From: Opitutia bacterium
GTDB lineage: Bacteria; Verrucomicrobiota; Verrucomicrobiia; Opitutales; UBA953
Reading direction: 5' to 3'
DNA length: 64,000 bases
Assembly: GCA_003569245.1 (NCBI GenBank)
Contig: BGOM01000011.1
Coordinates: 1-64,000 of the forward strand
Shown here: positions 1 to 64,000 of the stretch, piece after piece
How positions within the stretch are numbered: the first letter of the stretch is position 1
Layout: each line of letters begins with the position of its first letter
Position numbers and translations under genes: made by a program
The notes under the pieces: model-generated
The model's input: only the letters and a program-made list of their open reading frames with translations
Told to the model about the DNA's origin: nothing
Database searches by the model: none

Positions 1-140
1 TCAATTGGACCAGCAACAACCATACCGCCGACCTGGTGGAGTTCTGCGCCTACGGTCCGGGGTCGGCCCTGTTCACGCCGTTCCTGCGGAACGACGAGGT
101 GCATGCCAAGGTGCTGCGCGCGACCGGCGTCGCCGGTTGA
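1..140 (+). CDS. Alkaline phosphatase family protein, C-terminal fragment
   Basis: This is the last 46 codons of a gene that begins before the window, read in the frame starting at base 3 and ending with TGA at 138-140. The peptide begins NWTSNNHTADLVEF and continues with AYGPGSALF, a weakly conserved tail and a stop. The W-T-S-x-N-H-T segment followed by 'AYGPGA'-type residues is the C-terminal signature of PhoA-type alkaline phosphatases; the histidine would be one of the zinc ligands. Such enzymes release phosphate from monoesters outside the cytoplasm. The family call rests only on this tail, so the exact subfamily and any signal peptide are unknown. Confidence 0.75.
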   Translation, partial: NWTSNNHTADLVEFCAYGPGSALFTPFLRNDEVHAKVLRATGVAG

Positions 141-153
141 TCGCCGGGGCAAC

Positions 154-178
154 AAAAAGGGCGTCCTTGCGGACGCCC
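154..178 (-). terminator. Intrinsic terminator downstream of the redoxin gene
   Basis: A perfect 8-bp stem, GGGCGTCC (159-166) and GGACGCCC (171-178), encloses a TTGC loop. On the minus strand the stem is followed directly by TTTTT (complement of 154-158). That is the layout of a Rho-independent terminator for the leftward redoxin gene ending at 199. It could also slow rightward transcription from the phosphatase gene, but no T-tract follows on the plus strand. Confidence 0.8.
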
Positions 179-198
179 TGCTCGGGGGGGCGCGAGGC

Positions 199-757
199 TT
201 AGTACTTCACGCCGCAGCCGTAGGGCTTGGGACGTGGTGACCTCGGGGGTCTTGCCTTCCTTCAGCGCCTTGATGGCGGCGGCGACATAGTGGTGGCCTT
301 CTCGATGTCGGCGGACTTCACGGAGGCGATGCTGTCGATGGCGCCCTTGTAGGCGAGGTTGCCCTTGGCGTCGATGACGAAGCAGTGCGGGGTGACCTTG
401 GCCTCGTAGGCGCGGGCGATGGACTTGTCCTCGTCGTTGATCACGGGTGGCGGGGTAAATAGCCGGCGGCGTCGTTGAGCTTATGCTTGCCGCTGTTGAT
501 CACGAGCCAGACGACGCCTTGGCCGATCGCGTCTTTCTGGGCGTTCTGCATGGCGCCGACGTCGTAGAACTTCTTCACGTAGGGGCAACCGGGGTTGTAC
601 CACTCGAGCACGACGGTCTTGCCCTTGAAGTCGGCGAGGGAGACGGTCTTGCCGTCTTTGTCCTTGGCGGTGAAGTCCGGGCGGGCTTGCCGATTTCCGG
701 GGCGGCGTAGCTGGCCAGGGTGGCCAGGCAGGCGAGGAGGGTGGGGAGGAGGCGCAT
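199..757 (-). pseudogene. Redoxin/thioredoxin-fold secreted protein, frameshifted
   Basis: Joined across frames, the region encodes a signal peptide (MRLLPTLLACLATLASYAAP), then PDFTAKDKDGKTVSLADFKG, EWYNPGCPYVKKFY, AKVTPHCFVIDAKGNLAYKG and a tail ending PYGCGVKY. This is the AhpC/TSA-redoxin family of single-cysteine (GCPYVKK) thioredoxin-fold proteins common in Verrucomicrobiota, which act on thiols or peroxides in the envelope. Four lesions break it. One C is missing from a C4 run near 679-681. A frame change and apparent loss of roughly 10-15 residues lies near 445-470. A base or more is missing near 285-292 (TNYVAAAI would be expected). One extra base lies near 226-228. The fragments still match the family well, so the loss is recent or partly a sequencing artefact. 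A strong terminator still follows the restored stop. Confidence 0.75.
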
Positions 758-908
758 GGGTGTTGGGGGGTGAGGTGGCTTTTGTAGGGAATTGATTCGA
801 CCATTTCAACCCCGCTGAACAGGAAAGTCGCCGGACGACAGGGAAAGCACGCCATTTTAACGCAGATTTGACTCATGGGTTGCCAAAATCGGCAAATCGG
901 GGGAAAGA

Positions 909-1727
909 ATGGGTCTGTCTATGGCCGACGCCCGTTCCATCGCCTTGGTTTGCGCCAACGAAGCCTCCCTCTGGGCGGAGCTGCGGCTGCGTGCCACCAC
1001 CATCACCCGGGCGGAGCCCACCCTGACCGGGCTGCTCGATCGGTATGTCCTCGGCCGCACGGACTTCGCCGACGGTATCGTCCGCCGGCTCGCGGAGCGG
1101 CTGGCCCCGACCGGGCAGGACCTGGAACTCGTCGCCCGCGCCTTGGCCGAGGCCGCCCGCCACGATCCCGAGGTCCTGGCCCAGATGCGCGGCGACATTC
1201 GCGCGATCCTCGAACGCGACCCGGCTACGGAGCATGCCTTGGTCCCGTTCCTCTGGTATAAGGGCTTTCACGCCATCTCGGCGCATCGGCTGGCCCACAC
1301 CTTGTGGAAGGCCGGCCGCCGCGAGCTGGCTCTCTACCTCCAGTCGCTCGTTTCCGAGCACCTCGCCGTGGACATCCATCCCGCGGCCCGCTTCGGCGTC
1401 GGTATCCTGCTCGACCATGCCACGGGCTTCGTCGCCGGTGAGACCAGCATCGTCGAGGATAACGTCTCCTTCCTCCATGAGGTCACCCTCGGCGGCACCG
1501 GCAAGGCCCGGGGCGACCGTCACCCGAAGATCCGCTCCGGCGTGCTCATCGGCGCCGGCGCGAAGATCCTGGGCAACATCACCATCGGCGAGGGCGCCAA
1601 GGTCGGCGCCGGCTCCGTCGTGCTGAAGGACGTGGCGCCGCACACCAGCGTGGCCGGCGTGCCCGCGGTGCTCATCGGTCAGGCTTCCGTCGACGCCCCC
1701 GCGCTCGACATGGATCACTCGCTCTGA
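909..1727 (+). CDS. cysE: Serine O-acetyltransferase
   Basis: CysE transfers acetyl from acetyl-CoA to L-serine, making O-acetylserine, the first step of cysteine synthesis in the cytoplasm. The 272-residue protein has the alpha-helical N-terminal domain (about 1-145) and a left-handed beta-helix of hexapeptide repeats (about 155-255). The helix includes the CysE-specific DHATGFVAGETSIV and HEVTLGGTGKARGDRHPKI segments, which carry the catalytic Asp/His and the acetyl-CoA loop. Length is normal for the family. An in-frame ATG four codons later (921) is an alternative start. The stop is two bases before the next ATG, so it is probably co-transcribed with the sensor kinase. A small hairpin (TTGCC/GGCAA, about 882-897) precedes the start; no known riboswitch is recognised there. 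Confidence 0.95.
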   Translation: MGLSMADARSIALVCANEASLWAELRLRATTITRAEPTLTGLLDRYVLGRTDFADGIVRRLAERLAPTGQDLELVARALAEAARHDPEVLAQMRGDIRAILERDPATEHALVPFLWYKGFHAISAHRLAHTLWKAGRRELALYLQSLVSEHLAVDIHPAARFGVGILLDHATGFVAGETSIVEDNVSFLHEVTLGGTGKARGDRHPKIRSGVLIGAGAKILGNITIGEGAKVGAGSVVLKDVAPHTSVAGVPAVLIGQASVDAPALDMDHSL

Positions 1728-1729
1728 CC

Positions 1730-3448
1730 ATGCCCGGCTCGCGCCCTCCGCAGGAACGACCGGGCGACGCGCGCGTCCTCGACTGTCTCTACCGCGTCGG
1801 CGCCTTCGTCAACGAGACCGAGGATCCCCGCGAGGCGCTCGACTTCATCCTCGCGGAGATCGTCCGTTCCCTCGGGGCGTCGTCCGCCTCCATCGCGCTG
1901 GTCGAGCCCACCACCGGCTCCCTGCGCATCGAGGTCTCCAACGGCCTCGACGAGGCCTCGGCCCAGCGGGTCATCCAGCAGGGGCAGGGCATCACCGGCT
2001 GGGTGGCGCTCAACGCCCGACCGCTGCGGGTCCCGGACGTTTCCAAGGATCCTCGCTATGTCGAGATCCGCGGCGGCATCCGTTCCGAGCTCGCGGTACC
2101 GATGGAGCTCATGGGTAATGTCATCGGCGTCGTCAACTGCGACTCCGACCGACCGGCCGCCTTCACCGAGCAGGATGTCGCCTTCCTCTCGTTGCTGACC
2201 AACGAGGCCTCCAAGGCCGTCGGCCGTATCTGGCTGTTGCGGCAGCTCCGCTCCAAGGCCGCCCAGCTCGAGGCGTTGGTCGGCGCCGCCCAGGGCCTGG
2301 CGCGCGAGCGCGACGAGCCGGGCATCGTCGTCGACCTGACCCGCGCCACGCGGGCCCTGCTCGGCGCCCGGGCCTGCGCCTACTACGGTCTCGCCGAGCG
2401 GACCCTCGCGCTCAAGCAGGTCGACGGCGATCTCGCCGGCTCCGCCTTCGCCCCGCGGCTCTCCCAGGATGAGACTTCCTTAGGTACCGTCGCCACGCGC
2501 CGCAAGCCCTTGGTCGTCCCGCTCGCCGGCAAGACCGAGGAGCACTTGTTCGCCCGGTTGGCGGAGCCCGTCGCCAGCTCCTCCTTGCTCGCCGTGCCGG
2601 TGCGCTACGAAGATGAGACCTTCGGGGTGCTCGTCTGCGTGGCGATGGGTGCCTACCGTTTCTCCGACGACGACAAGCACCTGGTGACGGCGCTCTCGTC
2701 CTTCGGCGCGTCCTCCCTCCAGAACGCCCGGCTGTACGCCAAGGTCTTCACGGTCGAGGAGGGGCTGCGTCGCAGCGAGCGTCTCACGGCGCTCGGCCTG
2801 CTCTCCGCCGAGGTGGCCCACGAGATCCGCAACCCGCTCACGGTGATGAAGCTCCTGTCCGACACCTTGGCGCAGGGCATGGCTCCGGCCGACCCGCGCG
2901 TCGAGGACCTCGGCGTGATGCGCGAGAAGATCGCCCACATGGAGGGCGTGGTCTCCCGCGTGCTGGGGATGAGCAAGGCGCAGTCGGGCGCGTTCAAGAC
3001 GCTCGATCTGCGGGCGGCGGCCGACAACGCCGTGCTGCTCCTGCGGCTCAAGCTACAGCAGCTGGGCGTCAAGGTGGACGTCACCTGCCCGGGGTCGCTG
3101 CCACCCATCGAGGGCAACGCCGGCCAGATCCAGCAGATCTTCCTGAACCTCATGATGAACGGCGTCCAGGCGATGGTCGGCGGCGGGGCGCTATCCCTGC
3201 GGCTCGGCGTCGAGCCCGGCCCGCAGGGCGACGTCGTCGCGGTGCGCATCACGGATACCGGCACCGGCATCCCGGCCGCGATCCTGCCCAAGATCTTTGA
3301 CTCGTTCTTCACCAGCCGCGAGGACGGCACGGGGCTGGGCCTGGCCATCGTGAAGCGCATCCTGCGAGACCACCGCGGCGACATCGTCGTCGAGTCGACC
3401 GGTCCCGCCGGGACGACGTTCAAGTTCTGGTTTCCCGTCGGGCGCTGA
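1730..3448 (+). CDS. GAF-domain sensor histidine kinase (orphan)
   Basis: A 572-residue cytosolic two-component kinase. Two GAF-like sensory domains (about 25-170 and 195-340) are followed by a HisKA dimerisation segment with EVAHEIRNPLTVMKLL, where H364 is the expected phosphorylation site. A HATPase domain follows with N-box NLMMNGVQAM, G1 DTGTGIP, F-box FDSFFT and G2 GTGLGLAIVKRI, ending at the C-terminus. No transmembrane helices or receiver domain are visible, and no response regulator is encoded nearby, so the partner is unknown. GAF domains bind small ligands such as cyclic nucleotides or sense redox state; the ligand cannot be told from the sequence. It starts two bases after cysE. 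Its last 29 bases overlap the convergent DedA gene. Confidence 0.9.
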   Translation: MPGSRPPQERPGDARVLDCLYRVGAFVNETEDPREALDFILAEIVRSLGASSASIALVEPTTGSLRIEVSNGLDEASAQRVIQQGQGITGWVALNARPLRVPDVSKDPRYVEIRGGIRSELAVPMELMGNVIGVVNCDSDRPAAFTEQDVAFLSLLTNEASKAVGRIWLLRQLRSKAAQLEALVGAAQGLARERDEPGIVVDLTRATRALLGARACAYYGLAERTLALKQVDGDLAGSAFAPRLSQDETSLGTVATRRKPLVVPLAGKTEEHLFARLAEPVASSSLLAVPVRYEDETFGVLVCVAMGAYRFSDDDKHLVTALSSFGASSLQNARLYAKVFTVEEGLRRSERLTALGLLSAEVAHEIRNPLTVMKLLSDTLAQGMAPADPRVEDLGVMREKIAHMEGVVSRVLGMSKAQSGAFKTLDLRAAADNAVLLLRLKLQQLGVKVDVTCPGSLPPIEGNAGQIQQIFLNLMMNGVQAMVGGGALSLRLGVEPGPQGDVVAVRITDTGTGIPAAILPKIFDSFFTSREDGTGLGLAIVKRILRDHRGDIVVESTGPAGTTFKFWFPVGR

Positions 3449-4079
3449 GCCACGCCCGACCGGCCCTGATCAGGACCGGCAGGAACGAAAGGAAGATCAC
3501 CCCGAGGGTGACCAGCCCCAGGTTGGCGGCCAGGGGCGTGCCACCGATCAGGTGGCCGAGCAGGACGAGCGAGCCGATCCAGACGACGGCCCCGACCACG
3601 TTCCAGAGGAAGAAGCGGCGCGGGGGCATCTTCCCCATGCCCGCGACGAACGGCACGAAGCTACGGATGATGGGGATGAAGCGGGCCATCACGAGGGAAC
3701 TGGCCCCTTTCTCGGCATAGTAAGCCCGGGCGGCCGCGAGGTAGCGGCGTTTGTAGAGCCGGCCATCTTCCCAGCGCTCGACCCGCTCGCCGAATTTCTC
3801 GCCCAGCCAGCGTCCCAGCTCGTTGCCGACGATGCCGGCGATGGTCAGCGCGAAAAAGAGCGTCCAGGGGTCGAGCAGGGCGGGACGCTCCCCGTTGGCG
3901 ATGGTCAGGATGCCGGCCACGACGATCATCGAGTCGCCGGGCAGGAAGAAGCCCAGCAGCAAGCCCGTCTCGGCGAACACGATCAGCGTCATCACCGGGA
4001 TGCCGCCGATCTTGATCATCTGCTCCACGTCGGACAGGGAGCGGAGGGCCGCCTTGAGGGTTTCGAACCAATGGTCCAT
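3420..4079 (-). CDS. DedA family membrane protein
   Basis: A 219-residue integral membrane protein of the DedA/VTT (SNARE-associated) family. These proteins act as inner-membrane flippases for undecaprenyl phosphate or other lipids and help maintain the proton motive force. Visible family marks are FAETGLLLGFFLPGDS near the N-terminus, GNELGRWLGEKFGER, and the re-entrant helix segment with MARFIPIIRSFVPFVAG. The F/YxR...R..P..R..G pattern carries the essential arginines. Several hydrophobic helices follow, to a basic C-terminus. The start chosen (MDHWFE) gives normal family length; the same frame runs open much farther upstream only as antisense of glnD. The 3' end overlaps the kinase gene by 29 bp. 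Confidence 0.93.
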   Translation of the reverse strand: MDHWFETLKAALRSLSDVEQMIKIGGIPVMTLIVFAETGLLLGFFLPGDSMIVVAGILTIANGERPALLDPWTLFFALTIAGIVGNELGRWLGEKFGERVERWEDGRLYKRRYLAAARAYYAEKGASSLVMARFIPIIRSFVPFVAGMGKMPPRRFFLWNVVGAVVWIGSLVLLGHLIGGTPLAANLGLVTLGVIFLSFLPVLIRAGRAWLSARRETRT

Positions 4080-4160
4080 GTCCCGAGTAAGGTCGGCCGC
4101 CGCGGCTTGGCAATCGCCCTTGAAGGAAAGGGGCTTTGCCGTCACGTTGGCGGTCGTCTC

Positions 4161-6833
4161 ATGTCGCCCGAGTTCGAGTCCTCCGCCGTCCGGTTGCGCC
4201 GCGCCGCGCTGAACCATGGCCTCGCCGGGCAGGCGGCCCTGAGCGGCGAGGTGGTTCCGCGGGCCAAGCAGTTCCTGCAGGAGGCCCGGGAGATCCAACT
4301 GGCGGCGCATCGTTCCGGCGTCCCCGGCGGCGAGGTCGCCCAATTGCGCTCCGACGCGGTGGACATCGTCATCGACGCCCTCTTCCTCCGGGCCGGACCC
4401 GCCGCGGCCGAACTGGCCTTGGTGGCCACGGGTGGTTACGGTCGGGCGGAACTGTGTCCGTTGAGCGACATCGACCTGCTCGTGCTCGTCCCGGAGCATA
4501 CGCCGGCGACGCAGGCGCTGGTGGAGTCGATCCTCTACCCGCTCTGGGACAGCGGCCTGAAGGTCGGGCAGTCCGTGCGCACCGTGCAGGAGTGCGCCGA
4601 CTACGCCAAGGAGGACCTGCATCTCCGCGTGGCCTTGCTCGAGACGCGGCTGCTCTGCGGCGCGCGGCCGCTTTATGCCCAGATCGAGGCCAGGGTCTCC
4701 GAGATGCTCAGCGGCGAGGCCTGGCGACCGCTCGCTCGTTCGATCGTGGAATCGCAGCGGAAGCGTCGCGAAAAGGCGGGCGGTAGCGCCTACCTGCAGG
4801 AGCCCGACCTCAAGAACGGCGTCGGGGCGCTCCGCGACGTGCAAGGCTGCGTCTGGCTGGCCCGCATCGCCCGCGGCGTCGCCGGCCTGGGCGCCGCCGG
4901 CTTCCTGCCGGTCGGCGACCTCCAGAAGTTCGAGCAGGCCAAGGCGACCTTGCTGCGCCTGCGCTGCGAGCTTCATTTCCAGGTGACCCGGCCGACCGAG
5001 CAGTTGTCGCTGGAGCGTCAGGACACGATGTCCGAGGCTCTCGGCCATCGCGGCACCTTGACCGAGCGCATCGGCGCGCTCATGCGCGAGTACTTCGACG
5101 CCGCCGACCATGTCCGGCGTTGCGTGGAGATGGTCGAAGGGGCCGTCATGGGCGAGCCCGAGCCCGAAGGGTGGGGCGAGCCGCTGCTGGTCGACGGTCT
5201 GCGCATCATCCGCGGCGGCACCGTCTCCGCCCAGCATCGCCTCGTCTTCGAGGAGGATCCGGGCCGGCTCGTCCGGCTGTTCCGCCATTGCCAGGTCCAT
5301 GAGGCCCGCCCGGAACGGGCCTTGTCCCTCCTTGTCCGCGAACGCGCCCACCTGCTCACGCCCGACCTCGCGCTCTCCGACGAATCCGCGAGCGCCCTCC
5401 GGGCGATGCTCACCGAGGCCGGCCGCGTGCATGCGGCCATCGACGCCTTGCGCGAACACGACCTGCTGTACCGGTTGGTGCCGGAGTTCGCCGGGTTGCA
5501 CTGCCTCGTGCAGTTCGAGTTCTACCACCGCTGGACGGCCGATGTGCACACCCTGCGCTGTCTCTGGGAGCTAGACGCCATCTACGCCGCCGCCACCCCG
5601 GTCGAGGAGCGTTACCGCGCCGTCGTGCTCGGCACCGAGGCGCCCTCCCTGCTTTACGCCATCCTCTTCCTCCATGACATCGCGAAGTCCGGTGGCATCG
5701 AGGGGCATGCCGAACGCGGGGTCCCGATGGCCGACGCGATCCTGAAGCGGCTCGGCTTCGACCACCGGGAGCGGGCCATCGCCGCCGGGGTGATCCGCCA
5801 TCACCTGGTCATGGGCCTGTATTGGCAGCGCCATGACGTGGACGATCCCGCCAACATCGAGCGCTTCGCCCGCCTCGTCGGCGACGATCAGGTGCTGAGC
5901 CACCTGCACGTCCACACCCGCTGCGATGCGCGAGCGACCTCGCCGGACCTCTGGACCGATTTCAAGGACGGGCAGCACTGGACATTGTACCGTCGCACGC
6001 TGGCCCGGCTCGCGGGCGAGGCCGACCGCGACGAAGGCGCCGCCAGCCAGGCCCTGCGCGCGGCGACGGACGCCCGGTTGGCGGGCGTCGCGCCGGCCGA
6101 CGAGGTGGAGGCCCACTTCACCCAGATGCCGGCGGGCTATTTCCAGCATGTCTCGTCGGAGGACGCCGCCGCGCACATCCGGATGATCCACGAGCTCATC
6201 ACCGCCGTGACGGCCAGCGACGCCGAGCTGTCCCTGCGGCCGATCGTCGACTGGCATGACGAGGTCGGGTCCGGTCAGTCCGTCGTCACCGTGGTCACCT
6301 GGGATCGCGCCGGTCTCTTCAGCCGCATGGCGGGCGCGTTCGCGGTGGCCGGCATCAACATCCTGTCGTGCCGGGCGTTCTCCCGCGAGGACGACGTGGC
6401 GCTCGACTTCTTCCGCGTCAGCCTGCCCATCGGCAAGGAGGCCGCCTCGAAGGCCCGTTTCACGGAGGCCTTGGGACGTTCGCTGGTCGATGGTTCCGAT
6501 CTGGTGGATGAGGTGGCGGCCGAGGAGACCCGCGCGGCGCTGACCGCCCCCCGCCGGCGCGCCCATGTGCCGCTGGCCCCGCAGGTGGAGGTCTACCGCG
6601 AGGACGCGCTCGACCGCATCGTCGTCGAACTCCAGTGCAACGACCGCATCGGCCTCCTGTTCCGCGTCGGCCGGGCGATCCGGGGCGCCGGCTACGCGAT
6701 CACCTTCGCCAACGTCGCGACGGAGCAGGGTTTCGCCTTGGATACCTTTTACCTGACCCCCGAGCGTGGCCGGACGGCTCCGCCCCGCCCGCCCGAGGAG
6801 CTTTCCGCCGCCCTGCGTGGGCTGGTCTCCTGA
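4161..6833 (+). CDS. glnD: [Protein-PII] uridylyltransferase / uridylyl-removing enzyme
   Basis: GlnD uridylylates and de-uridylylates PII proteins in response to glutamine, so it is the primary nitrogen sensor. In order, the 890 residues show a nucleotidyltransferase domain with GGYGRAELCPLSDIDLLVL (about 91-109; the two Asp of DID bind metal) and a helical linker. Next is an HD hydrolase domain (about 500-620) with FLHDIAKSG and VIRHHLVM. Two C-terminal ACT domains follow: VVTWDRAGLFSRMAGAFAVAG (about 705-780) and ELQCNDRIGLLFRVGRAI (about 815-885). The ATG at 4161 (MSPEFESS) was chosen because the open frame upstream is antisense to dedA and non-homologous. It appears to head a run glnD-msrA-rarA-dusB with gaps of 49, 6 and -4 bp. 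Confidence 0.95.
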   Translation: MSPEFESSAVRLRRAALNHGLAGQAALSGEVVPRAKQFLQEAREIQLAAHRSGVPGGEVAQLRSDAVDIVIDALFLRAGPAAAELALVATGGYGRAELCPLSDIDLLVLVPEHTPATQALVESILYPLWDSGLKVGQSVRTVQECADYAKEDLHLRVALLETRLLCGARPLYAQIEARVSEMLSGEAWRPLARSIVESQRKRREKAGGSAYLQEPDLKNGVGALRDVQGCVWLARIARGVAGLGAAGFLPVGDLQKFEQAKATLLRLRCELHFQVTRPTEQLSLERQDTMSEALGHRGTLTERIGALMREYFDAADHVRRCVEMVEGAVMGEPEPEGWGEPLLVDGLRIIRGGTVSAQHRLVFEEDPGRLVRLFRHCQVHEARPERALSLLVRERAHLLTPDLALSDESASALRAMLTEAGRVHAAIDALREHDLLYRLVPEFAGLHCLVQFEFYHRWTADVHTLRCLWELDAIYAAATPVEERYRAVVLGTEAPSLLYAILFLHDIAKSGGIEGHAERGVPMADAILKRLGFDHRERAIAAGVIRHHLVMGLYWQRHDVDDPANIERFARLVGDDQVLSHLHVHTRCDARATSPDLWTDFKDGQHWTLYRRTLARLAGEADRDEGAASQALRAATDARLAGVAPADEVEAHFTQMPAGYFQHVSSEDAAAHIRMIHELITAVTASDAELSLRPIVDWHDEVGSGQSVVTVVTWDRAGLFSRMAGAFAVAGINILSCRAFSREDDVALDFFRVSLPIGKEAASKARFTEALGRSLVDGSDLVDEVAAEETRAALTAPRRRAHVPLAPQVEVYREDALDRIVVELQCNDRIGLLFRVGRAIRGAGYAITFANVATEQGFALDTFYLTPERGRTAPPRPPEELSAALRGLVS

Positions 6834-6882
6834 TACGTCCCCCTTGCCAGCGCTCGCCAAATCACCACCATGGGGTCGTCCC

Positions 6883-7482
6883 ATGAAAGCCCTGCCTACC
6901 TTCGCCCTCCTCCTCGCCTTCGTCGGCCTCCTCGCCGCCGACGCTCCCGTTTCCAAGAACTCCCCCGCCATGTCCACCCCTCCCAAACTCGAGAAAGCCA
7001 CCTTCGGCGCCGGTTGTTTCTGGGGCGTCGAGTACCAGTACGCCAAGATTCCCGGCGTCGTCTCGGCCTTCTCCGGTTACGCCGGCGGCAAGGTGCTCAA
7101 TCCCACCTACCGGCAGGTCTGCGAGGACGAGACCGGCCACGCCGAGGTCGTCCAGATCACGTTCGATCCGGCCAAGGTCAGCTACCGGCAGCTCGTGGAG
7201 TATTTCTTCCGGATGCACAACCCGACCCAGGTCAACCGCCAGGGGCCGGACATCGGCGACCAGTACCGCTCCGTCATCTTCGCCCATTCGCCCGAGCAGC
7301 GCAAGGTCGCCGAGGAGGTGAAGGCCGCGCTGGAAGCCGCCCGGCGGTTCCCGGCCCCGATCGCCACGAAGATCGAGGGCGAGCAGGTCTTCTGGAAGGC
7401 CGAGGAGTACCATCAGAAATATTACGAGCGCAACGGCAAGAAGCCTTACTGCCACCTGATTCCCTACGCGGAGGAGAAGTGA
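6883..7482 (+). CDS. msrA: Peptide-methionine (S)-S-oxide reductase, exported
   Basis: MsrA reduces the S-epimer of methionine sulfoxide in oxidised proteins. The 199-residue protein contains the active-site motif GAGCFWGVE with catalytic Cys45. It also has the family segments SGYAGGKVLNPTYRQVC, GHAEVVQITFDP, DQYRSVIF and the C-terminal EEYHQKYYERN. An N-terminal hydrophobic stretch, KALPTFALLLAFVGLLAADA, looks like a Sec signal peptide, so the enzyme probably repairs envelope proteins rather than cytosolic ones. A second cysteine near the C-terminus (KPYCHLIPY) may act as resolving residue. It lies between glnD and rarA and is probably co-transcribed. Confidence 0.95.
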   Translation: MKALPTFALLLAFVGLLAADAPVSKNSPAMSTPPKLEKATFGAGCFWGVEYQYAKIPGVVSAFSGYAGGKVLNPTYRQVCEDETGHAEVVQITFDPAKVSYRQLVEYFFRMHNPTQVNRQGPDIGDQYRSVIFAHSPEQRKVAEEVKAALEAARRFPAPIATKIEGEQVFWKAEEYHQKYYERNGKKPYCHLIPYAEEK

Positions 7483-7488
7483 AAGGTC

Positions 7489-8847
7489 GTGGCTGAGCGG
7501 CGCACCGGGACGGACGCCCCGCTGCCGGGCTTCGGCCCGGCGGAGGTACCGGCCTTGCCGCCCGCCCGCCGCCCGTTGGCCGCGCGGATGCGCCCCCGCT
7601 CGCTCGCGGAAGTCGTCGGTCATGCGGCCCTGCTCGGGGCCGACGCCCTCCTGCCGCGCCTGCTCCGGGCCGATACCTTCGGTTCGCTCCTGTTCTACGG
7701 GCCGCCGGGTTGCGGGAAGACGACCCTCGCGGAAGTCATCGCCGCCGAGACGAAGTCCGAGGTCGTCCGCGTCAACGCCGTCCTGTCCGGGGCCGCGGAA
7801 CTCCGTGAGGTGCTCGCCGACGCCCGGCGCCATCCCGCGCGCAAGACCGTGCTGGTGGTGGACGAGATCCATCGTTTCAACAAGTCGCAGCAGGACCTGC
7901 TGCTGCCCGACGTCGAGGCCGGCGTGGTGCGCCTGATCGGTTGCACGACCCATAATCCCGGGCTGTACGTGGTCCCGGCCTTGCTCAGTCGCAGTCATCT
8001 TTTCCGGCTGGATCCGCTCTCCGTCGACGAGGTGGCGGCCTTCCTCGGTCGCGCCCTCGCGGACGCGGAGCGCGGGCTCGGCGCCCTCGGCATCAAGGCC
8101 GGCGAGGACGTCCTGCGGCAGGTGGCGGAGATGGCCGGCGGCGACCTGCGCCGGGCCCTGAATTGCCTCGAGACCCTCGTGCTGGCCGCGCCCGTCCTGG
8201 GGAGCGTGACGCCCGCGGCCGTGGCGGCCTTCGCGCGGGAAAGACGCATCCGTTACGACGACGGCGGCGACGACCATTACGACACCGCCTCCGCCTTCAT
8301 CAAGTCGGTGCGCGGCGGGGATCCCGACGCCGCCCTGTACTGGCTCTTCGTGATGCTCGAGGGCGGCGAGGAGCCGCGCTTCATCGCCCGCCGGCTTGTC
8401 ATCTGCGCGTCCGAGGACATCGGGTTGGCCGATTCGCGCGCCTTGGGCGTGGCCACGGCCGCTTTCCAGGCGTGCGAGCTGGTCGGGATGCCCGAGTGCG
8501 AGTACGCCCTGGCCCACGCGACCCTTTTCCTCGCCCTGTCCCCGAAGAGCAATCGCACCACCTTGGCGATCGCCGCGGCCAAGGAGGCCGTCCGCAGCCA
8601 GCCCCGGCAGGAGGTCCCGCTCCATCTCAAGGATGCCCATAACGCCACCAACAAGCGTCTGGGGCAGGGTGGGGGCTACCGCTACAGCCACGACTACCCC
8701 GAAGGCATCAGCGGCCAGGACTACCTCGCCCGCCCGCTCTCCCTTTACCATCCCGGTGAGGCTGGCGCCGAACCGGCGATCGCGGAGCGGCTGGCCCGCT
8801 GGCGCGAACTGAAGGCCGCCCTGAAGAAGCGGGAAGGCGGCCCGTGA
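7489..8847 (+). CDS. rarA: Replication-associated recombination protein A (AAA+ ATPase)
   Basis: RarA/MgsA is a clamp-loader-like AAA+ ATPase acting at stalled replication forks. The 452-residue protein has Walker A GPPGCGKTT (about residues 70-78), Walker B VLVVDEIHRFNKSQQD, sensor GCTTHNP, and the C-terminal tetramerisation region. That region has the family-specific ASAFIKSVRGGDPDAALYW, ARRLVICASEDIGLAD and YRYSHDYPEG segments. It starts at a GTG at 7489 with a GAAAGG-like ribosome site just upstream, which is unusual here because most genes lack one. Its end overlaps the dusB GTG by four bases (GTGA), showing translational coupling. No LexA-type box was noticed upstream. Confidence 0.94.
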   Translation: MAERRTGTDAPLPGFGPAEVPALPPARRPLAARMRPRSLAEVVGHAALLGADALLPRLLRADTFGSLLFYGPPGCGKTTLAEVIAAETKSEVVRVNAVLSGAAELREVLADARRHPARKTVLVVDEIHRFNKSQQDLLLPDVEAGVVRLIGCTTHNPGLYVVPALLSRSHLFRLDPLSVDEVAAFLGRALADAERGLGALGIKAGEDVLRQVAEMAGGDLRRALNCLETLVLAAPVLGSVTPAAVAAFARERRIRYDDGGDDHYDTASAFIKSVRGGDPDAALYWLFVMLEGGEEPRFIARRLVICASEDIGLADSRALGVATAAFQACELVGMPECEYALAHATLFLALSPKSNRTTLAIAAAKEAVRSQPRQEVPLHLKDAHNATNKRLGQGGGYRYSHDYPEGISGQDYLARPLSLYHPGEAGAEPAIAERLARWRELKAALKKREGGP

Positions 8848-9854
8848 GCCGGAGCGCGCCGCGCCTGCCGTGGTTCGGCCCGGGGCGCTTCCCGCTGTAC
8901 CTCGCGCCGATGGCTCGGCGGACCGACATCGCTTTCCGCCAGCTCTGCAAGGAGCAGGGGGCCGACGTCATGGTCACCGAGTTCGTCCAGTCCGAGGCCC
9001 TCATCCGCGACAACGCCAAGGCCTGGGAGATGGTCGACTTCACGGAGACCCAGCGTCCGATGGGCGTGCAGATCTTCGGGGCGACGCCCGCCTCGATGGC
9101 GCGCGCCGCCCGCGAGGTCTGCGACCGCGTCCGCCCCGATTTCCTCGACCTCAACTTCGGCTGCCCGGCGCACAAGGTGATCGAGCAGAACGCCGGTTCC
9201 GGCCTGCTGCGTTGCACCCCGTTGCTGTACGACCTCGTGAAGGCGGTGAAGGACGCCATCCCGGATGTGCCGCTGACCGCCAAGATGCGGCTCGGCTGGG
9301 ACCAGGATTCGATCGTCGCCGTCGAGGTCGCCGGGCGGCTCGAGCAGCTGGGCGTCGAGGCGCTCGCCGTGCACGGCCGCACCAAGGAGCAAGGGTACGC
9401 GGGCGCCGCGGATTGGTCGTGGATCGCCCGCGTGGCCGCCGCGGTGCGCATCCCGGTGATCGGCAACGGTGACGTCCAGGATGGCGCCGGCGCGCTCCGC
9501 CGCCGCGACGAGTCCGGCGTCTCCGGATTGATGATCGGCCGGGCGGCGCTGGGAAACCCTTGGATCTTCGCCGACGTCAAGGCGGCCTTGGAGGGGCGGC
9601 CGTCCACGGTCGGCGCGATCGGCCCGCGGCAACGCTGGGAGGCGATGCTCAGGCTGGCCGAACTGACCCTGGAGGTCCACGCCAGCCGCTTGGGCTCGCG
9701 GGACGTGCGTTGGATGTTGGATCGCCTGCTGCCGCTGACCCAAGGCTTGCCCGGTTCGCGGCGGATCCGCGACCGCTTGCGCTACTGTCTGACCTTGGCG
9801 GACCTGCGTCGGCTTGGTGACGAACACTTGACAGAGCTCGCGCGCGACCCCTGA
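8844..9854 (+). CDS. dusB: tRNA-dihydrouridine synthase (DusB-type)
   Basis: Flavin enzyme that reduces uridines in the tRNA D-loop using NADPH. The 336-residue protein shows the TIM-barrel opening LYLAPMARRTDIAFRQLC, the catalytic-cysteine motif LNFGCPAHKV (Cys107), KMRLGWD, AVHGRTKEQGY, GNGDVQD and MIGRAALGNPW. All are family landmarks. One oddity is in the first FMN-binding loop. Most Dus proteins read APMAGVTD, but here residues 25-26 are both Arg (APMARRTD). The change is in frame, and the codons CGG CGG fit local base use. The start is a GTG overlapping the rarA stop. It is the last gene of the glnD-msrA-rarA-dusB run. Confidence 0.93.
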   Translation: MSRSAPRLPWFGPGRFPLYLAPMARRTDIAFRQLCKEQGADVMVTEFVQSEALIRDNAKAWEMVDFTETQRPMGVQIFGATPASMARAAREVCDRVRPDFLDLNFGCPAHKVIEQNAGSGLLRCTPLLYDLVKAVKDAIPDVPLTAKMRLGWDQDSIVAVEVAGRLEQLGVEALAVHGRTKEQGYAGAADWSWIARVAAAVRIPVIGNGDVQDGAGALRRRDESGVSGLMIGRAALGNPWIFADVKAALEGRPSTVGAIGPRQRWEAMLRLAELTLEVHASRLGSRDVRWMLDRLLPLTQGLPGSRRIRDRLRYCLTLADLRRLGDEHLTELARDP

Positions 9855-10238
9855 GGCCTTTGTTCATTGGGGTCCCGTCGTGTGTGACGGAAGTGCAACC
9901 GTTTACTTCCGATTCTTATCAACCTCCGGATGTGAATATCCTGTGCAGGGCTTCCGCTTGTGCCTAACTCAAGGGGTCGCATCAAAGCGACTGTTCCGCA
10001 CCCCACGGATCCACCGGTGTCGCCCCCGCGGGCGGCAGCCACTACCTGCCTTTTTTCCTCTCTTCCAACTTTCATCCCGCCAACGACTTGCGACCACTCT
10101 CGCGCGCCCCATTCTCCCGCTTTTCCAGCCCTCTCCGCCTCCCTCCCTCCGCCCTTTCCTCCCTTTTACAAATTATTTCCAACTTTCGGGCTTCCAAAGA
10201 GCCTGTGAACAACCTTTCTCAACCCTCCACCCCTTTCC
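9855..10238 (+). promoter_or_regulatory. dnaA upstream region; possible weak DnaA-box cluster
   Basis: This 384-bp stretch before dnaA has no convincing gene. It is pyrimidine-rich from about 10020, and has its least GC-rich patch at about 10164-10195. Loose DnaA-box-like 9-mers occur: TTATCAACC at 9916-9924, TGTGAATAT at 9931-9939 and TGTGAACAA at 10204-10212. Each differs from the TTATCCACA consensus (or its complement) by about two positions. dnaA leaders often hold an autoregulated promoter or the origin, so this is a candidate, but none of the boxes is perfect and no dnaN follows dnaA. The dnaA promoter must lie here; I cannot place it precisely. Confidence 0.35.
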
Positions 10239-11597
<1,359 letters not shown>

Positions 11598-11618
11598 GCC
11601 TTCGCTCAGTCCGGAACG

Positions 11619-11643
11619 AGGCGACCGCGAGGTCGCCTTTTTC
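11619..11643 (+). terminator. Intrinsic terminator of dnaA
   Basis: The perfect stem AGGCGACC (11619-11626) / GGTCGCCT (11631-11638) with a GCGA tetraloop is followed by TTTT, 21 bp after the dnaA stop. It lies between convergent dnaA and cutC. It is oriented for dnaA; on the other strand no T-run follows. Confidence 0.88.
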
Positions 11644-11647
11644 GTGC

Positions 11648-12403
11648 CTAGCCGGCGGCGGGCAGGCTCCGGAGCAACGCGGCCACCGCCGCCACCTTCG
11701 TCTGGTCCGCGACCGGGATGGCGTCGGCCGGCCAATCCGGCGCTGCTCCCAGCGAAACGGAGGGAGGGCGCACGCGCATCGCGGTCGGTTGGACGCCGCG
11801 CAAGGAGGCATGGACTTCCGAGACGCCGCTGCGGCGGATGACTTCGGCGATGTTACCGAGGTTGAGGCCGCCGCCGGCGAGGATCGTGCAGCGCCGGCCG
11901 GCTTGTTGGACGAGCTTGGCGAGGGTCGCGGCGCCGGCGAGGGCATCGGGGGCCTGACCCGAGGTCAGGACGCGGTGGCAGCCGGCGGCGATGATCGCCT
12001 CCAGGGCCGCTTCGGGCTGGGCCGCCCAGTCGAAGGCCCGGTGGAAAGTGACGGACATCCCCTTGGCGGCCGCCACGAGCCGGCGAGTGCGCTCGAGGTC
12101 GACCGTGGCATCCGGGCGTAGGAGCCCGAAAACGACCCCATCCGCGCCGGCTTCGCGGGCCACGGCGATGTCGCGTAGCATGATCTTGTACTCGGCGTCG
12201 GTGTAGAGGAAATCGCCCCCGCGCGGCCGGATCATCACGTGCAGCTTGACCCCGGGGAGCTCCCGGACGGCCTCGATGGTGCCCAGGCCCGGGGTGGTGC
12301 CGCCTTCGGCGGTGTTCTCGCAGAGTTCGATGCGGTCGGCCCCGCCTTGCTGGGCGGCCAGGGCCGAGGCGTAGGAATAGGCGACGATCTCGAGGAGGGG
12401 CAT
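11648..12403 (-). CDS. cutC: CutC family protein (copper homeostasis / aldolase-like TIM barrel)
   Basis: A 251-residue TIM-barrel protein of the CutC family, long linked to copper tolerance though its biochemical role is unsettled. Family segments include GGADRIELCENTAEGGTTPG near the N-terminus, VMIRPRGGDFLYTDAE, GADGVVFGLL, TFHRAFDW, RVLTSGQ and ILAGGGLN. Copper-contacting cysteines proposed in other CutC proteins cannot be confirmed here. It diverges from the thiC riboswitch leader and converges with dnaA. Confidence 0.93.
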   Translation of the reverse strand: MPLLEIVAYSYASALAAQQGGADRIELCENTAEGGTTPGLGTIEAVRELPGVKLHVMIRPRGGDFLYTDAEYKIMLRDIAVAREAGADGVVFGLLRPDATVDLERTRRLVAAAKGMSVTFHRAFDWAAQPEAALEAIIAAGCHRVLTSGQAPDALAGAATLAKLVQQAGRRCTILAGGGLNLGNIAEVIRRSGVSEVHASLRGVQPTAMRVRPPSVSLGAAPDWPADAIPVADQTKVAAVAALLRSLPAAG

Positions 12404-12527
12404 GGGGACGGCCCGCAGGCTAGGGCAGGGCGGGTCCGATGCAAACCCCGGCTTCGGCCCGGTGCCCCCTAATCTGTTTGCCAGCGGTGACGGCCCTGCC
12501 TTGATGGCTAAGTTCCTTCAGATTCAT

Positions 12528-14605
<2,078 letters not shown>

Positions 14606-14616
14606 TAGGGTATGGC

Positions 14617-14755
14617 GGTTAGCGGTTGGCGGTTGGGAACAAACCGTCCGGCTCCCCGCTGATCGGTTCATCCTCTGCCCGTCTGTCGACCTACCGTCGT
14701 TTCGACCCAGTCCCGCAGGTCTTTCCAGCTTCTCCCATCCGCCAACCGCTAACCC
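14617..14755. repeat. 16-bp inverted repeat in the thiC-methyltransferase spacer
   Basis: GGTTAGCGGTTGGCGG at 14617-14632 is the exact reverse complement of CCGCCAACCGCTAACC at 14740-14755, and similarity extends a few bases on both sides. The arms are themselves built from a degenerate GGTT(A/G)GC-type unit. The 107-bp interval is non-coding. The arms are far apart for a simple terminator, so this may be a dispersed genomic repeat or the ends of a small miniature element. No flanking duplication was recognised. Confidence 0.7.
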
Positions 14756-14809
14756 CTAACCGCTCTGTCATCCCCGAAACCCTCCGCCACCGCCTGGTAC
14801 GACTCGCCG

Positions 14810-15580
14810 TTGTACTACGACATGGTGTACGCGGACTACACGAAGAAGGAGACGCGTTTCATCGAGGGAATCATGAAGCGGCACGGTCCGAAGCTGGACG
14901 GCCCGATGCGCGTCTTCGAGCCGGCCTGCGGTTCCGGCCGGCTGCTCGAATCGCTGGCCGCCCGCGGGCATGTCGTCCACGGGTTCGACCTGAACAAGCA
15001 TCAGGTCGCCTTCGCCAAGCACCGCCTGAAAGCGAAAGGCCTGCGGGGCAGGGTATGGCGCGATCGGTTGCAGGACTTCACGGTGCCCAAGGGGGCGCGC
15101 TATGACGTCGCCCACTGCTTCGTGAGCACCTTCAAGTACGTCGATACCGAGGCCGGCGCGGTCAGGTCGCTGCGCCGGATGGCTGCCGCGCTGCGCCCGG
15201 GCGGCTTGCTGCTGCTCGGCCTCCACCTCACGGATTACCAGAACAGCCCGCCCGACCATGAGCGCTGGGTCGGCCGTAAGCCGGGCATCCGCGTGGTCAG
15301 CGATACCTGGTCGGCCCCGGCGGACCGCGAGTCCCGCACCGAAGCCATGCGCACCCGCATGCGCATCACCGAGCAGGGCCGGACCCGCGTCGAGGAGACC
15401 GTCTGGGATTTCCGGACCTATTCCCCGTCCGAGCTGCGGGCCCTCCTCGCCAAGGTCCCGGCCTTGCGGTTAGTCGCCTGCCACGACTTCCATTACGACC
15501 TGGCGTCGACCCGGAAGGTCGACCTGGCGTATTCGGACGTGCTACTGGTGCTGCGTCGGCGAGGCGCCCGGCAGGGTTGA
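14810..15580 (+). CDS. Class I SAM-dependent methyltransferase
   Basis: A methyltransferase of about 256 residues and unknown substrate. Motif I is VFEPACGSGRLLESLAARG, the acidic post-I loop is GFDLNKHQV, and the later motif is LRPGGLLLLG. The start is uncertain. TTG at 14810 opens LYYDMVYADY, but the reading frame just upstream encodes TAWYDSPLYYD, and an N-terminal 'WYD.P.YYD' is typical of this family. No ATG or GTG lies in frame upstream. The only near-cognate start preserving the WYDSP motif is CTG at 14765. Either a CTG start or a lost base is therefore likely. Downstream neighbour is an esterase on the same strand, 43 bp away. Confidence 0.82.
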   Translation: MYYDMVYADYTKKETRFIEGIMKRHGPKLDGPMRVFEPACGSGRLLESLAARGHVVHGFDLNKHQVAFAKHRLKAKGLRGRVWRDRLQDFTVPKGARYDVAHCFVSTFKYVDTEAGAVRSLRRMAAALRPGGLLLLGLHLTDYQNSPPDHERWVGRKPGIRVVSDTWSAPADRESRTEAMRTRMRITEQGRTRVEETVWDFRTYSPSELRALLAKVPALRLVACHDFHYDLASTRKVDLAYSDVLLVLRRRGARQG

Positions 15581-15623
15581 GTCGGCGCTTGTCGCCCGGC
15601 CTGTCCGGGGGCTATCTTGTGGC

Positions 15624-16595
15624 ATGCAGTTGATTCTTCGTCCGTGCTTCCTTGCCGCCCTCGTCGTCCTGGCCTCCCCCTTGGTCGCGCTCGAGGTCGA
15701 CGTCAACGCCTCGACGCAGGTCGTCACGTTATTCAAGTCACAAGGGGAGTCTCTCCTGCGCTACACGCTGGACGGCCGTGACCCGGATTTCTCGGCTGGG
15801 GTTTACCTGGCCCCCATCGTCCTTCCGCAAGGGGGGACGGTCAAGGCCGCCGCCTTTGACGGGACCAAGCGGGTGGGTGCCGTCCTGACGAAGGTCGTCC
15901 CGAATCCCTCCGGCGAGCAGTTCAACAGCGCCGTGACTCCCGTGACCCATAACCGGGATCACCGCGTCTATGATTGGGTGGAGCGGCATGAGGCCATCCT
16001 TCAGCTCAACAAGCCGGGGGCCAATACCGCGCAGGTCGTGCTCATCGGCGATTCCATCACCCATTTCTGGGGTGGTGAACCGAAGTCCGCCCGCGTCGCC
16101 GGCGCTTCCTCCTGGGATAAGTTCATCGCTCCGCACAAGCCCATCAATCTGGGTTTTGGCTGGGATCGGACCGAGAATGTGCTCTGGCGTCTCCGTCACG
16201 GCGAGGTCGCGGGGCTCAAGCCCAAGGCCTACGTCGTGTTGATCGGCACCAATAATTTCCAGACCAACTCGGTCGCCGAGACCGTCGACGGAATCGAGGA
16301 GGTCTGCCTTGAAATCCGCCGCCGTTCGCCGGGTGCCAAGGTTCTCCTGCTCGGTATCCTGCCGCGCGGCGAGGCGCCGAATGAGCTGCGTTCCAAGGCG
16401 GCCGACGCCAACGCCTTGCTCAAGACCCGCGTGGCCAAGCTGGCGGACAAGTACGTCGATCTCTCCGACCGCTACGTCGCGCCGGGTGGCCGGATCTCCA
16501 AGGCCATGATGTCGGATTTCCTTCATCCGACCGACAAAGGCTACGAGATCATAGGTGAGGCCATCGACACCACGCTCAAAGGCTGGGGGCTCTGA
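15624..16595 (+). CDS. Secreted SGNH/GDSL esterase with N-terminal chitobiase-C-like domain
   Basis: A 323-residue exported hydrolase. A hydrophobic signal peptide (about 1-22) is followed by a short beta domain (about 25-90) with LRYTLDGRDPDFSAGVYLAP, the Fn3-like chitobiase C-terminal fold. An SGNH hydrolase domain follows, of the PAF-acetylhydrolase type: VVLIGDSITHFWG with nucleophile Ser144, GFGWDRTENVLWRL, LIGTNNF, and DFLHPTDKGY carrying the Asp/His pair. Close relatives remove acetyl or acyl groups from carbohydrates; the substrate here is not known. A GC-rich hairpin follows it. Confidence 0.9.
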   Translation: MQLILRPCFLAALVVLASPLVALEVDVNASTQVVTLFKSQGESLLRYTLDGRDPDFSAGVYLAPIVLPQGGTVKAAAFDGTKRVGAVLTKVVPNPSGEQFNSAVTPVTHNRDHRVYDWVERHEAILQLNKPGANTAQVVLIGDSITHFWGGEPKSARVAGASSWDKFIAPHKPINLGFGWDRTENVLWRLRHGEVAGLKPKAYVVLIGTNNFQTNSVAETVDGIEEVCLEIRRRSPGAKVLLLGILPRGEAPNELRSKAADANALLKTRVAKLADKYVDLSDRYVAPGGRISKAMMSDFLHPTDKGYEIIGEAIDTTLKGWGL

Positions 16596-16625
16596 AAACA
16601 AAGCACCCTCGGCGGACCGAGGGTG
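16595..16625 (-). terminator. Intrinsic terminator of lexA (bidirectional hairpin)
   Basis: A perfect 9-bp stem, CACCCTCGG (16604-16612) / CCGAGGGTG (16617-16625), has a CGGA loop. On the minus strand it is followed by CTTTGTTTTC, a T-rich tract, placing it 23 bp after the lexA stop. The plus strand lacks a T-run, so it works less obviously for the esterase gene. Confidence 0.7.
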
Positions 16626-16647
16626 AGGGAATGGCTGGCGCGGGTGT

Positions 16648-17307
16648 TCAGATCGCCTTCACCACCTGCTTCGCGATCCCCTGGATTACGAGCGAGCTCA
16701 CGGGCATGAGGTTAGGGTAGTTCGGATTCTCCGCCTTCAGGTAGACTTTGCTGCCTTGTTTGATGAGACGCTTGAGCGTGGTCTCGCCGTCGATCAGGGC
16801 CGCCACGATGTCGCCGTGCTTCGGGGTGCCCGGCTCGATGATGACCGTATCGCCGTCGTTGATGTCGGCCGCGATCATGGAATCACCGCGCACGAGGAGG
16901 GCGAAGGCCTGCGGCGGGCGCCGACGGGCGCCGGCGGGAAGGGGCGCCTGCATGCTGGCGACGACGCCGGAGGATTCGGTGTAATCGGGGAAGCCGGCCG
17001 GGATTGATCCGAGGAAGGGAACCGCGTCCAACTCGATGACGTTTTCACCCGGGCCCTCGTAGGTGATCACCGTCTCGGAAAGGTCGGGCACGACTTCGGG
17101 CGCGATCTTGTAGGCCCGGGCGGCACCCGGGATGCGTTGCAGCACGCCCTTGCGCTCCAAAGCCTGCAGGTGACCGAAGACGGCGTTGGTGCTGGCGAAG
17201 CGGAACTTCGCTTGGATATCGCGGATGCTGGGCCAGTAGGAGTGCTGGGAGACGTGGCCCTTCATGTAGTCCAGGATGGCCTGTTGCTTCTTGGTGAGTG
17301 CTTCCAT
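16648..17307 (-). CDS. lexA: LexA repressor
   Basis: LexA represses SOS genes and cleaves itself when RecA is activated. The 219-residue protein has a winged helix-turn-helix (about 1-65; PSIRDIQAKFRFASTNAVFGHL) and a linker. The S24 peptidase domain has the expected Ala104-Gly105 cleavage site in SIPAGFPDY, nucleophile Ser143 in RGDSMI and general base Lys179 in TTLKRLI. All three elements are intact. Two LexA-like boxes sit in its own promoter just upstream, pointing to autoregulation. A terminator follows on the minus strand. Confidence 0.95.
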   Translation of the reverse strand: MEALTKKQQAILDYMKGHVSQHSYWPSIRDIQAKFRFASTNAVFGHLQALERKGVLQRIPGAARAYKIAPEVVPDLSETVITYEGPGENVIELDAVPFLGSIPAGFPDYTESSGVVASMQAPLPAGARRRPPQAFALLVRGDSMIAADINDGDTVIIEPGTPKHGDIVAALIDGETTLKRLIKQGSKVYLKAENPNYPNLMPVSSLVIQGIAKQVVKAI

Positions 17308-17310
17308 GGT

Positions 17311-17345
17311 GAACGGATGTTCTATGAATGTTTGTTCACTGTCAA
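17311..17345 (-). promoter_or_regulatory. lexA promoter with two candidate LexA boxes
   Basis: Read on the minus strand, a consensus -35 TTGACA lies at 17345-17340. Between it and the ATG at 17307 are two 12-bp boxes, given here on the plus strand. GAACGGATGTTC (17311-17322) is a perfect GAAC-N4-GTTC palindrome. GAATGTTTGTTC (17326-17337) has one mismatch. They repeat at a 15-bp interval and would cover the -10 region and the start. GAAC-N4-GTTC is the type known from Gram-positive LexA. The placement strongly suggests autorepression; binding itself is inferred. Confidence 0.7.
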
Positions 17346-17445
17346 GACTAGGGCCTCAGGTGTGGCTGGGGGTGTTTTGGGGTGAAAATCCCTCCAAAAC
17401 GGTGATGGATGTCCCCCTACCACCACTTTTCAGAGGGGGTACCCC

Positions 17446-18180
17446 CTAAAAGCCCATCAAGGTCGCCAAATCGCCCGACCGTTCCAGGTGCACCGCATGG
17501 CCGGCCCCCTCGACGACGCTGAGCCGGGCCCGGGGGATCTTCTCGCCCATCCGCCGGGCGAGCTCGGTGAACTTCGGGTCGGCCTCGCCGGTGACCAGGT
17601 CGACGGCGCCGCGCAGTTCTCCCAGACGGTCCCAGAGGGAGGGGAGGGAACCGGTCCCGACCGTCTCTAGGCTGAGCGCCAGCGCCTCCGGCGCGTTCGC
17701 CGCCCGTCGAGCCACGAGGGCGGCGCGGGCGGGTGAGTCGCTTTGGAAGAACGTCCGCAGCATCGGCTGGTGGTGCCAATACTTGTAGAAAGCCGCGAGG
17801 CCTTGGGTGCGCAGGAAAGTCGCCAAGGCCGCGTCGGCCAGCTGGCGTTCCGCGCGCTCTGCCGCGGTGATCAGGCCGGGGCTGGCGCCGATCAAGATGA
17901 GGCGACGCCAGCGAGTGGGATTGGCCAAGGCCCAATGCAAGGCGAGGCGCCCCCCCATCGAATACCCGAGCAACGTCACGCCCTCATGGTCGCCGACGGC
18001 CTCGTCGATGATCGCCAGGTGGGCGCGCAGCGAGTAATCCTCGGCCTGCCGGAGTCCGCGGCGGGCACCATGACCCGGCAGGTCAGGCGCGACCAGCTCG
18101 GCCGTCGCGGGCAGATGCGCCCGGAGCTCGGCGAAATCGGCGCCCTCGCCGGTGAAGCCATGCAGGGCTATGGTTCGCAT
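17446..18180 (-). CDS. Alpha/beta hydrolase, MenH-like
   Basis: A 244-residue cytosolic alpha/beta hydrolase. It has the oxyanion segment ALHGFTGEG, DLPGHGARRG, nucleophile elbow LLGYSMGGRLALHWA (Ser74), the acid region VDLVTGEADPKF and GAGHAVHLE with the catalytic His. The arrangement and length match MenH (2-succinyl-6-hydroxy-2,4-cyclohexadiene carboxylate synthase) of menaquinone synthesis. No other men gene is nearby, so MenH is a suggestion rather than a firm call. A GTG six codons upstream (18198) is an alternative start. The stop codon lies in the 14-bp palindrome AGGGGGTACCCCCT (17434-17447). Confidence 0.8.
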   Translation of the reverse strand: MRTIALHGFTGEGADFAELRAHLPATAELVAPDLPGHGARRGLRQAEDYSLRAHLAIIDEAVGDHEGVTLLGYSMGGRLALHWALANPTRWRRLILIGASPGLITAAERAERQLADAALATFLRTQGLAAFYKYWHHQPMLRTFFQSDSPARAALVARRAANAPEALALSLETVGTGSLPSLWDRLGELRGAVDLVTGEADPKFTELARRMGEKIPRARLSVVEGAGHAVHLERSGDLATLMGF

Positions 18181-18314
18181 AGAAAGGGAGGTGCGCACCG
18201 CGGCGCGGTCGGTATGGGGTGATTCAAGGCGGATTTCGCTCCATTGGACAGCGCAAACAGAAAAGCGGGAACCGTTTGCTCTCGGTGAGGTTAATGTACA
18301 TTAATAATCAACGT

Positions 18315-18800
18315 ATGCCCGGCATCCGCGTCAAACCCTGGAACCGTGTCGACGGGCCTATCTACAGTCTCGCGACCACCGCGGGCGGCAAAGGCAACTT
18401 CAACATCTGCAGTTACGTCACCCCGATCGCGATGAAGCCCAAGCGCTTCATCATCGGGGTCTACAAGGACACGAAGACGCTGGCCAACCTCGAGGCCAAC
18501 CCGATCGGCCTGCTCAATTACCTGGCCCAGGATCAGGCGAACCACATCAAGCTGCTCGGCAAGAAGTCCGGTCACACTGTCGACAAGGTCGCCCAGCTCG
18601 GGTCCCAGGTCGAGCATGTCGGCGACGGCCTCTACAAGCTCAAGGGAGCCATCGCGACCTTGCGGCTGCGTTTCCTGGAGCGCCTGGATTGCGGCGACCA
18701 TTGGGCGTGGCTGGCCCACGTGGATTCCTACGAGAATCTCCGCGAAGCCCCGGCGCTCACCCTCGAGGAGCTGAAGCGCCAGAAACTGATCCTGGTCTGA
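18315..18800 (+). CDS. Flavin reductase-like domain protein
   Basis: A 161-residue protein of the DIM6/NTAB flavin reductase-like fold, which binds FMN. Recognisable are KPWNRVDGPIYSLATT, the loop GKGNFNICSYVTPIAMKPKR and FIIGVYKDTKTLANLEANP, then LLNYLAQDQANHIKLLGKKSG. These proteins reduce flavins or act as small FMN oxidoreductases; the partner is unknown. ATG at 18315 gives the family's normal N-terminus; in-frame starts at 18294 and 18219 would add unconserved residues. The upstream sequence TTAATGTACATTAATAA contains a TTAATGTACATTAA palindrome (about 18291-18304), a possible regulator site. It converges with speA. Confidence 0.82.
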   Translation: MPGIRVKPWNRVDGPIYSLATTAGGKGNFNICSYVTPIAMKPKRFIIGVYKDTKTLANLEANPIGLLNYLAQDQANHIKLLGKKSGHTVDKVAQLGSQVEHVGDGLYKLKGAIATLRLRFLERLDCGDHWAWLAHVDSYENLREAPALTLEELKRQKLILV

Positions 18801-18807
18801 CCCCGGT

Positions 18808-20769
18808 TCAGCCCCGGCCCGGCTTGCCGCCGACCTTGCGCAGGCTGGCCTTCTCCTCGCGGTGCGGGATCAGGTAGGTGCGGCCGCGGATCAGGCGTTC
18901 GTAGAGGTCGACCATCGCCACGCCCTCGCGCGGACGCACGGAGTCGGCCTTGGTCGCCTTGTCGACCTGGCGCTTGAGCATGCGGCACAGGTCCTCGGAG
19001 TTGTACTGGATCATGCCGAGGATGCGTTCGACGGAGTAGCCCGGGATGCTTTCCTCGATGTAGAAGCCGTCCTCCTCGTCGTCCTCCAGGAAGACGTGGG
19101 CCTCGTTCACGCGGCCGAAGAGGTTGTGCAGGTCGCCCATGATGTCCTGGTAGGCGCCGACCATGAAGGCGCCGATGTAGTAGGGCTGGCCTTCCTTGAG
19201 GGGGTGCACGGCGAGCGTGCGGCGCACGTCCTCGAGGTCGATGAACTCGTCGACCTTGCCGTCGGAGTCGCAGGTGATGTCGACCAGCGTGGCCTGGACC
19301 GAGGGACGCTCGTTGAGGCGGTGGATCGGGGCGATCGGGAACAACTGGTCGAGGGCCCAGTGGTCGAGCAGCGACTGGAAGACCGAGAAGTTGCAGACGT
19401 ACTGCTCGGCCAGCATCGCGTCGAGCCGGGCGAGGTCGTCCGGGATGTCGGACGTGTGGGCGAGGTCGAGGCGGATCTGGCGGCAGATCTCCCAGAAGAG
19501 GCGGTCGGCGTGGGCGCGTTCCTGCAGGCGGAGCTTGCCGAGGCTGAAGAGGGCGTGGGCGTCCTCGCGCTTCTGCTTGGCGTCGTGGTAGCGCTCCAGC
19601 GGGTCGAACTTGCGCTTGTTCTTCCGGATATCCTCGAGAGCCCGGATGATCGCGTGGGACCGCCCCTTGGGCGCCTGATCGCCGTGGGCGTCGCGGGTGA
19701 TGCGGTCGACCGCCTCGAAGATGAGGATGGAGTGGGGCGCCACGAGGGCGCGGCCGGACTCGGAGACGATGTCAGGCGTGGCGACGCCGCTCTCCTCGCA
19801 GACCTGCTTGATGTTGGCGACGACGTCGCGGGCGTACACCTCCATGCTGTAGTTCATGGAGGACTCGAAGGCGGAACGGCTGCCGTCGTAGTCGATGCCC
19901 AGGCCGCCGCCCACGTCGAGCAGGCCCATGGGGAAGCCCATGCGCTTGAGTTCGCAGTAGAAGCGGGTGGCCTCGACCACGGCCTTCTTGATGGTGCCGA
20001 TGTTCGGGACCTGGGAGCCGATGTGGAAGTGGACCAGACGCAGGGCGTCCTTCATCTTCGCCTTGGTCAGCTTGTCGGCCGCGGCCACGATCTCGGAGGC
20101 GGTCAGGCCGAACTTGGCGTTCTCGCCCGTGCTCTCGGCCCACTTGCCCTCGCCGGCGGTGGTCAGCTTGACGCGGATGCCGATGTGCGGCTGCACGCCC
20201 ATGCGGCGGGCGATGCGGATGATCGCGTCGATCTCGGAGAGCTGCTCGACGACGATGATGGTCTGCTTGCCGAGGCGGCGGCCCATGAGCGCGAGCTCGA
20301 TGTATTCCTCGTCCTTGTAGCCGTTGCAGATGAGCAGCGCCTTGCGGTTCTCGAGCAGGGCGAGGGCGATGATGAGCTCGGGCTTGGAGCCGGCCTCGAG
20401 GCCGAAGTCGTATTCCTCGCCGGCGTCGAGGATCTCCTCGACCACCTCGCGCAGCTGGTTGACCTTGATGGGGAACACGCCGCGGTACCGGGCGTCGTAA
20501 CGTTCCTCGTGGATGGCCTTGCGGAAAGCCTCGTTGATCTGCGTGACGCGATGACGGAGCAGGTCCTGCACGCGGATGGTCAGCGGCGGCTTGAGGCCGG
20601 ACGCCTCGACCTCCTTGACGATGTCGGTGATGCGGATCTTGCGGTGGTCGCCCTTCGGGTGGACGCACAGGTGGCCCTGCGGGTCGACGGAGAAGTTGTT
20701 ACCTCCCCAGCGTTTGAAGCCGTAGTACTCTTCGGCGTCTTTGGTAGTCCAAGGCTGCGGTTTGCTCAC
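18808..20769 (-). CDS. speA: Biosynthetic arginine decarboxylase
   Basis: PLP-dependent decarboxylase converting arginine to agmatine, the first step of one route to putrescine. The 653-residue protein has family segments YGFKRWGGNNFSVDPQGHL, the PLP-lysine motif FPIKVNQLREVVEEIL, GLEAGSKPELIIALAL, HFHIGSQVPN, DVGGGLGIDYDGS and SESGRALVAPHS. Near the C-terminus is GAYQDIMGDLHNLFGRVNEAHV with the active-site region. The GTG at 20769 (SKPQPWTTKDAEEYYG) was chosen because homology begins there; the frame is open 14 codons farther. No agmatinase or agmatine deiminase gene is adjacent. Confidence 0.95.
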   Translation of the reverse strand: MSKPQPWTTKDAEEYYGFKRWGGNNFSVDPQGHLCVHPKGDHRKIRITDIVKEVEASGLKPPLTIRVQDLLRHRVTQINEAFRKAIHEERYDARYRGVFPIKVNQLREVVEEILDAGEEYDFGLEAGSKPELIIALALLENRKALLICNGYKDEEYIELALMGRRLGKQTIIVVEQLSEIDAIIRIARRMGVQPHIGIRVKLTTAGEGKWAESTGENAKFGLTASEIVAAADKLTKAKMKDALRLVHFHIGSQVPNIGTIKKAVVEATRFYCELKRMGFPMGLLDVGGGLGIDYDGSRSAFESSMNYSMEVYARDVVANIKQVCEESGVATPDIVSESGRALVAPHSILIFEAVDRITRDAHGDQAPKGRSHAIIRALEDIRKNKRKFDPLERYHDAKQKREDAHALFSLGKLRLQERAHADRLFWEICRQIRLDLAHTSDIPDDLARLDAMLAEQYVCNFSVFQSLLDHWALDQLFPIAPIHRLNERPSVQATLVDITCDSDGKVDEFIDLEDVRRTLAVHPLKEGQPYYIGAFMVGAYQDIMGDLHNLFGRVNEAHVFLEDDEEDGFYIEESIPGYSVERILGMIQYNSEDLCRMLKRQVDKATKADSVRPREGVAMVDLYERLIRGRTYLIPHREEKASLRKVGGKPGRG

Positions 20770-20879
20770 GTGAGTAGGAGGGGACTTTTTACCCCCCCGC
20801 CGGAAGCGCAAGGGGAAATCGCACCCCGCGCCCCGCCTTCCGGCTCGACCGCCGGCCTGCCCGGCGGTTGGCTGTGCGC

Positions 20880-21608
20880 ATGTCCGCCGATCCCGTCATC
20901 CAAGCGACGCTCGCGTTACGGAAGACCCTGGCCGGGCTGAAGTTCCCGGCGCCCGCGGATTACGTCTACCGGCCCTTGGATTACGCCTGGGCTCCGCACG
21001 AGGCCTACCTCCGCCGGCACGCGGCGGCGGGTCCGCGCAAGGTCCTCTTCCTCGGCATGAATCCGGGCCCCTTCGGCATGGCCCAGACCGGCGTGCCGTT
21101 CGGCGAGGTCGCCGCGGTGCGGGACTGGCTCGGCATCGACCTGCCGGTCGGCCGGCCGGAGCGCGAGCATCCCGGCAAGCCGGTGACCGGCTTCGCCTGC
21201 CACCGGTCCGAAGTCAGCGGTCGCCGCCTCTGGGGACTCTTCCGGGAGCGGTTCGGGACGGCGGACCGTTTCTTCGCCGAGCACCTCGTGCATAACTATT
21301 GCCCGCTGCTGTTCCTCGAGAACACGAAGCTGGGGCGCAACGCCGTGCCGGAGGAGCTGCCGGCCGAGGCCATGGCGCCTGTGAACGTGGCGTGCGATCG
21401 CCTGCTGCGCCGGATGGTCGAGTCCCTGGGCGTCACGACGGTCGTCGGCGTCGGCGGTTACGCCGAGGAGCGTGCGCGCGCGGCGTTGGATGGCCTGCTG
21501 GTCTCCTACGCCAAGGTGCCGCACCCGAGTCCCGCGAACCCGGTGGCGAACCGCGGTTGGTCGGAGGCCGCGACCAAGGCCTTGGTCGAACAAGGAGTCT
21601 GGTCCTGA
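20880..21608 (+). CDS. SMUG1-like uracil-DNA glycosylase
   Basis: A 242-residue uracil-DNA glycosylase superfamily protein of the SMUG1 type, which excises uracil and oxidised pyrimidines from DNA. The water-activating motif KVLFLGMNPGPFGMAQTGVP (Asn61) is present. So are EVSGRRLWGLF, NYCPLLFLENTKLGRN and the DNA-intercalation motif HPSPANPVANRGW (about 215-227), which contains the catalytic His. SMUG1 is best known from animals but occurs in scattered bacteria. ATG 20880 was preferred to TTG 20868. Its TGA overlaps the next ATG (TGATG), so the two genes are translationally coupled. Confidence 0.92.
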   Translation: MSADPVIQATLALRKTLAGLKFPAPADYVYRPLDYAWAPHEAYLRRHAAAGPRKVLFLGMNPGPFGMAQTGVPFGEVAAVRDWLGIDLPVGRPEREHPGKPVTGFACHRSEVSGRRLWGLFRERFGTADRFFAEHLVHNYCPLLFLENTKLGRNAVPEELPAEAMAPVNVACDRLLRRMVESLGVTTVVGVGGYAEERARAALDGLLVSYAKVPHPSPANPVANRGWSEAATKALVEQGVWS

Positions 21609-22411
21609 TGGGCTTGCTCGAGGAGATTCTCGGCCGTCCGAAGCTCCGCCAGCAGCTCTGGGCCTGGTGGTACCCGTTTTTCACGCGTCGGATCCGGGGG
21701 CAGGGCATCCGCTTCCTCAATTACGCCTATGAGGAGTCGCCCCCGCTGGCCTTGCCGCTGACGGCGGCCGATGAGCCGGATCGCCCGAACATCCAGCTGT
21801 ACCATCACGTCGCCGCCGGGGCGGACTTGCGCGGGGCCCGCGTGCTCGAGGTCAGCTGCGGTCACGGCGGCGGCGCCTCCTACCTGTCCCGGACTTACGC
21901 GCCCGCGGAGTACGTGGGTCTCGACCTCAATCCCGCCGGCATCCGGTTCTGCGCGGCGGAACACCGCGTCCCCGGCTTGCGCTTCGTCGTCGGTGATGCG
22001 CAACGGTTGCCGTTTCCGGATGCCTCCTTCGATGTCGTCCTCAACGTCGAGGCGTCCCATTGCTACCCGGACTTCCCCGGTTTCCTGGATGAGGTGGCGC
22101 GCGTCCTGAAACCCGGCGGTCGCTTCCGTCACGCGGACCTGCGCTACCCGAGCCAGACGGAGGGCTGGGTCCGGGCTTTGGCGACGCACCCGCGGCTGCG
22201 GCTGGATGAGATGCGGCTGATCAATCCCGAGGTGATCCGTGGCATGGAGCTCAACACCCCGCGCTACCGTGCGATGGTCGCGGCGGCTTTCCCGCGGTTC
22301 CTCCAGGGGTTGACGTTGGATTTCGCGGGCGTGACCGGCTCCCGCATCCATCGCGACGCCGTGAGCGGTGAACTGAGTTACCGGAGTTTCCGCCTCACGC
22401 GGAAAGCCTGA
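21608..22411 (+). CDS. SAM-dependent methyltransferase, Rv2952-like
   Basis: A 267-residue class I methyltransferase. Its residues match the mycobacterial phthiotriolone/glycolipid O-methyltransferase Rv2952 along the whole length, from recall of that family. It shows WWYPFFTRRI, FLNYAYEESPP, LYHHVAAGADLRGARVLEVS, CGHGGGASYLSRTY (motif I), YVGLDLNPAGIRFC and DVVLNVEASHCYPDFPGFL. In mycobacteria this enzyme methylates a polyketide-derived wax lipid. No polyketide synthase is nearby, so here it probably methylates another lipid or quinone-like molecule. It is coupled to the SMUG1 gene by a TGATG overlap, a functionally odd pairing. It converges with the cytochrome-propeller gene, with stops adjacent at 22411/22412. 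Confidence 0.85.
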   Translation: MGLLEEILGRPKLRQQLWAWWYPFFTRRIRGQGIRFLNYAYEESPPLALPLTAADEPDRPNIQLYHHVAAGADLRGARVLEVSCGHGGGASYLSRTYAPAEYVGLDLNPAGIRFCAAEHRVPGLRFVVGDAQRLPFPDASFDVVLNVEASHCYPDFPGFLDEVARVLKPGGRFRHADLRYPSQTEGWVRALATHPRLRLDEMRLINPEVIRGMELNTPRYRAMVAAAFPRFLQGLTLDFAGVTGSRIHRDAVSGELSYRSFRLTRKA

Positions 22412-23983
22412 TCACTTCGCCGGTTCGAGGATGATCAGGCGCCCCGGCGTGCTTGTGCCCGCGGCGAGCGAATTGCCCCGGCAATACTCCGCGATAAGCA
22501 CGCGATGACCGGGTAGGGTGACCATCGAGATCGGCCGGGCGAGCGGGCTGGCGACCGTCGTGATGACCGCCTCCTGCTTGGCGAAGTCCAGACGGGCCTG
22601 CACGAGGTCGAAACCGCTCTGGTCCTTGAGGTAGTTGCCGAACCGGGAGATCAGGAAACTGCCGCCGAGCGGCGCGGGCCAATCCGGGCCGAGTTCAAGG
22701 ATCGTCGAGGGCGAGGAGTGCGGCGTGAAGGTCGCGGTACCGCCGCGATCGCCCGCGTCGGGTCCGACGTTCTTGAACGGCCGGGTGAACGGCAGGTTCT
22801 TGGGCGCGTCGGGGGTGTGCGGGTAGGGCTTGGTCTTCCAGTCGCCGAACTCGTAGGGGAACCCGTAATGGCGGCCGGCCTGGATCCAGTTCAACTCCTC
22901 GGGCGTATCCGCGTCGGTGCCGTTCTCGACGCCGAGGAGGCGGCCTTGGCGATCCCACGTGAAGTGGTAGGTGTTGCGCAGGCCGTGGGCGAAGACCTCG
23001 ATGTCGGGGTTGTCGCTGCGCGGGTCGAGTCGCCAGAGTTTCGCGGTGAGCGGGTTCTCGCCCGACTTATCGTAGTTCGGCGAGGTGCCGGCCTCGCCGC
23101 CATCCGTGCGGGAGCCGCTGCTCACGTAGAGGAGGCCATCGGGGCCTTGGGCGAGGTGATTCACGCCGTGGTTATAGGGGCCGACCCCGAAGTTGTAGCC
23201 GGTGCGCAGCCAAGGACGGGGCAGGACCCAGCCCTGCGCCCACGGTGAGGTCCGCCAGATCGTGACCTCGTTGAAGACGGGTTGCTTGGTCTTGTTGCCC
23301 TGGTTGCTGATGACGTAGAGCCGGCCTTGGTCGTCGACGCCCATCCCGAGGGAGGTGACATCCCCGAGTTTCGGGTCGAGGTAGTCTTTGCCGGCGAAGA
23401 GCAAGCGCACCTCGCGGGTCGCGGGATCCCAGGTCCAGACATCGCTGTTCGCGGCCAGGATGAGGACCCGTCGGCCGTCCGGGTGGTTGGCCAGTCGCGT
23501 GGGCTGGAAATCGAGCGGCGCCGCCACGGTGAACTTCCAACCGACGGGTGCGGTCGGCAGGGTGTCCGGCGACAAGGCCGCCCGCAGCTGGGCATGCGTC
23601 GGGTACTTGGTCCGGGCGCGGAGCGCGGCGATTTCCTCGACAGTGACCGTCGGCAGGCTGTTGCCGAACGACGTGAAGATATGGTTAAACACCGCGGTCA
23701 ACTGAGCATCGTCCAGGATCACCGGCGGCATCCAGCCGTTATAGCTGGCACCGTTGACCTCGATGCGTTCCTTCAGCCCCTCCAGCGGAGCACGTAAGGC
23801 CTTCTCGCGGTGCCGGACAAGGAAGTCGGCCCCGGCCAGCGGCGGGAAGGCGTTGGGGATGCCGCGTCCTTCCACCCCGTGGCAGGCCGCGCAATACTGG
23901 CGGTAAAGCTCGGCCCCGTCGGGTCGGCCTTGGCCGCACAGCAGGCCGGGCAACAGGCAGAGGAGCGCGCGCAGGGTGGACAT
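22412..23983 (-). CDS. Secreted cytochrome c / PQQ-type sugar dehydrogenase-like beta-propeller
   Basis: A 523-residue exported fusion. A signal peptide (about 1-17) is followed by a class I cytochrome c domain with heme motif CAACH (Cys31, Cys34, His35) and a distal Met candidate in YNGWMPP. From about 150 a six-bladed propeller resembles sorbosone/glucose dehydrogenases: VGPYNHGVNHLAQGPDGLLY, SSGSRTDGGEAG, AKLWRLDPRS, FAHGLRNTYHFTWDRQGRLL, NWIQAGRHYGFPYEFGDW. Such proteins oxidise sugars or alcohols in the periplasm and pass electrons to heme. The cytochrome is N-terminal rather than the more usual C-terminal arrangement. It diverges from the sulfatase gene with 99 bp between starts. Confidence 0.87.
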   Translation of the reverse strand: MSTLRALLCLLPGLLCGQGRPDGAELYRQYCAACHGVEGRGIPNAFPPLAGADFLVRHREKALRAPLEGLKERIEVNGASYNGWMPPVILDDAQLTAVFNHIFTSFGNSLPTVTVEEIAALRARTKYPTHAQLRAALSPDTLPTAPVGWKFTVAAPLDFQPTRLANHPDGRRVLILAANSDVWTWDPATREVRLLFAGKDYLDPKLGDVTSLGMGVDDQGRLYVISNQGNKTKQPVFNEVTIWRTSPWAQGWVLPRPWLRTGYNFGVGPYNHGVNHLAQGPDGLLYVSSGSRTDGGEAGTSPNYDKSGENPLTAKLWRLDPRSDNPDIEVFAHGLRNTYHFTWDRQGRLLGVENGTDADTPEELNWIQAGRHYGFPYEFGDWKTKPYPHTPDAPKNLPFTRPFKNVGPDAGDRGGTATFTPHSSPSTILELGPDWPAPLGGSFLISRFGNYLKDQSGFDLVQARLDFAKQEAVITTVASPLARPISMVTLPGHRVLIAEYCRGNSLAAGTSTPGRLIILEPAK

Positions 23984-24082
23984 GGCGGGGTGGCGGTATT
24001 CAAGGACGGCGGCCGGACGTTGTCGAGCCCCGCAGATTGCCTTTGGCAAGGGCGCAGCGGGGGCTAGGGTGGGACCACCCCG

Positions 24083-25555
24083 ATGCGCTTCCTCGCCTGC
24101 CTGCTGCTCCCGTTCGTCGTCCATGCCGCCGATCGCCCGAACATCCTCTTCATCCTCACGGACGACCAAGGCTATGGGGACGTGGGCGCGCACGGGAACC
24201 CGATCCTCAAGACGCCGAACCTGGATAAGCTTCGCTCTGAGAGCGTCCGCTTCACGGATTTCCAGGTCTCGCCGACCTGCGCCCCGACGCGCAGCGCGCT
24301 GCTGACCGGGCGGCATGAGTTCAAGAACGGCATCACCCACACCATCCTCGAGCGCGAGCGACTGGCGCTCGGCGCGGCCACGCTGCCGGAGCAGCTGCGC
24401 CAGGCCGGCTACCGCACCGGTATCTTCGGCAAGTGGCACCTCGGTGACGAGGCGGAGTACCAGCCGAACAAGCGCGGTTTCGATGAGGTCTACATCCATG
24501 GCGCGGGCGGGATCGGGCAGAGCTACCCGGGCAGCTGCGGCGACGTACCCAAGAATTCCTACTACGGGCCGACCTTGCTGCATAACGGCAAGTTCGTGAA
24601 GACCGAGGGGTATTGCACCGATATGTTCTTCGCCCAGGCGACCCGTTGGATCGAGGGCGAGGCCGCGGCCAGGCGTCCCTTCTACGCGTACATCGCGACC
24701 AACGCCCCGCACGCGCCTTACAACGCCAAGCCCGAGGATGCCGCCCTCTACGAAGGCAAGGGGCTGGGCAAGGATACCGAGAACTTCTTCGGCATGCTCC
24801 ACAATATCGACCAGAACGTCGGCAAGATCCTGGCCAGGCTCGAGGCCCTCGGCATCGCGAAGGACACCTTGATCGTTTACATGAACGACAACGGCGGCAC
24901 CGCCGGCACCAAGGTCTTCAACGCCGGGATGCGCGCCCAGAAGGGGACGGCCTATATGGGCGGCATCCGCGCGATCTCATTCTGGCGGCTGCCCGGACGG
25001 TTCCAGCCGATGGACGTCAAGGCCCTCGCCGCGCACATCGACTTCGCCCCCACGATCCTCGAACTCACCGGTACGCCCGCCTCGGAGCCCATGAAGGCGC
25101 AGATCGAAGGGCGCAGCCTCCTGCCGCTGCTGACCGCCAAGGCCGGTCAGGATATCGCCTGGCCGGACCGCACGCTCTTCACGCACGTCGGTCGGTGGAA
25201 CGGCAGCGACCCGGAAGTCGGCCGGTATGTCCAGACGAGCGTCCGCACCGCCCGCTGGCACCTTGTCTCCGCCGGCAACGGCGCGAACGCGGGCAAAGGC
25301 AAGGCCAAGGCGGCCACCAAGGGGGAGGCCGCGGGCGCCGCGCCCGTTCGCCCGAACTGGCAGCTCTTCGATCTCGGCGTCGACTACGGCGAGACGACCG
25401 ATGTGGCCGCGCAGCACCCGGAAGTCGTCCGGGAACTCATCGCCAAGCACGACGCTTGGTGGAAGGAATGCCGCCCCCTGATGGTCAACGAAGGCGTCAA
25501 GGGCCCGGACGAAAACCCGTTCAAGGTGATGTATCGGGAGCAGATGGGGAAGTGA
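24083..25555 (+). CDS. Secreted sulfatase (arylsulfatase A type)
   Basis: A 490-residue sulfatase with a Sec signal (about 1-16). RPNILFILTDDQGYGDVG supplies the calcium-binding Asp pair. The modification motif is CAPTR (Cys66 to Arg70), where the cysteine becomes formylglycine, followed by LLTGRHEFKNG and GKWHLGD. DNGGT holds the later metal ligands. It cleaves sulfate esters, most plausibly from polysaccharides given the surrounding glycan-related island; the substrate is inferred. An Ala/Lys-rich insert (about 395-410, GKGKAKAATKGEAAG) is unusual and probably a surface loop. No formylglycine-generating enzyme is in the window. Confidence 0.93.
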   Translation: MRFLACLLLPFVVHAADRPNILFILTDDQGYGDVGAHGNPILKTPNLDKLRSESVRFTDFQVSPTCAPTRSALLTGRHEFKNGITHTILERERLALGAATLPEQLRQAGYRTGIFGKWHLGDEAEYQPNKRGFDEVYIHGAGGIGQSYPGSCGDVPKNSYYGPTLLHNGKFVKTEGYCTDMFFAQATRWIEGEAAARRPFYAYIATNAPHAPYNAKPEDAALYEGKGLGKDTENFFGMLHNIDQNVGKILARLEALGIAKDTLIVYMNDNGGTAGTKVFNAGMRAQKGTAYMGGIRAISFWRLPGRFQPMDVKALAAHIDFAPTILELTGTPASEPMKAQIEGRSLLPLLTAKAGQDIAWPDRTLFTHVGRWNGSDPEVGRYVQTSVRTARWHLVSAGNGANAGKGKAKAATKGEAAGAAPVRPNWQLFDLGVDYGETTDVAAQHPEVVRELIAKHDAWWKECRPLMVNEGVKGPDENPFKVMYREQMGK

Positions 25556-25590
25556 TGGAGGATAAGAGGGAAGGAGCGCTGGAGGGCAGG

Positions 25591-25858
25591 GAGAGTCGAG
25601 GGTAGGATCGATGGTAGAGTCGATGGTAGGATCGAGGGAGAGTAGAGCAACGAGGGGTGCTGGGTCGAGTGCTGGATCGAGTACAGAGTGCTGAGTCGAT
25701 GGTTGAATCGAGGGAGGGAATAGGGAGTACGGAGTACTGAGTTCAGAGTACTGAGTTCGGAATGGGGCGGGTAGTGGGCTGGCCAACTGGCCAAGCGGTC
25801 AACTTCGTCCCATGACTTTCCCTGGCCAACGGGTCAACCGGCCAACGGATCAACTTCT
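25591..25858. repeat. Degenerate microrepeat block in the 311-bp intergenic region
   Basis: The gap 25556-25866 contains no plausible gene and is built from several short-period repeats. Three 12-bp units, GGTAGGATCGAT, GGTAGAGTCGAT and GGTAGGATCGAG, run in tandem at 25601-25636. A mixed GTGCTGG(G/A)TCGAG family covers about 25658-25711. GAGTACGGAGTACTGAG and near copies occupy 25725-25758. A (T)GGCCAAC(T/G)GG-type family lies at 25778-25857. Base composition is lower in GC than neighbouring genes. Open frames on the minus strand here translate to Ser/Thr/Leu/Tyr/Pro-rich repeats with no coding character. Confidence 0.8.
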
Positions 25859-25866
25859 TGCCTCGG

Positions 25867-27327
25867 TTACGCCAACAGCTTCTTGACCACTTCGCCGTGG
25901 ATGTCGGTGAGGCGGAAGTCGCGGCCTTGGTAGCGGTAGGTCAGCCGGGTGTGCTCGACGCCCATCAGGTGCAAGATCGTGGCGTTGAGGTCGTGCACGT
26001 GGACGCCGTCCTTGACGATGTTGTAGCTGAAGTCGTCGGTCTCCCCGTAGGTCGTGCCTTTCTTCACGCCGGCGCCGGCCATGAGCACGGTGAAGCAGCG
26101 CGGGTGGTGGTCGCGGCCGTAGTTCGTCTCCGTCAGGCTGCCCTGCGAGTAGATCGTACGACCGAACTCGCCGCCCCAGACGATCAGGGTGTCGTCGAGC
26201 AGGCCCCTTTGCTTGAGGTCGGTAAGCAGGCCCGCCGTGGCGTGGTCAGTGTCGTTGCACTGGCCTTTGATCGCCTTGGGGAGGCCGCCATGGTGGTCCC
26301 AGCCCATGTGGAAGAGCTGGACGAAGCGGACGTCGCGTTCGCAGAGCCGGCGCGCCAGGAGGCAGTTCGAGGCGTAGGAGCCCGGACGCTTCACATCGGG
26401 TCCGTAGAGGTCGAGCACGTGCTGCGGCTCCTTGGAGAGATCAAGCAGGTCGGGCACGCTCGTCTGCATGCGGAAAGCCATCTCGTACTGGGCGATGCGC
26501 GTCTGGATCTCCGGGTCGCCGAGCACGTCGTGGCGGCGCTGGTTCAGCGCCGCGAGCTCGTCGAGCGACTCCCGGCGGACTTCGCGGCTCATGCCTTCGG
26601 GGTCCTTGAGGTAGAGGACGCGCTCGCCCTTGTTGCGGAGTTTCACGCCCTGGTGCTTGGTCGGGAGGAAGCCCGCGCCCCAGAGCCGGTCATAGAGCGG
26701 CTGGTCGTCCGGGCGGCCGCTGCCGAAGGAGCTCAGCACCACGTAGGCGGGCAGGTCCTTGTTCTCGCTGCCGAGGCCGTAGCTGGCCCACGCGCCGATG
26801 GAGGGGCGGCCGGCGAGCTGGCTGCCGGTCTGCATGAAGGTGATGGCCGGGTCGTGGTTGATCGCCTCGGTGAACATCGAGCGCACCACGCACCACTCGT
26901 CGGCCTTGGAGGCCATGTGCGGCATGAGCTCGCTGAACCAGGCCCCGCTTTGACCGTGCTGCTTGAAGTTGAAGATCGTCGGGGCGACCGGGAAGTTCTT
27001 CTGGCCCGAGGTCATCGTCGTCAGGCGCTGGCCCTTGCGGATCGACTCGGGCAGGTCCTTGCCGCGCATCGCCGCCATCGCGGGCTTCGGGTCGAAGAGG
27101 TCGAGCTGGGAAGGCGCGCCGCTCTGGAAAAGGTAGATGATGCGCTTCGCCTTGGGCTGGAAGTGCGGGGCGGCCCCGGGGGCGGCGGCGAAGGCCGCTG
27201 AGCCGAGCACCGAGCCGAGGGCGGCCAGGCCGATGCCGCCGGCCGAACCCTTCAGGAAGGTGCGGCGGGACAGCGCCATCTTGTCGGCAGGCGTGAGCCC
27301 GAGGAAGTCACGGTCGTTGCAGTTCAT
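25867..27327 (-). CDS. DUF1501 protein, Tat-exported (pair A)
   Basis: A 486-residue PVC-lineage DUF1501 protein, a member of the alkaline phosphatase/sulfatase-like superfamily with no proven reaction. The twin-arginine signal is SRRTFLKGSAGGIGLAALG (about 20-38). Family marks are IIYLFQSGAPSQLDLFDPKP, FNFKQHGQSGAWFSELMPHM, GRPSIGAWASYGLGSEN, FVQLFHMGWDHHGG, TLIVWGGEFGRT and GRDHHP. It is the second gene of a pair. Its ATG overlaps the PSD1 stop by four bases (ATGA), so the two are translationally coupled and very likely form one functional unit. The downstream 311-bp repeat block ends the unit without a clear hairpin. Confidence 0.92.
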   Translation of the reverse strand: MNCNDRDFLGLTPADKMALSRRTFLKGSAGGIGLAALGSVLGSAAFAAAPGAAPHFQPKAKRIIYLFQSGAPSQLDLFDPKPAMAAMRGKDLPESIRKGQRLTTMTSGQKNFPVAPTIFNFKQHGQSGAWFSELMPHMASKADEWCVVRSMFTEAINHDPAITFMQTGSQLAGRPSIGAWASYGLGSENKDLPAYVVLSSFGSGRPDDQPLYDRLWGAGFLPTKHQGVKLRNKGERVLYLKDPEGMSREVRRESLDELAALNQRRHDVLGDPEIQTRIAQYEMAFRMQTSVPDLLDLSKEPQHVLDLYGPDVKRPGSYASNCLLARRLCERDVRFVQLFHMGWDHHGGLPKAIKGQCNDTDHATAGLLTDLKQRGLLDDTLIVWGGEFGRTIYSQGSLTETNYGRDHHPRCFTVLMAGAGVKKGTTYGETDDFSYNIVKDGVHVHDLNATILHLMGVEHTRLTYRYQGRDFRLTDIHGEVVKKLLA

Positions 27328-30300
27328 TCGCGGGTGATGGTTTCGTCGAGGTTCAGGAGGATGTTGGCGGTCACGGTCCAGGCGGCCAGTTCCGCCGCGT
27401 CGACGTCGCTCGGGGCCGGTGAGCGGCCGGTCGCGAGCAGCTTCTGGGCCGCCGGCAGGTCGGCGCGGAAGGCGGTGAGGCGCTTCTCGAGGCCGGCGCG
27501 CAGCACCTTGGCCTCGTCGGCCTGCAGTTCGCGGCACGTCACCCGCCGGAAGGCCCAGGCGAGTCGGCGGTCGAGATCGCCGGGCTGGCGGAGCGTCGCT
27601 TCGGCCAGTTTGCGGGCGGCCTCGATGTAGGTGACTTCGTTCAGGAGCGAGAGGGCCTGCAGCGGCGTGTTGCTGCGGGAACGCTTGACGGTGCAGACCT
27701 CGCGGGTGGCGGAGTCGAAGAGCAGCATGGACGGCGGCGCGGCGGTCCGTTTCCAGATCGTGTAGAGGCTGCGGCGGTAGAGCCCTTCGCCGGTGTCGGC
27801 CTTGTAGTTGCGCATGTCTCCGTAGACGCTGGTCTCGTCCCACACCGCCTCGGGCATGTAGGGTTTGACGCTCGGGCCGCCGATCTTGGGGATGAGCAGA
27901 CCGCTCGTGGCCAGCGCCTGATCGCGGATCGTCTCGGCCGAGAGGCGGAAGCGGGGGCCGCGGGAGATCAGTCGGTTCTCGGGGTCCTTCTCGAGCTTGT
28001 CCGCGGTGACGGCGGCGCTCTGGCGGTAGGCCCGGCTCATCATGATGAACTTGAGCATGCCCTTCATGTCCCATTTCCGTTCGACGAAATCGACCGCGAG
28101 CCAGTCGAGCAGCTCGGGGTGCGAGGGCCACTCGGCCTGGGAACCGAAGTTCTCCGAGGTCTTGACCAAGCCGGTGCCGAAGAGGCGTTCCCAGGCGCGG
28201 TTGACCCAGACGCGGCCCGTGAGCGGGTGCTTCCCGTTGACGAGCCAGCGGGCGAAGCCCAGCCGGTTATTGGGTTCGCCGGCGGGCAAGGGCGGCAGGA
28301 CGGCGGGCAGCTTGCGTTCCACCTTGGCGCCCGGCTTGTCGTACTCGCCGCGGTTGAGGACGAACGCATCCTTCGGGGTGGCGCGCTCCTTCATCACCAT
28401 CACCTCGAGGCCGGACATGCTCGCGTCTTGCTTGGCCTTCATCGCGGCGTTGACCCGGGCCTGCAAGGCCTGGCGGGGGTGGTCGGGGCTTTCGAGGAAG
28501 AGGCGCGCGAGCTCCTTGCGGTCGGCGGCGGTCCGCGTCGACGGCTCCTTCATCAGTAAGACGCGCAAGGTCGCCGTGGCGGGGCTCTCCTTGAGGTCCA
28601 AGGCCGCTCGAGGCTGGTCCGAGGTGCTCAGCCGGAAGCGACCGATGTTATGGCCGCCGATCGCCTTCTGGTGCAGTTCCACGGTCAGCGTCGAGCCGGC
28701 CGCCACGGTCGTCGGCGGGAGCACGAACAGCGCCTTGCGCGGGACCTTGTTGGCGTCCACGTTGCCGGCGATCGCCCAGCCCGGTCCGGCCTTGGTCTTC
28801 GGCGTCGCCTTCTTGCCCTTGCCCGCCGGGGCGGCCTCATCGACGAGGCTCTTGATCGGATAGCCCGGCTGCTCGAAGTCGGCCTGCGCGTCCGCGATCG
28901 GCAGGACCTGGCGCTGACCGTCGGGGCTCACGAGCGTCACGGTGACATCGCTGAGCACGAAGTTGCCGTTGGTGAAACGACCGAGGCTGCCACCGGGCAG
29001 GGAGGCGTCCGGGAACGCCTCGAGCAGCAGGCCGGTGAGCTTGCCCGCGGGCAGGGCGGCGTTCACGGCATAGGTGTCGTTCGCGGGGTTCTTGCCGCCG
29101 GCGAGGTAGCTGCCGTCCGGCTGGCGGGTCAGCGTGGCACCTCCCGCGCTGGTGGCGGTGCGCACCGAGAGCGGGCTCCAGCTGACGGCCTTGCCGGCGA
29201 GGGCGCTCAGCAGGCGGGCCTCCCAGGCGACCTGCGCGCGCGCGTCGACGGGGCCGGCGTTCTTGAGCGCGGCCTGGGCTTCGGCCAGGGCGGCGTCGGC
29301 CGCGGCGATCTTCTGCCTGGCGTCCGCGTCGGCGAGGAGGAGCAGCGGCGGGGTGTTGCCGCCCTTGCGGGTGGACGCGGCGCCGCCGAAGTCGCCGAGC
29401 ACGCCGGATTCCTCGTTGGAATTGAAGTAGGCGAAGAGCTGGTAGAACTCCTTCTGGCTGATCGGGTCGTACTTGTGGTCGTGGCAGCGGCAGCAGTTGA
29501 GCGTCAGCGCCATCCAGGTCGAGCCGGTGGTCTCCAGGCGGTCGATGACCGATTCGACGAACCACTCCTCGACGATGCGACCGCCCTCGCCGTTGAGGCG
29601 GTGGTTGCGGTTGAAGCCGGTGGCGACGACCTGGGATTCCAGCGGGTTCGGCAGCAGGTCACCGGCGAGCTGCTCGATGGTGAACTGGTCGAACGGCTTG
29701 TTCTCGTTGTAGGCGCGGATGACCCAGTCGCGCCAGGGCCACATCGTGCGGGTCGTATCGCTCTGGAAGCCGTTGCTGTCCGCGTAGCGGGCGAAGTCGA
29801 GCCACTGCACCGCCATCTGCTCGCCGAAGTGGGGCGAGGCGAGGAGCCGGTCCAGCGCGCGGGACCACGCGTCCGGCGAGTTGTCCGCGAGGAAGGCCTT
29901 CTGGTCGTCCTCGGACGGGGGCAGGCCCGTCAGGTCGAGGGCGGCCCGGCGCAGCAAGGTCGCCCGGTCGGCCTCGGGGTTGGGAGCGAGGCCTTTCTCC
30001 GCCAGCGTGCGCCCGAGCCAGCCGTCGATGGCGTTGCCCCCGGCGGGGATCGGCGGGACGGCGGCTTTGCGCGGTTCCTGGAAAGCCCAGTGGCCTTGGT
30101 ATTCGGCGCCCTCGGCGATCCAGCGGCGGACCGTGTCCACCTGGGCGGCCGTCAGCACCTTATGGAATTCCGCCGGCGGCATGTGGTCGTCCGGGTCCGT
30201 CGTCAGCAGCCGCTTCATCACCGCACTCTGCTCCGGCTTGCCGGGGACGATGGCGGGATCGCCGGACTTGCCGCCCTTGCGCGCCGCCTCGAGGGTGTCG

Positions 30301-30461
30301 AGGCGCAGCTTGCCCTTGTTCTTGCTCTCGTCGGGGCCGTGGCAGGCGAAGCAGGTGTCGGAGAAGATCGGCCGGATGTCCCGGTTGAACTGGACGCGTT
30401 CGGCGGCGGAGAGCGTGCCGAGGAGACAAGCGGCGGTCAGGCTGAGGCGGGAAAGGCGCAT
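27324..30461 (-). CDS. PSD1 (cytochrome c-DUF1549-DUF1553) protein (pair A)
   Basis: A 1045-residue exported planctomycete/verrucomicrobial protein. A signal peptide (about 1-20) is followed by a PSCyt1-type cytochrome domain with CFACH (Cys37, Cys40, His41) in the FNRDIRPIFSDTCFACHGPD context. DUF1549 (about 155-365) shows RAALDLTGLPP, FGEQMAVQWLDFARYADSNG and TLNCCRCHDHKYDPISQKEF, the last with a second CxxCH. A beta-rich insert (about 465-660) contains LLLEAFPDASLPGGSLGRF. DUF1553 (about 740-1030) has GFARWLVNGKHPLTGRVWVNR, LFGTGLVKTSENFGSQ and ALSLLNEVTYIEAARKLAE. Its function is unproven; heme-linked electron transfer in the periplasm is plausible. It is coupled to the DUF1501 gene and separated by a terminator from the DUF1080 gene before it. 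Confidence 0.92.
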   Translation of the reverse strand: MRLSRLSLTAACLLGTLSAAERVQFNRDIRPIFSDTCFACHGPDESKNKGKLRLDTLEAARKGGKSGDPAIVPGKPEQSAVMKRLLTTDPDDHMPPAEFHKVLTAAQVDTVRRWIAEGAEYQGHWAFQEPRKAAVPPIPAGGNAIDGWLGRTLAEKGLAPNPEADRATLLRRAALDLTGLPPSEDDQKAFLADNSPDAWSRALDRLLASPHFGEQMAVQWLDFARYADSNGFQSDTTRTMWPWRDWVIRAYNENKPFDQFTIEQLAGDLLPNPLESQVVATGFNRNHRLNGEGGRIVEEWFVESVIDRLETTGSTWMALTLNCCRCHDHKYDPISQKEFYQLFAYFNSNEESGVLGDFGGAASTRKGGNTPPLLLLADADARQKIAAADAALAEAQAALKNAGPVDARAQVAWEARLLSALAGKAVSWSPLSVRTATSAGGATLTRQPDGSYLAGGKNPANDTYAVNAALPAGKLTGLLLEAFPDASLPGGSLGRFTNGNFVLSDVTVTLVSPDGQRQVLPIADAQADFEQPGYPIKSLVDEAAPAGKGKKATPKTKAGPGWAIAGNVDANKVPRKALFVLPPTTVAAGSTLTVELHQKAIGGHNIGRFRLSTSDQPRAALDLKESPATATLRVLLMKEPSTRTAADRKELARLFLESPDHPRQALQARVNAAMKAKQDASMSGLEVMVMKERATPKDAFVLNRGEYDKPGAKVERKLPAVLPPLPAGEPNNRLGFARWLVNGKHPLTGRVWVNRAWERLFGTGLVKTSENFGSQAEWPSHPELLDWLAVDFVERKWDMKGMLKFIMMSRAYRQSAAVTADKLEKDPENRLISRGPRFRLSAETIRDQALATSGLLIPKIGGPSVKPYMPEAVWDETSVYGDMRNYKADTGEGLYRRSLYTIWKRTAAPPSMLLFDSATREVCTVKRSRSNTPLQALSLLNEVTYIEAARKLAEATLRQPGDLDRRLAWAFRRVTCRELQADEAKVLRAGLEKRLTAFRADLPAAQKLLATGRSPAPSDVDAAELAAWTVTANILLNLDETITRE

Positions 30462-30520
30462 GGGACGTGCGGGGTAGGACAGGTTTAGGCGCCGCCTAGT
30501 TCCTTGCAATGGGGACTTAG

Positions 30521-30545
30521 CAAAAACCCCTCTTACGAGGGGTTT
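30521..30545 (-). terminator. Intrinsic terminator after the tandem DUF1080 gene
   Basis: The perfect stem AAACCCCTC (30524-30532) / GAGGGGTTT (30537-30545) with a TTAC loop is followed on the minus strand by further T residues, giving TTTTT within the 3' arm and tail. It lies 21 bp after the DUF1080 stop and about 60 bp before the PSD1 start. It therefore separates these two leftward genes into different transcription units. Confidence 0.85.
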
Positions 30546-30565
30546 CGAGGGGGGCAAAAGCCGGC

Positions 30566-31936
30566 TTATTTTTTATCCGACACCAGCGGCTTGATCGCCA
30601 GGGCCCGGAAGCCGACGGCATCGCCGTGCCCGGCGAAGCCGAAGAAACCATGGGTGTTGTCCTTGCCCGGGTGGGCCGACTTGCCCATCACGGTGGCCAT
30701 ATCGACCTTGCTCAGGTCGGTGTCCAGGATGATGAACCCGTTCAGCTCGACCTTGATCGTGGAGCCCTTGACGGTGACCTCCTGGAAGTTCCACTCGCCG
30801 ATGGGGCGCTGGTAGCCGCGCTGGGCCCCGACCATGCCGTAGGCCGAGCCGTGGACCTGGCGGGGGTCGAGCTTCCCCTTCACTTTGTCGTAGTTGTCGT
30901 CGAGCACCTGCAGCTCGCACATCCCGACGTAGGCGGTGTTGCCGGTGCCGGGGAAGCGCAGGCAGAGGCCGTTGTTGCCGCCGGCGGGCACCTTGAACTC
31001 CAGCCGGGCGACGAAGTCGGTCAGGTCATCCTGGTGGTAGAGGTTGCCGCCCTTCTTCGGTTTGCAGAAGATGGCGCCGTCGATGACCTCGTACTGGTCG
31101 GTCGCGCCCTTCCAGCCGGTGAGATCAGTGCCGTTGAAGATCGGCCGGAACCCGTCCGCGCCTTTGCTCGCGAGCCACTGGTTCGCTTCGGCGCCCGCGA
31201 TCTCGCGGAGGAAGACGTTGCGCCACTTGATCGGCGCGCCGTGGGTCTGCAGGGAGATCGGGCCGCGGGCCGGGATCGTCACCTTGCGGTCGTAGTCGGT
31301 CGGCGTCGGCGTCTTGGGGACGAGGCCCGCTTCCTTGAGCGTCGCGTAGTCCTTGCGGTCGTAGAAATTCTCGAGGCTGGCGTGGTCCACGGTCTGCTGG
31401 CCGTTGAGCCAGACGCTGACGCGGGCGCCGACCATCACGATGCGGAGGGTGTTCCATTCGCCCGGGGCCTTGTCGGCCAGGACGAGCGGGAACTTGCCGT
31501 TGTTCAGGGAGTTGTTCCAGAGGGCGCCGCTGCCTTTGTCGGCGCCGTTCTTCTTCTCCTTGGCGTTGGCGGGGTCCCAGATCTGCACCTGCGGCAGGCC
31601 GCGGAGGTAGATGCCCGAGTCGCCCAGCGGCGCCATGTTGTATTCCAAGGTCAGCTCGAAGTCGCCGTACTCCTTCACGGTGGTGGCGTACTTGCCCTTG
31701 CCGTCGTTCAGGAGCTCATCGCCGGCGGCCTTCCAGTGGGCCAGCATGTCGGCCGTCCAGGCCTTGTCGCGTTCCGCGCGCTGCTCGGGGCTGAGCGCGA
31801 GGTAGGCGCGATGCGAGGTGGTGTCGCCGCCGCGCCAGCCGGTGAGGTCGACTCCGTTGTAGAGGGCGGTGAAGCCGGCGGGCGGGTTAGGGGCGGCCGC
31901 GAGGGTGGCGGCGGCGAGGAGCGGGAGGAGACGCAT
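30566..31936 (-). CDS. Tandem DUF1080 (3-keto-disaccharide hydrolase-like) protein
   Basis: A 456-residue secreted protein carrying two DUF1080 concanavalin-like domains. The first (about 20-240) opens GFTALYNGVDLTGWRGGD and has YGDFELTLEYNMAPLGDSGIYLRG. The second (about 262-450) opens DGFRPIFNGTDLTGWKGATD and has FVARLEFKVPAGGNNGLCLR and HGFFGFAGHGDAVGFRALAI. The signal peptide spans about 1-15. DUF1080 was renamed after members that act on 3-keto-disaccharides; whether both domains are active here is unknown. Domain 1 has an extra AYLALSPEQRAERDKAWTAD segment. It is followed by a strong terminator. The second DUF1080 gene ends 31 bp upstream of its start, probably in the same transcript. 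Confidence 0.9.
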   Translation of the reverse strand: MRLLPLLAAATLAAAPNPPAGFTALYNGVDLTGWRGGDTTSHRAYLALSPEQRAERDKAWTADMLAHWKAAGDELLNDGKGKYATTVKEYGDFELTLEYNMAPLGDSGIYLRGLPQVQIWDPANAKEKKNGADKGSGALWNNSLNNGKFPLVLADKAPGEWNTLRIVMVGARVSVWLNGQQTVDHASLENFYDRKDYATLKEAGLVPKTPTPTDYDRKVTIPARGPISLQTHGAPIKWRNVFLREIAGAEANQWLASKGADGFRPIFNGTDLTGWKGATDQYEVIDGAIFCKPKKGGNLYHQDDLTDFVARLEFKVPAGGNNGLCLRFPGTGNTAYVGMCELQVLDDNYDKVKGKLDPRQVHGSAYGMVGAQRGYQRPIGEWNFQEVTVKGSTIKVELNGFIILDTDLSKVDMATVMGKSAHPGKDNTHGFFGFAGHGDAVGFRALAIKPLVSDKK

Positions 31937-31966
31937 CGGTGGAGGAAGGTGGAAGCGGAGGGTGGT

Positions 31967-32620
31967 TCAGAGGGGTTCGAGCGTGCAACGCTTCACCTCG
32001 AAGGCGCCGCCTTCGACCTGGAGGCCGATGAAGCCCTCGGAGAGGTTCGCGCCCGTGGCCTTGTTCACTTCCTTGCCGTTGACGAGGATCGTGACCGTGG
32101 TGCCGTCGCAGACCGTGGTGAAGGTGTTCCACTCGCCGGCCGGCTTCTCGGCGTCGGCCTGCTTGCCGAGCCGGTAGCCGCGCGTCTTGCCGGTCTTCTT
32201 GTCCTTGAGCTCGGTACCGCCGGCGAGCGTGGCGCCGTTCCAGAAATAGAAGTCGCCTTGGTTCTTGTGCATGCCCTGGCATTCGATGCTCTTGGGCCAG
32301 ACGGCGTCGGGCGGGGTCATGTGCACGACCACGCCGGTGTTGCCGGGCTTGGTGAAGCGCCATTCGACGGTGAAGCGGTACTGCTTGTAGGCCTTCTCGG
32401 TGCGCAGGAAACCATTGGGCTTGCCGGTGCAGACGAGCAGACCGTCCTTGACGGACCACGTGTCCTTGGAGGCCTCGGTCGGAAAGGTTACCCAGCCGGC
32501 GGTGTCCTTGCCGTTGAACAGCTCTACTTTGGCGGTCGGGGTGATCGCGTCGGCGGCGAAGGCGAGGGTGGCGGAAGCCAGGAGGGACAGCCAGACGGCG
32601 GGGCGGAGGGCGAGGTGCAT
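31967..32620 (-). CDS. DUF1080 protein, single domain
   Basis: A 217-residue secreted DUF1080 protein. A signal peptide (about 1-23, ending AFAADA) is followed by VELFNGKDTAGWVTF, VKDGLLVCTGKPNGFLRTEK, FTVEWRFTKPGNTGVVVHM and SIECQGMHKNQGDFYFW, then GEWNTFTTVCDGTTVTILVN and GFIGLQVEGGAFEVKRCTL. This is the common PVC single-domain form with a complete fold. It is likely co-transcribed with the tandem DUF1080 gene 31 bp downstream. The leader at 32621-32688 separates it from the DUF1501 gene of pair B and is rich in T on the minus strand; it could hold a promoter, but none is clear. Confidence 0.92.
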   Translation of the reverse strand: MHLALRPAVWLSLLASATLAFAADAITPTAKVELFNGKDTAGWVTFPTEASKDTWSVKDGLLVCTGKPNGFLRTEKAYKQYRFTVEWRFTKPGNTGVVVHMTPPDAVWPKSIECQGMHKNQGDFYFWNGATLAGGTELKDKKTGKTRGYRLGKQADAEKPAGEWNTFTTVCDGTTVTILVNGKEVNKATGANLSEGFIGLQVEGGAFEVKRCTLEPL

Positions 32621-32688
32621 GGGGGTAGCGAGACCCTAGGTCGACCGAGGGTTTTTTGAAGCGAAAAAGACGTTCTTAAACGACCGAC

Positions 32689-34128
32689 TTAGGCCATGAT
32701 TCCGTTGACCACTTTGCCGGCGACGCCCGTCAGGCGCACGTCGAGTCCTTGGTATTTCACGGAGAGACGGTGATGGTCGATGCCCATCAGCGCCAGCATG
32801 GTCGCATGGAGGTCATGGACGTCGACGACGTTCTCGACGGCGTGGTACCCGAGTTCGTCGGTGGCGCCGTAGACGGTCCCCGCCTTCACGCCGCCGCCGG
32901 CGAGGAAGACGCTGTAGCCGGCGATGTGGTGGTCGCGACCGGAGCCTTGGCCCATCGGGGTGCGGCCAAACTCGCCGCCCCAGAGGATGAGGGTGTCCTC
33001 GAGCAGGCCCCGCGCCTTGAGGTCGTTGATCAGCGCGGCGGTCGCCTGGTCGACGTCCTGGGCGCCCATCTTCATGCCGTTGTCCAGGTTGCCGTGCAGG
33101 TCCCACGCGCGGTGGTAAAGCTGGATCATGCGGACACCGCGCTCGGCGAGGCGGCGCGCCATCAGGCAGTTGGAGGCGAAGGAGCCGTCGCCGATCTCCT
33201 TGATGCCGTAGGCCTCGATGGTCTTGGGCGACTCGCTCTTGAAGTCGAGCAGCTCGGGCACGCTCGTCTGCATCTTGAAGGCCATCTCGTACTGCGCGAC
33301 GCGGGTGGCGATCTCCGGGTCGACGGTCTCCTCGGCGAGGCCCCCGTTGAGGCGGCGGATCTCGTCGATGACCTGGCGCTGGGTGCTCTGGCAGACGCCT
33401 TGCGGGTTGCCGATGTAATGCACCGCCTCGCCCTTGGACTGGAACTGGATGCCCTGGTACTTGCTCGGCAGCACGCCGCTCGACCACTGGCGCGAGGAGA
33501 TCGGCTGCTGGCCGGTGCGGCCGGCGGAGGTCAGCACGATGTAGCCGGGCAGGTTCTCGGTCTCCGAGCCCAGGCCGTAGAGCAGCCAGGAACCCATGCA
33601 GGGACGACCCTTGATGATCGAGCCGGTGTTGAAGAAGGCGTGGGCGGTGTCGTGGTTGATCTGCTCGGTCTTGAGCGAGCGCACGACGCAAAGGTCGTCG
33701 GCCACGCTCCCGATGTGCGGGAAGATGTCGGTGACCTCGGTGCCGGACTTGCCCCAGCGTTTGAACGCGAAGGAGCCGCCGCGGGCCTTGAGCACGGTGT
33801 TCTGCAGCTGGGCGATCTGCTGTCCCTTGGTGAAGGACTCCGGGAAAGGCTGCCCGTCGAGCTTCTTGAGCACGGGCTTGTTGTCGAAGAGCTCCAGGTG
33901 GGGCGGGCCGCCGGCCATGCAGAGGAAGATCACGCGCTTGGCCTTCACCGGCAGGTGCGGGGTCCGCAGCACGCCCTGGCTCCAGGGCTTCGCGCCGGCG
34001 CCGGGGGCGGCGAGGCCTTTCGCGGCCAGCATCGCGAAGGCGGCGCCGCCGAGGCCGTAGGCGCTCTTGGTCAGGAAGCTCCGTCGGTTGATCGACAGCG
34101 CGTGGGCGATAGGGTCGTAGGGTCGCAT
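32689..34128 (-). CDS. DUF1501 protein, Tat-exported (pair B)
   Basis: A 479-residue DUF1501 protein. The twin-arginine signal is NRRSFLTKSAYGLGGAAFAML (about 14-34). Further marks are VIFLCMAGGPPHLELFDNKP, FAFKRWGKSGTEVTDIFPHI, GRPCMGSWLLYGLGSETEN, MIQLYHRAWDLHG, TLILWGGEFGRTPMGQGSGR and DHHIAGYSVFLAGGGVKAG. The catalytic role is not known. It follows its PSD1 partner with only three bases between stop and start, and is a clear paralogue of the other two DUF1501 proteins in the window rather than a duplicate. Confidence 0.92.
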   Translation of the reverse strand: MRPYDPIAHALSINRRSFLTKSAYGLGGAAFAMLAAKGLAAPGAGAKPWSQGVLRTPHLPVKAKRVIFLCMAGGPPHLELFDNKPVLKKLDGQPFPESFTKGQQIAQLQNTVLKARGGSFAFKRWGKSGTEVTDIFPHIGSVADDLCVVRSLKTEQINHDTAHAFFNTGSIIKGRPCMGSWLLYGLGSETENLPGYIVLTSAGRTGQQPISSRQWSSGVLPSKYQGIQFQSKGEAVHYIGNPQGVCQSTQRQVIDEIRRLNGGLAEETVDPEIATRVAQYEMAFKMQTSVPELLDFKSESPKTIEAYGIKEIGDGSFASNCLMARRLAERGVRMIQLYHRAWDLHGNLDNGMKMGAQDVDQATAALINDLKARGLLEDTLILWGGEFGRTPMGQGSGRDHHIAGYSVFLAGGGVKAGTVYGATDELGYHAVENVVDVHDLHATMLALMGIDHHRLSVKYQGLDVRLTGVAGKVVNGIMA

Positions 34129-34131
34129 GGC

Positions 34132-37100
34132 TCAGTAGCGCGTGATGGCTTCCTGGGAATTGAGGAGGACCCGGCAGGCCTGGGTCCAGGCGGCGTGCGT
34201 CGCGGCGTCGCCCGGCGGCGGCGGGGTCAGGCCGACCTTGAGGAGCTTGGCGGCCTCCGCGGGGTTGGCCGCGTAATAGGCCTGCTGGTCGGCGATGAGC
34301 TTGCCCAGGGAGGCGCGCTCCACCGCCTTGATGTCGCGGCCGACGGCGAGCCGGAACGCGACGTTGAGGCGGTCCTGGTCGGCCGGGAGGGCGAGCAACC
34401 GGGCGGCGAAGGCGCGGGCCGCTTCGACGAAGGTCGGGTCGTTCAGCAACGTCAGGGCCTGCTGCGGGGTGTTGCTGGAACTGCGGAGCGCGACGCACTC
34501 ATCGCGGGCGGGCGCGTCGAAGTTGACCAGCATCGGGTGCAGGAACATGCGCTGCCAGTGCATGTAGAGACCCCGGCGCCACTGCTCGGCATCCTTGCTC
34601 GCGACGTACGTGCGGTTGGGGAATTGGAGCGGTTCATAGAAACCGTCGGGCTGGTACGGCTTCACGCTGGGGCCGCCGATGTCCTCGAGGTTCAGCAGGC
34701 CGGCGATGGCGAGGGCGTTGTCGCGGACGAACTCGGCGTCGAGCCGGCGGGGGTTCTGCGAGGCCAGCAGGCGGTTGTTCGGGTCGACGTCCTTCAGCTC
34801 GGGGCGGAGGCTGCTGCTCTGCCGGTAGGTCCGGCTCGTCACCATCAGGCGGACCAGTCGCTTCACGTCCCAGCCGTGGTCGCGGAACTCGAGCGAAAGC
34901 CAGTCGAGCAGCTCCGGGTGCGAGGGCGGCTCGCCCTGCGAACCGAGGTCGTCCAAGGCGGCGGACAGCCCGGTGCCGTGGAAGATCTGCCAGAGGCGGT
35001 TGGTGAACGTGCGCGCGGTGATCGGGTTCTCCTTCGACGTCAGCCAATTCGCCAGGTCCAGCCGGTTCAGGCGTTTCGTCTCGTTGCTTTGGCGGTAACC
35101 CGGCAGGAAGGAGGGCGTCGCGGGCAGGACGACCGGGCCGGACGTGTCGAGGAAGTTGCCGCGCGGCAGCACGCGGATCGTCAGCGGCGCGCGCGCCTCG
35201 GTGACGAGGGACCAGGCGACCCCGCGGCGATACTCGCGCAGCTTGGTGGCCATCGCCTTCAGCTCCTCGAAGTCGGCGCGGACCGGCTGCGTCGCGCAGA
35301 GGAAGGCGGCGGCCAGCCGGCCGCGCCGCGCGTCATCGGTCGCGCCTTGGCGGAGGGCCGCCAGCAAAGGTTCGTCGGCGAAGGTCAGCGGGTCGTAGTC
35401 CCCCAGCGGGCTGAGCCCGACGCGGAACGGGGTGGCGGAGCCGGGGTCGATGGTCGCGACGACGGTGTCGCCCGCGGCGAGCTCGACCGGGTTGTCCAGC
35501 AACCAGACGGCTTGCGGGGCCGGTCCTTCGGGGATGGTCAGGGACCAGGTGTTGCCGATACCGAGCACCTCGGCACCGCCGCTGTAGCGGACGTCCTTGG
35601 TGGTCGCGTCGGCGAAGGCGACGTTCAGCTTGCGCTCCTTGCCTTTGGCGGGACGCACCGAGAAGGCCACGTTGAAACTGGCCCGCTCGCCGGGCTTCGC
35701 TTGCGGCAGGGTCAGCCGGACCGCCGCGACCCGCATCGGTCCGGGCGTCATTTCCACGATCAGGTTGTCACCCTTGGCGACGCGGCGGCGCGGCACCACC
35801 GGCTGACCGGTGGCGAAGGATTCCTTGGCGGGTTCGGCCGGCTTGACGGTGTTGGGGGTCGGCGGAGTCTTGGCGGCGACCTTGGCGTCCGGCGCCGCTT
35901 TGACGGCGGCCTTGGCCTCAGGGGGCGCTTTTCGTACCTCGAAAGACCCGGCCGGCTCGACCCAGCCGCTCGGGGACTTCGCGAGGAAGGCCTTGGTCTG
36001 CTCGAGCCAGGCGGCGAACTTGGCCGGATCGGCCTTCGCCAGCGCGACCGCGCCGATTTCCCGGCGGGTCTTGGCGTCCTGCTTCAGCAGGTAGGGGCTC
36101 GTGGTCTTGACCTCGGGCGGGAAGGGTGAGTCGTTGTTCACGCCTTTCAGCTCGGGTTCGGGGGTATAGGCGTAGTCCGCGTAGACTCCCCACTGTTTCA
36201 CGTCGGCGAAGAAGGCCTGCAGCGAGTAGAAGTCGGCCGACTTGATCGGGTCGAACTTGTGGTCGTGGCATTCGGCACAACCGAAGGTCGAGCCAAGCCA
36301 CGCGGCCGAGACGGACCGGACGCGCTCGGCGCCGTACTTGGCCAGGTACTCCTTGGGTTGGGCGCCACCCTCGCGGGTCATCATGTTAAGTCGGTTGTAG
36401 CCGGAGGCCACCTTCTGCTCCTCGGTCGCGCCGGGTAGCAGGTCGCCCGCCAGCTGCTCCCGCGTGAAGGCGTCGAAGGGCTTGTTGGCGTTGAACGCGT
36501 TGATCACGTAGTCGCGGTAGGGGAAAATCCGCTGGTTCTGGTCGCCGTGGAAGCCGACCGTATCCGCGAAGCGGGCGATATCGAGCCACCACACCGCCAT
36601 GCGCTCGCCGTAGTGCGGCGAGGCCAGCAGGCGATCGACCTGCTTCTCGTAGGCTTCCGGAGAAGTGTCGGCGAGGAACGCGGCGAGCTCGGCCGGCGTG
36701 GGCGGCAGGCCGGTCAGGTCGAGGGATACGCGGCGGAGCAGGCGTTCCTTGGAAGCCTCGGCCGCAGGTGCGATCCGCTTCTCCGCGAGCTTCGCGCCGA
36801 TGAAGGCGTCGATCGGGTTGCGACCGCCCGCCGGCATGGCGGGGATCGCCGGCGCCTTCAACGGGACATAGGCCCAGTGGGCCTCGTAAGGCGCGCCTTG
36901 GGCGACCCAGCGACGGAGGAGTTCCTTCTGGGCGGAGGTGAGCGTCTTGTGGGACTCCTTCTGCGGCATCAGGTCGTCCGGGTCCGTCGTGTAGAGTCGC
37001 TTGATGACCTCGGATTCCTCGGGTTTCCCGGGCACGATGGCGAGCGCGCCGCTCTTGCCGGCCTTCAGCGCTTCCTCGCGGAGGTCCAGACGCAGTCCGC

Positions 37101-37260
37101 CCTTGCGCGACTTGGCGTCGAAGCCGTGGCAATGGAAGCAGGTGTCCGACATGATCGGCCGGATGTCACGGTTGAACTGCACGGTATCGTCGGCGCCGCG
37201 GCCGGGGAGGGCGAAGACGAGGGCGACGAGGACGGACAGGCGGACGAGGGGGGCGGACAT
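34132..37260 (-). CDS. PSD1 (cytochrome c-DUF1549-DUF1553) protein (pair B)
   Basis: A 1042-residue exported PSD1 protein. The signal peptide (about 1-22) is followed by a heme motif CFHCH (Cys41, Cys44, His45) in FNRDIRPIMSDTCFHCHGFD. DUF1549 has RVSLDLTGLPPTPAELAAFL, YGERMAVWWLDIARFADTVG and FGCAECHDHKFDPIKSADFY with a second CxxCH. Between the two DUFs lies an Ala/Pro/Lys-rich linker (about 465-500) then a beta domain. DUF1553 has LANWLTSKENPITARTFTNR, IFHGTGLSAALDDLGSQG and NTPQQALTLLNDPTFVEAAR. The linker is longer than in pair A. Together with the DUF1501 gene it makes an operon-like unit; the FAD oxidoreductase gene ends 69 bp upstream of its start on the same strand. Confidence 0.92.
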   Translation of the reverse strand: MSAPLVRLSVLVALVFALPGRGADDTVQFNRDIRPIMSDTCFHCHGFDAKSRKGGLRLDLREEALKAGKSGALAIVPGKPEESEVIKRLYTTDPDDLMPQKESHKTLTSAQKELLRRWVAQGAPYEAHWAYVPLKAPAIPAMPAGGRNPIDAFIGAKLAEKRIAPAAEASKERLLRRVSLDLTGLPPTPAELAAFLADTSPEAYEKQVDRLLASPHYGERMAVWWLDIARFADTVGFHGDQNQRIFPYRDYVINAFNANKPFDAFTREQLAGDLLPGATEEQKVASGYNRLNMMTREGGAQPKEYLAKYGAERVRSVSAAWLGSTFGCAECHDHKFDPIKSADFYSLQAFFADVKQWGVYADYAYTPEPELKGVNNDSPFPPEVKTTSPYLLKQDAKTRREIGAVALAKADPAKFAAWLEQTKAFLAKSPSGWVEPAGSFEVRKAPPEAKAAVKAAPDAKVAAKTPPTPNTVKPAEPAKESFATGQPVVPRRRVAKGDNLIVEMTPGPMRVAAVRLTLPQAKPGERASFNVAFSVRPAKGKERKLNVAFADATTKDVRYSGGAEVLGIGNTWSLTIPEGPAPQAVWLLDNPVELAAGDTVVATIDPGSATPFRVGLSPLGDYDPLTFADEPLLAALRQGATDDARRGRLAAAFLCATQPVRADFEELKAMATKLREYRRGVAWSLVTEARAPLTIRVLPRGNFLDTSGPVVLPATPSFLPGYRQSNETKRLNRLDLANWLTSKENPITARTFTNRLWQIFHGTGLSAALDDLGSQGEPPSHPELLDWLSLEFRDHGWDVKRLVRLMVTSRTYRQSSSLRPELKDVDPNNRLLASQNPRRLDAEFVRDNALAIAGLLNLEDIGGPSVKPYQPDGFYEPLQFPNRTYVASKDAEQWRRGLYMHWQRMFLHPMLVNFDAPARDECVALRSSSNTPQQALTLLNDPTFVEAARAFAARLLALPADQDRLNVAFRLAVGRDIKAVERASLGKLIADQQAYYAANPAEAAKLLKVGLTPPPPGDAATHAAWTQACRVLLNSQEAITRY

Positions 37261-37329
37261 GGGGACGAACCTTAAGACAAGGCCCCCGGGGGGAGGTTTC
37301 AACGGGAAACGGCCCCGCCTCCGGCCGAA

Positions 37330-39414
37330 TCAGCGGGTCTGCCAGTTGACCGCGTCGATGACCACGAAGCCGTCGGCGCCTTGGTTGCTGATGGTCACGA
37401 CGGCGGGATGTTGTTCGTCGAAGCCGAAGGTGCCCAGGCTCAACAGGCCGTTGGCGGTCTTGTCCCGAAGGTTCCAGCGCCTGACGTCGGCGCCGCCGGC
37501 GTGGGCGACGGTGATGGTGGCGTTGGTGGCGCGGTTGACGTTGGGGACGAGGGCGAGGAAGACCTCGTATTTGCCGGCCTTGGGCAGTTTGGCCTCGAAG
37601 CGCGCGGAGACGGCGCCGTGCTCGCCCTTGGCGTCGTGGCGATACCCGGTCCCGATGAAGGAAGGGGACGCGGTGCTCTCGGTCCAGGTGCCGGTGAGCT
37701 GGGCGTCGGCGTCGTCGACGGTGACGCCGGGGAGTTCCTTGGCGTCGCGGCGCACGGTCTTCGGGCCCGCCGCGCGGTCGAGCACCTGGCCGTCGGCGAG
37801 GAGTTTCGCGCTGAGGTCGGCGAACGGCACGTCCTGCACGGCGACGCCTTGGTCGATGGCCAAGGCCGCGGCGGTCGCGGCGGATTGGCCGAGGATCATG
37901 AAGACCGGTTCCATGCGGATGGAGCCGTAGGCGATATGGGTGCAGCTGACGCAGACCGGGACGAGCAGGTTCGCGCACTGCTCCTTCTTCGGTATCAGCG
38001 CGCCATAGTCGATGGGGTAGGGGCGGCCGGGGTTCACCTGCACATCGCCTTCGTTGCGGACGTAGGCCTTGCCGTCGGCGTCCCGGACGACGATGCGCTG
38101 CACATTGTGCGAATCCATGTTGTACGAGCCCATGCCGACCGAGCGGGGCGTGGGGATCTTCCGCTTCAGGTGGTTCTCGTTGACGACGACGTCCGCGGTC
38201 ATGCGGCGGGCCTCGCGGACGTAGATCTGGTGCGGCCAGTGACCGTTGTCGGTGAATTCATCCTTGGCCAGACCCCACTGCGCGAAACTTTCCCGGATCT
38301 TCGCGGGCACGGACGGGTCGTTGGCCAGGAAGTAGAGGTAGCCCTGCTGGTACCGGCGATGCTCGGCGATGATCTCGCGGCGGCGCTCATAGGAGGCGTC
38401 GGGGTAGTCCCAGTTCATGCCGATGTTGTCCGTGCTGAAAGGCCCGTGATTGTTGGTGTCGGTCTTCGCGTTGGGGATCAGGTCGAATTTCCCGAAGACG
38501 TGGGTGGAGCCCTGGGCGAGGGCGCGGGCGAGCAACGCGTACTGTTTCGGGTCGTAGCCCGGCGGCCGGGGGAACTCCACGCGGTTGGCCGGGACCTTGG
38601 TCAGGCACATCCGGAAGTTATAAGCCTGGATCTTCTTGTCGCCCTCGCCGTCCCGGCCGCCGACCGGGATATCCTGGATACGGGGCAGCAGGCCGGACGA
38701 CGGGTCGCCCTCCACGACGTAGGGGTCGACCTTGCCCGCGAACTGGTGGGACTTGGCGTGGGCGAGCTGGATGCCGTTCAGGGTCTCGCCGAAGGCGGCG
38801 TTGGGCTCGCGGCCGAACGTGTAACTCACGCCGGCGGCGGCCATGAGGTCGCCCTCGTAGGTGGCGTCGATGAACATCCGACCGCGGTAGGTCTTGCCGG
38901 AGAGGGTGCGCAGCGAGGTGATGCGGCCGTCCCGCTTCTCCACCCCTTGGGCGCGGTCCAGCCACTCGTCGCGCTCGACGACGAGTCCGAACTCCTTGAC
39001 GTAGTCCTCGAAGACCTTCTCCGCGACGGAGGGTTCGAAGATCCACATGGTGCGTTCACCGGCATCCATCGCCACGGTGCCCTGGCCCTTGTTGCCGAAC
39101 TTCTCCTTGGCTTCGTGCCTCCAGGCTTCGGGCCTCTGGTATTCCCGCCAGACGCGGTGGTAGAAGTCGCGCGAGAGGCCGCCGATGACGGACTTGTCGC
39201 CGGAATCGGTGAAACCGAGCCCGCCGCTGGAAAGGCCGCCGAGGTGCTTGTCGGGGCTGACGACGACGACGGACTTGCCCATCTTCTTCGCCTGGACCGC
39301 CGCGATGATCGCGGCGGAGGTGCCGCCGTAGACGACGACATCGTAGGTGGGTGCCGGCGCCTCGGCGCGGAGCAGGCCGGGCAGGGTGCAGAGCAGGGCG
39401 AGGAGTCGTCGCAT
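37330..39414 (-). CDS. FAD-dependent oxidoreductase with C-terminal golvesin-like domain
   Basis: A 694-residue exported flavoprotein. After a signal peptide (about 1-17) comes the Rossmann FAD motif YDVVVYGGTSAAIIAAVQAK and PDKHLGGLSSGGLGFTDSGD, a motif of the FAD_oxidored (PF12831) family. Then come MFIDATYEGDLMAAAGVSYT, HNVQRIVV and a late FAD-contact region EPVFMILGQSAATAAALAI. The last ~150 residues (from about 555) form a beta domain like the golvesin/xanthan-lyase C-terminal module, with GKYEVFLALVPN and VVTISNQGADGFVVIDAVNW; it probably binds polysaccharide. PVC and Bacteroidetes genomes carry many such proteins in glycan loci. The substrate is unknown. It may be co-transcribed with pair B. 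Confidence 0.88.
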   Translation of the reverse strand: MRRLLALLCTLPGLLRAEAPAPTYDVVVYGGTSAAIIAAVQAKKMGKSVVVVSPDKHLGGLSSGGLGFTDSGDKSVIGGLSRDFYHRVWREYQRPEAWRHEAKEKFGNKGQGTVAMDAGERTMWIFEPSVAEKVFEDYVKEFGLVVERDEWLDRAQGVEKRDGRITSLRTLSGKTYRGRMFIDATYEGDLMAAAGVSYTFGREPNAAFGETLNGIQLAHAKSHQFAGKVDPYVVEGDPSSGLLPRIQDIPVGGRDGEGDKKIQAYNFRMCLTKVPANRVEFPRPPGYDPKQYALLARALAQGSTHVFGKFDLIPNAKTDTNNHGPFSTDNIGMNWDYPDASYERRREIIAEHRRYQQGYLYFLANDPSVPAKIRESFAQWGLAKDEFTDNGHWPHQIYVREARRMTADVVVNENHLKRKIPTPRSVGMGSYNMDSHNVQRIVVRDADGKAYVRNEGDVQVNPGRPYPIDYGALIPKKEQCANLLVPVCVSCTHIAYGSIRMEPVFMILGQSAATAAALAIDQGVAVQDVPFADLSAKLLADGQVLDRAAGPKTVRRDAKELPGVTVDDADAQLTGTWTESTASPSFIGTGYRHDAKGEHGAVSARFEAKLPKAGKYEVFLALVPNVNRATNATITVAHAGGADVRRWNLRDKTANGLLSLGTFGFDEQHPAVVTISNQGADGFVVIDAVNWQTR

Positions 39415-39483
39415 GGCGGGGTGCCCCCAACCTGTCGAAAACGGCGGGCAGGGGAAGCGGGAAAAACGACCCCGCCCGCTGGG

Positions 39484-40328
39484 TCAGCGACGTTCCGCCT
39501 GCGTCCGGATGAAGCGCACCACCGCCTGATGGCCGGGGTCCTCGGGCAGTCGCAGGTCATGGCCGACGCTCCCGTGGTCCTTGCCCATCGCCCGGAGCGA
39601 GGTGGTTTCCGCATGGCCGGCGCCTTTCAGCATCGCCAGCAGGTAGAGGTTCTCCTCGGCGCGTCCCGCCATGTCGTTCTCCGCGTAGATCGTCAGCACC
39701 GGCGGAAGCGCCTTGCGCACGAAGAAGGCCGGGGCGGCCTCGTCGGCGATCGTCGCGTAGCGCGACAGCCCCCGTTCCTCGCGGACGGTGTAGTGGGTGA
39801 AGACCTGGCCGCTGACCTGAGCGATGCCGGCCACGTCCTTGAGGCCGAAGCCGTAGGGACGCAGCCGGGATTCATCGAAGCCGACCAGCAGGGCGAGGTA
39901 ACCGCCGGCGGAGTGCCCCCGAGGAAGACCTTGCGCGGGTCGCCGCCATGCCGGGCGATGTTGCGTAGCGTCCAGGCGAAAGCGGCGGCGGCATCGTCGA
40001 CGTACTCCGGGTACTTGGCCCTCGGGTTGAGCCGATAATCCGGGACGACCACGGCGATCCCCTCGCGGGCGAAGCTCCGGGCGATCTCGGCGCAGTGCTC
40101 GGTCGCCACGTCCTTGCCCCCGTTCTTCAGGCCGCCGCCGTAGAACCAGACGTAGGTCGCGAACGGCTGCGCCGCCGGGGCCGGGAGGGTCAGGTCGAGT
40201 TTGCAACGTTCGCGCTCGTAGGCGGACTGATCATCACCCGTGCGGTACGGAACATCCCGGAGGACCTGCGGGTCGGGCTGGGCGAGGGCGGCGCCGGTCA
40301 CCGCCAGCAGGGCGATTAGGCGGCGCAT
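39484..40328 (-). pseudogene. Secreted alpha/beta hydrolase (esterase-like), single frameshift
   Basis: Read with one correction, this is a ~281-residue secreted esterase. It has a signal peptide MRRLIALLAVTGAALAQ, CKLDLTLPAP, TYVWFYGGGLKNGG (oxyanion HGGG-like loop), VVVPDYRLNP and DPRKVFLGG-HSAGGYLALLVG (nucleophile elbow). It ends with TIYAENDMAG and GKDHGSVGHDL. The break is at the C5 run at 39916-39920, where one more C would restore GGHSAGGY exactly. No other lesion is visible, so this may be a sequencing error in a functional gene. It belongs to the BD-FAE/dienelactone-hydrolase-like group acting on ester groups of carbohydrates. It lies two bases after DUF1501 pair C. Confidence 0.8.
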
Positions 40329-40330
40329 CC

Positions 40331-41767
40331 TCAGGCGATCAGGTTCGAGATGATCTTCCCGTGCACGTCGGTCAGGCGGAAATCCCGGCCCGAGCTCCGG
40401 AAGGTGAACTCCTCGTGGTTGAAGCCGAGCAGGCGGAGCAAGGTCGCGTGCAGGTCGTGCACATGGACGACGTCCTTGACGGACTTGAAGCCGAACTCGT
40501 CGGTCTCGCCGTGGACGATGCCGCCCTTGGCGCCGCCGCCCGCCAGCCACATCGTGAAGCCGTGGTTGTTGTGGTCGCGGCCGTTGATCTTGCCGGCGTT
40601 CGAGCCCGGCGTCGGCAGCTCGACGGTCGGGGTGCGCCCGAACTCACCGCCCCAGATCACCAAGGTCTCGTCGAGCAACCCGCGCTGCTTGAGGTCGCGC
40701 AGCAGGGCCGCGATCGGCTGGTCGGCCTCGTTGGCCAGGCGGCGGTGCTGGACCTCGAGGTCGTCATGGCTGTCCCACGGCTGGCCGTTCCCGTGCCAGA
40801 GCTGGACGAAGCGGACGCCCCGCTCGACGAGCCGGCGGGCGATCAGGAACTGACGGCCCTGGGTCGTGTCGCCGTACATCGCGCGGATCGCCTCGGGCTC
40901 GCGGCTGATGTCGAACGCGTCGGTGGCCTCGAGCTGCATGCGGTAGGCCATCTCGAAGGACTGGGCGCGGGCTTCGAGGGCGGCATCTTCGGCGCGGGCG
41001 GCCTTGTGCTCGGCATTGAGGCGGGCGAGCAGGTCGAGCTGGCGGCGCTGGGCGGGGCGGGAGAGGCCGCGGTTGCGGATGTTCTCGATGAGGTCGTCGA
41101 CGTTGCGCTTGGCGGAGTCGACGTAGTTGCCTTGGTAGACGCCGGGCAGGAAGCCGCACTGCCAGTTCTGGGTCTCCTGGATCGGGTAGCCGCCGGGACA
41201 GAGCGTCATGAAGCCCGGGAGGTTCTCGTTCTCGGTGCCGAGCCCGTACGTCACCCACGACCCGAAGGACGGCCGCACCTGGCGGGCCTCGCCGCAGTTC
41301 ATGAGCAGCAGCGACGGCTCGTGGTTGGGCACGTCCGCCTTCATCGACCGGATCACGCAGAGGTCGTCGGCGAACTCGGCGGTCTTGGCGAAGAGCTCGC
41401 TGACCTCGAGCCCGCTCTTGCCGTAGCGCTTCCACGTGAACGGCGAACGGAAGGCCGCCCCGGTCTTGCGCTCGGTCGCGATGTAGTCGCCCGGCAGCTT
41501 CTGGCCGTGGTACTTGTCGAGGGCGGTCTTGCGGTCGAAGGTGTCGACGTGGGACGGGCCGCCGTTGGCGAAGATGTGGATGACGTGCTTGGCCTTGGCG
41601 GGCAGCGGGGGGCGCCGCGGCGCCAGCGGGCGGAGCGGGTCGACCGTCACCGGCGCGGCGCGCAGCTCGCGCTGCAGCATGGCCGCCAGCGCGGTGGCGC
41701 CGAGGCCCATGCCGCACTTGCGGAGGAATTCCCGGCGGCTGTGTTGGAAGAGTTCGGCGGGGGTCAT
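40331..41767 (-). CDS. DUF1501 protein, Tat-exported (pair C)
   Basis: A 478-residue DUF1501 protein. Its twin-arginine signal is SRREFLRKCGMGLGATALAAM (about 10-30). Further marks are VIHIFANGGPSHVDTFDRKT, FTWKRYGKSGLEVSELFAKT, VRPSFGSWVTYGLGTENEN, FVQLWHGNGQPWDSHDDLE, TLVIWGGEFGRTPTVELPTP, and GRDHNNHGFTMWLAGGGAKG. It starts where the PSD1 stop ends (TGATG overlap), so it is translationally coupled to it. A hydrolase gene follows by two bases, so pair C probably includes an esterase. Paralogous to, but clearly different from, pairs A and B. Confidence 0.92.
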   Translation of the reverse strand: MTPAELFQHSRREFLRKCGMGLGATALAAMLQRELRAAPVTVDPLRPLAPRRPPLPAKAKHVIHIFANGGPSHVDTFDRKTALDKYHGQKLPGDYIATERKTGAAFRSPFTWKRYGKSGLEVSELFAKTAEFADDLCVIRSMKADVPNHEPSLLLMNCGEARQVRPSFGSWVTYGLGTENENLPGFMTLCPGGYPIQETQNWQCGFLPGVYQGNYVDSAKRNVDDLIENIRNRGLSRPAQRRQLDLLARLNAEHKAARAEDAALEARAQSFEMAYRMQLEATDAFDISREPEAIRAMYGDTTQGRQFLIARRLVERGVRFVQLWHGNGQPWDSHDDLEVQHRRLANEADQPIAALLRDLKQRGLLDETLVIWGGEFGRTPTVELPTPGSNAGKINGRDHNNHGFTMWLAGGGAKGGIVHGETDEFGFKSVKDVVHVHDLHATLLRLLGFNHEEFTFRSSGRDFRLTDVHGKIISNLIA

Positions 41768-44700
41768 CAGTCGACGAAGTTGAATTCGTTGGATTCGAGG
41801 AGGACCTGGGCGAGGGCGGACCAGGCGGATTGGGCGTCGACGCCCTTGCCGAATTCGGCGGCGGCCGAGGCGATGGTCTCGCCGGTCTTGGCGTCCTTGA
41901 TCGTCGGCGCCCAGGCGAAGCCGTCGCTGTTGGCGCCGTTCAGGTCGTCGAGGATGAAGTCGAGCGTCTCGCCGGCCGCCAGTTCCAGCGAGGCGAGCGT
42001 GACGGCGGTCGTCTCGCCGCCCTTCACGATCCATTCCCCGAGGAGTCCGCGCCGGTCGCTGACGATCCGCGCGCGGACGCCTTGGCTGGTCCTGGCCGGC
42101 ACCTTCAGCTCGCCCTCGACGCGGGCCTGCGCGGCGGCGCCCGAACGCCAGCGACGGATCACCGCATGACGTTCGTCGTTGCCGGGATGGCCGCCCTTCG
42201 CGGTGAGGAACGCGAAGCCATTGACCGCGTCGGGGATCTTCGCCTGGGGGGCGACCCGGTCATCCGTGCGGGTCTTCATCTCGGTGAACTCGACGACCTT
42301 CCGGGTGGCGTTCCAGCCACCGATGCCGTTGCGCCAGACGGCGGGGGGCGGGGAGGTCCCGAAGTCACGGATGAACCCGGTGGCGAGGCCGACCTCGGCC
42401 GGCGTGGCGGCGCGACCCAGGATGGCGCGGTACAAGGCCTGCGCCTTGTCGGCGTCGGTCCCGCCCGTCGCCTTCGCCGCGAGGCCATCCGATAGGGTGC
42501 GGGTGAACGGGTGGTTGATCATCCAGAGCGCCTGCTGCGGGGTGGTGGTCTGGTTGCGCTTCGCCACGTGGTAATCCGGGTTGGCGAAATCGAAGGTGCG
42601 GAACACCGCGGGAAGGTTCTGGCGATCGATGAAGCCATAGACCGTGCGGCGCGGCGTGGTGAAGTCGGCGATCAGGTCGAACGGCTGGCCGCCGGTCTTG
42701 CCCTCCGTGCGTCCGGCGACGCGCAGCATGCTGTCGCGCATGGACTCGAAATCCAGTCGGCGACGGTTCATGCGCCCGAGGAGCTGGTTATCGGGGTCCT
42801 TGGCGAGGCCCGCGGCGTGCGGGGCGGACGACTGGCGGAAGGCGGCCGACAACACGAGCGAACGCAGGAGACGCTTCACGGACCAACCGTCGGCGACGAA
42901 GCGGGCGGAGAGGTGTTCCAAAAGCGCGGGGTTCTTGGGCGGCGGGGTGCGGACGCCGAAATCGCTCGGGGTCTCCACCAGCGGTTGGCCGAAGACCTGC
43001 AGCCACATGCGATTCACCATCACGCGGGCGGTGAGCGGATTGGTCGGGCTGGCGATGGCCTCGGCGAGCTCGCGGCGGCCGCTGCCTTCGGTGAACGGGC
43101 GGCGCGGGGCCGCGGAGAGGATCTCCAGGAACTGGCGCGGCACGGTCTTGCCCGGACGGCCGGGGTTGCCGCGCAGCAGGATGGTGCCGTTGACGGGCTT
43201 GGGCTTGTCGACCATCACCATCGCGCGCGGCGGGCTCTTGGGGTTGGTCGCCTTGTAGGCCTCGGCCTCGCGGACCAGCTTGCGGTAGGCTTGGGCGTCG
43301 GCGGTGACGTAGGTGCCGATCAGGGATTCCGCGGTGGGCGCGGTCGGTCCGTTCGGCGCGTCGATGAGTTCGGCCCAAGGCTTGCGGCCCGGTTCCGCGG
43401 ACTTGCCGCGGGCCGCGGCGAGGAGGTTGGCGTAGGTCGCCGCCAATTCGTCGAACTTCTTCGGCATCGCCTTGGTCAGCTCGGCCTTCAGCAGCGGATC
43501 GATCGCCGGTTCAGGTTTCGCCGCCAGCTGGGCCGACAGGGCCGCACCGAACTGGTCATCGGGAGTGGCGGCCAGGCGGGACCAGAGACCCCAGATCGGG
43601 TCGTTCGGTTGCAACCTCGGTTGGACGACCTTCTTCCAGCCCGCGAGCACGGCGGGGTAGAGCGCCAGTCGTTTCGCCTCCTGGTCGGCGTTGAGCTTCG
43701 GGTCGGCCAAGGCGCGGCGGAGCAAGGTCAGGTATGCCGTCGTCTTGCTCGCGCTGAAGGAACCCTCGCGGCGGGACGTCACGAAGTCGGCCCCTTTCTT
43801 CTGCAGGCGGGCGAGCTCGGCCTCGAACTCCATCGACTCCTTCGTCGGCGTGAACGGCTTCAGCAGCGGTTTCTCCTTCGGCTCCTCGGAGGAGCTGAAG
43901 ATCGCGTGGAGCGAGTAGTACTCGCCCGTCGAGATCGGGTCGAACTTGTGGTCGTGGCAGCGGGCGCAGGCCATGGTCAGGCCCTGCATCCCGCGCATCA
44001 CGACGTCGATGCGGTCGTCGATGATGTCGTGCTGGTTGTTCAGGAAGCGGCGGCCCAACGTCAGGTAGCCGAGCGCGGCGAGGTCGCGGTTGTCCTCGCC
44101 GGTCGTGAGCTGATCGGCCGCGAGCTGGAGCTTCAGGAAGCGGTCATAGGGGAGATCGCGGTTGAAGGCGGCGATGACCCAGTCGCGGTAGGTGTAGGCA
44201 TAGGCGTAGCGGCGCTCTTCCTCGAAGACGTAGCCTTTGGTGTCGGCGTAGCGCGCGACGTCGAGCCAGTGGCGTCCCCAGCGTTCGCCGAAGGCCGGCG
44301 CGGCCAGCAGCCGGTCGACGAGTTTCTCGACCGCCTGCGGGTCGCGGTCCTGCGCGAACGCTTCGATCTCGGCGGCCGTCGGCGCGAGCCCCCAGAGCGT
44401 GAGGTAGAGTCGGCGGGCGAGGACTTCGCGCGGCGCCTCGGGCGACAGCGACAGGCCTTCGGCCTCCAGTCCGGCGAGGACGAAGGCGTCGACCGGCGTG
44501 CGGACGCGGTCGGCCGCGCGGACGGTCGGCACCGCGGGGGCGACGACGGGTTGGAACGCCCAATGCTTGCGCGGGTCGGTGACGGCGGGGCCGGCCTCCG
44601 TCGGCCAGGGCAGGCCCTGCTGGACCCACTCGGTCAGCGCCGCGATCTGGTTCGCCGGGAGTTTCTCGCCCTCGCCGGGCATGGCCTCGATGTCCTTCTG

Positions 44701-44979
44701 CTTCGCGTGGTTGATCGAGAGGATCAGCCGGCTGGCGGCGGGATTGCCCGGCACGACCACCGGACCGACCTCGCCGCCCTTGAGGATGAATTCGCGGGAA
44801 TCCAGGCGGAGGCCTGACTTCTGTTTCTTCGGTCCGTGGCAGGAGTAGCAGTTCTCCGCCAGCACCGGCCGCACTTCCTTCTCGAAGAACTCGCGCTGGG
44901 CCGGGGTCGGGACAGGGCCCTCCGCGGCCCCGAGCAGGGGGAGCAGGCCAAGGAGGAGGGCGGGGAGCCGCGGGCGCAT
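41767..44979 (-). CDS. PSD1 (cytochrome c-DUF1549-DUF1553) protein (pair C)
   Basis: A 1070-residue exported PSD1 protein. A signal peptide (about 1-19) is followed by FFEKEVRPVLAENCYSCHGP with heme motif CYSCH (Cys44, Cys47, His48). DUF1549 has LYLTLWGLAPTAAEIEAF, FGERWGRHWLDVARYADTKG and LTMACARCHDHKFDPISTGE with a second CxxCH. DUF1553 has GRRELAEAIASPTNPLTARV, VFGQPLVETPSDFGVRTPPP and TPQQALWMINHPFTRTLSDG. A distinct C-terminal beta domain follows (about 905-1060; LASLELAAGETLDFILDD), not present in pairs A and B. This resembles a carbohydrate-binding or LamG-like module. Alternative starts at 44985 (ATG) and 44997 (TTG) exist. It diverges from the ThuA fusion gene. Confidence 0.9.
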   Translation of the reverse strand: MRPRLPALLLGLLPLLGAAEGPVPTPAQREFFEKEVRPVLAENCYSCHGPKKQKSGLRLDSREFILKGGEVGPVVVPGNPAASRLILSINHAKQKDIEAMPGEGEKLPANQIAALTEWVQQGLPWPTEAGPAVTDPRKHWAFQPVVAPAVPTVRAADRVRTPVDAFVLAGLEAEGLSLSPEAPREVLARRLYLTLWGLAPTAAEIEAFAQDRDPQAVEKLVDRLLAAPAFGERWGRHWLDVARYADTKGYVFEEERRYAYAYTYRDWVIAAFNRDLPYDRFLKLQLAADQLTTGEDNRDLAALGYLTLGRRFLNNQHDIIDDRIDVVMRGMQGLTMACARCHDHKFDPISTGEYYSLHAIFSSSEEPKEKPLLKPFTPTKESMEFEAELARLQKKGADFVTSRREGSFSASKTTAYLTLLRRALADPKLNADQEAKRLALYPAVLAGWKKVVQPRLQPNDPIWGLWSRLAATPDDQFGAALSAQLAAKPEPAIDPLLKAELTKAMPKKFDELAATYANLLAAARGKSAEPGRKPWAELIDAPNGPTAPTAESLIGTYVTADAQAYRKLVREAEAYKATNPKSPPRAMVMVDKPKPVNGTILLRGNPGRPGKTVPRQFLEILSAAPRRPFTEGSGRRELAEAIASPTNPLTARVMVNRMWLQVFGQPLVETPSDFGVRTPPPKNPALLEHLSARFVADGWSVKRLLRSLVLSAAFRQSSAPHAAGLAKDPDNQLLGRMNRRRLDFESMRDSMLRVAGRTEGKTGGQPFDLIADFTTPRRTVYGFIDRQNLPAVFRTFDFANPDYHVAKRNQTTTPQQALWMINHPFTRTLSDGLAAKATGGTDADKAQALYRAILGRAATPAEVGLATGFIRDFGTSPPPAVWRNGIGGWNATRKVVEFTEMKTRTDDRVAPQAKIPDAVNGFAFLTAKGGHPGNDERHAVIRRWRSGAAAQARVEGELKVPARTSQGVRARIVSDRRGLLGEWIVKGGETTAVTLASLELAAGETLDFILDDLNGANSDGFAWAPTIKDAKTGETIASAAAEFGKGVDAQSAWSALAQVLLESNEFNFVD

Positions 44980-45175
44980 CGTCATTCTATCTAACAAGGG
45001 GGGTGGGGGGATGTTCCTTTAAGTAGTTGGTCTGCCCAGAAATGCAAAGATTTGCCGCGGATGGCCGAGGTTTGGGCGGCGGGACGTAAAATCCGTCGCT
45101 TCGCCCCCATTTTTCTTCCAACCCCGGCCGATTTCGCCTGTCTCAAACGCCTACCCCTCGCCCTCTCATATCTTT

Positions 45176-48100
45176 ATGATGACCATCGCCCTCCGCGCCC
45201 TCGGCGCCCTTGTGTTGTTCGCGGTCGCCGGCCTCCCGGCCGCCCCCGCCGACATCGTCTTCCTGGCCGGCGGCCGGAGCCATGGCCCGGGCGAGCACGA
45301 GTTCAACGCCGGTTGCCAGCTGCTCGCCAAGGCCATCAACGAGCAGAGCGGCCTCGGCCTCAAGGCCACCGTCGTCTCGGGCTGGCCCAAGGACGAGTCC
45401 GTCCTGGATGGCATCAAGTGCCTGGTGATCTACGCCGATGGGACCAGCGTCGTCGGCAAGGGTTGGAAAAAAGTCGATGACCTGGCCAAGAAGGGCACGG
45501 GCCTCGTCTTCATGCACTACGCCGTCCACCCCGACGCCAAGGACGGCGAACAGTATTACCGTCCGTGGATCGGCGGCGCGTTCGAGACCGGCTGGTCCGT
45601 GAACCCCCACTGGGTGGCCGACCTCAAGGCCCTCCCGAACCATCCCGTCTCCCGCGGCGTCGCCGGTCTCGTCCAGGCCTACGACGAGTTCTACTACCAC
45701 ATGCGTTTCCCGGCGGACCGCTCGAAGGTCCTCGACCTCGTGACCGCCACGCCCACCCGCGCGAACGTCAAGAAGTACATCAACCTCTGGAACCAGCACG
45801 GCGTCGAAGGCTTGGATAAGCCGCAGACCCTGATGTGGGGCCTGGAGCGCCCCGACGGCGGACGCGGCGTCGGTTTCACCGGCGGCCACTATCACCGCAA
45901 CTGGGCCATCGATGGTTTCCGCAAGCTCGCCCTGAACGCGATCGTCTGGGCCGCCAAGGTCGAGGTCCCGGCCGAGGGCGTGAAGTCCGCCGCCGTCAGC
46001 GAAGACGAACTCAACGCCAACCTCGACGCCAAGGGCAAGAACCCTGCGCGCCTGACCGTCCCCCAGGCCGGGGAATTCGCGAAGATCCCCGCCGCGGCGA
46101 TCCAGGTCGACCGTGAGAAGGGCTTCGGCGCCGCCGCCCAGCCGCCGGCGAAGCCGGCGGAGAAGTCGGAAGCCAAGCCGGCCACCCCCGCGCCCAGCGC
46201 CGCCAAGGTCGAAGCCGTGAAGCCGCTCGCCCAGTCCAAGGATATCACCACCGGCGACAAGCAGCGGCTCACCGAGCTCACCGCCGACCTCAAAGGCGCC
46301 AAGGAACTGTACCTGATGGTCTCCGACCTCGGCGATACCAACTGCGACTGGGCCGACTGGATCGAACCGACCTTGCTCATGGCCGATGGCTCCACCCGCA
46401 ACCTGACCGAGCTGAAGTGGAAGTCCGCCAGCGCCAGCCACGGCGCCGCGCTGGTCGGCAAGAACAACTCCAAGGGTCCGCTCACCGTCGCCAAGAAGGT
46501 CTACACGAACGGCATCGGCACCCACGCGACGTCCGTCATCGCCTACGACCTCCCCGCCGGGGTCGTCGGTTTCCGCACGCAGGTCGCCCTCGACGACGGC
46601 GGCATGGAGCGCGGCGGCAAGCGGAGTCCCGCGGCCGTGCGCTTCCTCGTCTTCGGCGCGAAGCCGGACGAACAGAAGGCGGTCGCCGTCGAAGACGGCC
46701 CCATGCTCGTCCCGCCGGAGCTCTTCACGGTGCCCGAAGGTTTCGAGGTCACGGTCTGGGCGACTTCCCCGCAGCTCTTCAACCCCACCAACATCGACTT
46801 CGACGAGAAGGGTCGCCTCTTCGTCGCCGAGGGCGTGAATTACCGCGGCAAGGGCGGTCGTCGCAAGGAAGGCGACCGGATCGTGGTCCTCGAGGATACC
46901 ACCGGCGCGGGCAAGGCCGACAAGGTGACGGTCTTCACGCAGGAGACGGCCCTGGCCTCGCCGCTGGGGGTCGCCGCCATCGATGGCAAGATCGTCGTCT
47001 CGCAGCCGCCGGACCTGCTCGTCTACACCGATGTCAACCGCGACGGGGTCTTCGATCCCGCGACGGACAAGCGCGAGGTACTGCTGACCGGCTTCGCCGG
47101 CCGCCAGCACGACCACTCCCTGCACAGCGTGACCGTCGGTCCCGACGGCAAGTGGAACTTCAACCAGGGCAATACCGGGGCCGACTTCATCGACAAGGCC
47201 GGCCGCCATTTCTACATGGGCAGCCCTTACATGCTCGGCGGCATCGCCGGTAAGCGCAGCGACGACGGCAATGTCTGGATCGGCGGCTTCTCCGTCCGCA
47301 TGAACGCCGACGGCTCCGACCTCCGCATCGTCGGCCACAACTACCGTAACAGCTACGAGCAGGCCATCAACTCGTTCGGCGATCTCTACCAGAGCGACAA
47401 CGACGACCCGCCCGCGTGCCGCGTCTCGCTGGTCATGGAGGGCGGCAACGCCGGTTTCGCCTCGCTCGACGGCAAGCGCTCCTGGGGTGCGGACAAGCGT
47501 CCCGGCCAGGATACCCCGACCGCCGAGTGGCGACAGGAGGACCCGAACACCATGCCCGCGGGCGACGTCTACGGCGGCGGCTCCCCGACCGGCGTGGCCT
47601 TCTACGAGAACGGCGCGCTCGGCGATAAATGGAACGGCCTGCTCCTCGCCTGCGAGGCCGGCAAGAACGTGATCTTCGGTTATCAGCCCAAGCCCGACGG
47701 CGCCGGCATGAAGCTCGAGCGCTTCGACTTCATCACCTCCAACAAGGAGAAGGAATGGGCCGGGTCCGACTTCCTCGGCGGTCGCGCCTCCGGCGTCCTC
47801 AAGACGATGTTCCGACCCGCCGACGTCACCGTCGGTCCCGATGGCGCGATCTACTTCGCCGATTGGTACGACCCCGGCGTGGGCGGCCACGGTACGCGCG
47901 ACAACCGCTACACCGGCACGATCTACCGCCTCGCCCCCAAGGGCTTCAAGTCGGTGGTCCCGAAGATCGACCTCGGCACGACCGAAGGTCAGCTCCTCGC
48001 CCTGCGCAGTCCCGCCCCGAACGTCCGCGGCGCCGCCTTCGGCCGCCTGAAGGCCCAGGGGGACAAGGTCGCCGACGACGTCGCCGCGCTGCTGTCCGAT

Positions 48101-49267
48101 GCCAATCCTTACGTGGCGTCCCGGGCCGTCTGGCTGCTCGCCCAGCTGGGTGAGAAGGGTGCCGCCCGCGCCCGCCAGGAACTCGCCTCCGCCGACGCCA
48201 CCCGCCGCCTGGTCGCCTTCCGCGCCCTGCGCTCCGCCGGTCGCGAGGTGTTCGCCCTCTGCCAGGCCGCCGCGACCGACGCCTCCCCGGCGGTCCGCCG
48301 CGAGGTCGCCCTCGCGCTCCGCGATTTCAAGACCCCGGCCGCCGTCGCCACGCTCGTGACCGTCGCCAAGGGTTTCGACGGCAAGGACCGCGCCTACCTC
48401 GAGGCCATCGGCCTGGGCGCCATCGATCGCGAAGCCGAGGTCTACGCCGCGATCGCCAAGGAACTCGGCGGCGCCCCCGCCGCCTGGTCGCCCGCTTTCG
48501 CCGCGCTCACCTGGCGCCTGCACCCGCCCCAGTCCGTCGCCGGCGTCCGCGAGCGCCTGCTCTCGGGCAAGCTCACCAAGGACGAGGCCAAGGTCGCCCT
48601 GACCGGTCTCGCCTTCACCAAGAGCGCCGCCGCCGCCACGACCATGGTCGAGCTCGCCCTCGACAAGAACTTCGTCCACCGCGAGCTGGCCAACTGGTGG
48701 CTGCAGAGCCGCAAGGGCAACGACTGGAAGGAATTCGACGTCGAGAAGGTCATGAAGCTCCGCGGTCTCTACGACCCGGCCAAGGCCGTCGTCAGCCCGG
48801 TCGACCTCCTGCCCGAGGCGCCGGACGCCAAGCCCCTGTCCGCCATCGAGCAGATCGCCGCCCTGAAGGGTGATGCCGTCCGCGGCAAGACCGCCGCCGC
48901 GGTCTGTCTCGGTTGCCACCGCCTGGGCGACCAGGGCGTGGACTACGGCCCCAACCTCACCACCTACGCCAAGCAGCAGTCGGTCGAGACCGTCGTGCTC
49001 GGCATCGCCCGCCCGTCCGCGGAGATCTCGCACGGCTTCGAGGGCGTGCGCCTGACGACCACCGACGGGGTGGTGGTGCACGGCATCGTCCTCAGCGACG
49101 CCGACCCGATCATGCTCAAGTGCGTGGGCGGCGTGGTGCAGACCATCCCCAAGGCCAAGGTCAAGGAACTCGCCCCGCTCAAGCGCTCCCTGATGCTGTA
49201 CCCTTCGCAGATGGGCCTGACGGACCAATCCGTCGCCGACCTCGTGGCCTACCTCCGGACGCTCTGA
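45176..49267 (+). CDS. ThuA-NPCBM-propeller-HEAT-cytochrome c fusion protein
   Basis: A 1363-residue exported multidomain protein. In order: a signal peptide (about 1-25); a ThuA-like domain (about 26-265; IVFLAGGRSHGPGEHEFNAG, GLVFMHYAVHP, MWGLERPDGGRGVGFTGGHY); and an Ala/Pro/Lys linker (about 310-355). An NPCBM-like carbohydrate-binding module (about 360-500; LYLMVSDLGDTNCDWADWIE, KVYTNGIGTHATSVIAYDL) follows. A PVC-type dehydrogenase propeller runs about 515-930 (FTVPEGFEVTVWATSPQLFN, DVTVGPDGAIYFADWYDPGV). HEAT-like repeats span about 940-1175 (RGAAFGRLKAQGD, ASRAVWLLAQLGEKGAARAR). A C-terminal cytochrome c carries CLGCH (about 1244-1248). The whole suggests glycan binding, oxidation and electron transfer in one chain; that role is inference. 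It is the largest gene here and is followed by a Sel1-like gene. Confidence 0.9.
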   Translation: MMTIALRALGALVLFAVAGLPAAPADIVFLAGGRSHGPGEHEFNAGCQLLAKAINEQSGLGLKATVVSGWPKDESVLDGIKCLVIYADGTSVVGKGWKKVDDLAKKGTGLVFMHYAVHPDAKDGEQYYRPWIGGAFETGWSVNPHWVADLKALPNHPVSRGVAGLVQAYDEFYYHMRFPADRSKVLDLVTATPTRANVKKYINLWNQHGVEGLDKPQTLMWGLERPDGGRGVGFTGGHYHRNWAIDGFRKLALNAIVWAAKVEVPAEGVKSAAVSEDELNANLDAKGKNPARLTVPQAGEFAKIPAAAIQVDREKGFGAAAQPPAKPAEKSEAKPATPAPSAAKVEAVKPLAQSKDITTGDKQRLTELTADLKGAKELYLMVSDLGDTNCDWADWIEPTLLMADGSTRNLTELKWKSASASHGAALVGKNNSKGPLTVAKKVYTNGIGTHATSVIAYDLPAGVVGFRTQVALDDGGMERGGKRSPAAVRFLVFGAKPDEQKAVAVEDGPMLVPPELFTVPEGFEVTVWATSPQLFNPTNIDFDEKGRLFVAEGVNYRGKGGRRKEGDRIVVLEDTTGAGKADKVTVFTQETALASPLGVAAIDGKIVVSQPPDLLVYTDVNRDGVFDPATDKREVLLTGFAGRQHDHSLHSVTVGPDGKWNFNQGNTGADFIDKAGRHFYMGSPYMLGGIAGKRSDDGNVWIGGFSVRMNADGSDLRIVGHNYRNSYEQAINSFGDLYQSDNDDPPACRVSLVMEGGNAGFASLDGKRSWGADKRPGQDTPTAEWRQEDPNTMPAGDVYGGGSPTGVAFYENGALGDKWNGLLLACEAGKNVIFGYQPKPDGAGMKLERFDFITSNKEKEWAGSDFLGGRASGVLKTMFRPADVTVGPDGAIYFADWYDPGVGGHGTRDNRYTGTIYRLAPKGFKSVVPKIDLGTTEGQLLALRSPAPNVRGAAFGRLKAQGDKVADDVAALLSDANPYVASRAVWLLAQLGEKGAARARQELASADATRRLVAFRALRSAGREVFALCQAAATDASPAVRREVALALRDFKTPAAVATLVTVAKGFDGKDRAYLEAIGLGAIDREAEVYAAIAKELGGAPAAWSPAFAALTWRLHPPQSVAGVRERLLSGKLTKDEAKVALTGLAFTKSAAAATTMVELALDKNFVHRELANWWLQSRKGNDWKEFDVEKVMKLRGLYDPAKAVVSPVDLLPEAPDAKPLSAIEQIAALKGDAVRGKTAAAVCLGCHRLGDQGVDYGPNLTTYAKQQSVETVVLGIARPSAEISHGFEGVRLTTTDGVVVHGIVLSDADPIMLKCVGGVVQTIPKAKVKELAPLKRSLMLYPSQMGLTDQSVADLVAYLRTL

Positions 49268-49351
49268 GTTAGTATAAATCTAGTGTCTGGTTTGGAAGCC
49301 CCCGGCTTCGTGTCGGCTTGCCCGGCCGGGCCGGGGCGGCATCGTGGGCCC

Positions 49352-50149
49352 ATGTCCCGACTGTCCGTGCTCCTGCTCGCCCTCCTGCCCGGCCTGCTGC
49401 CGGCCCAGCAGACGCTCATCCCGCGCTACCGCGCCGCCGAGCTCGGCGACCCCGCCGCCCAGGTGGAGGTCGGCCAGTATTACGTGAGTCAGGCGCACGC
49501 CACGTCCCTCGCCCGGAACCTCACCGAGGCCCGCGACTGGTATGACCGGGCCGCGAAGCAAGGCTACCCCGTCGGCATGCTCCGACTGGCGGAGCTCCAC
49601 CTGCGGGACGAACCCGAGGTCCGCGACCCGGCGGAGGCTTTCCGCTGGATGGACCGTCTCTACGAGACCAACCATCCGGAGAGCGGTTGCAACGCGGCGC
49701 TCGCCCGCTTCTACGCCGACGGGGTGCCGGCCCGGGACGGCCGGGTCGCCGTCGCCGCCGATCCGCGCAAGGCCTATTACCATATCATCCTCCAGCAGGC
49801 GGCGGGCTCGCTCCCGCACGACCTCGGACTCCTGCGGGCCGACCTGCGCAAGCGTCTGTCCTCCGCCGACGTGAAGGACGTCGAGGACCGGGCGTTCCGC
49901 TGGGTCGAGGATCATAACAAGCCGGCCCTCCGGCCGGACGCGGAACTCGCCGCCGGCGAGGGCTCCGCGAAGGGAAGCAAGCAGCCGGACAAGGACCGGA
50001 AGGCGACCACCACCGATGAGCCGATCGACACCTCGGACAAGGCGCTCGCGCTCGCCCTCAAGCACCAGCAGGAGAGCGCGCGGCAGGTGACGCCCCTGGG
50101 TAAGCAGCAACGCTACGTGTTGCCGGGCCCCGCGCGCGACAAGAAGTGA
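49352..50149 (+). CDS. Sel1-repeat-like (TPR-type) secreted protein
   Basis: A 265-residue exported protein with a hydrophobic signal peptide (about 1-18, ending LLPAQQ). Two or three Sel1-like helical repeats follow: AELGDPAAQVEVGQYYVSQA, ARDWYDRAAKQGYPVGMLRL and AEAFRWMDRLYE. Such solenoids bind other proteins and often scaffold complexes. The C-terminal third (about 185-265) is charged and low-complexity (GSAKGSKQPDKDRKATT) and has no family match that I recognise. An in-frame start at 49283 exists, but the signal peptide begins at 49352. It lies 84 bp after the ThuA fusion and 46 bp before the DUF6797-like gene. Confidence 0.8.
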   Translation: MSRLSVLLLALLPGLLPAQQTLIPRYRAAELGDPAAQVEVGQYYVSQAHATSLARNLTEARDWYDRAAKQGYPVGMLRLAELHLRDEPEVRDPAEAFRWMDRLYETNHPESGCNAALARFYADGVPARDGRVAVAADPRKAYYHIILQQAAGSLPHDLGLLRADLRKRLSSADVKDVEDRAFRWVEDHNKPALRPDAELAAGEGSAKGSKQPDKDRKATTTDEPIDTSDKALALALKHQQESARQVTPLGKQQRYVLPGPARDKK

Positions 50150-50195
50150 CCGACTCGAGGTTTGCCTCGAAGGGCCCCGACGCTTTGCTTCACGC

Positions 50196-52441
50196 ATGCG
50201 TCCGTCACTCGTCGCCCTCCTTGCCACCGCCGTCCTGGCCTTGGGTCAGGCCCCGAAGCCGGGTGCCGTCGCCAAGAATCCGACGGAGGCGCCGGGTCGC
50301 TGGATTTTCGCCACGGTCGGCGTGGATCGGAAGCCCGACGGCACCGCCGAGCATACCGCGCTGAAAGGCCTGGCCCTCCGCTTGGGCGAGGACGGCAAGC
50401 ATGCCCTCGCCTACGACACCGAGCTCGCCCGGGTCGTGGGTGGTTGGTCAGGCAAGTTCGTCAGCGAGATGAACCTCATGTCCCGCGGCGAGTACCCGTC
50501 GGCCCTGGGCAGCGTGTATTTCTCCACCGATGATGACCTCGCCGGTCTCGCCGTCGGCGAGGCCGCCCCCCGACTCGCGCGTCGCAAGGGTTTCGGCGCG
50601 CTGGGGGCAGGGCACTACCGCTTACTCTCTTTCCAGCCGCACGGCGACGGCGTGCTCACCTTCGGCGTCCCTGGCGCGGCCGATCGCGTCGTCGAGACGC
50701 CTCGCGTCGTCGATTCCAATGAAGCCCAGGTGCTGGTTCGCTCCCTCGTGACCGAGACGACCAACGGGGTGACCGTGCTGCTGGGCCGGTCCCAGGATGC
50801 CGCGCGGATCGGTGTGCGTGGGCCGGGTCGCCGCGATCAGGTCGATGGCTGGGAAGTCTACCGCATTCCCGCCGGCAAGCAGCAGGTGGAGGTCGCCTAC
50901 GCGCCGGTCGGCGCGGCCCGGCCCGAAGGCTGGCCTGAGGCGGGCGCGCCTGCCGCTCCCGGCCGACGCTGGCCGCAGACCGTCGAGACCAAGGGCGAAC
51001 TCTCGACGAAGGTCGGCGAGCCGTACGTGGTCGACCGGATCAAGCTGCCCGAAGCCAACCCTTGGAAAGCCCCGCTCTACACCTCGGCGCTCGACTTCCT
51101 GCCCGACGGACGCGCGGTCGTGGCCACCTTCCACGGCGATGTCTTCGTCGCCTCCGGCCTCGACGAAACCTTGGCAAAGGTCACCTGGCGTCGGTTTGCC
51201 GCCGGCCTCTACCACCCGCTCGGCCTGAAGGTCGTGGGCGGGGACGTCTATGTCACCTGCCGCGACGGCCTCTGGAAGCTGCGCGACACCGATGCCGATG
51301 GCGAATGCGACCGCTATGAGGTCTTCAACGGCGATCTCCAGGTCACCAAGAACTTCCACGAGTTCGTCTTCGACCTGCAGACGGACGCCGCCGGCAACTT
51401 CTACTTCCTCAAGGCGGGCCCGGTCCGCAAAGGCGGCCGCGGGTTCGACGACCTCTGCGATCACCATGGCGCGCTGCTCAAGGTCTCACCGGATGGGCGC
51501 GACTTGTCCGTGGTGGCCACCGGCTTCCGCGCGCCCAACGGCCTCGGCCTCAGCCCGACCGGGCAACTCACCACCGGAGACAACGAAGGCACCTGGACGC
51601 CGGTCTGCCGGCTGAACTGGGTCAAGGCCGGCGGCTTCTACGGCGTGCCTCCGCTGGCCCACCGCGCGACCGAGCCGACCGATTACGATCGCCCGCTCTG
51701 CTGGTTCCCGAAGGAGGTCGACAACTCCAGCGGCGGGCAGGTGTGGGTGACCTCCGACAAGTTCGGCCCGTGGAAGGATCGCCTCCTGCACCTCAGCTAC
51801 GGCACCTGCTCGCTCTTCGGCGTCCTGCCCCAGGAGGTCAGTTTCCGCGGTCAGCCCCAGATGCAGGGCGGGGTGACGCGCTTCAACGTGACCTTCGACA
51901 GCGGCGCCATGCGCGCGCGTTTCCGCCCGCAGGATGGGCAGCTCTACGTGGTCGGGCTCCGCGGCTGGCAGACGACCGCGACGCGCAATGGTTGCCTCCA
52001 GCGCGTCCGCTACACCGGCGCGAGTTACCGCGCGCCGCTCCAGCTGGCCGTCCATCCCGGGCAGGTCGTGCTCACCTTCGGCGCCCCGGTCGACCGGAAG
52101 GCCGCGGAGGATCCCGCCAGCTGGAACGCGGAACTCTGGAACTATGTCTGGTCGGCCGCCTATGGCTCGCCCGACGTCTCCACGCTCGCCACCGCCCGCC
52201 CGGCGGCGGAGGTCGGCAAGGACGGCAAACCGGAATTCTCCAAGGATCAGATGGCCGAGCGGAAGCACGATCCCTTGGTCATCCGCTCCGCCAAGGTTTC
52301 CGCCGACGGCCTGACCGTCACCTTGGATGCTCCGGAGCTTCGTCCGGCCATGCAGATGCAGCTCAAGTACGACTGAAGTCCGCCGACGGTCAGGAGCTAC
52401 GCGGGCAGGTGGTCAACACCATCCACGCCCTGACGAAGTAA
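50196..52441 (+). pseudogene. DUF6797-like secreted propeller protein, 3' frameshift
   Basis: An exported protein of 726 residues as read (748 if the frame is restored). A signal peptide (about 1-18) precedes an N-terminal beta domain of DUF6797 type (about 25-255; GRWIFATVGVDRKPDGTAEH, SGKFVSEMNLMSRGEYPSAL). An NHL/sorbosone-dehydrogenase-like propeller follows (about 285-610; LPDGRAVVATFHGDVFVASG, DTDADGECDRYEVFNG, FRAPNGLGLSPTGQL). The reading frame stops at TGA 52374-52376 inside LKYD. Adding one base there (CC for C) continues LKSADGQELRGQVVNTIHAL to a TAA at 52439-52441, which matches the family ending. No heme motif is visible. The loss removes only about 22 residues, so the product may still work. 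Confidence 0.78.
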
Positions 52442-52456
52442 CGCGGGCGCGGTCCC

Positions 52457-53602
52457 TCACTTGCCGCTCGGCACGTAGCCCTTCCAGAGCCACTCCAAGG
52501 CGTTCGGGAGGATCTGGGCGCGGGCGGGCCCGAGGCCGTGGCCGGCATTCTGGCAGAAGAGGTACTGGTAGGGGTAGCCTTTGGCCTTGAGGACCTTGGC
52601 CATGCGGTGGTTGGCCTCGACCCAGTCGTGCATGCCGTCGCGCATCACGTTCGGGTTGAAGTTATCGCGGTCGCCCACGGCCAGATACAGGCGGATCGGC
52701 TTGCGCTCGGACTTCGGGATCAGCTGGTCGTGGAAATCCCAGGCGCCGCCCGGCGTGGCGGGGTCGAAGGGCCACTGCTGGTTGACGAACGTCCCCGAAA
52801 GCGTCAGCACGCGGCGGAACCACTCGGGGTGGTACCAGGCCATGATCAGCGCGGCGGAACCGCCGGAGCTCGTGCCCATGGTCGCGCGGCCCTCGGGGTC
52901 GGTCGTGAACTTCACGCCGGTCTTCTGCTCCACCTGGGGGAGCACCTCGAGCTGGATGAACTCGGCGAAGAGCCCGGACATCGTGTCGTACTCCTTGCCG
53001 CGCTCATGGCCTTGCGCGTCGCCGCCGCCGTTGGCGATCATCACCGTGATCACGGGCGGGATCCGCTTCTGCGCGATCAGGTTGTCGAGGAGGCGGCACA
53101 GGTTGAGGTCGGGCTTGCCCAGCCCCGGACCATCATGCGTGACCAGCAGCGGGGCCGCCGTGCCGGGTACGTACTGGGCCGGGATGTGGACGGTGATCGT
53201 GCGCTTGTAGTCGATGGTATGCGTCGCGACGATCAAGGTCTTCGGGTTCTGCGGGTCCGGCGTGCCGAACTCCTTGCGCGCGATACCCGGGTTGAACCGC
53301 TGGCAATCCTTCGAGTTCATGACGAACTGCTCCACGCGTCCCTGCGGGACCCCGGCGATGGCCTTCGTCTCGGGGGCGGCCACGTAATCCGGGCCCACCA
53401 CGAAATCGCCGTAGGCGTCGGCGGAGGGCGTCGCGCCCGGCTTGCCGTCGAGGCGGATGAACTTCGGGGCGGTCGGACCGTCGAACGGCCGGGTCGGCGG
53501 CTGCGGGCGCGCGGCCGGCTTGGGGGCCGGGGTGACGGTCTTGGGCGCGTCGGCGGCGAAGCCGGTCAGCGCGAGGAGCAAGAGGGCGGGGCGGAGGCTC
53601 AT
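52457..53602 (-). CDS. Secreted esterase, enterochelin esterase-like
   Basis: A 381-residue secreted alpha/beta hydrolase. A signal peptide (about 1-17) is followed by a Pro/Ala-rich linker (about 18-45), then an esterase D / enterochelin esterase-like domain. This shows TITVHIPAQYVPGTAAPLLV, VTHDGPGLGKPDLNLC, the nucleophile elbow GRATMGTSSGGSAALIMAWY, GDRDNFNPNVMRDGMHDWVE (acid) and FCQNAGHGLGPA (His). Some relatives are feruloyl/acetyl xylan esterases and some act on siderophores. No iron genes are nearby, so a carbohydrate ester is likelier. It converges with the DUF6797-like gene (restored stops 16 bp apart). Confidence 0.85.
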   Translation of the reverse strand: MSLRPALLLLALTGFAADAPKTVTPAPKPAARPQPPTRPFDGPTAPKFIRLDGKPGATPSADAYGDFVVGPDYVAAPETKAIAGVPQGRVEQFVMNSKDCQRFNPGIARKEFGTPDPQNPKTLIVATHTIDYKRTITVHIPAQYVPGTAAPLLVTHDGPGLGKPDLNLCRLLDNLIAQKRIPPVITVMIANGGGDAQGHERGKEYDTMSGLFAEFIQLEVLPQVEQKTGVKFTTDPEGRATMGTSSGGSAALIMAWYHPEWFRRVLTLSGTFVNQQWPFDPATPGGAWDFHDQLIPKSERKPIRLYLAVGDRDNFNPNVMRDGMHDWVEANHRMAKVLKAKGYPYQYLFCQNAGHGLGPARAQILPNALEWLWKGYVPSGK

Positions 53603-53665
53603 GAGGGGCAGGGGGTTAGTCCCGTTTAAGGGGCCCCGGTTCCGCGCACGCAAGCCTTTCGAGGT

Positions 53666-55483
53666 TCAGGCTTCCTTGCGGGCGTCCAGCTCCATCCAGC
53701 GTTCCACTGCCTGGGCATGCTCGGCCTCCAGCGCATGCAATTTCTTCTGCAGCGTCGCCGCCTGGGCGCCGCCATCCTTGTAGATCTCGGGGTCGCCGAG
53801 CTGGACGGTCAGCTGGGCCTGCTCGGCCTCGAGCTGCTCGATCCGCCCGGGGAGCGTCTCCAGTTCCTTGCGCTCCTTGTTGTTCAGTTTGGCGCCGGCC
53901 GGGGCGTAGCCGCCGGTTTTCGCGGCGGCCGCCTTCGCGGCCGGGGCGGCGGTCAGCGCGCTCTGGCGCTTGGCGACCGCGATGCGGGCGAGCTCGTTGC
54001 GCCAATCGGTGTAGCCGCCGGCATGCTCGGTGACGACCCCGTCGCCCTCGAAGACCAGCGTGCTCGTCACGACGTTGTCGAGGAAGGCGCGGTCGTGGGA
54101 GACCAGGATCAGGGTGCCGGCGTAGTCGACGAGGATGTCCTCGAGCACGTCGAGCGTCTCGGCGTCGAGGTCGTTGGTCGGTTCGTCGAGCACCAGGACG
54201 TTGGCGGGCTTGGTGAAGAGGCGGGCCAGCAGGAGGCGGTTGCGTTCGCCGCCCGACAGCACCTTCGCCTTGGAGCGGGCGCGGGTCGGCTCGAAGAGGA
54301 AGTCCTGCAGGTAGCTGATCACGTGGCGCGAGCGGCCCTGCACGACGACCGAATCGCCATCGCCCGCGAGGTTCTCGGCGACGGTCTTGTTGTCGTCGAT
54401 CTGGTCGCGCATCTGGTCGAAATACACCACCTCCATCTTCGTGCCGAACTTGAGGTTCCCCGAGGTGGGCGCGAGCTGCCCGAGGAGCATCTTGACCAGC
54501 GTGGTCTTGCCGGCGCCGTTCGGGCCGATGAGGCCGACCTTGTCGCCGCGGTTGAGGACGAGGCTGAAGTCGCGGATGAGCGGCTGGCCGCCGGGGTAGG
54601 CGAAGCCGATGTTCTCGGCCTCGACGACGCGGACGCCGGAGCGCTCGGCCTCGCTGATCTCCATCTTGGCGGAGCCGGTGGCGGTGCGCATCGCGCCGCG
54701 CTGGGCGCGCATCTTGACGAGCGCCTCCATCCGGGCGTTGGATTTCGTGCGGCGGGCGCCGGGGCTGCGGCGGGACCAGGCTTCCTCCTGGCCAAGCTTC
54801 TTGTCGAAGGCCGCGCGCTGGCGCTCTTCGGCGACGAAGAGTTCTTCCTTACGGACGAGGTAGGTGTCGTAGTCGCAGGACCAGCTGGCGAGCTTGCCGC
54901 GGTCCAGTTCGATGATGCGGTTGGCCATGCGCCGGAGGAAGGCGCGGTCGTGCGTGACGAAGAGCAGCGGGATCTTCTGCTCGAGCAGGAACTCCTCCAT
55001 CCAGAGGATCGAATCCAGGTCGAGGTGGTTGGTCGGTTCGTCGAGCAGCAGCAGGCCGGGCTTGGCGGCGAGGGCGCGCGCGAGGAGGCAGCGGCGCTTG
55101 AGGCCGCCGGAAAGGGCGTTGAACGCCCGGTCCTCGGGCAGGCCGAGGCGGGCGATCAGGTCGTCGACGCGCAGGTCCTTCTCCCAGTCCTCGGAGAGGT
55201 CATCGCCGCGGAGGCCGGAAGTCACGATATCGCGGACGTTCCCCGGGAGGTCCTCGGGAATCTCCTGGGTCAGCCGGGCGATGCAGACCCCGTCCGGGAT
55301 CGTGACCGTGCCCGTGTCGGGGGCGGTTTCGCCGGCCGCGATGCGCATCAGGGTGGTCTTCCCGGCGCCGTTACGACCCAGCAGGCAGACCCGTTCGCCC
55401 TCCTCGATCTGGAGGTTGAGGTGGTCGAGCACGGGCGGACCGCCGAAACTGACGTAGATGTCGAGGAGACTGAGCAGGGCCAT
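53666..55483 (-). CDS. ABC-F family ATP-binding protein (Uup-like)
   Basis: A 605-residue cytosolic ABC-F protein, with two ATPase domains and no membrane segment. Domain 1 has Walker A GRNGAGKTT and signature-like LSGGLKRRCLLARALAAKPG. The linker region is Arg/Lys-rich (SPGARRTKSNARMEALVKM). Domain 2 has GPNGAGKTT, LSGGERNRLLLARL and VLVLDEPTNDLD. The C-terminal ~90 residues form a coiled coil (NNKERKELETLPGRIEQLEA), as in Uup. ABC-F proteins act at the ribosome or, for Uup, on branched DNA; the C-terminal coiled coil favours Uup. This is a housekeeping gene inside the glycan island. Confidence 0.9.
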   Translation of the reverse strand: MALLSLLDIYVSFGGPPVLDHLNLQIEEGERVCLLGRNGAGKTTLMRIAAGETAPDTGTVTIPDGVCIARLTQEIPEDLPGNVRDIVTSGLRGDDLSEDWEKDLRVDDLIARLGLPEDRAFNALSGGLKRRCLLARALAAKPGLLLLDEPTNHLDLDSILWMEEFLLEQKIPLLFVTHDRAFLRRMANRIIELDRGKLASWSCDYDTYLVRKEELFVAEERQRAAFDKKLGQEEAWSRRSPGARRTKSNARMEALVKMRAQRGAMRTATGSAKMEISEAERSGVRVVEAENIGFAYPGGQPLIRDFSLVLNRGDKVGLIGPNGAGKTTLVKMLLGQLAPTSGNLKFGTKMEVVYFDQMRDQIDDNKTVAENLAGDGDSVVVQGRSRHVISYLQDFLFEPTRARSKAKVLSGGERNRLLLARLFTKPANVLVLDEPTNDLDAETLDVLEDILVDYAGTLILVSHDRAFLDNVVTSTLVFEGDGVVTEHAGGYTDWRNELARIAVAKRQSALTAAPAAKAAAAKTGGYAPAGAKLNNKERKELETLPGRIEQLEAEQAQLTVQLGDPEIYKDGGAQAATLQKKLHALEAEHAQAVERWMELDARKEA

Positions 55484-55605
55484 TCGGCCTTGAAGTGAGT
55501 GACGGAGGGGCGGGAGGCGAGTCAAATGGCGACGGGGCGGCCCGGGCCCCGAAAGGAACCTTGTCGGAGGGGTCGGGTAGGGTGTATTTCTCTTATTAAC
55601 CCCTC

Positions 55606-57615
55606 ATGCGACGTCTCCTCCTGCTCGCCCTCGCCACCGTCGCCCTCGCTGACGGCCCCAAGGACAACGTGGCCACCGCGGTCCGCCCGATCCCCCCGCC
55701 CGGCGTCCCGGTCCCGGAAGCCGACCGCAAGGCGATCCAGCAGGCGCTCAGCGAGCTGCGCGTCGCGATCGAGAACGCGACCAAGGCCCAGGCCAGGAAC
55801 CCGCGGCTCCAGGAGCTGCTGCCCGACCTCGAGGTCTGCCACAAGGCGGCCGACTGGGCGCTGCGGTACAACGAGTTCTTCAAGGAGGCCGAGTTCAAGT
55901 CGGCGCTCGAGGTCATCGCCGAGGGCAAGGCGCGCGCCGCGGCCTTCGCCAAGGGCGAGGCTCCTTGGACCACCCAGAAGGGGCCGGTCATCCGTGGCTA
56001 CCGTTCGCGTCTCGATGGCTCCATCCAGCCCTACGGGATCGTCGTCCCCGAGAACGCCGGCCACGGTCCGCTCCGTCTCGATTTCTGGTGCCACGGTCGC
56101 GGCGAGAACCTCAGCGAGCTCAACTTCGTCCAGGACCGCCGCAAGTCCGTCGGTCAGATCGCGGCGCAGAACCGTTACGTCCTCCATCCCTACGGCCGCT
56201 ACTGCTGCGCCAACAAGTTCGCCGGCGAGGTCGATCTCTGGGAAGCCTACGAGCACGCCCGCAAGTCCTATGCCTTCGACGAGGACCGGCTCTTCATCCG
56301 CGGCTTCAGCATGGGCGGCGCGGCCGTCTGGCAGTTCGGCGCCCACTACACCGACCGCTGGTGCGCCATCAACCCCGGGGCGGGCTTCTCCGAGACCCCC
56401 GAGTTCCTGAATGTCTTCCAGAACGAGGATGTGTCCAAGATCCCCGCCTGGCAGCAGACGCTGTGGTCCTGGTACAACGCGACCGACGTCGCCGCCAATT
56501 TCGCGAACGCCCCGCTCGTGGCCTACAGCGGCGAACTCGACAAGCAGAAGCAGGCCGCCGACGTCATGGCCAAGCACCTCCGCGCCGAGAACCTCGACCT
56601 CGTCCACATCATCGGGCCGAAGACCGCGCACAAGATCCACCCCGACTCGCTGGCGGAGATCGAGCGTCGGCTCGCCGCCATCGCCGCCGTCGGCCGCGTC
56701 CGCGCCCCCCGGGAGGTCACGCTCGTCACCTACTTCCTCCGCTATAACCGCATGCATTGGGTCCAGGTCGACCGACTGGCCCAGCACTGGCAGCCGGCCC
56801 GGCTCGCCGCCGAGGTCGACGGTGACAACGCCGTGACCGTCAAGACCCTGAATGTCACCGGCTTCACCCTGGACATGGCCCCCGGCCATGCGCCGTTCTC
56901 GCAGCGCGGCAAGGTCGTCGTGCACATCGACGGCCAGGACGTCGAGACGCCGCCGCCCGCCACCGACCGCTCCTGGAAGGTCACCTTCGCCCGCGCGCCC
57001 CACAACGGCAAGTGGACGCAGGTGCAGGCGTACGATGACGAAGCCGGCCTGGTGAAGCGCCATGGGCTGACCGGCCCGATCGACGACGCCTTCATGGACG
57101 CCTTCCTGTTCGTCTCCCCGACGGGTCAGCCGCTGCACGCCAGGTCCGGCGCCTGGGCCAAGGCCGAGATGGAGCGCGCCAGCTGGGAATGGCGGCGTCA
57201 GTTCCGCGGGTTCGCCCCGGTCAAGACGGACAAGGATATCAAGGACGAGGATATCGCCGCGCATAACCTGATCCTGTGGGGCGATCCGTCCAGCAACGCG
57301 CTGATCGCGCGCATCGTCGCGAAGCTACCGATCACGTGGACCGCCGAGAAACTCGTGGTGAACGACAAGACCTACTCGCCGCAGGACCACATGCCGGTCC
57401 TGATCTACCCGAACCCGCTCAACCCGGCGAAGTACGTGGTGATCAACAGCGGCTTCACCTACCGCGAGTACGACTACCTCAACAACGCCCGGCAGGTCCC
57501 GAAACTGCCCGACTGGGCCGTCATCGACCTCAACACGCCCGTGACTCCCCAGGCCCCTGGCGCGATCCCGGATGCCGGCTTCTTCGACGAGCACTGGCGC
57601 TGGCGCGTCCGCTGA
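55606..57615 (+). CDS. Secreted prolyl-oligopeptidase-fold hydrolase
   Basis: A 669-residue secreted alpha/beta hydrolase. After a signal peptide (about 1-15) and a helical segment comes an N-terminal beta region (about 125-160), then the catalytic domain. It contains LDFWCHGRGENLSELNF, LFIRGFSMGGAAVWQF (nucleophile Ser235), VAYSGELDKQKQ (acid region) and GPKTAHKIHP (catalytic His near 345). The C-terminal half (about 365-669) is a beta-rich extension with HNLILWGDPSSNALIARIV and KYVVINSGFTYREYD. This plan occurs in many Planctomycetes and Verrucomicrobiota hydrolases of unknown substrate. It is first in a run with the GMC oxidoreductase, 19 bp downstream. Confidence 0.85.
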   Translation: MRRLLLLALATVALADGPKDNVATAVRPIPPPGVPVPEADRKAIQQALSELRVAIENATKAQARNPRLQELLPDLEVCHKAADWALRYNEFFKEAEFKSALEVIAEGKARAAAFAKGEAPWTTQKGPVIRGYRSRLDGSIQPYGIVVPENAGHGPLRLDFWCHGRGENLSELNFVQDRRKSVGQIAAQNRYVLHPYGRYCCANKFAGEVDLWEAYEHARKSYAFDEDRLFIRGFSMGGAAVWQFGAHYTDRWCAINPGAGFSETPEFLNVFQNEDVSKIPAWQQTLWSWYNATDVAANFANAPLVAYSGELDKQKQAADVMAKHLRAENLDLVHIIGPKTAHKIHPDSLAEIERRLAAIAAVGRVRAPREVTLVTYFLRYNRMHWVQVDRLAQHWQPARLAAEVDGDNAVTVKTLNVTGFTLDMAPGHAPFSQRGKVVVHIDGQDVETPPPATDRSWKVTFARAPHNGKWTQVQAYDDEAGLVKRHGLTGPIDDAFMDAFLFVSPTGQPLHARSGAWAKAEMERASWEWRRQFRGFAPVKTDKDIKDEDIAAHNLILWGDPSSNALIARIVAKLPITWTAEKLVVNDKTYSPQDHMPVLIYPNPLNPAKYVVINSGFTYREYDYLNNARQVPKLPDWAVIDLNTPVTPQAPGAIPDAGFFDEHWRWRVR

Positions 57616-57634
57616 ACCGCCGAACGCTCCGCCC

Positions 57635-59413
57635 ATGCCCATCATCACGGAAAAAGAACTGCGTCCGGATTACGACGTGATCGTCGTCGGCTCCGGCGCC
57701 GGCGGCGGTCAGTCCGCCTACACGCTCACCATGAACGGCGTGAAGGTCCTCATGCTGGAAGCCGGTCGCAACTACGACCCGGCGACCGAGACGCCGATGT
57801 TCCAGACGGCCAGCCAGATGCCCCTGCGCGGCCTGTCCACCCGCGAGAAGCCCTTCGGTTTCGCCGATGCCACCGTGGACGGCGGGTGGGAGGTCCCGGA
57901 CGAGCCCTACACCCAGGCCAATGACAAGCCCGAGGAACGGTTCTGGTGGTGGCGCGCCCGCATGCTCGGAGGTCGCACCAACCACTGGGGACGCATCTCC
58001 CTGCGCAACGGCCCGTATGATTTCAAACCCTACTCCCGCGACGGCCTCGGTTTCGACTGGCCCATCGCCTACGAGGACGTCGCCCCTTATTACGACAAGG
58101 TGGAGCTGCTCGTCGGCGTCTACGGCTCCAACGAGGGCCTGGAGAACACACCCGATTCGCCCAACGGCACGCTGCTCCCGCCCCCGAAGGCCCGGGCCGG
58201 CGAACTCTACTTCAAGAAGCACGTCGCCAAGCTCGGCATCCCCGTCGTCCCGATCCACCGCGCCGTGCTCAGCACCCGCCAGGACCACGAGAACATCCCC
58301 CGCCGCCTCTTCCCGCATAACCCGACCGCGCAGAAACTGACGGCGGAGTCCATGAAGGCGCGGGCCGCCTGCTTCTGGGCGACCGATTGCGGGCGCGGCT
58401 GCAGCATCCGGGCGAACTACCAGTCCACGACGGTGCACCTGCCCCCGGCGCTCGCCTCGGGCAACCTCGACATCCTCTGCGACGCGCATGCTCGCGAGGT
58501 CATCCTCAACGACCAGGGCAAGGCCGCCGGCGTCGCCTATGTCGACAAGAAGACCGGCCAGGAACGGGTCGTGAAGGCCCGCGCGGTCATCCTCGCCGCC
58601 AGTTCCGGGGAGACCGCCCGCATCCTGCTCAACTCCCGCGCGAAGCGACCCGAGGGCGTCGCGAACTCCAGCGGGCTCGTCGGCAAGTACATCATGGACA
58701 CCGTCGGGGCCGGCCTCGGCGGCCGCGTGCCCGCCTTCGAGAATCTCCCCGTGCACAACGAGGACGGCGCCGGCGCGCACGTCTACGTCCCGTGGTGGCT
58801 CTACCGGCCGCAGCACGCCGGCAAGCTCGACTTCGCCCGCGGTTATCACATCGAGTTCACGACCGGTCGCCAGGCCCCGAACCTCAACGTCGCCGGCCCC
58901 GCGGCCCCGGGCTATGGCCGGGCCTTCAAGGAGGACCTGCGTCGCACCTACGGCTCGTTCGTCGGTTTCTCCGGCCGCGGCGAGATGATCCCGAACAAGG
59001 ATTCCTTCTGCGAGCTCGACCCCTCCGTGAAGGACAAGTGGGGTATCCCCGTCCTCCGTTTCCATTGGAAATGGTCCAGCCACGAGCTCAACCAGGCCGC
59101 GCACATGCAGCGCACGTTCAAGGAGATGATCGAGGCCGCCGGCGGCGTCGCCGGCAACCCGACCACCGGGGACAAGGCCATCAAGCCCGGCGGCTTCATC
59201 ATCCACGAGGTCGGCGGCGGGATCATGGGCGCCGACCGCGCCAAATCCGTGACCAACGGCTGGAACCAGTGCTGGGACATCCCCAACCTCCTGCTGAACG
59301 ACGGCTCCGCCTTCGCCAGCAACGCCGACAAGAACCCGACCCTGACCATCATGGCCTTGGCGTGGCGCGCGTGCGACCACCTCATCGACGAGATGCGCAA
59401 GGGCAACCTCTGA
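57635..59413 (+). CDS. GMC family FAD oxidoreductase
   Basis: A 592-residue glucose-methanol-choline oxidoreductase. The FAD motif is YDVIVVGSGAGGGQSAY near the N-terminus. Further marks are MLEAGRNYDP, RMLGGRTNHWGRISLRN, CGRGCSIRANYQSTTVHLPP, AVILAASSGETARILLNS and the C-terminal IPNLLLNDGSAFASNADKNP with TLTIMALAWRACDHL. Members oxidise alcohol groups of sugars. It sits directly upstream of a gluconate 2-dehydrogenase subunit 3-like gene (10 bp), the usual arrangement of membrane/periplasmic sugar dehydrogenases, including glycoside 3-dehydrogenases. No signal peptide is visible, so export may depend on the Tat signal of the small subunit. Confidence 0.93.
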   Translation: MPIITEKELRPDYDVIVVGSGAGGGQSAYTLTMNGVKVLMLEAGRNYDPATETPMFQTASQMPLRGLSTREKPFGFADATVDGGWEVPDEPYTQANDKPEERFWWWRARMLGGRTNHWGRISLRNGPYDFKPYSRDGLGFDWPIAYEDVAPYYDKVELLVGVYGSNEGLENTPDSPNGTLLPPPKARAGELYFKKHVAKLGIPVVPIHRAVLSTRQDHENIPRRLFPHNPTAQKLTAESMKARAACFWATDCGRGCSIRANYQSTTVHLPPALASGNLDILCDAHAREVILNDQGKAAGVAYVDKKTGQERVVKARAVILAASSGETARILLNSRAKRPEGVANSSGLVGKYIMDTVGAGLGGRVPAFENLPVHNEDGAGAHVYVPWWLYRPQHAGKLDFARGYHIEFTTGRQAPNLNVAGPAAPGYGRAFKEDLRRTYGSFVGFSGRGEMIPNKDSFCELDPSVKDKWGIPVLRFHWKWSSHELNQAAHMQRTFKEMIEAAGGVAGNPTTGDKAIKPGGFIIHEVGGGIMGADRAKSVTNGWNQCWDIPNLLLNDGSAFASNADKNPTLTIMALAWRACDHLIDEMRKGNL

Positions 59414-59423
59414 GCCGCCGACC

Positions 59424-60086
59424 ATGCCCCCCGAATCTTCCTCCTCCCCGTCGCCCCGGCTCGATCGCCGCCAGGCGCTTGCCTGGCTGGCCGTCGCCGC
59501 CGTCGGCCTCACCGCGTCCGGTCGCCTGCCGCTCGGCGCGGCCGAACCCGGCGATCGTCCGCACGGCAAGCGCATCGGCGCCGACCCGGTGCTGAACAAG
59601 ACCTACGTCCCCGGCGAGCTCTGGCCGCTCTCGTTCACGCCCGCCCAGCGGGCCGCGGCCGACGCGTTGGCCGACCTCATCCTACCCCCGGAGGCCGGCG
59701 GCAAGAAGCCGTCCGAGCTCGGCGTGCCCGCGTTCATCGACGAATGGGTCAGTTCCTATTACGACGAGACGCTCAAGGACCGTCCGATCATCCTCGCGGG
59801 CCTGACCTGGCTCGACGCCGAGGCGCAGCGCCGACACGGCGCCGTCTTCGCGAAGCTGACCGAGGCCCAGCAGGCCGGCATCGCCGATGATATCTGCGGC
59901 GTGAAGCCGGTGAAGAAGGAGCACAAGCCCGGTCAGGATTTCTTCAAGCGGTTCCGCCACCTCGCGGCCGGGGGTTACTACACGACCCCGCAGGGGATGC
60001 GCGAACTCGGGTACGTCGGCAACACGCCTTCGGCCAACTTCGACGGGCCGACCCCGGAAGCGCTCAAGCATCTCGGTCTCGCCTGA
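59424..60086 (+). CDS. Gluconate 2-dehydrogenase subunit 3-like protein, Tat signal
   Basis: A 220-residue small subunit of GMC-type dehydrogenases. The N-terminal DRRQALAWLAVAAVGLTASG carries twin arginines followed by a hydrophobic core, as in Tat signals. The family region includes FTPAQRAAADALADLILPPE, GVPAFIDEWVSSYYDE, GLTWLDAEAQRRHGAVFAKL and FKRFRHLAAGGYYTTPQGMR. It would carry its flavoprotein partner to the periplasm by co-export (hitchhiking), as known for such pairs. Its 3' end is 3 bp from the convergent EamA gene. No cytochrome subunit follows, so electrons must go to one of the c-type proteins encoded elsewhere. Confidence 0.9.
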   Translation: MPPESSSSPSPRLDRRQALAWLAVAAVGLTASGRLPLGAAEPGDRPHGKRIGADPVLNKTYVPGELWPLSFTPAQRAAADALADLILPPEAGGKKPSELGVPAFIDEWVSSYYDETLKDRPIILAGLTWLDAEAQRRHGAVFAKLTEAQQAGIADDICGVKPVKKEHKPGQDFFKRFRHLAAGGYYTTPQGMRELGYVGNTPSANFDGPTPEALKHLGLA

Positions 60087-60089
60087 GGC

Positions 60090-60989
60090 TCAGCCGCGCG
60101 ATCGACCCAGCCGCTGGACGATGGCGACGCCCGCGAGCGTGAGCAGGCCGCCGGTCACCGCGGCGGCCGGCGGGTGTTCCCCGAGGATGGCCCAGCTGAA
60201 GACGACGGAGAAGAGCGGGATCACGTAGACGGAGCCCATGACCAGCGTCATCGGGAGCGTCTGCAGGACCCAGGCCCACAACGTGTAGCAAAGCGCGGCG
60301 GGCACGACGCCCAGGAAGACGAGGTGTCCCCAGCCGGGGACGCTCAGCCGACCGGCGGCGCCCAGCAGGTCGTGCGAGAAGGGCAGCAGGCCCAGCGTGC
60401 CCAGCCAGATCGCCCAGGTCGTGACGTCGATGGCCGCGTACCGGCGGGTGAGGTGCTTGCTCAGGAGGGTCTGGATGGCCGCGCAGAGCGCCGCCCCGAA
60501 GATCAGCGCCGTCCCCTCGTTCAAGGTCACCCCGTTCTCGAGGACGCCCGAGGTGAAGGCGACCCCCACCATGGACGTGAGGATGCCGAGCCAGGCGTAG
60601 CGCGTGACTTTTTCCGTGCCGGAGAGCGCGCCGTAAAGCACCACGAGGATGGGGACGCAGGAGATCAGCATCGAGCCCGTGCCGGCGTCGACGGTGCGTT
60701 CGCCGAAATTGATCCCGAGGTTGTAGAGCGTGAAGCCGAAGAGTCCGAGGAGGGCGATGCCCGGCAGGTCGCGCGCCGCGGGCAGGGGACGGCCGCGGAA
60801 AAACCAGACGATGCCCATGACCGTCGAAGCGATGAGGTAGCGCAGGGCGCCGAGCTCGCCGGCGCCGACCTGGTGGACGATGGCGCGGACGTTGACCCAC
60901 GACAGGCCCCAGGCGACGAGGTTGAACGCCATCGCGACATAGGCCCAGCGCAGGGTGCGGGCGTTCGGCGGGTGGGCGGGTTCGTTCAC
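60090..60989 (-). CDS. EamA/DMT family transporter
   Basis: A 299-residue drug/metabolite transporter with about ten hydrophobic helices and two EamA repeats. Visible segments are AWGLSWVNVRAIVHQVGAGE, GLFGFTLYNLGINFGERTVD, GVAFTSGVLENGV and VLQTLPMTLVMGSVYVIPLF. ILGEHPPAAAVTGGLLTLAG is typical of the second repeat's end. The start is the GTG overlapping the stop of the upstream gene (GTGA), so translation is coupled to the PL9-like gene. Substrate is unknown; the context suggests a carbohydrate-derived or small organic solute. It is the last gene of a four-gene minus-strand run. Confidence 0.9.
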   Translation of the reverse strand: MNEPAHPPNARTLRWAYVAMAFNLVAWGLSWVNVRAIVHQVGAGELGALRYLIASTVMGIVWFFRGRPLPAARDLPGIALLGLFGFTLYNLGINFGERTVDAGTGSMLISCVPILVVLYGALSGTEKVTRYAWLGILTSMVGVAFTSGVLENGVTLNEGTALIFGAALCAAIQTLLSKHLTRRYAAIDVTTWAIWLGTLGLLPFSHDLLGAAGRLSVPGWGHLVFLGVVPAALCYTLWAWVLQTLPMTLVMGSVYVIPLFSVVFSWAILGEHPPAAAVTGGLLTLAGVAIVQRLGRSRG

Positions 60990-62278
60990 TTCGCGGTCGG
61001 CTTGGAGCCGGGATAAGCGGTGTAGCCGGCCTGGGCGGCCAGCGCGGAGTCGACCGGGCGGAGGAACGCGACTTTCGGCAAACTGCCGTCGACCTGGCGC
61101 GGGCCCGTCAGCGCGGGATCGTCGAGGCTTTCGAACGAGGCATCGGTGAACTTCCGCTGCGAGGCGAAGGCGTTGTCCTTGAGTTCGCAACGCGCGACGT
61201 CGAGCCGGGTGAAATCCCGCAGGCCGCGGTAGCTCAGGTTGGCCGTCACGCGGTGGCCCACGCCGTCGATGTCGCGGGAGTTGTCGGCCGGGCGCATGAG
61301 GAAGTTGAAATCGTTCGCGTTGCGGTAGGCGGAGTTGAACGACCAGTCTCCGCCCATGAGGTGGTGGTTGGCGTAGAACCCGCTGGCCTTGTTACGGACG
61401 GCGAGGCAGCCCTCCGTGACGTGACGCGGGGCGGGATCGGGCACCCCATGGAGCGGCGCATTGCCGAAGCCGCCGACCTTGAAGCCATTGCCGTCGCCGC
61501 GCTTCTCGAACTTAGGACCGTAGCCGTTGTACATCGCCCAGCAGCCTTCGAAGCGGACGCTTTCCCAGGCGGAGATGCAGTCGTAGCCGTCGTCGCTGTT
61601 GAACCACGCTCGGCAGCCGCGGAAGACGTTGTTCATGGAGCCCTTCGACGGGTGACCGCCGAAGCCGTCGACGTTGCCGCCGCGGCCATCCTCCGACGTG
61701 AAGTCGTGGTTGCGGTAGGCATCGCAGTTCAGGATCAGGTTGTCGGAGCCGCCGAGCAGGTAGACCCCGATGGCCTGGCTGTCGTGCAGCGCGAGCCGCT
61801 CCAGGATGTTATGGCCGCCTTGGATCTCGAAGTTGCACGACTGGCCGTGGCCCTTGAAATTGACCTGCGTGCCGATGACCTCGAACCCGCGGAAGTGCAA
61901 CCAGGAGCCGGCGACCTGGAAGGCGTTGATGCGCCGGCCGGGCGGGTTCACGTCCGTGCAGTCGAAGATCGGCTTCTCGGCCTGGTAGGCCCAGTAACGG
62001 ATCGGTTGGCCCGGTTTGCCGCTCTTCCGGAATTCATGGATGTACGTCCAGACCCGGTGCTCGCGCGCGATCCGGTCCGGCTTCAGCTTGTAGACCCCGC
62101 CGCGGATCCAGACCGTGTCGCCCGGCTCCGCCAGCGCCTGCGCCTTCATCAAGCCGCCCAAGGGCCTGGCGAGGGTGCCCGGTGCCTCGTCGGACCCGTC
62201 CGGGGCCACGAACAGCTCCTTCGCCCGCAAGCCGGCGACGCCGACGGCGAGAGGGAGGAGCAGGACGAGAAACCGCAT
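60986..62278 (-). CDS. Secreted right-handed beta-helix protein, PL9 pectate lyase-like
   Basis: A 430-residue secreted parallel beta-helix protein. A signal peptide (about 1-19) is followed by KELFVAPDGSDEAPGTLARP and GDTVWIRGGVYKL. Next are repeated beta-helix rungs NILERLALHDSQAIGVYLLG, LILNCDAYRNHDFTSEDGRG and GNVDGFGGHPSKGSMNNVFR. Then come GCRAWFNSDDGYDCISAWES and FEGCWAMYNGYGPKFEKRGD. The NCDAYRN...GNVDGFGGH...DDGYD pattern is that of family PL9 pectate lyases, which cleave polygalacturonate with calcium and a catalytic lysine; candidate Lys residues are present but unproven. Its stop overlaps the transporter's start. Confidence 0.85.
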   Translation of the reverse strand: MRFLVLLLPLAVGVAGLRAKELFVAPDGSDEAPGTLARPLGGLMKAQALAEPGDTVWIRGGVYKLKPDRIAREHRVWTYIHEFRKSGKPGQPIRYWAYQAEKPIFDCTDVNPPGRRINAFQVAGSWLHFRGFEVIGTQVNFKGHGQSCNFEIQGGHNILERLALHDSQAIGVYLLGGSDNLILNCDAYRNHDFTSEDGRGGNVDGFGGHPSKGSMNNVFRGCRAWFNSDDGYDCISAWESVRFEGCWAMYNGYGPKFEKRGDGNGFKVGGFGNAPLHGVPDPAPRHVTEGCLAVRNKASGFYANHHLMGGDWSFNSAYRNANDFNFLMRPADNSRDIDGVGHRVTANLSYRGLRDFTRLDVARCELKDNAFASQRKFTDASFESLDDPALTGPRQVDGSLPKVAFLRPVDSALAAQAGYTAYPGSKPTAK

Positions 62279-62327
62279 CGTGCCAGTGAACCGCGGACCG
62301 AGGGCAGGGCAAGCCTGCCTCGTGGGC

Positions 62328-63533
62328 TCACTTCTTCGCCTGCATCAGCCCGATCAACTTCCGGGCGCACGCCTGGGCGAAGGCCGGGTCGTTGATCTCC
62401 AGCGCGAACTCGTGGACCGGAACCAAGGCGTGCTGCTTCAGGGCGCCGAACAGGGCCTGATCGGCGGCGGTGTCATGGAAAGCCTTGCCCGGGGCGCTGA
62501 TCACGCTGATCGCCTTTGTCGGGATCAGGATGGCCGCGCCGGCCCGGTAGGCGTTGGCCTTGAGCGCGACGATCCGGCCGAGCTCGGCCGACTCCGCGGC
62601 GTCGGTGCGCATGAGCGTCACCTGCGGGTTATGCACGTAGAAGGTGCGGCCGGCGAACTTGGCGGGGATGGAGGCCTGCTCGCCGAAGTTGACCATGTCG
62701 AGGCAGCCCGGGGCGACGACGACCGGCACGCCGGCCTTGGCGGCGGCGTCCATGCGCTCGGGGCCGGCGTTCAGGACGCCGCCGACCAGCTCGTCGGCCC
62801 ACTCGGTCGTGGTCACGTCGAGCACGCCGGCGACGATGCCGCTCTCGATGACGGATTCCATGATCCGTCCGCCGGTGCCCGTCGCCGCGAAGACGAGGAC
62901 CTCGTAGCCCGCGGCCTCGAGGACCTTCTTGGCCTCGGTGACGCAAGCGGTGGTGTTGCCGAACTGGCTGGCCACGACCAGCGGGCGGCCGGCTTCGACC
63001 TTGGGCTCGCTCTCGACCATGCCGCAGATGGCGCCGGCGGCGCGGGTGAAGATGACGCGAGAGAGGCGGTTGAGGCCGGCGACGTCGGCGATGCTGGGCA
63101 TCATCGTGATGTCCTTCGTGCCGAGGTAAGGAGCGACGTTCCCGGCGGCCAGCGTGGAGACCATCAGCTTGGGGAAGCCGAGGGGCAGGGCGCGCATCGC
63201 GGCCGTGGCGATGGCCGTGCCGCCGCCGCCGCCGAGCGAGACGACGCCCTGGATGCGGCCGGCCGCGGCCAGCTGAGCGAGCATGACCGGCGCGGCCTTG
63301 GTCATGGCGACGACGCACTCGCCCCGGTCCTGCCGGGCCATCAGGGTGGCGAGGTCGATGCCGGCGGCCGCGGCGACCTGCTCGCGGGTGACGTCGGGGA
63401 CGACCGTCGCCGGACCGCCGGTACCGACGTCGATCAGCACGGTCTTGTGCCCGCGGGCGGCGATCAGACCGGCGACGAAGGCATGCTCCTCGCCCTTGGA
63501 ATCAAGCGTCCCGAGTACCGCGATCGTCGCCAT
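62328..63533 (-). CDS. Tm-1-like ATP-binding domain protein (UPF0261)
   Basis: A 401-residue protein homologous to the ATP-binding half of the tomato virus-resistance protein Tm-1. It shows IAVLGTLDSKGEEHAFVAGL, VLIDVGTGGPA, GVVSLGGGGGTAIATAAMRA, PKLMVSTLAAGNVAPYLGTK, DITMMPSIADVAGLNRLSRV and VFAATGTGGRIMESVIESG. No reaction is established for the bacterial members. The next gene upstream is a PEP-hydrolase-family protein, 12 bp away. In fungi and plants the two are fused in one chain, so they probably act together. Context here is a pectin-like degradation unit. Confidence 0.92.
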   Translation of the reverse strand: MATIAVLGTLDSKGEEHAFVAGLIAARGHKTVLIDVGTGGPATVVPDVTREQVAAAAGIDLATLMARQDRGECVVAMTKAAPVMLAQLAAAGRIQGVVSLGGGGGTAIATAAMRALPLGFPKLMVSTLAAGNVAPYLGTKDITMMPSIADVAGLNRLSRVIFTRAAGAICGMVESEPKVEAGRPLVVASQFGNTTACVTEAKKVLEAAGYEVLVFAATGTGGRIMESVIESGIVAGVLDVTTTEWADELVGGVLNAGPERMDAAAKAGVPVVVAPGCLDMVNFGEQASIPAKFAGRTFYVHNPQVTLMRTDAAESAELGRIVALKANAYRAGAAILIPTKAISVISAPGKAFHDTAADQALFGALKQHALVPVHEFALEINDPAFAQACARKLIGLMQAKK

Positions 63534-63545
63534 GGTCGGACGTCC

Positions 63546-64000
63546 TCAGAAGTGCTTCCGCTTCACCGGGATCTGCTTGAAGCGCTTGGTCAGGTCGGTG
63601 AGCGACTGCTCGACGGCCATGCGTTCGAGGCTGGAAGCGCCGACGAAACCGTCGGTGTCGGTGTGCTCATTGATGAAGGCGGCGTCCTCCGGCGTGTTGA
63701 TCGGGCCGCCGTGCGAGAGGAAGATGAGGTCCTTGCGGACGGACTTGGCGGCGTCGATGATGCCCTGGGTGATCTTGGCGGCCTCGGGGAGGCTCATGGT
63801 GGCGTTGGTCACGCCGATGGAGCCGCCGACCGTGGTGCCCACGTGGGCGATGATGACGTCCGCGCCGGCCTCGGCCATCGCCTTGGACTCCTCGGGGGAG
63901 CCGACGTAGACGATGGTGAACAGCTCCATCTTGCGGGCGAGGGCGACGGTCTCGAACTCCTTCTTCACGCTCATGCCGGTCTCCTCGAGGATCTGGCGGA
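63546..64000 (-). CDS. PEP hydrolase-family TIM-barrel protein (5' end outside window)
   Basis: The C-terminal 150 residues of a phosphoenolpyruvate hydrolase-family (PF09370, 'TIM-barrel signal transduction') protein. The frame stays open to the window end: RQILEETGMSVKKEFETV and ELFTIVYVGSPEESKAMA. Further marks are AGADVIIAHVGTTVGGSIGV, DLIFLSHGGPINTPEDAAFI and GFVGASSLERMAVEQSLTDL. This is the common partner of Tm-1-like proteins. ATG 63972-63974 is internal, since homology continues upstream. It is the first visible gene of the four-gene minus-strand run. Confidence 0.92.
   Translation of the reverse strand, partial: RQILEETGMSVKKEFETVALARKMELFTIVYVGSPEESKAMAEAGADVIIAHVGTTVGGSIGVTNATMSLPEAAKITQGIIDAAKSVRKDLIFLSHGGPINTPEDAAFINEHTDTDGFVGASSLERMAVEQSLTDLTKRFKQIPVKRKHF

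Follow-up and report, generated by a model that had tools for sequence, protein, structure and literature searches.

Two neighbouring gene modules in a freshwater Opitutae genome probably represent a heme-rich variant of oxidise-then-split sugar cleavage

Glycosidase-free release of sugars has been proposed for Caulobacter, in which genes of the periplasmic dehydrogenase LacABC lie near a DUF1080 gene that fitness data link to lactose use, in a source that also names BT2157 of Bacteroides (PMC9007349, in the excerpt available). In protein families and gene context, the GMC dehydrogenase pair and DUF1080 proteins considered here resemble the parts of this system. The Lac operon includes a cytochrome c subunit, LacB. 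The 3-keto pathway of Bacteroides (BT2157-BT2160) shares a DUF1080 hydrolase as cleaving enzyme; its oxidation is reportedly performed by NAD-dependent Gfo/Idh enzymes, whereas a flavin/heme route is proposed here. Fructose dehydrogenase and FAD-glucose dehydrogenase complexes, the best solved though distant relatives of the GMC subunit, contain a small Tat subunit and a heme partner and act on free hexoses. PSCyt/PSD genes of freshwater Verrucomicrobia, with the same domains as those described below, adjoin sulfatases and were given a proposed carbohydrate role; nothing is known of their functions according to that source, the available part of which does not name DUF1080, GMC or FAD partners (PMC5615132). 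There, PSCyt gene density was inversely related to glycoside hydrolase gene density (r = -0.62), and the genes were proposed in 2017 to somewhat mirror glycoside hydrolase genes by a different mechanism (PMC5615132, same part). The idea of the earlier note on this DNA, that oxidation replaces glycoside hydrolases, was thus partly anticipated.

The window (the whole stretch of 64,000 nucleotides from an Opitutia bacterium contig analysed here) resembles LacABC in having a GMC dehydrogenase with catalytic His and Asn and an adjacent Gluconate_2-dh3 subunit with a Tat-like signal. It differs in that neither a cytochrome c subunit gene nor a DUF1080 gene is found beside the GMC gene, the nearest DUF1080 gene being about 25 kb away, and in that relatives in this genus carry DUF1080 within one polypeptide with SGNH, propeller, HEAT and cytochrome c domains. 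All protein families listed in the earlier note were recovered between positions 22412 and 60086 by Pfam and NCBIfam searches of the open reading frames (Table 1), except for its DUF6797 label: the TIGR02604-like propeller in question, also present in relatives, matched no Pfam family. The ORF of the first gene (796 aa) is over-extended, and its start was set by inspection; in several genomes of the genus, the synteny comparison found this cytochrome c-propeller gene missing from the equivalent place. In agreement with the earlier note, no glycoside hydrolase was found among the ORFs scanned with Pfam between 22.4 and 60.1 kb, and GH3, the only such family checked genome-wide, was not found in the genome. 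A pectate-lyase-like gene lies 0.9 kb beyond the 3' edge, so that the interval as drawn narrowly leaves out a member of a classical family of polysaccharide-cleaving enzymes.

Table 1. Features of the interval and its 3' flank, with positions in the window.
Feature	Position	Strand	Family or motif
Secreted cytochrome c + GSDH-type propeller	22412..23983	-	PF00034 + PF07995; one CxxCH
S1-family sulfatase	24083..25555	+	PF00884, E=7e-54; CAPTR (formylglycine kind)
DUF1501 protein a	25867..27327	-	PF07394; Tat-like signal (by eye)
PSCyt1-PSCyt2-PSD1 protein a	27324..30557	-	PF07635/PF07583/PF07587; two CxxCH
Tandem DUF1080 (3-keto-disaccharide hydrolase family) protein	30566..31936	-	PF06439, two stretches, E=2e-70
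Single DUF1080 protein	31967..32620	-	PF06439, E=3e-35
DUF1501 protein b	32689..34128	-	PF07394
PSCyt1-PSCyt2-PSD1 protein b	34132..37302	-	PF07635/PF07583/PF07587; two CxxCH
FAD_oxidored + Golvesin_C protein	37330..39414	-	PF12831
BD-FAE-type esterase	39487..40328	-	split near GHSAGG by a frame change in this assembly
DUF1501 protein c	40331..41767	-	PF07394; Tat-like signal
PSCyt1-PSCyt2-PSD1 protein c	41767..44997	-	PF07635/PF07583/PF07587; two CxxCH
ThuA-NPCBM-propeller-HEAT-heme fusion	45176..49267	+	Pfam, NCBIfam (propeller DUF7133/TIGR02604, heme TIGR02603)
Sel1 protein	49283-50149		
TIGR02604-like propeller	50196..52376	+	NCBIfam match below cut-off; no CxxCH
Esterase	52457..53653	-	PF00756 (Pfam)
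ABC-F ATPase	53666-55525		
Secreted S9-like alpha/beta hydrolase	55606..57615	+	PF00326; adjoins GMC
GMC dehydrogenase	57572..59413	+	His545, Asn588, Cys267/273/277
Gluconate_2-dh3 small subunit	59424..60086	+	twin-arginine-like signal; sole match in genome
Pel9A-like beta-helix/PelN pectate-lyase-like protein	60986..62278	-	PF22842, E=7e-82; NF041899, E=4e-82, below cut-off

The GMC protein is proposed to be the large subunit of a glycoside 3-dehydrogenase. H545 and N588 align with the catalytic His/Asn, the residues changed in fructose dehydrogenase entries, and three cysteines are retained at the spacing of fructose dehydrogenase. Subunit 3 (Gluconate_2-dh3) adjoins the GMC gene in all 20 loci fetched from other genera, which were drawn from 23 places with about 60% identity or more. 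Within the genus, a fusion protein of approximately 1210 aa (DUF1080-SGNH-propeller-HEAT-cytochrome c) is encoded 3' of the GMC pair in 12 genomes, beginning less than 1 kb after the GMC gene in 12/12 genomes with both on one contig; its domains were checked by Pfam in one copy, and the copy in genome G008 ends before the heme end. In the genome of the window, a 91%-complete assembly, no ortholog of this fusion was found (best match 43%). Besides these 12 relatives, DUF1080 is adjacent to the dehydrogenase in three further loci (L205, L206 and L208). In other genera, sugar-isomerase TIM barrels (AP_endonuc_2) are the commonest GMC neighbours (12/117 genes versus at most 2/160 control genes of the same genomes, made up of at most 1/116 and at most 1/44; p = 0.0008 taking 2/160), gene counts that are not independent as neighbouring loci stem from related genomes; by locus, the excess is 8/20 near GMC to 2/20 in controls (p = 0.03). 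DUF1080 near GMC accounted for 4/117 genes, an excess that is not significant, and Gfo/Idh showed no excess (3/117 versus 2/116 control genes). A looser test, counting any of three home-made profiles for 3-keto genes within about 20 kb, gave 10/20 GMC loci and 5/20 controls (p = 0.095, not significant). Plasmid records of Pseudoalteromonas, Xanthomonas and Paracoccus encode GMC proteins 34-53% identical to that of the window with subunit 3 adjacent. DUF1080, TIM barrels and Gfo/Idh, which in the window do not lie beside GMC, are found near it in these groups. Among six named plasmid records inspected, DUF1080 lies near GMC in four, accompanied by cytochrome c in Xanthomonas, and is absent from the stretch around GMC in the other two. 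The gene context of relatives thus supports a predicted function of the GMC pair in 3-keto-sugar chemistry. For the assumption that the pair feeds DUF1080 proteins, the neighbours in relatives speak in favour and the missing DUF1080-cytochrome fusion in the own genome against.

Judged from sequence and gene context, we lean, with reservations, towards the locus being a periplasmic toolkit that would open decorated glycans by oxidation, with cleavage by DUF1080 and an electron exit through heme. Substituents would be stripped by the sulfatase, the DUF1501 proteins (sulfatase fold, see below) and the esterases, of which the interval encodes three when the S9-like hydrolase is included, while NPCBM and CBM-like modules may hold the glycan. 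The GMC-Gluconate_2-dh3 pair, exported via the Tat signal of its small subunit, would oxidise the pyranose ring, probably at C3, as do LacABC and glucoside 3-dehydrogenase, a step favoured by gene context. The FAD_oxidored-golvesin protein, encoded inside the DUF1080 operon, is the candidate ring oxidase of the minus-strand cluster and may be a second oxidase. The 3-keto-glycoside would be cleaved by the DUF1080 proteins, as their family and context suggest. Electrons might leave through c-type hemes, in relatives the cytochrome c fused to DUF1080 and here one of the TIGR02604/PSCyt proteins, and the 3-keto sugar could be recycled by TIM-barrel isomerases and Gfo/Idh proteins encoded elsewhere. 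The island is probably a variant of a known but little studied oxidise-then-split sugar cleavage with unusual heme-containing parts.

The chief rival remains an ordinary role of the DUF1080 proteins as GH16-like endo-hydrolases whose substrates are unoxidised beta-glucans or comparable glycans; the nearby heme and FAD proteins would then serve another purpose. The DUF1080 proteins match their family profile above its gathering threshold (PF06439, 236.8 and 122.4 bits versus 26.8), and relatives of the tandem protein occur in 22/25 genomes of the genus, its own included. The planctomycete DUF1080 protein THTE_1561 has measured endo-glucanase/xanthanase activity (endo-xanthanase/lichenase; PMC10881899, in the part available), so members of the family need not act on 3-keto sugars, and two of nine DUF1080 genes of that planctomycete were up-regulated on xanthan (PMC5673643, likewise in part). 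Moreover, 17 of the 23 DUF1080 places tested in the own genome are more than 10 kb from a PSD1 gene or on other contigs. Against this rival, several genera and phyla repeatedly show DUF1080 adjoining GMC-subunit 3, TIM barrels and Gfo/Idh, and relatives have it fused to cytochrome c. The rival is held to be possible though unlikely.

The conserved gene order anticipated in the earlier note was found for the minus-strand cluster (25.9-45.0 kb), which in the window has gaps of at most 86 bp, the esterase stretch excepted, and is retained across the freshwater Opitutae genus. The GMC pair lies 12.6 kb past it and sits elsewhere in three genomes (G009, G017 and G021). The set of PSD1-DUF1501 pairs varies: the cluster lacks pair b in G005 and pair a in G043, and both genomes retain DUF1080 and FAD-golvesin. 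For these reasons, the claim of one 38-kb system could not be upheld; the island is two neighbouring modules and no single obligate operon. Synteny also covers clearly unrelated genes (ThiC, arginine decarboxylase, ABC-F) and is thus in part simple inheritance. Together with 25 DUF1080 and 23 PSD1 matches in 2.45 Mb, which raise random co-location and make the three DUF1080 domains of the interval (two of them in tandem) unremarkable by number alone, this would fit a genus-wide block of vertically inherited genes for secreted proteins, in a lineage where such families abound, that share no pathway and are co-located by chance. The tight same-strand gaps and the recurrent gene order nevertheless place the cluster beyond chance. 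Furthermore, DUF1080 lies near GMC in other genera and near FAD-golvesin orthologs in other families (f2 and f19; seven loci, L152, L155-L158, L160 and L161, with Pfam run on part of them), and chance co-location is considered quite unlikely.

The three PSCyt1-PSCyt2-PSD1 proteins of the window all share the same domain order, two heme motifs and an adjacent DUF1501 gene. DUF1501 was present in 65 of 80 PSD1 loci, and the CxxCHxHKxD columns are invariant in 37 PSD1 sequences. The model of PSD1 protein b has helical ends and a beta-rich middle weakly matching carbohydrate-binding modules, with no whole-length fold match. The AlphaFold model of DUF1501 protein b matches sulfatase/phosphonate monoesterase folds. 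S1 formylglycine sulfatases carry the nucleophile motif C/S-x-P-x-R, which is absent from the three DUF1501 proteins of the window and occurs as such a pattern in 3 of 54 aligned members. Any role of the pairs in the oxidative route is putative. That they are themselves the true oxidative depolymerase (diheme PSD1 binding glycan and transferring electrons, DUF1501 hydrolysing esters), with DUF1080 and FAD proteins as passengers, is very unlikely: the number of PSD1 genes, the DUF1501 association, the beta-rich middle, the invariant heme columns and the published inverse gene densities fit, but PSD1 has neither a whole-length fold match nor a known activity, and the cassettes vary within the genus where DUF1080 and FAD-golvesin stay.

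A more far-reaching version of the toolkit reading would assign freshwater Opitutae a respiratory glycan depolymerisation, in which GMC-subunit 3 and FAD-golvesin oxidise, DUF1080 cleaves, hemes take the electrons and DUF1501 is a sulfatase-fold partner. The hemes would be those of the DUF1080-SGNH-propeller-HEAT-cytochrome c fusion or of the glycan-binding diheme PSD1 protein. Taken as a whole this is unlikely; if true, the PSCyt/PSD1/DUF1501 families, abundant and so far uncharacterised, would acquire a function. The conserved cluster ties PSD1, DUF1501 and DUF1080 to probable ring oxidation, and together with the DUF1080-cytochrome c polypeptide it provides concrete proteins for testing respiration-coupled glycan breakdown in lake bacteria.

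The inventory of the earlier note was amended in three places, one of them the pectate-lyase-like gene past the 3' edge. An ABC-F ATPase and a Sel1 protein, with no evident role in sugar chemistry, are encoded inside the interval, and the BD-FAE-type esterase, split in the window, is a single open frame in G043 (L150). The S9-like hydrolase gene is located 5' of GMC in many relatives as well.

The gene inventory of 22.4-60.1 kb, which the earlier note had read as one secreted sugar-oxidation island (22412-60086, about 38 kb) without glycoside hydrolases, was reproduced with ORFs chosen by codon-position GC and scanned against Pfam and NCBIfam; the DUF6797 label was not reproduced by profile scans. 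The island did not hold as a single operon, since the GMC pair is separable from module 1 in same-genus loci, and two modules are distinguished here. Gaps within module 1 are at most 86 bp, the esterase stretch excepted; this maximum arises where DUF1501c was shortened, and with full-length ORFs the genes touch there. Between the modules lie a ThuA/NPCBM/propeller/heme fusion, a Sel1 protein, a second propeller, an esterase and an ABC-F ATPase. The contig, C11, belongs to a 2.45-Mb assembly that is 91% complete. The split esterase frame is either an assembly error or a broken gene; the relative in G043, a same-genus genome, is one open frame.

Features of the window, of its own genome (G000) and of fetched loci (L)
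Feature	Location	Strand	Content
Module 1	window, 44997 (PSD1c) to 25867 (DUF1501a)	-	gene run: PSD1c, DUF1501c, esterase, FAD_oxidored-golvesin, PSD1b, DUF1501b, DUF1080, tandem DUF1080, PSD1a, DUF1501a
Split esterase	window, 39487-40328		BD-FAE type, in two frames near GHSAGG
Module 2	window, 55606-60086		S9 hydrolase, GMC, Gluconate_2-dh3
Pectate-lyase-like gene	window, 60986-62278		Pel9A-like/PelN
UPF0261 gene	window, 62328-63974		a further minus-strand ORF lies upstream
ThuA/TIGR02604-like match	G000 C11, ~66 kb		
Further PSD1/DUF1501 genes	G000 C11, ~72-89 kb (L051-L052)		with DUF1080 and an esterase-like match, ~10-25 kb beyond the window
DUF1080 and AP_endonuc_2	G000 C24:166397-167870	same strand	158 bp apart
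Fusion of G019	L054:7735-11364		1209 aa; DUF1080, GDSL/SGNH (below curated cut-off), DUF7133 propeller, HEAT, cytochrome c (Pfam)
Control gene	L221:14528-15460		TIM-barrel match in the profile test; outside the first 116 control genes
DUF1080/PSD1 overlap	L260:3746-8183		other lineage; DUF1080 profile match in an ORF overlapping the start of the PSD1 ORF

The GMC dehydrogenase and its Gluconate_2-dh3 small subunit (subunit 3) are probably a sugar-ring dehydrogenase serving DUF1080 (PF06439, the 3-keto-disaccharide hydrolase family), a reading supported by gene context. A coupling of LacABC with DUF1080 was published in 2022 (PMC9007349). In the phylum, 52 of 387 genomes have a GMC match, and 20 of the 23 places outside the genus with about 60% identity or more were taken (G293, G318 C88 and G351 were left out). 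Subunit 3 adjoins GMC in all 20 loci. DUF1080 is found at most two genes from GMC in L205, L206 and L208 and four genes away in L215, and Pfam placed TIM barrels nearby in L204, L205, L208, L211, L212 and L215 and Gfo/Idh in L205, L208 and L212. Within about three genes of the pair, AP_endonuc_2 was the top family (12 of the 117 genes scanned, i.e. 137 genes obtained by the codon-position rule less the 20 subunit-3 genes), followed by DUF1080 (4/117), PSD1 and Gfo/Idh (3/117 each). For the control, 160 genes were taken from 20 stretches elsewhere in these genomes and scanned as 116 and 44, the first 116 omitting outer and longest genes owing to a length limit; AP_endonuc_2 and DUF1080 each had at most one match in either set, and Gfo/Idh had two among the 116. 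The sole significant excess of this tally was that of AP_endonuc_2 (p = 0.0008 against 2/160); that of DUF1080 near GMC was not significant (p = 0.19 against 1/116), and adding the 44 genes did not alter the likelihood given to the overall reading. Counted by locus, TIM-barrel profile matches occurred in 8/20 versus 2/20 control loci (p = 0.03). A looser test with profiles of three families over about 20 kb gave 10/20 versus 5/20 loci (p = 0.095, not significant); its profiles had partly been trained on the test loci, and the Pfam tally was therefore made. By profile scan, DUF1080 was found in one of the 20 control loci, outside the 160 genes.

GMC matches also occur in 586 plasmid records, of which six were opened from among 15 matches listed; DUF1080 is near GMC in four of these, as far as the incomplete gene tables go. 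In Pseudoalteromonas donghaensis, the order is Gfo/Idh, isomerase, MFS, DUF1080, GMC (52.6%), subunit 3 and isomerase, and in Xanthomonas sacchari TIM barrel, GMC, subunit 3, DUF1080, cytochrome c, isomerase and Gfo/Idh. Paracoccus liaowanqingii resembles the latter, with ABC sugar transport in addition and no cytochrome in its gene table, and Spirosoma oryzicola has DUF1080 two genes on from GMC, with no subunit 3 in the gene table there. Glycoside hydrolases stand beside the GMC-subunit 3 pairs of Hymenobacter (GH92) and Catenovulum (sulfatase, PVC-type heme protein, subunit 3, GMC, TIM barrel, GH88), neither of which has DUF1080 in its gene table.

In the own genome, GMC has one full-length match and Gluconate_2-dh3 a single occurrence. 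GMC retains the His and Asn positions that are altered in solved fructose dehydrogenase entries, and its C-x5-C-x3-C triad (C267, C273, C277), which we take to bind a 3Fe-4S cluster, aligns with cysteines of these entries; subunit 3 had no significant match among PDB sequences. GMC orthologs were found in 21 of the 25 same-genus genomes searched (those of G010, G020 and G022 being split or incomplete), and not in G003, G006, G013 and G018. In twelve (G002, G004, G005, G007, G008, G010, G011, G012, G015, G016, G019, G024), a protein of about 1210 aa starts at most 1 kb after GMC; the G019 copy is by Pfam a fusion of DUF1080, SGNH, propeller, HEAT and cytochrome c. Nine of the twelve fusions are a single open ORF directly behind subunit 3 on the same strand; that of G008 leaves the contig before the heme, that of G010 has one in-frame stop, with subunit 3 not read, and that of G002 is known from coordinates only. 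Fusion orthologs at 66% or more were found in 15/25 genomes, those of G013, G017 and G022 being partial and not on a GMC contig. Seven genomes read behind GMC have no fusion there (G000, judged from the window's own ORFs, and G001, G014, G043, G009, G017 and G021). In the own genome, only a paralog at C16 was found (43%, DUF1080-SGNH-propeller), and that this genome is among those without the fusion calls for caution. No relative of the fusion was found among viral contigs. In open-licence PubMed Central, no paper was found that treats DUF1080 together with gluconate 2-dehydrogenase subunit 3, nor, with searches that did not name the fusion, one on a DUF1080-cytochrome c fusion behind the pair. 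G021 keeps S9 and EamA in place but has the pair on another contig, which argues that module 2 moves independently. UPF0261 lies near the pair in many same-genus genomes.

That module 1 takes part in the same process is plausible, although somewhat short of an even chance, and the entire chain would pass its electrons through hemes. The comparison of gene order in Opitutae relatives suggested by the earlier note showed module 1 recurring across the genus, with individual cassettes varying. On the fetched contigs, a sulfatase is followed by DUF1501a-PSD1a-DUF1080x2-DUF1080-DUF1501b-PSD1b-FAD-esterase-DUF1501c-PSD1c and the ThuA fusion, an order complete on the long-enough contigs of G004, G009, G011, G015, G017, G019 and G021. 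DUF1501b/PSD1b are missing from G005 and PSD1a/DUF1501a from G043, and the cassettes are thus dispensable. Relatives of the tandem DUF1080 were found in 22 of the 25 same-genus genomes searched, including the own (plus a fragment in G003), and not in G006 and G018. The cytochrome-GSDH gene was found in some same-genus genomes only. ThiC, arginine decarboxylase and others are also syntenic across the genus, so that part of the synteny is explained by inheritance alone.

The FAD-golvesin gene of module 1 has DUF1080 neighbours in other families as well. The order DUF1080, epimerase-like gene, FAD-golvesin, Gfo/Idh was found in G097, G084 and G109; G069, G120 and G051 have a similar one that includes additional or unidentified genes; in G061, DUF1080 adjoins FAD-golvesin on the opposite strand. 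Six of these seven cases belong to family f2 and one to f19, which together with the window's genus makes three lineages. The stretch on G025 contig C10 has Gfo/Idh and no DUF1080, the contig of G066 is too short to judge, and the shorter FAD homologs (L162-L168, stretches of 6.5-20 kb) had DUF1080 or Gfo/Idh in 0/7. Pfam was applied to L155, L157, L160 and one gene of L161, home-made profiles to the rest, and genes of low-GC loci were taken from ORF lists instead of the codon-position picker. No paper on this linkage was found in the open-licence PubMed Central literature.

DUF1501 accompanies PSD1 in 65 of 80 loci, a number of which are cut by contig ends; neither had a significant match among PDB sequences. 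The AlphaFold model of DUF1501b (54 sequences, pLDDT 83.7) matched sulfatases, phosphonate monoester hydrolases and LtaS (best E-value 1.2e-6, 162 matches below 0.001, TM about 0.25-0.4), and N158, H159, W342, D343, H345, E386, F387, G388, R389, R398, D399 and H400 are identical in 54/54 sequences, yet C/S-x-P-x-R was not found in the window's DUF1501 copies. By its model, DUF1501b is thus a predicted sulfatase-fold protein. Motifs were searched as CxxCH for heme, C/SxPxR for sulfatase and the Tat signal pattern. The PSD1b model (37 sequences, pLDDT 82.9, pTM 0.81) had no global match in the PDB (TM by query length at most 0.09 among the 50 matches listed). Only UBR4 fell below E 0.001 (probability 0.25, TM 0.08); BIRC6, UBR4 and Banna virus proteins ranked next by E-value (probability at most 0.35). 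These low-probability matches to unrelated helical giants were taken as spurious. Among the matches listed, many at probability 0.8-0.98 are carbohydrate-binding modules (E 0.06-0.24), which tentatively points to a CBM-like part in the beta-rich middle (residues ~437-617; aligned ranges were not displayed). The PSCyt2 CxxCHxHKxD columns are invariant in 37 sequences. The overlapping ORFs of L260 are possibly a DUF1080-PSD1 fusion. No paper joining DUF1501 with DUF1553 and polysaccharide was found in open-licence PubMed Central.

The absence of recognisable glycoside hydrolases stood, none being found by Pfam in the scanned ORFs of the interval, though the Pel9A-like gene abuts it; in G043 (L151), this gene is the next after subunit 3. 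GH3, the only such family searched genome-wide, had no match in the own genome and was present in 10/14 control genomes. That PSCyt genes mirror glycoside hydrolases is an idea in print since 2017 (PMC5615132). Copy number of DUF1080 (25 genome-wide matches) was dropped as evidence. Seventeen of 23 DUF1080 places lie more than 10 kb from PSD1 or on a PSD1-free contig, based on 23/25 DUF1080 matches (one below cut-off and a fragment dropped) and 22/23 PSD1 (two pieces of one frame). The pair of DUF1080 and AP_endonuc_2 on C24 may likewise point to 3-keto chemistry in the own genome.
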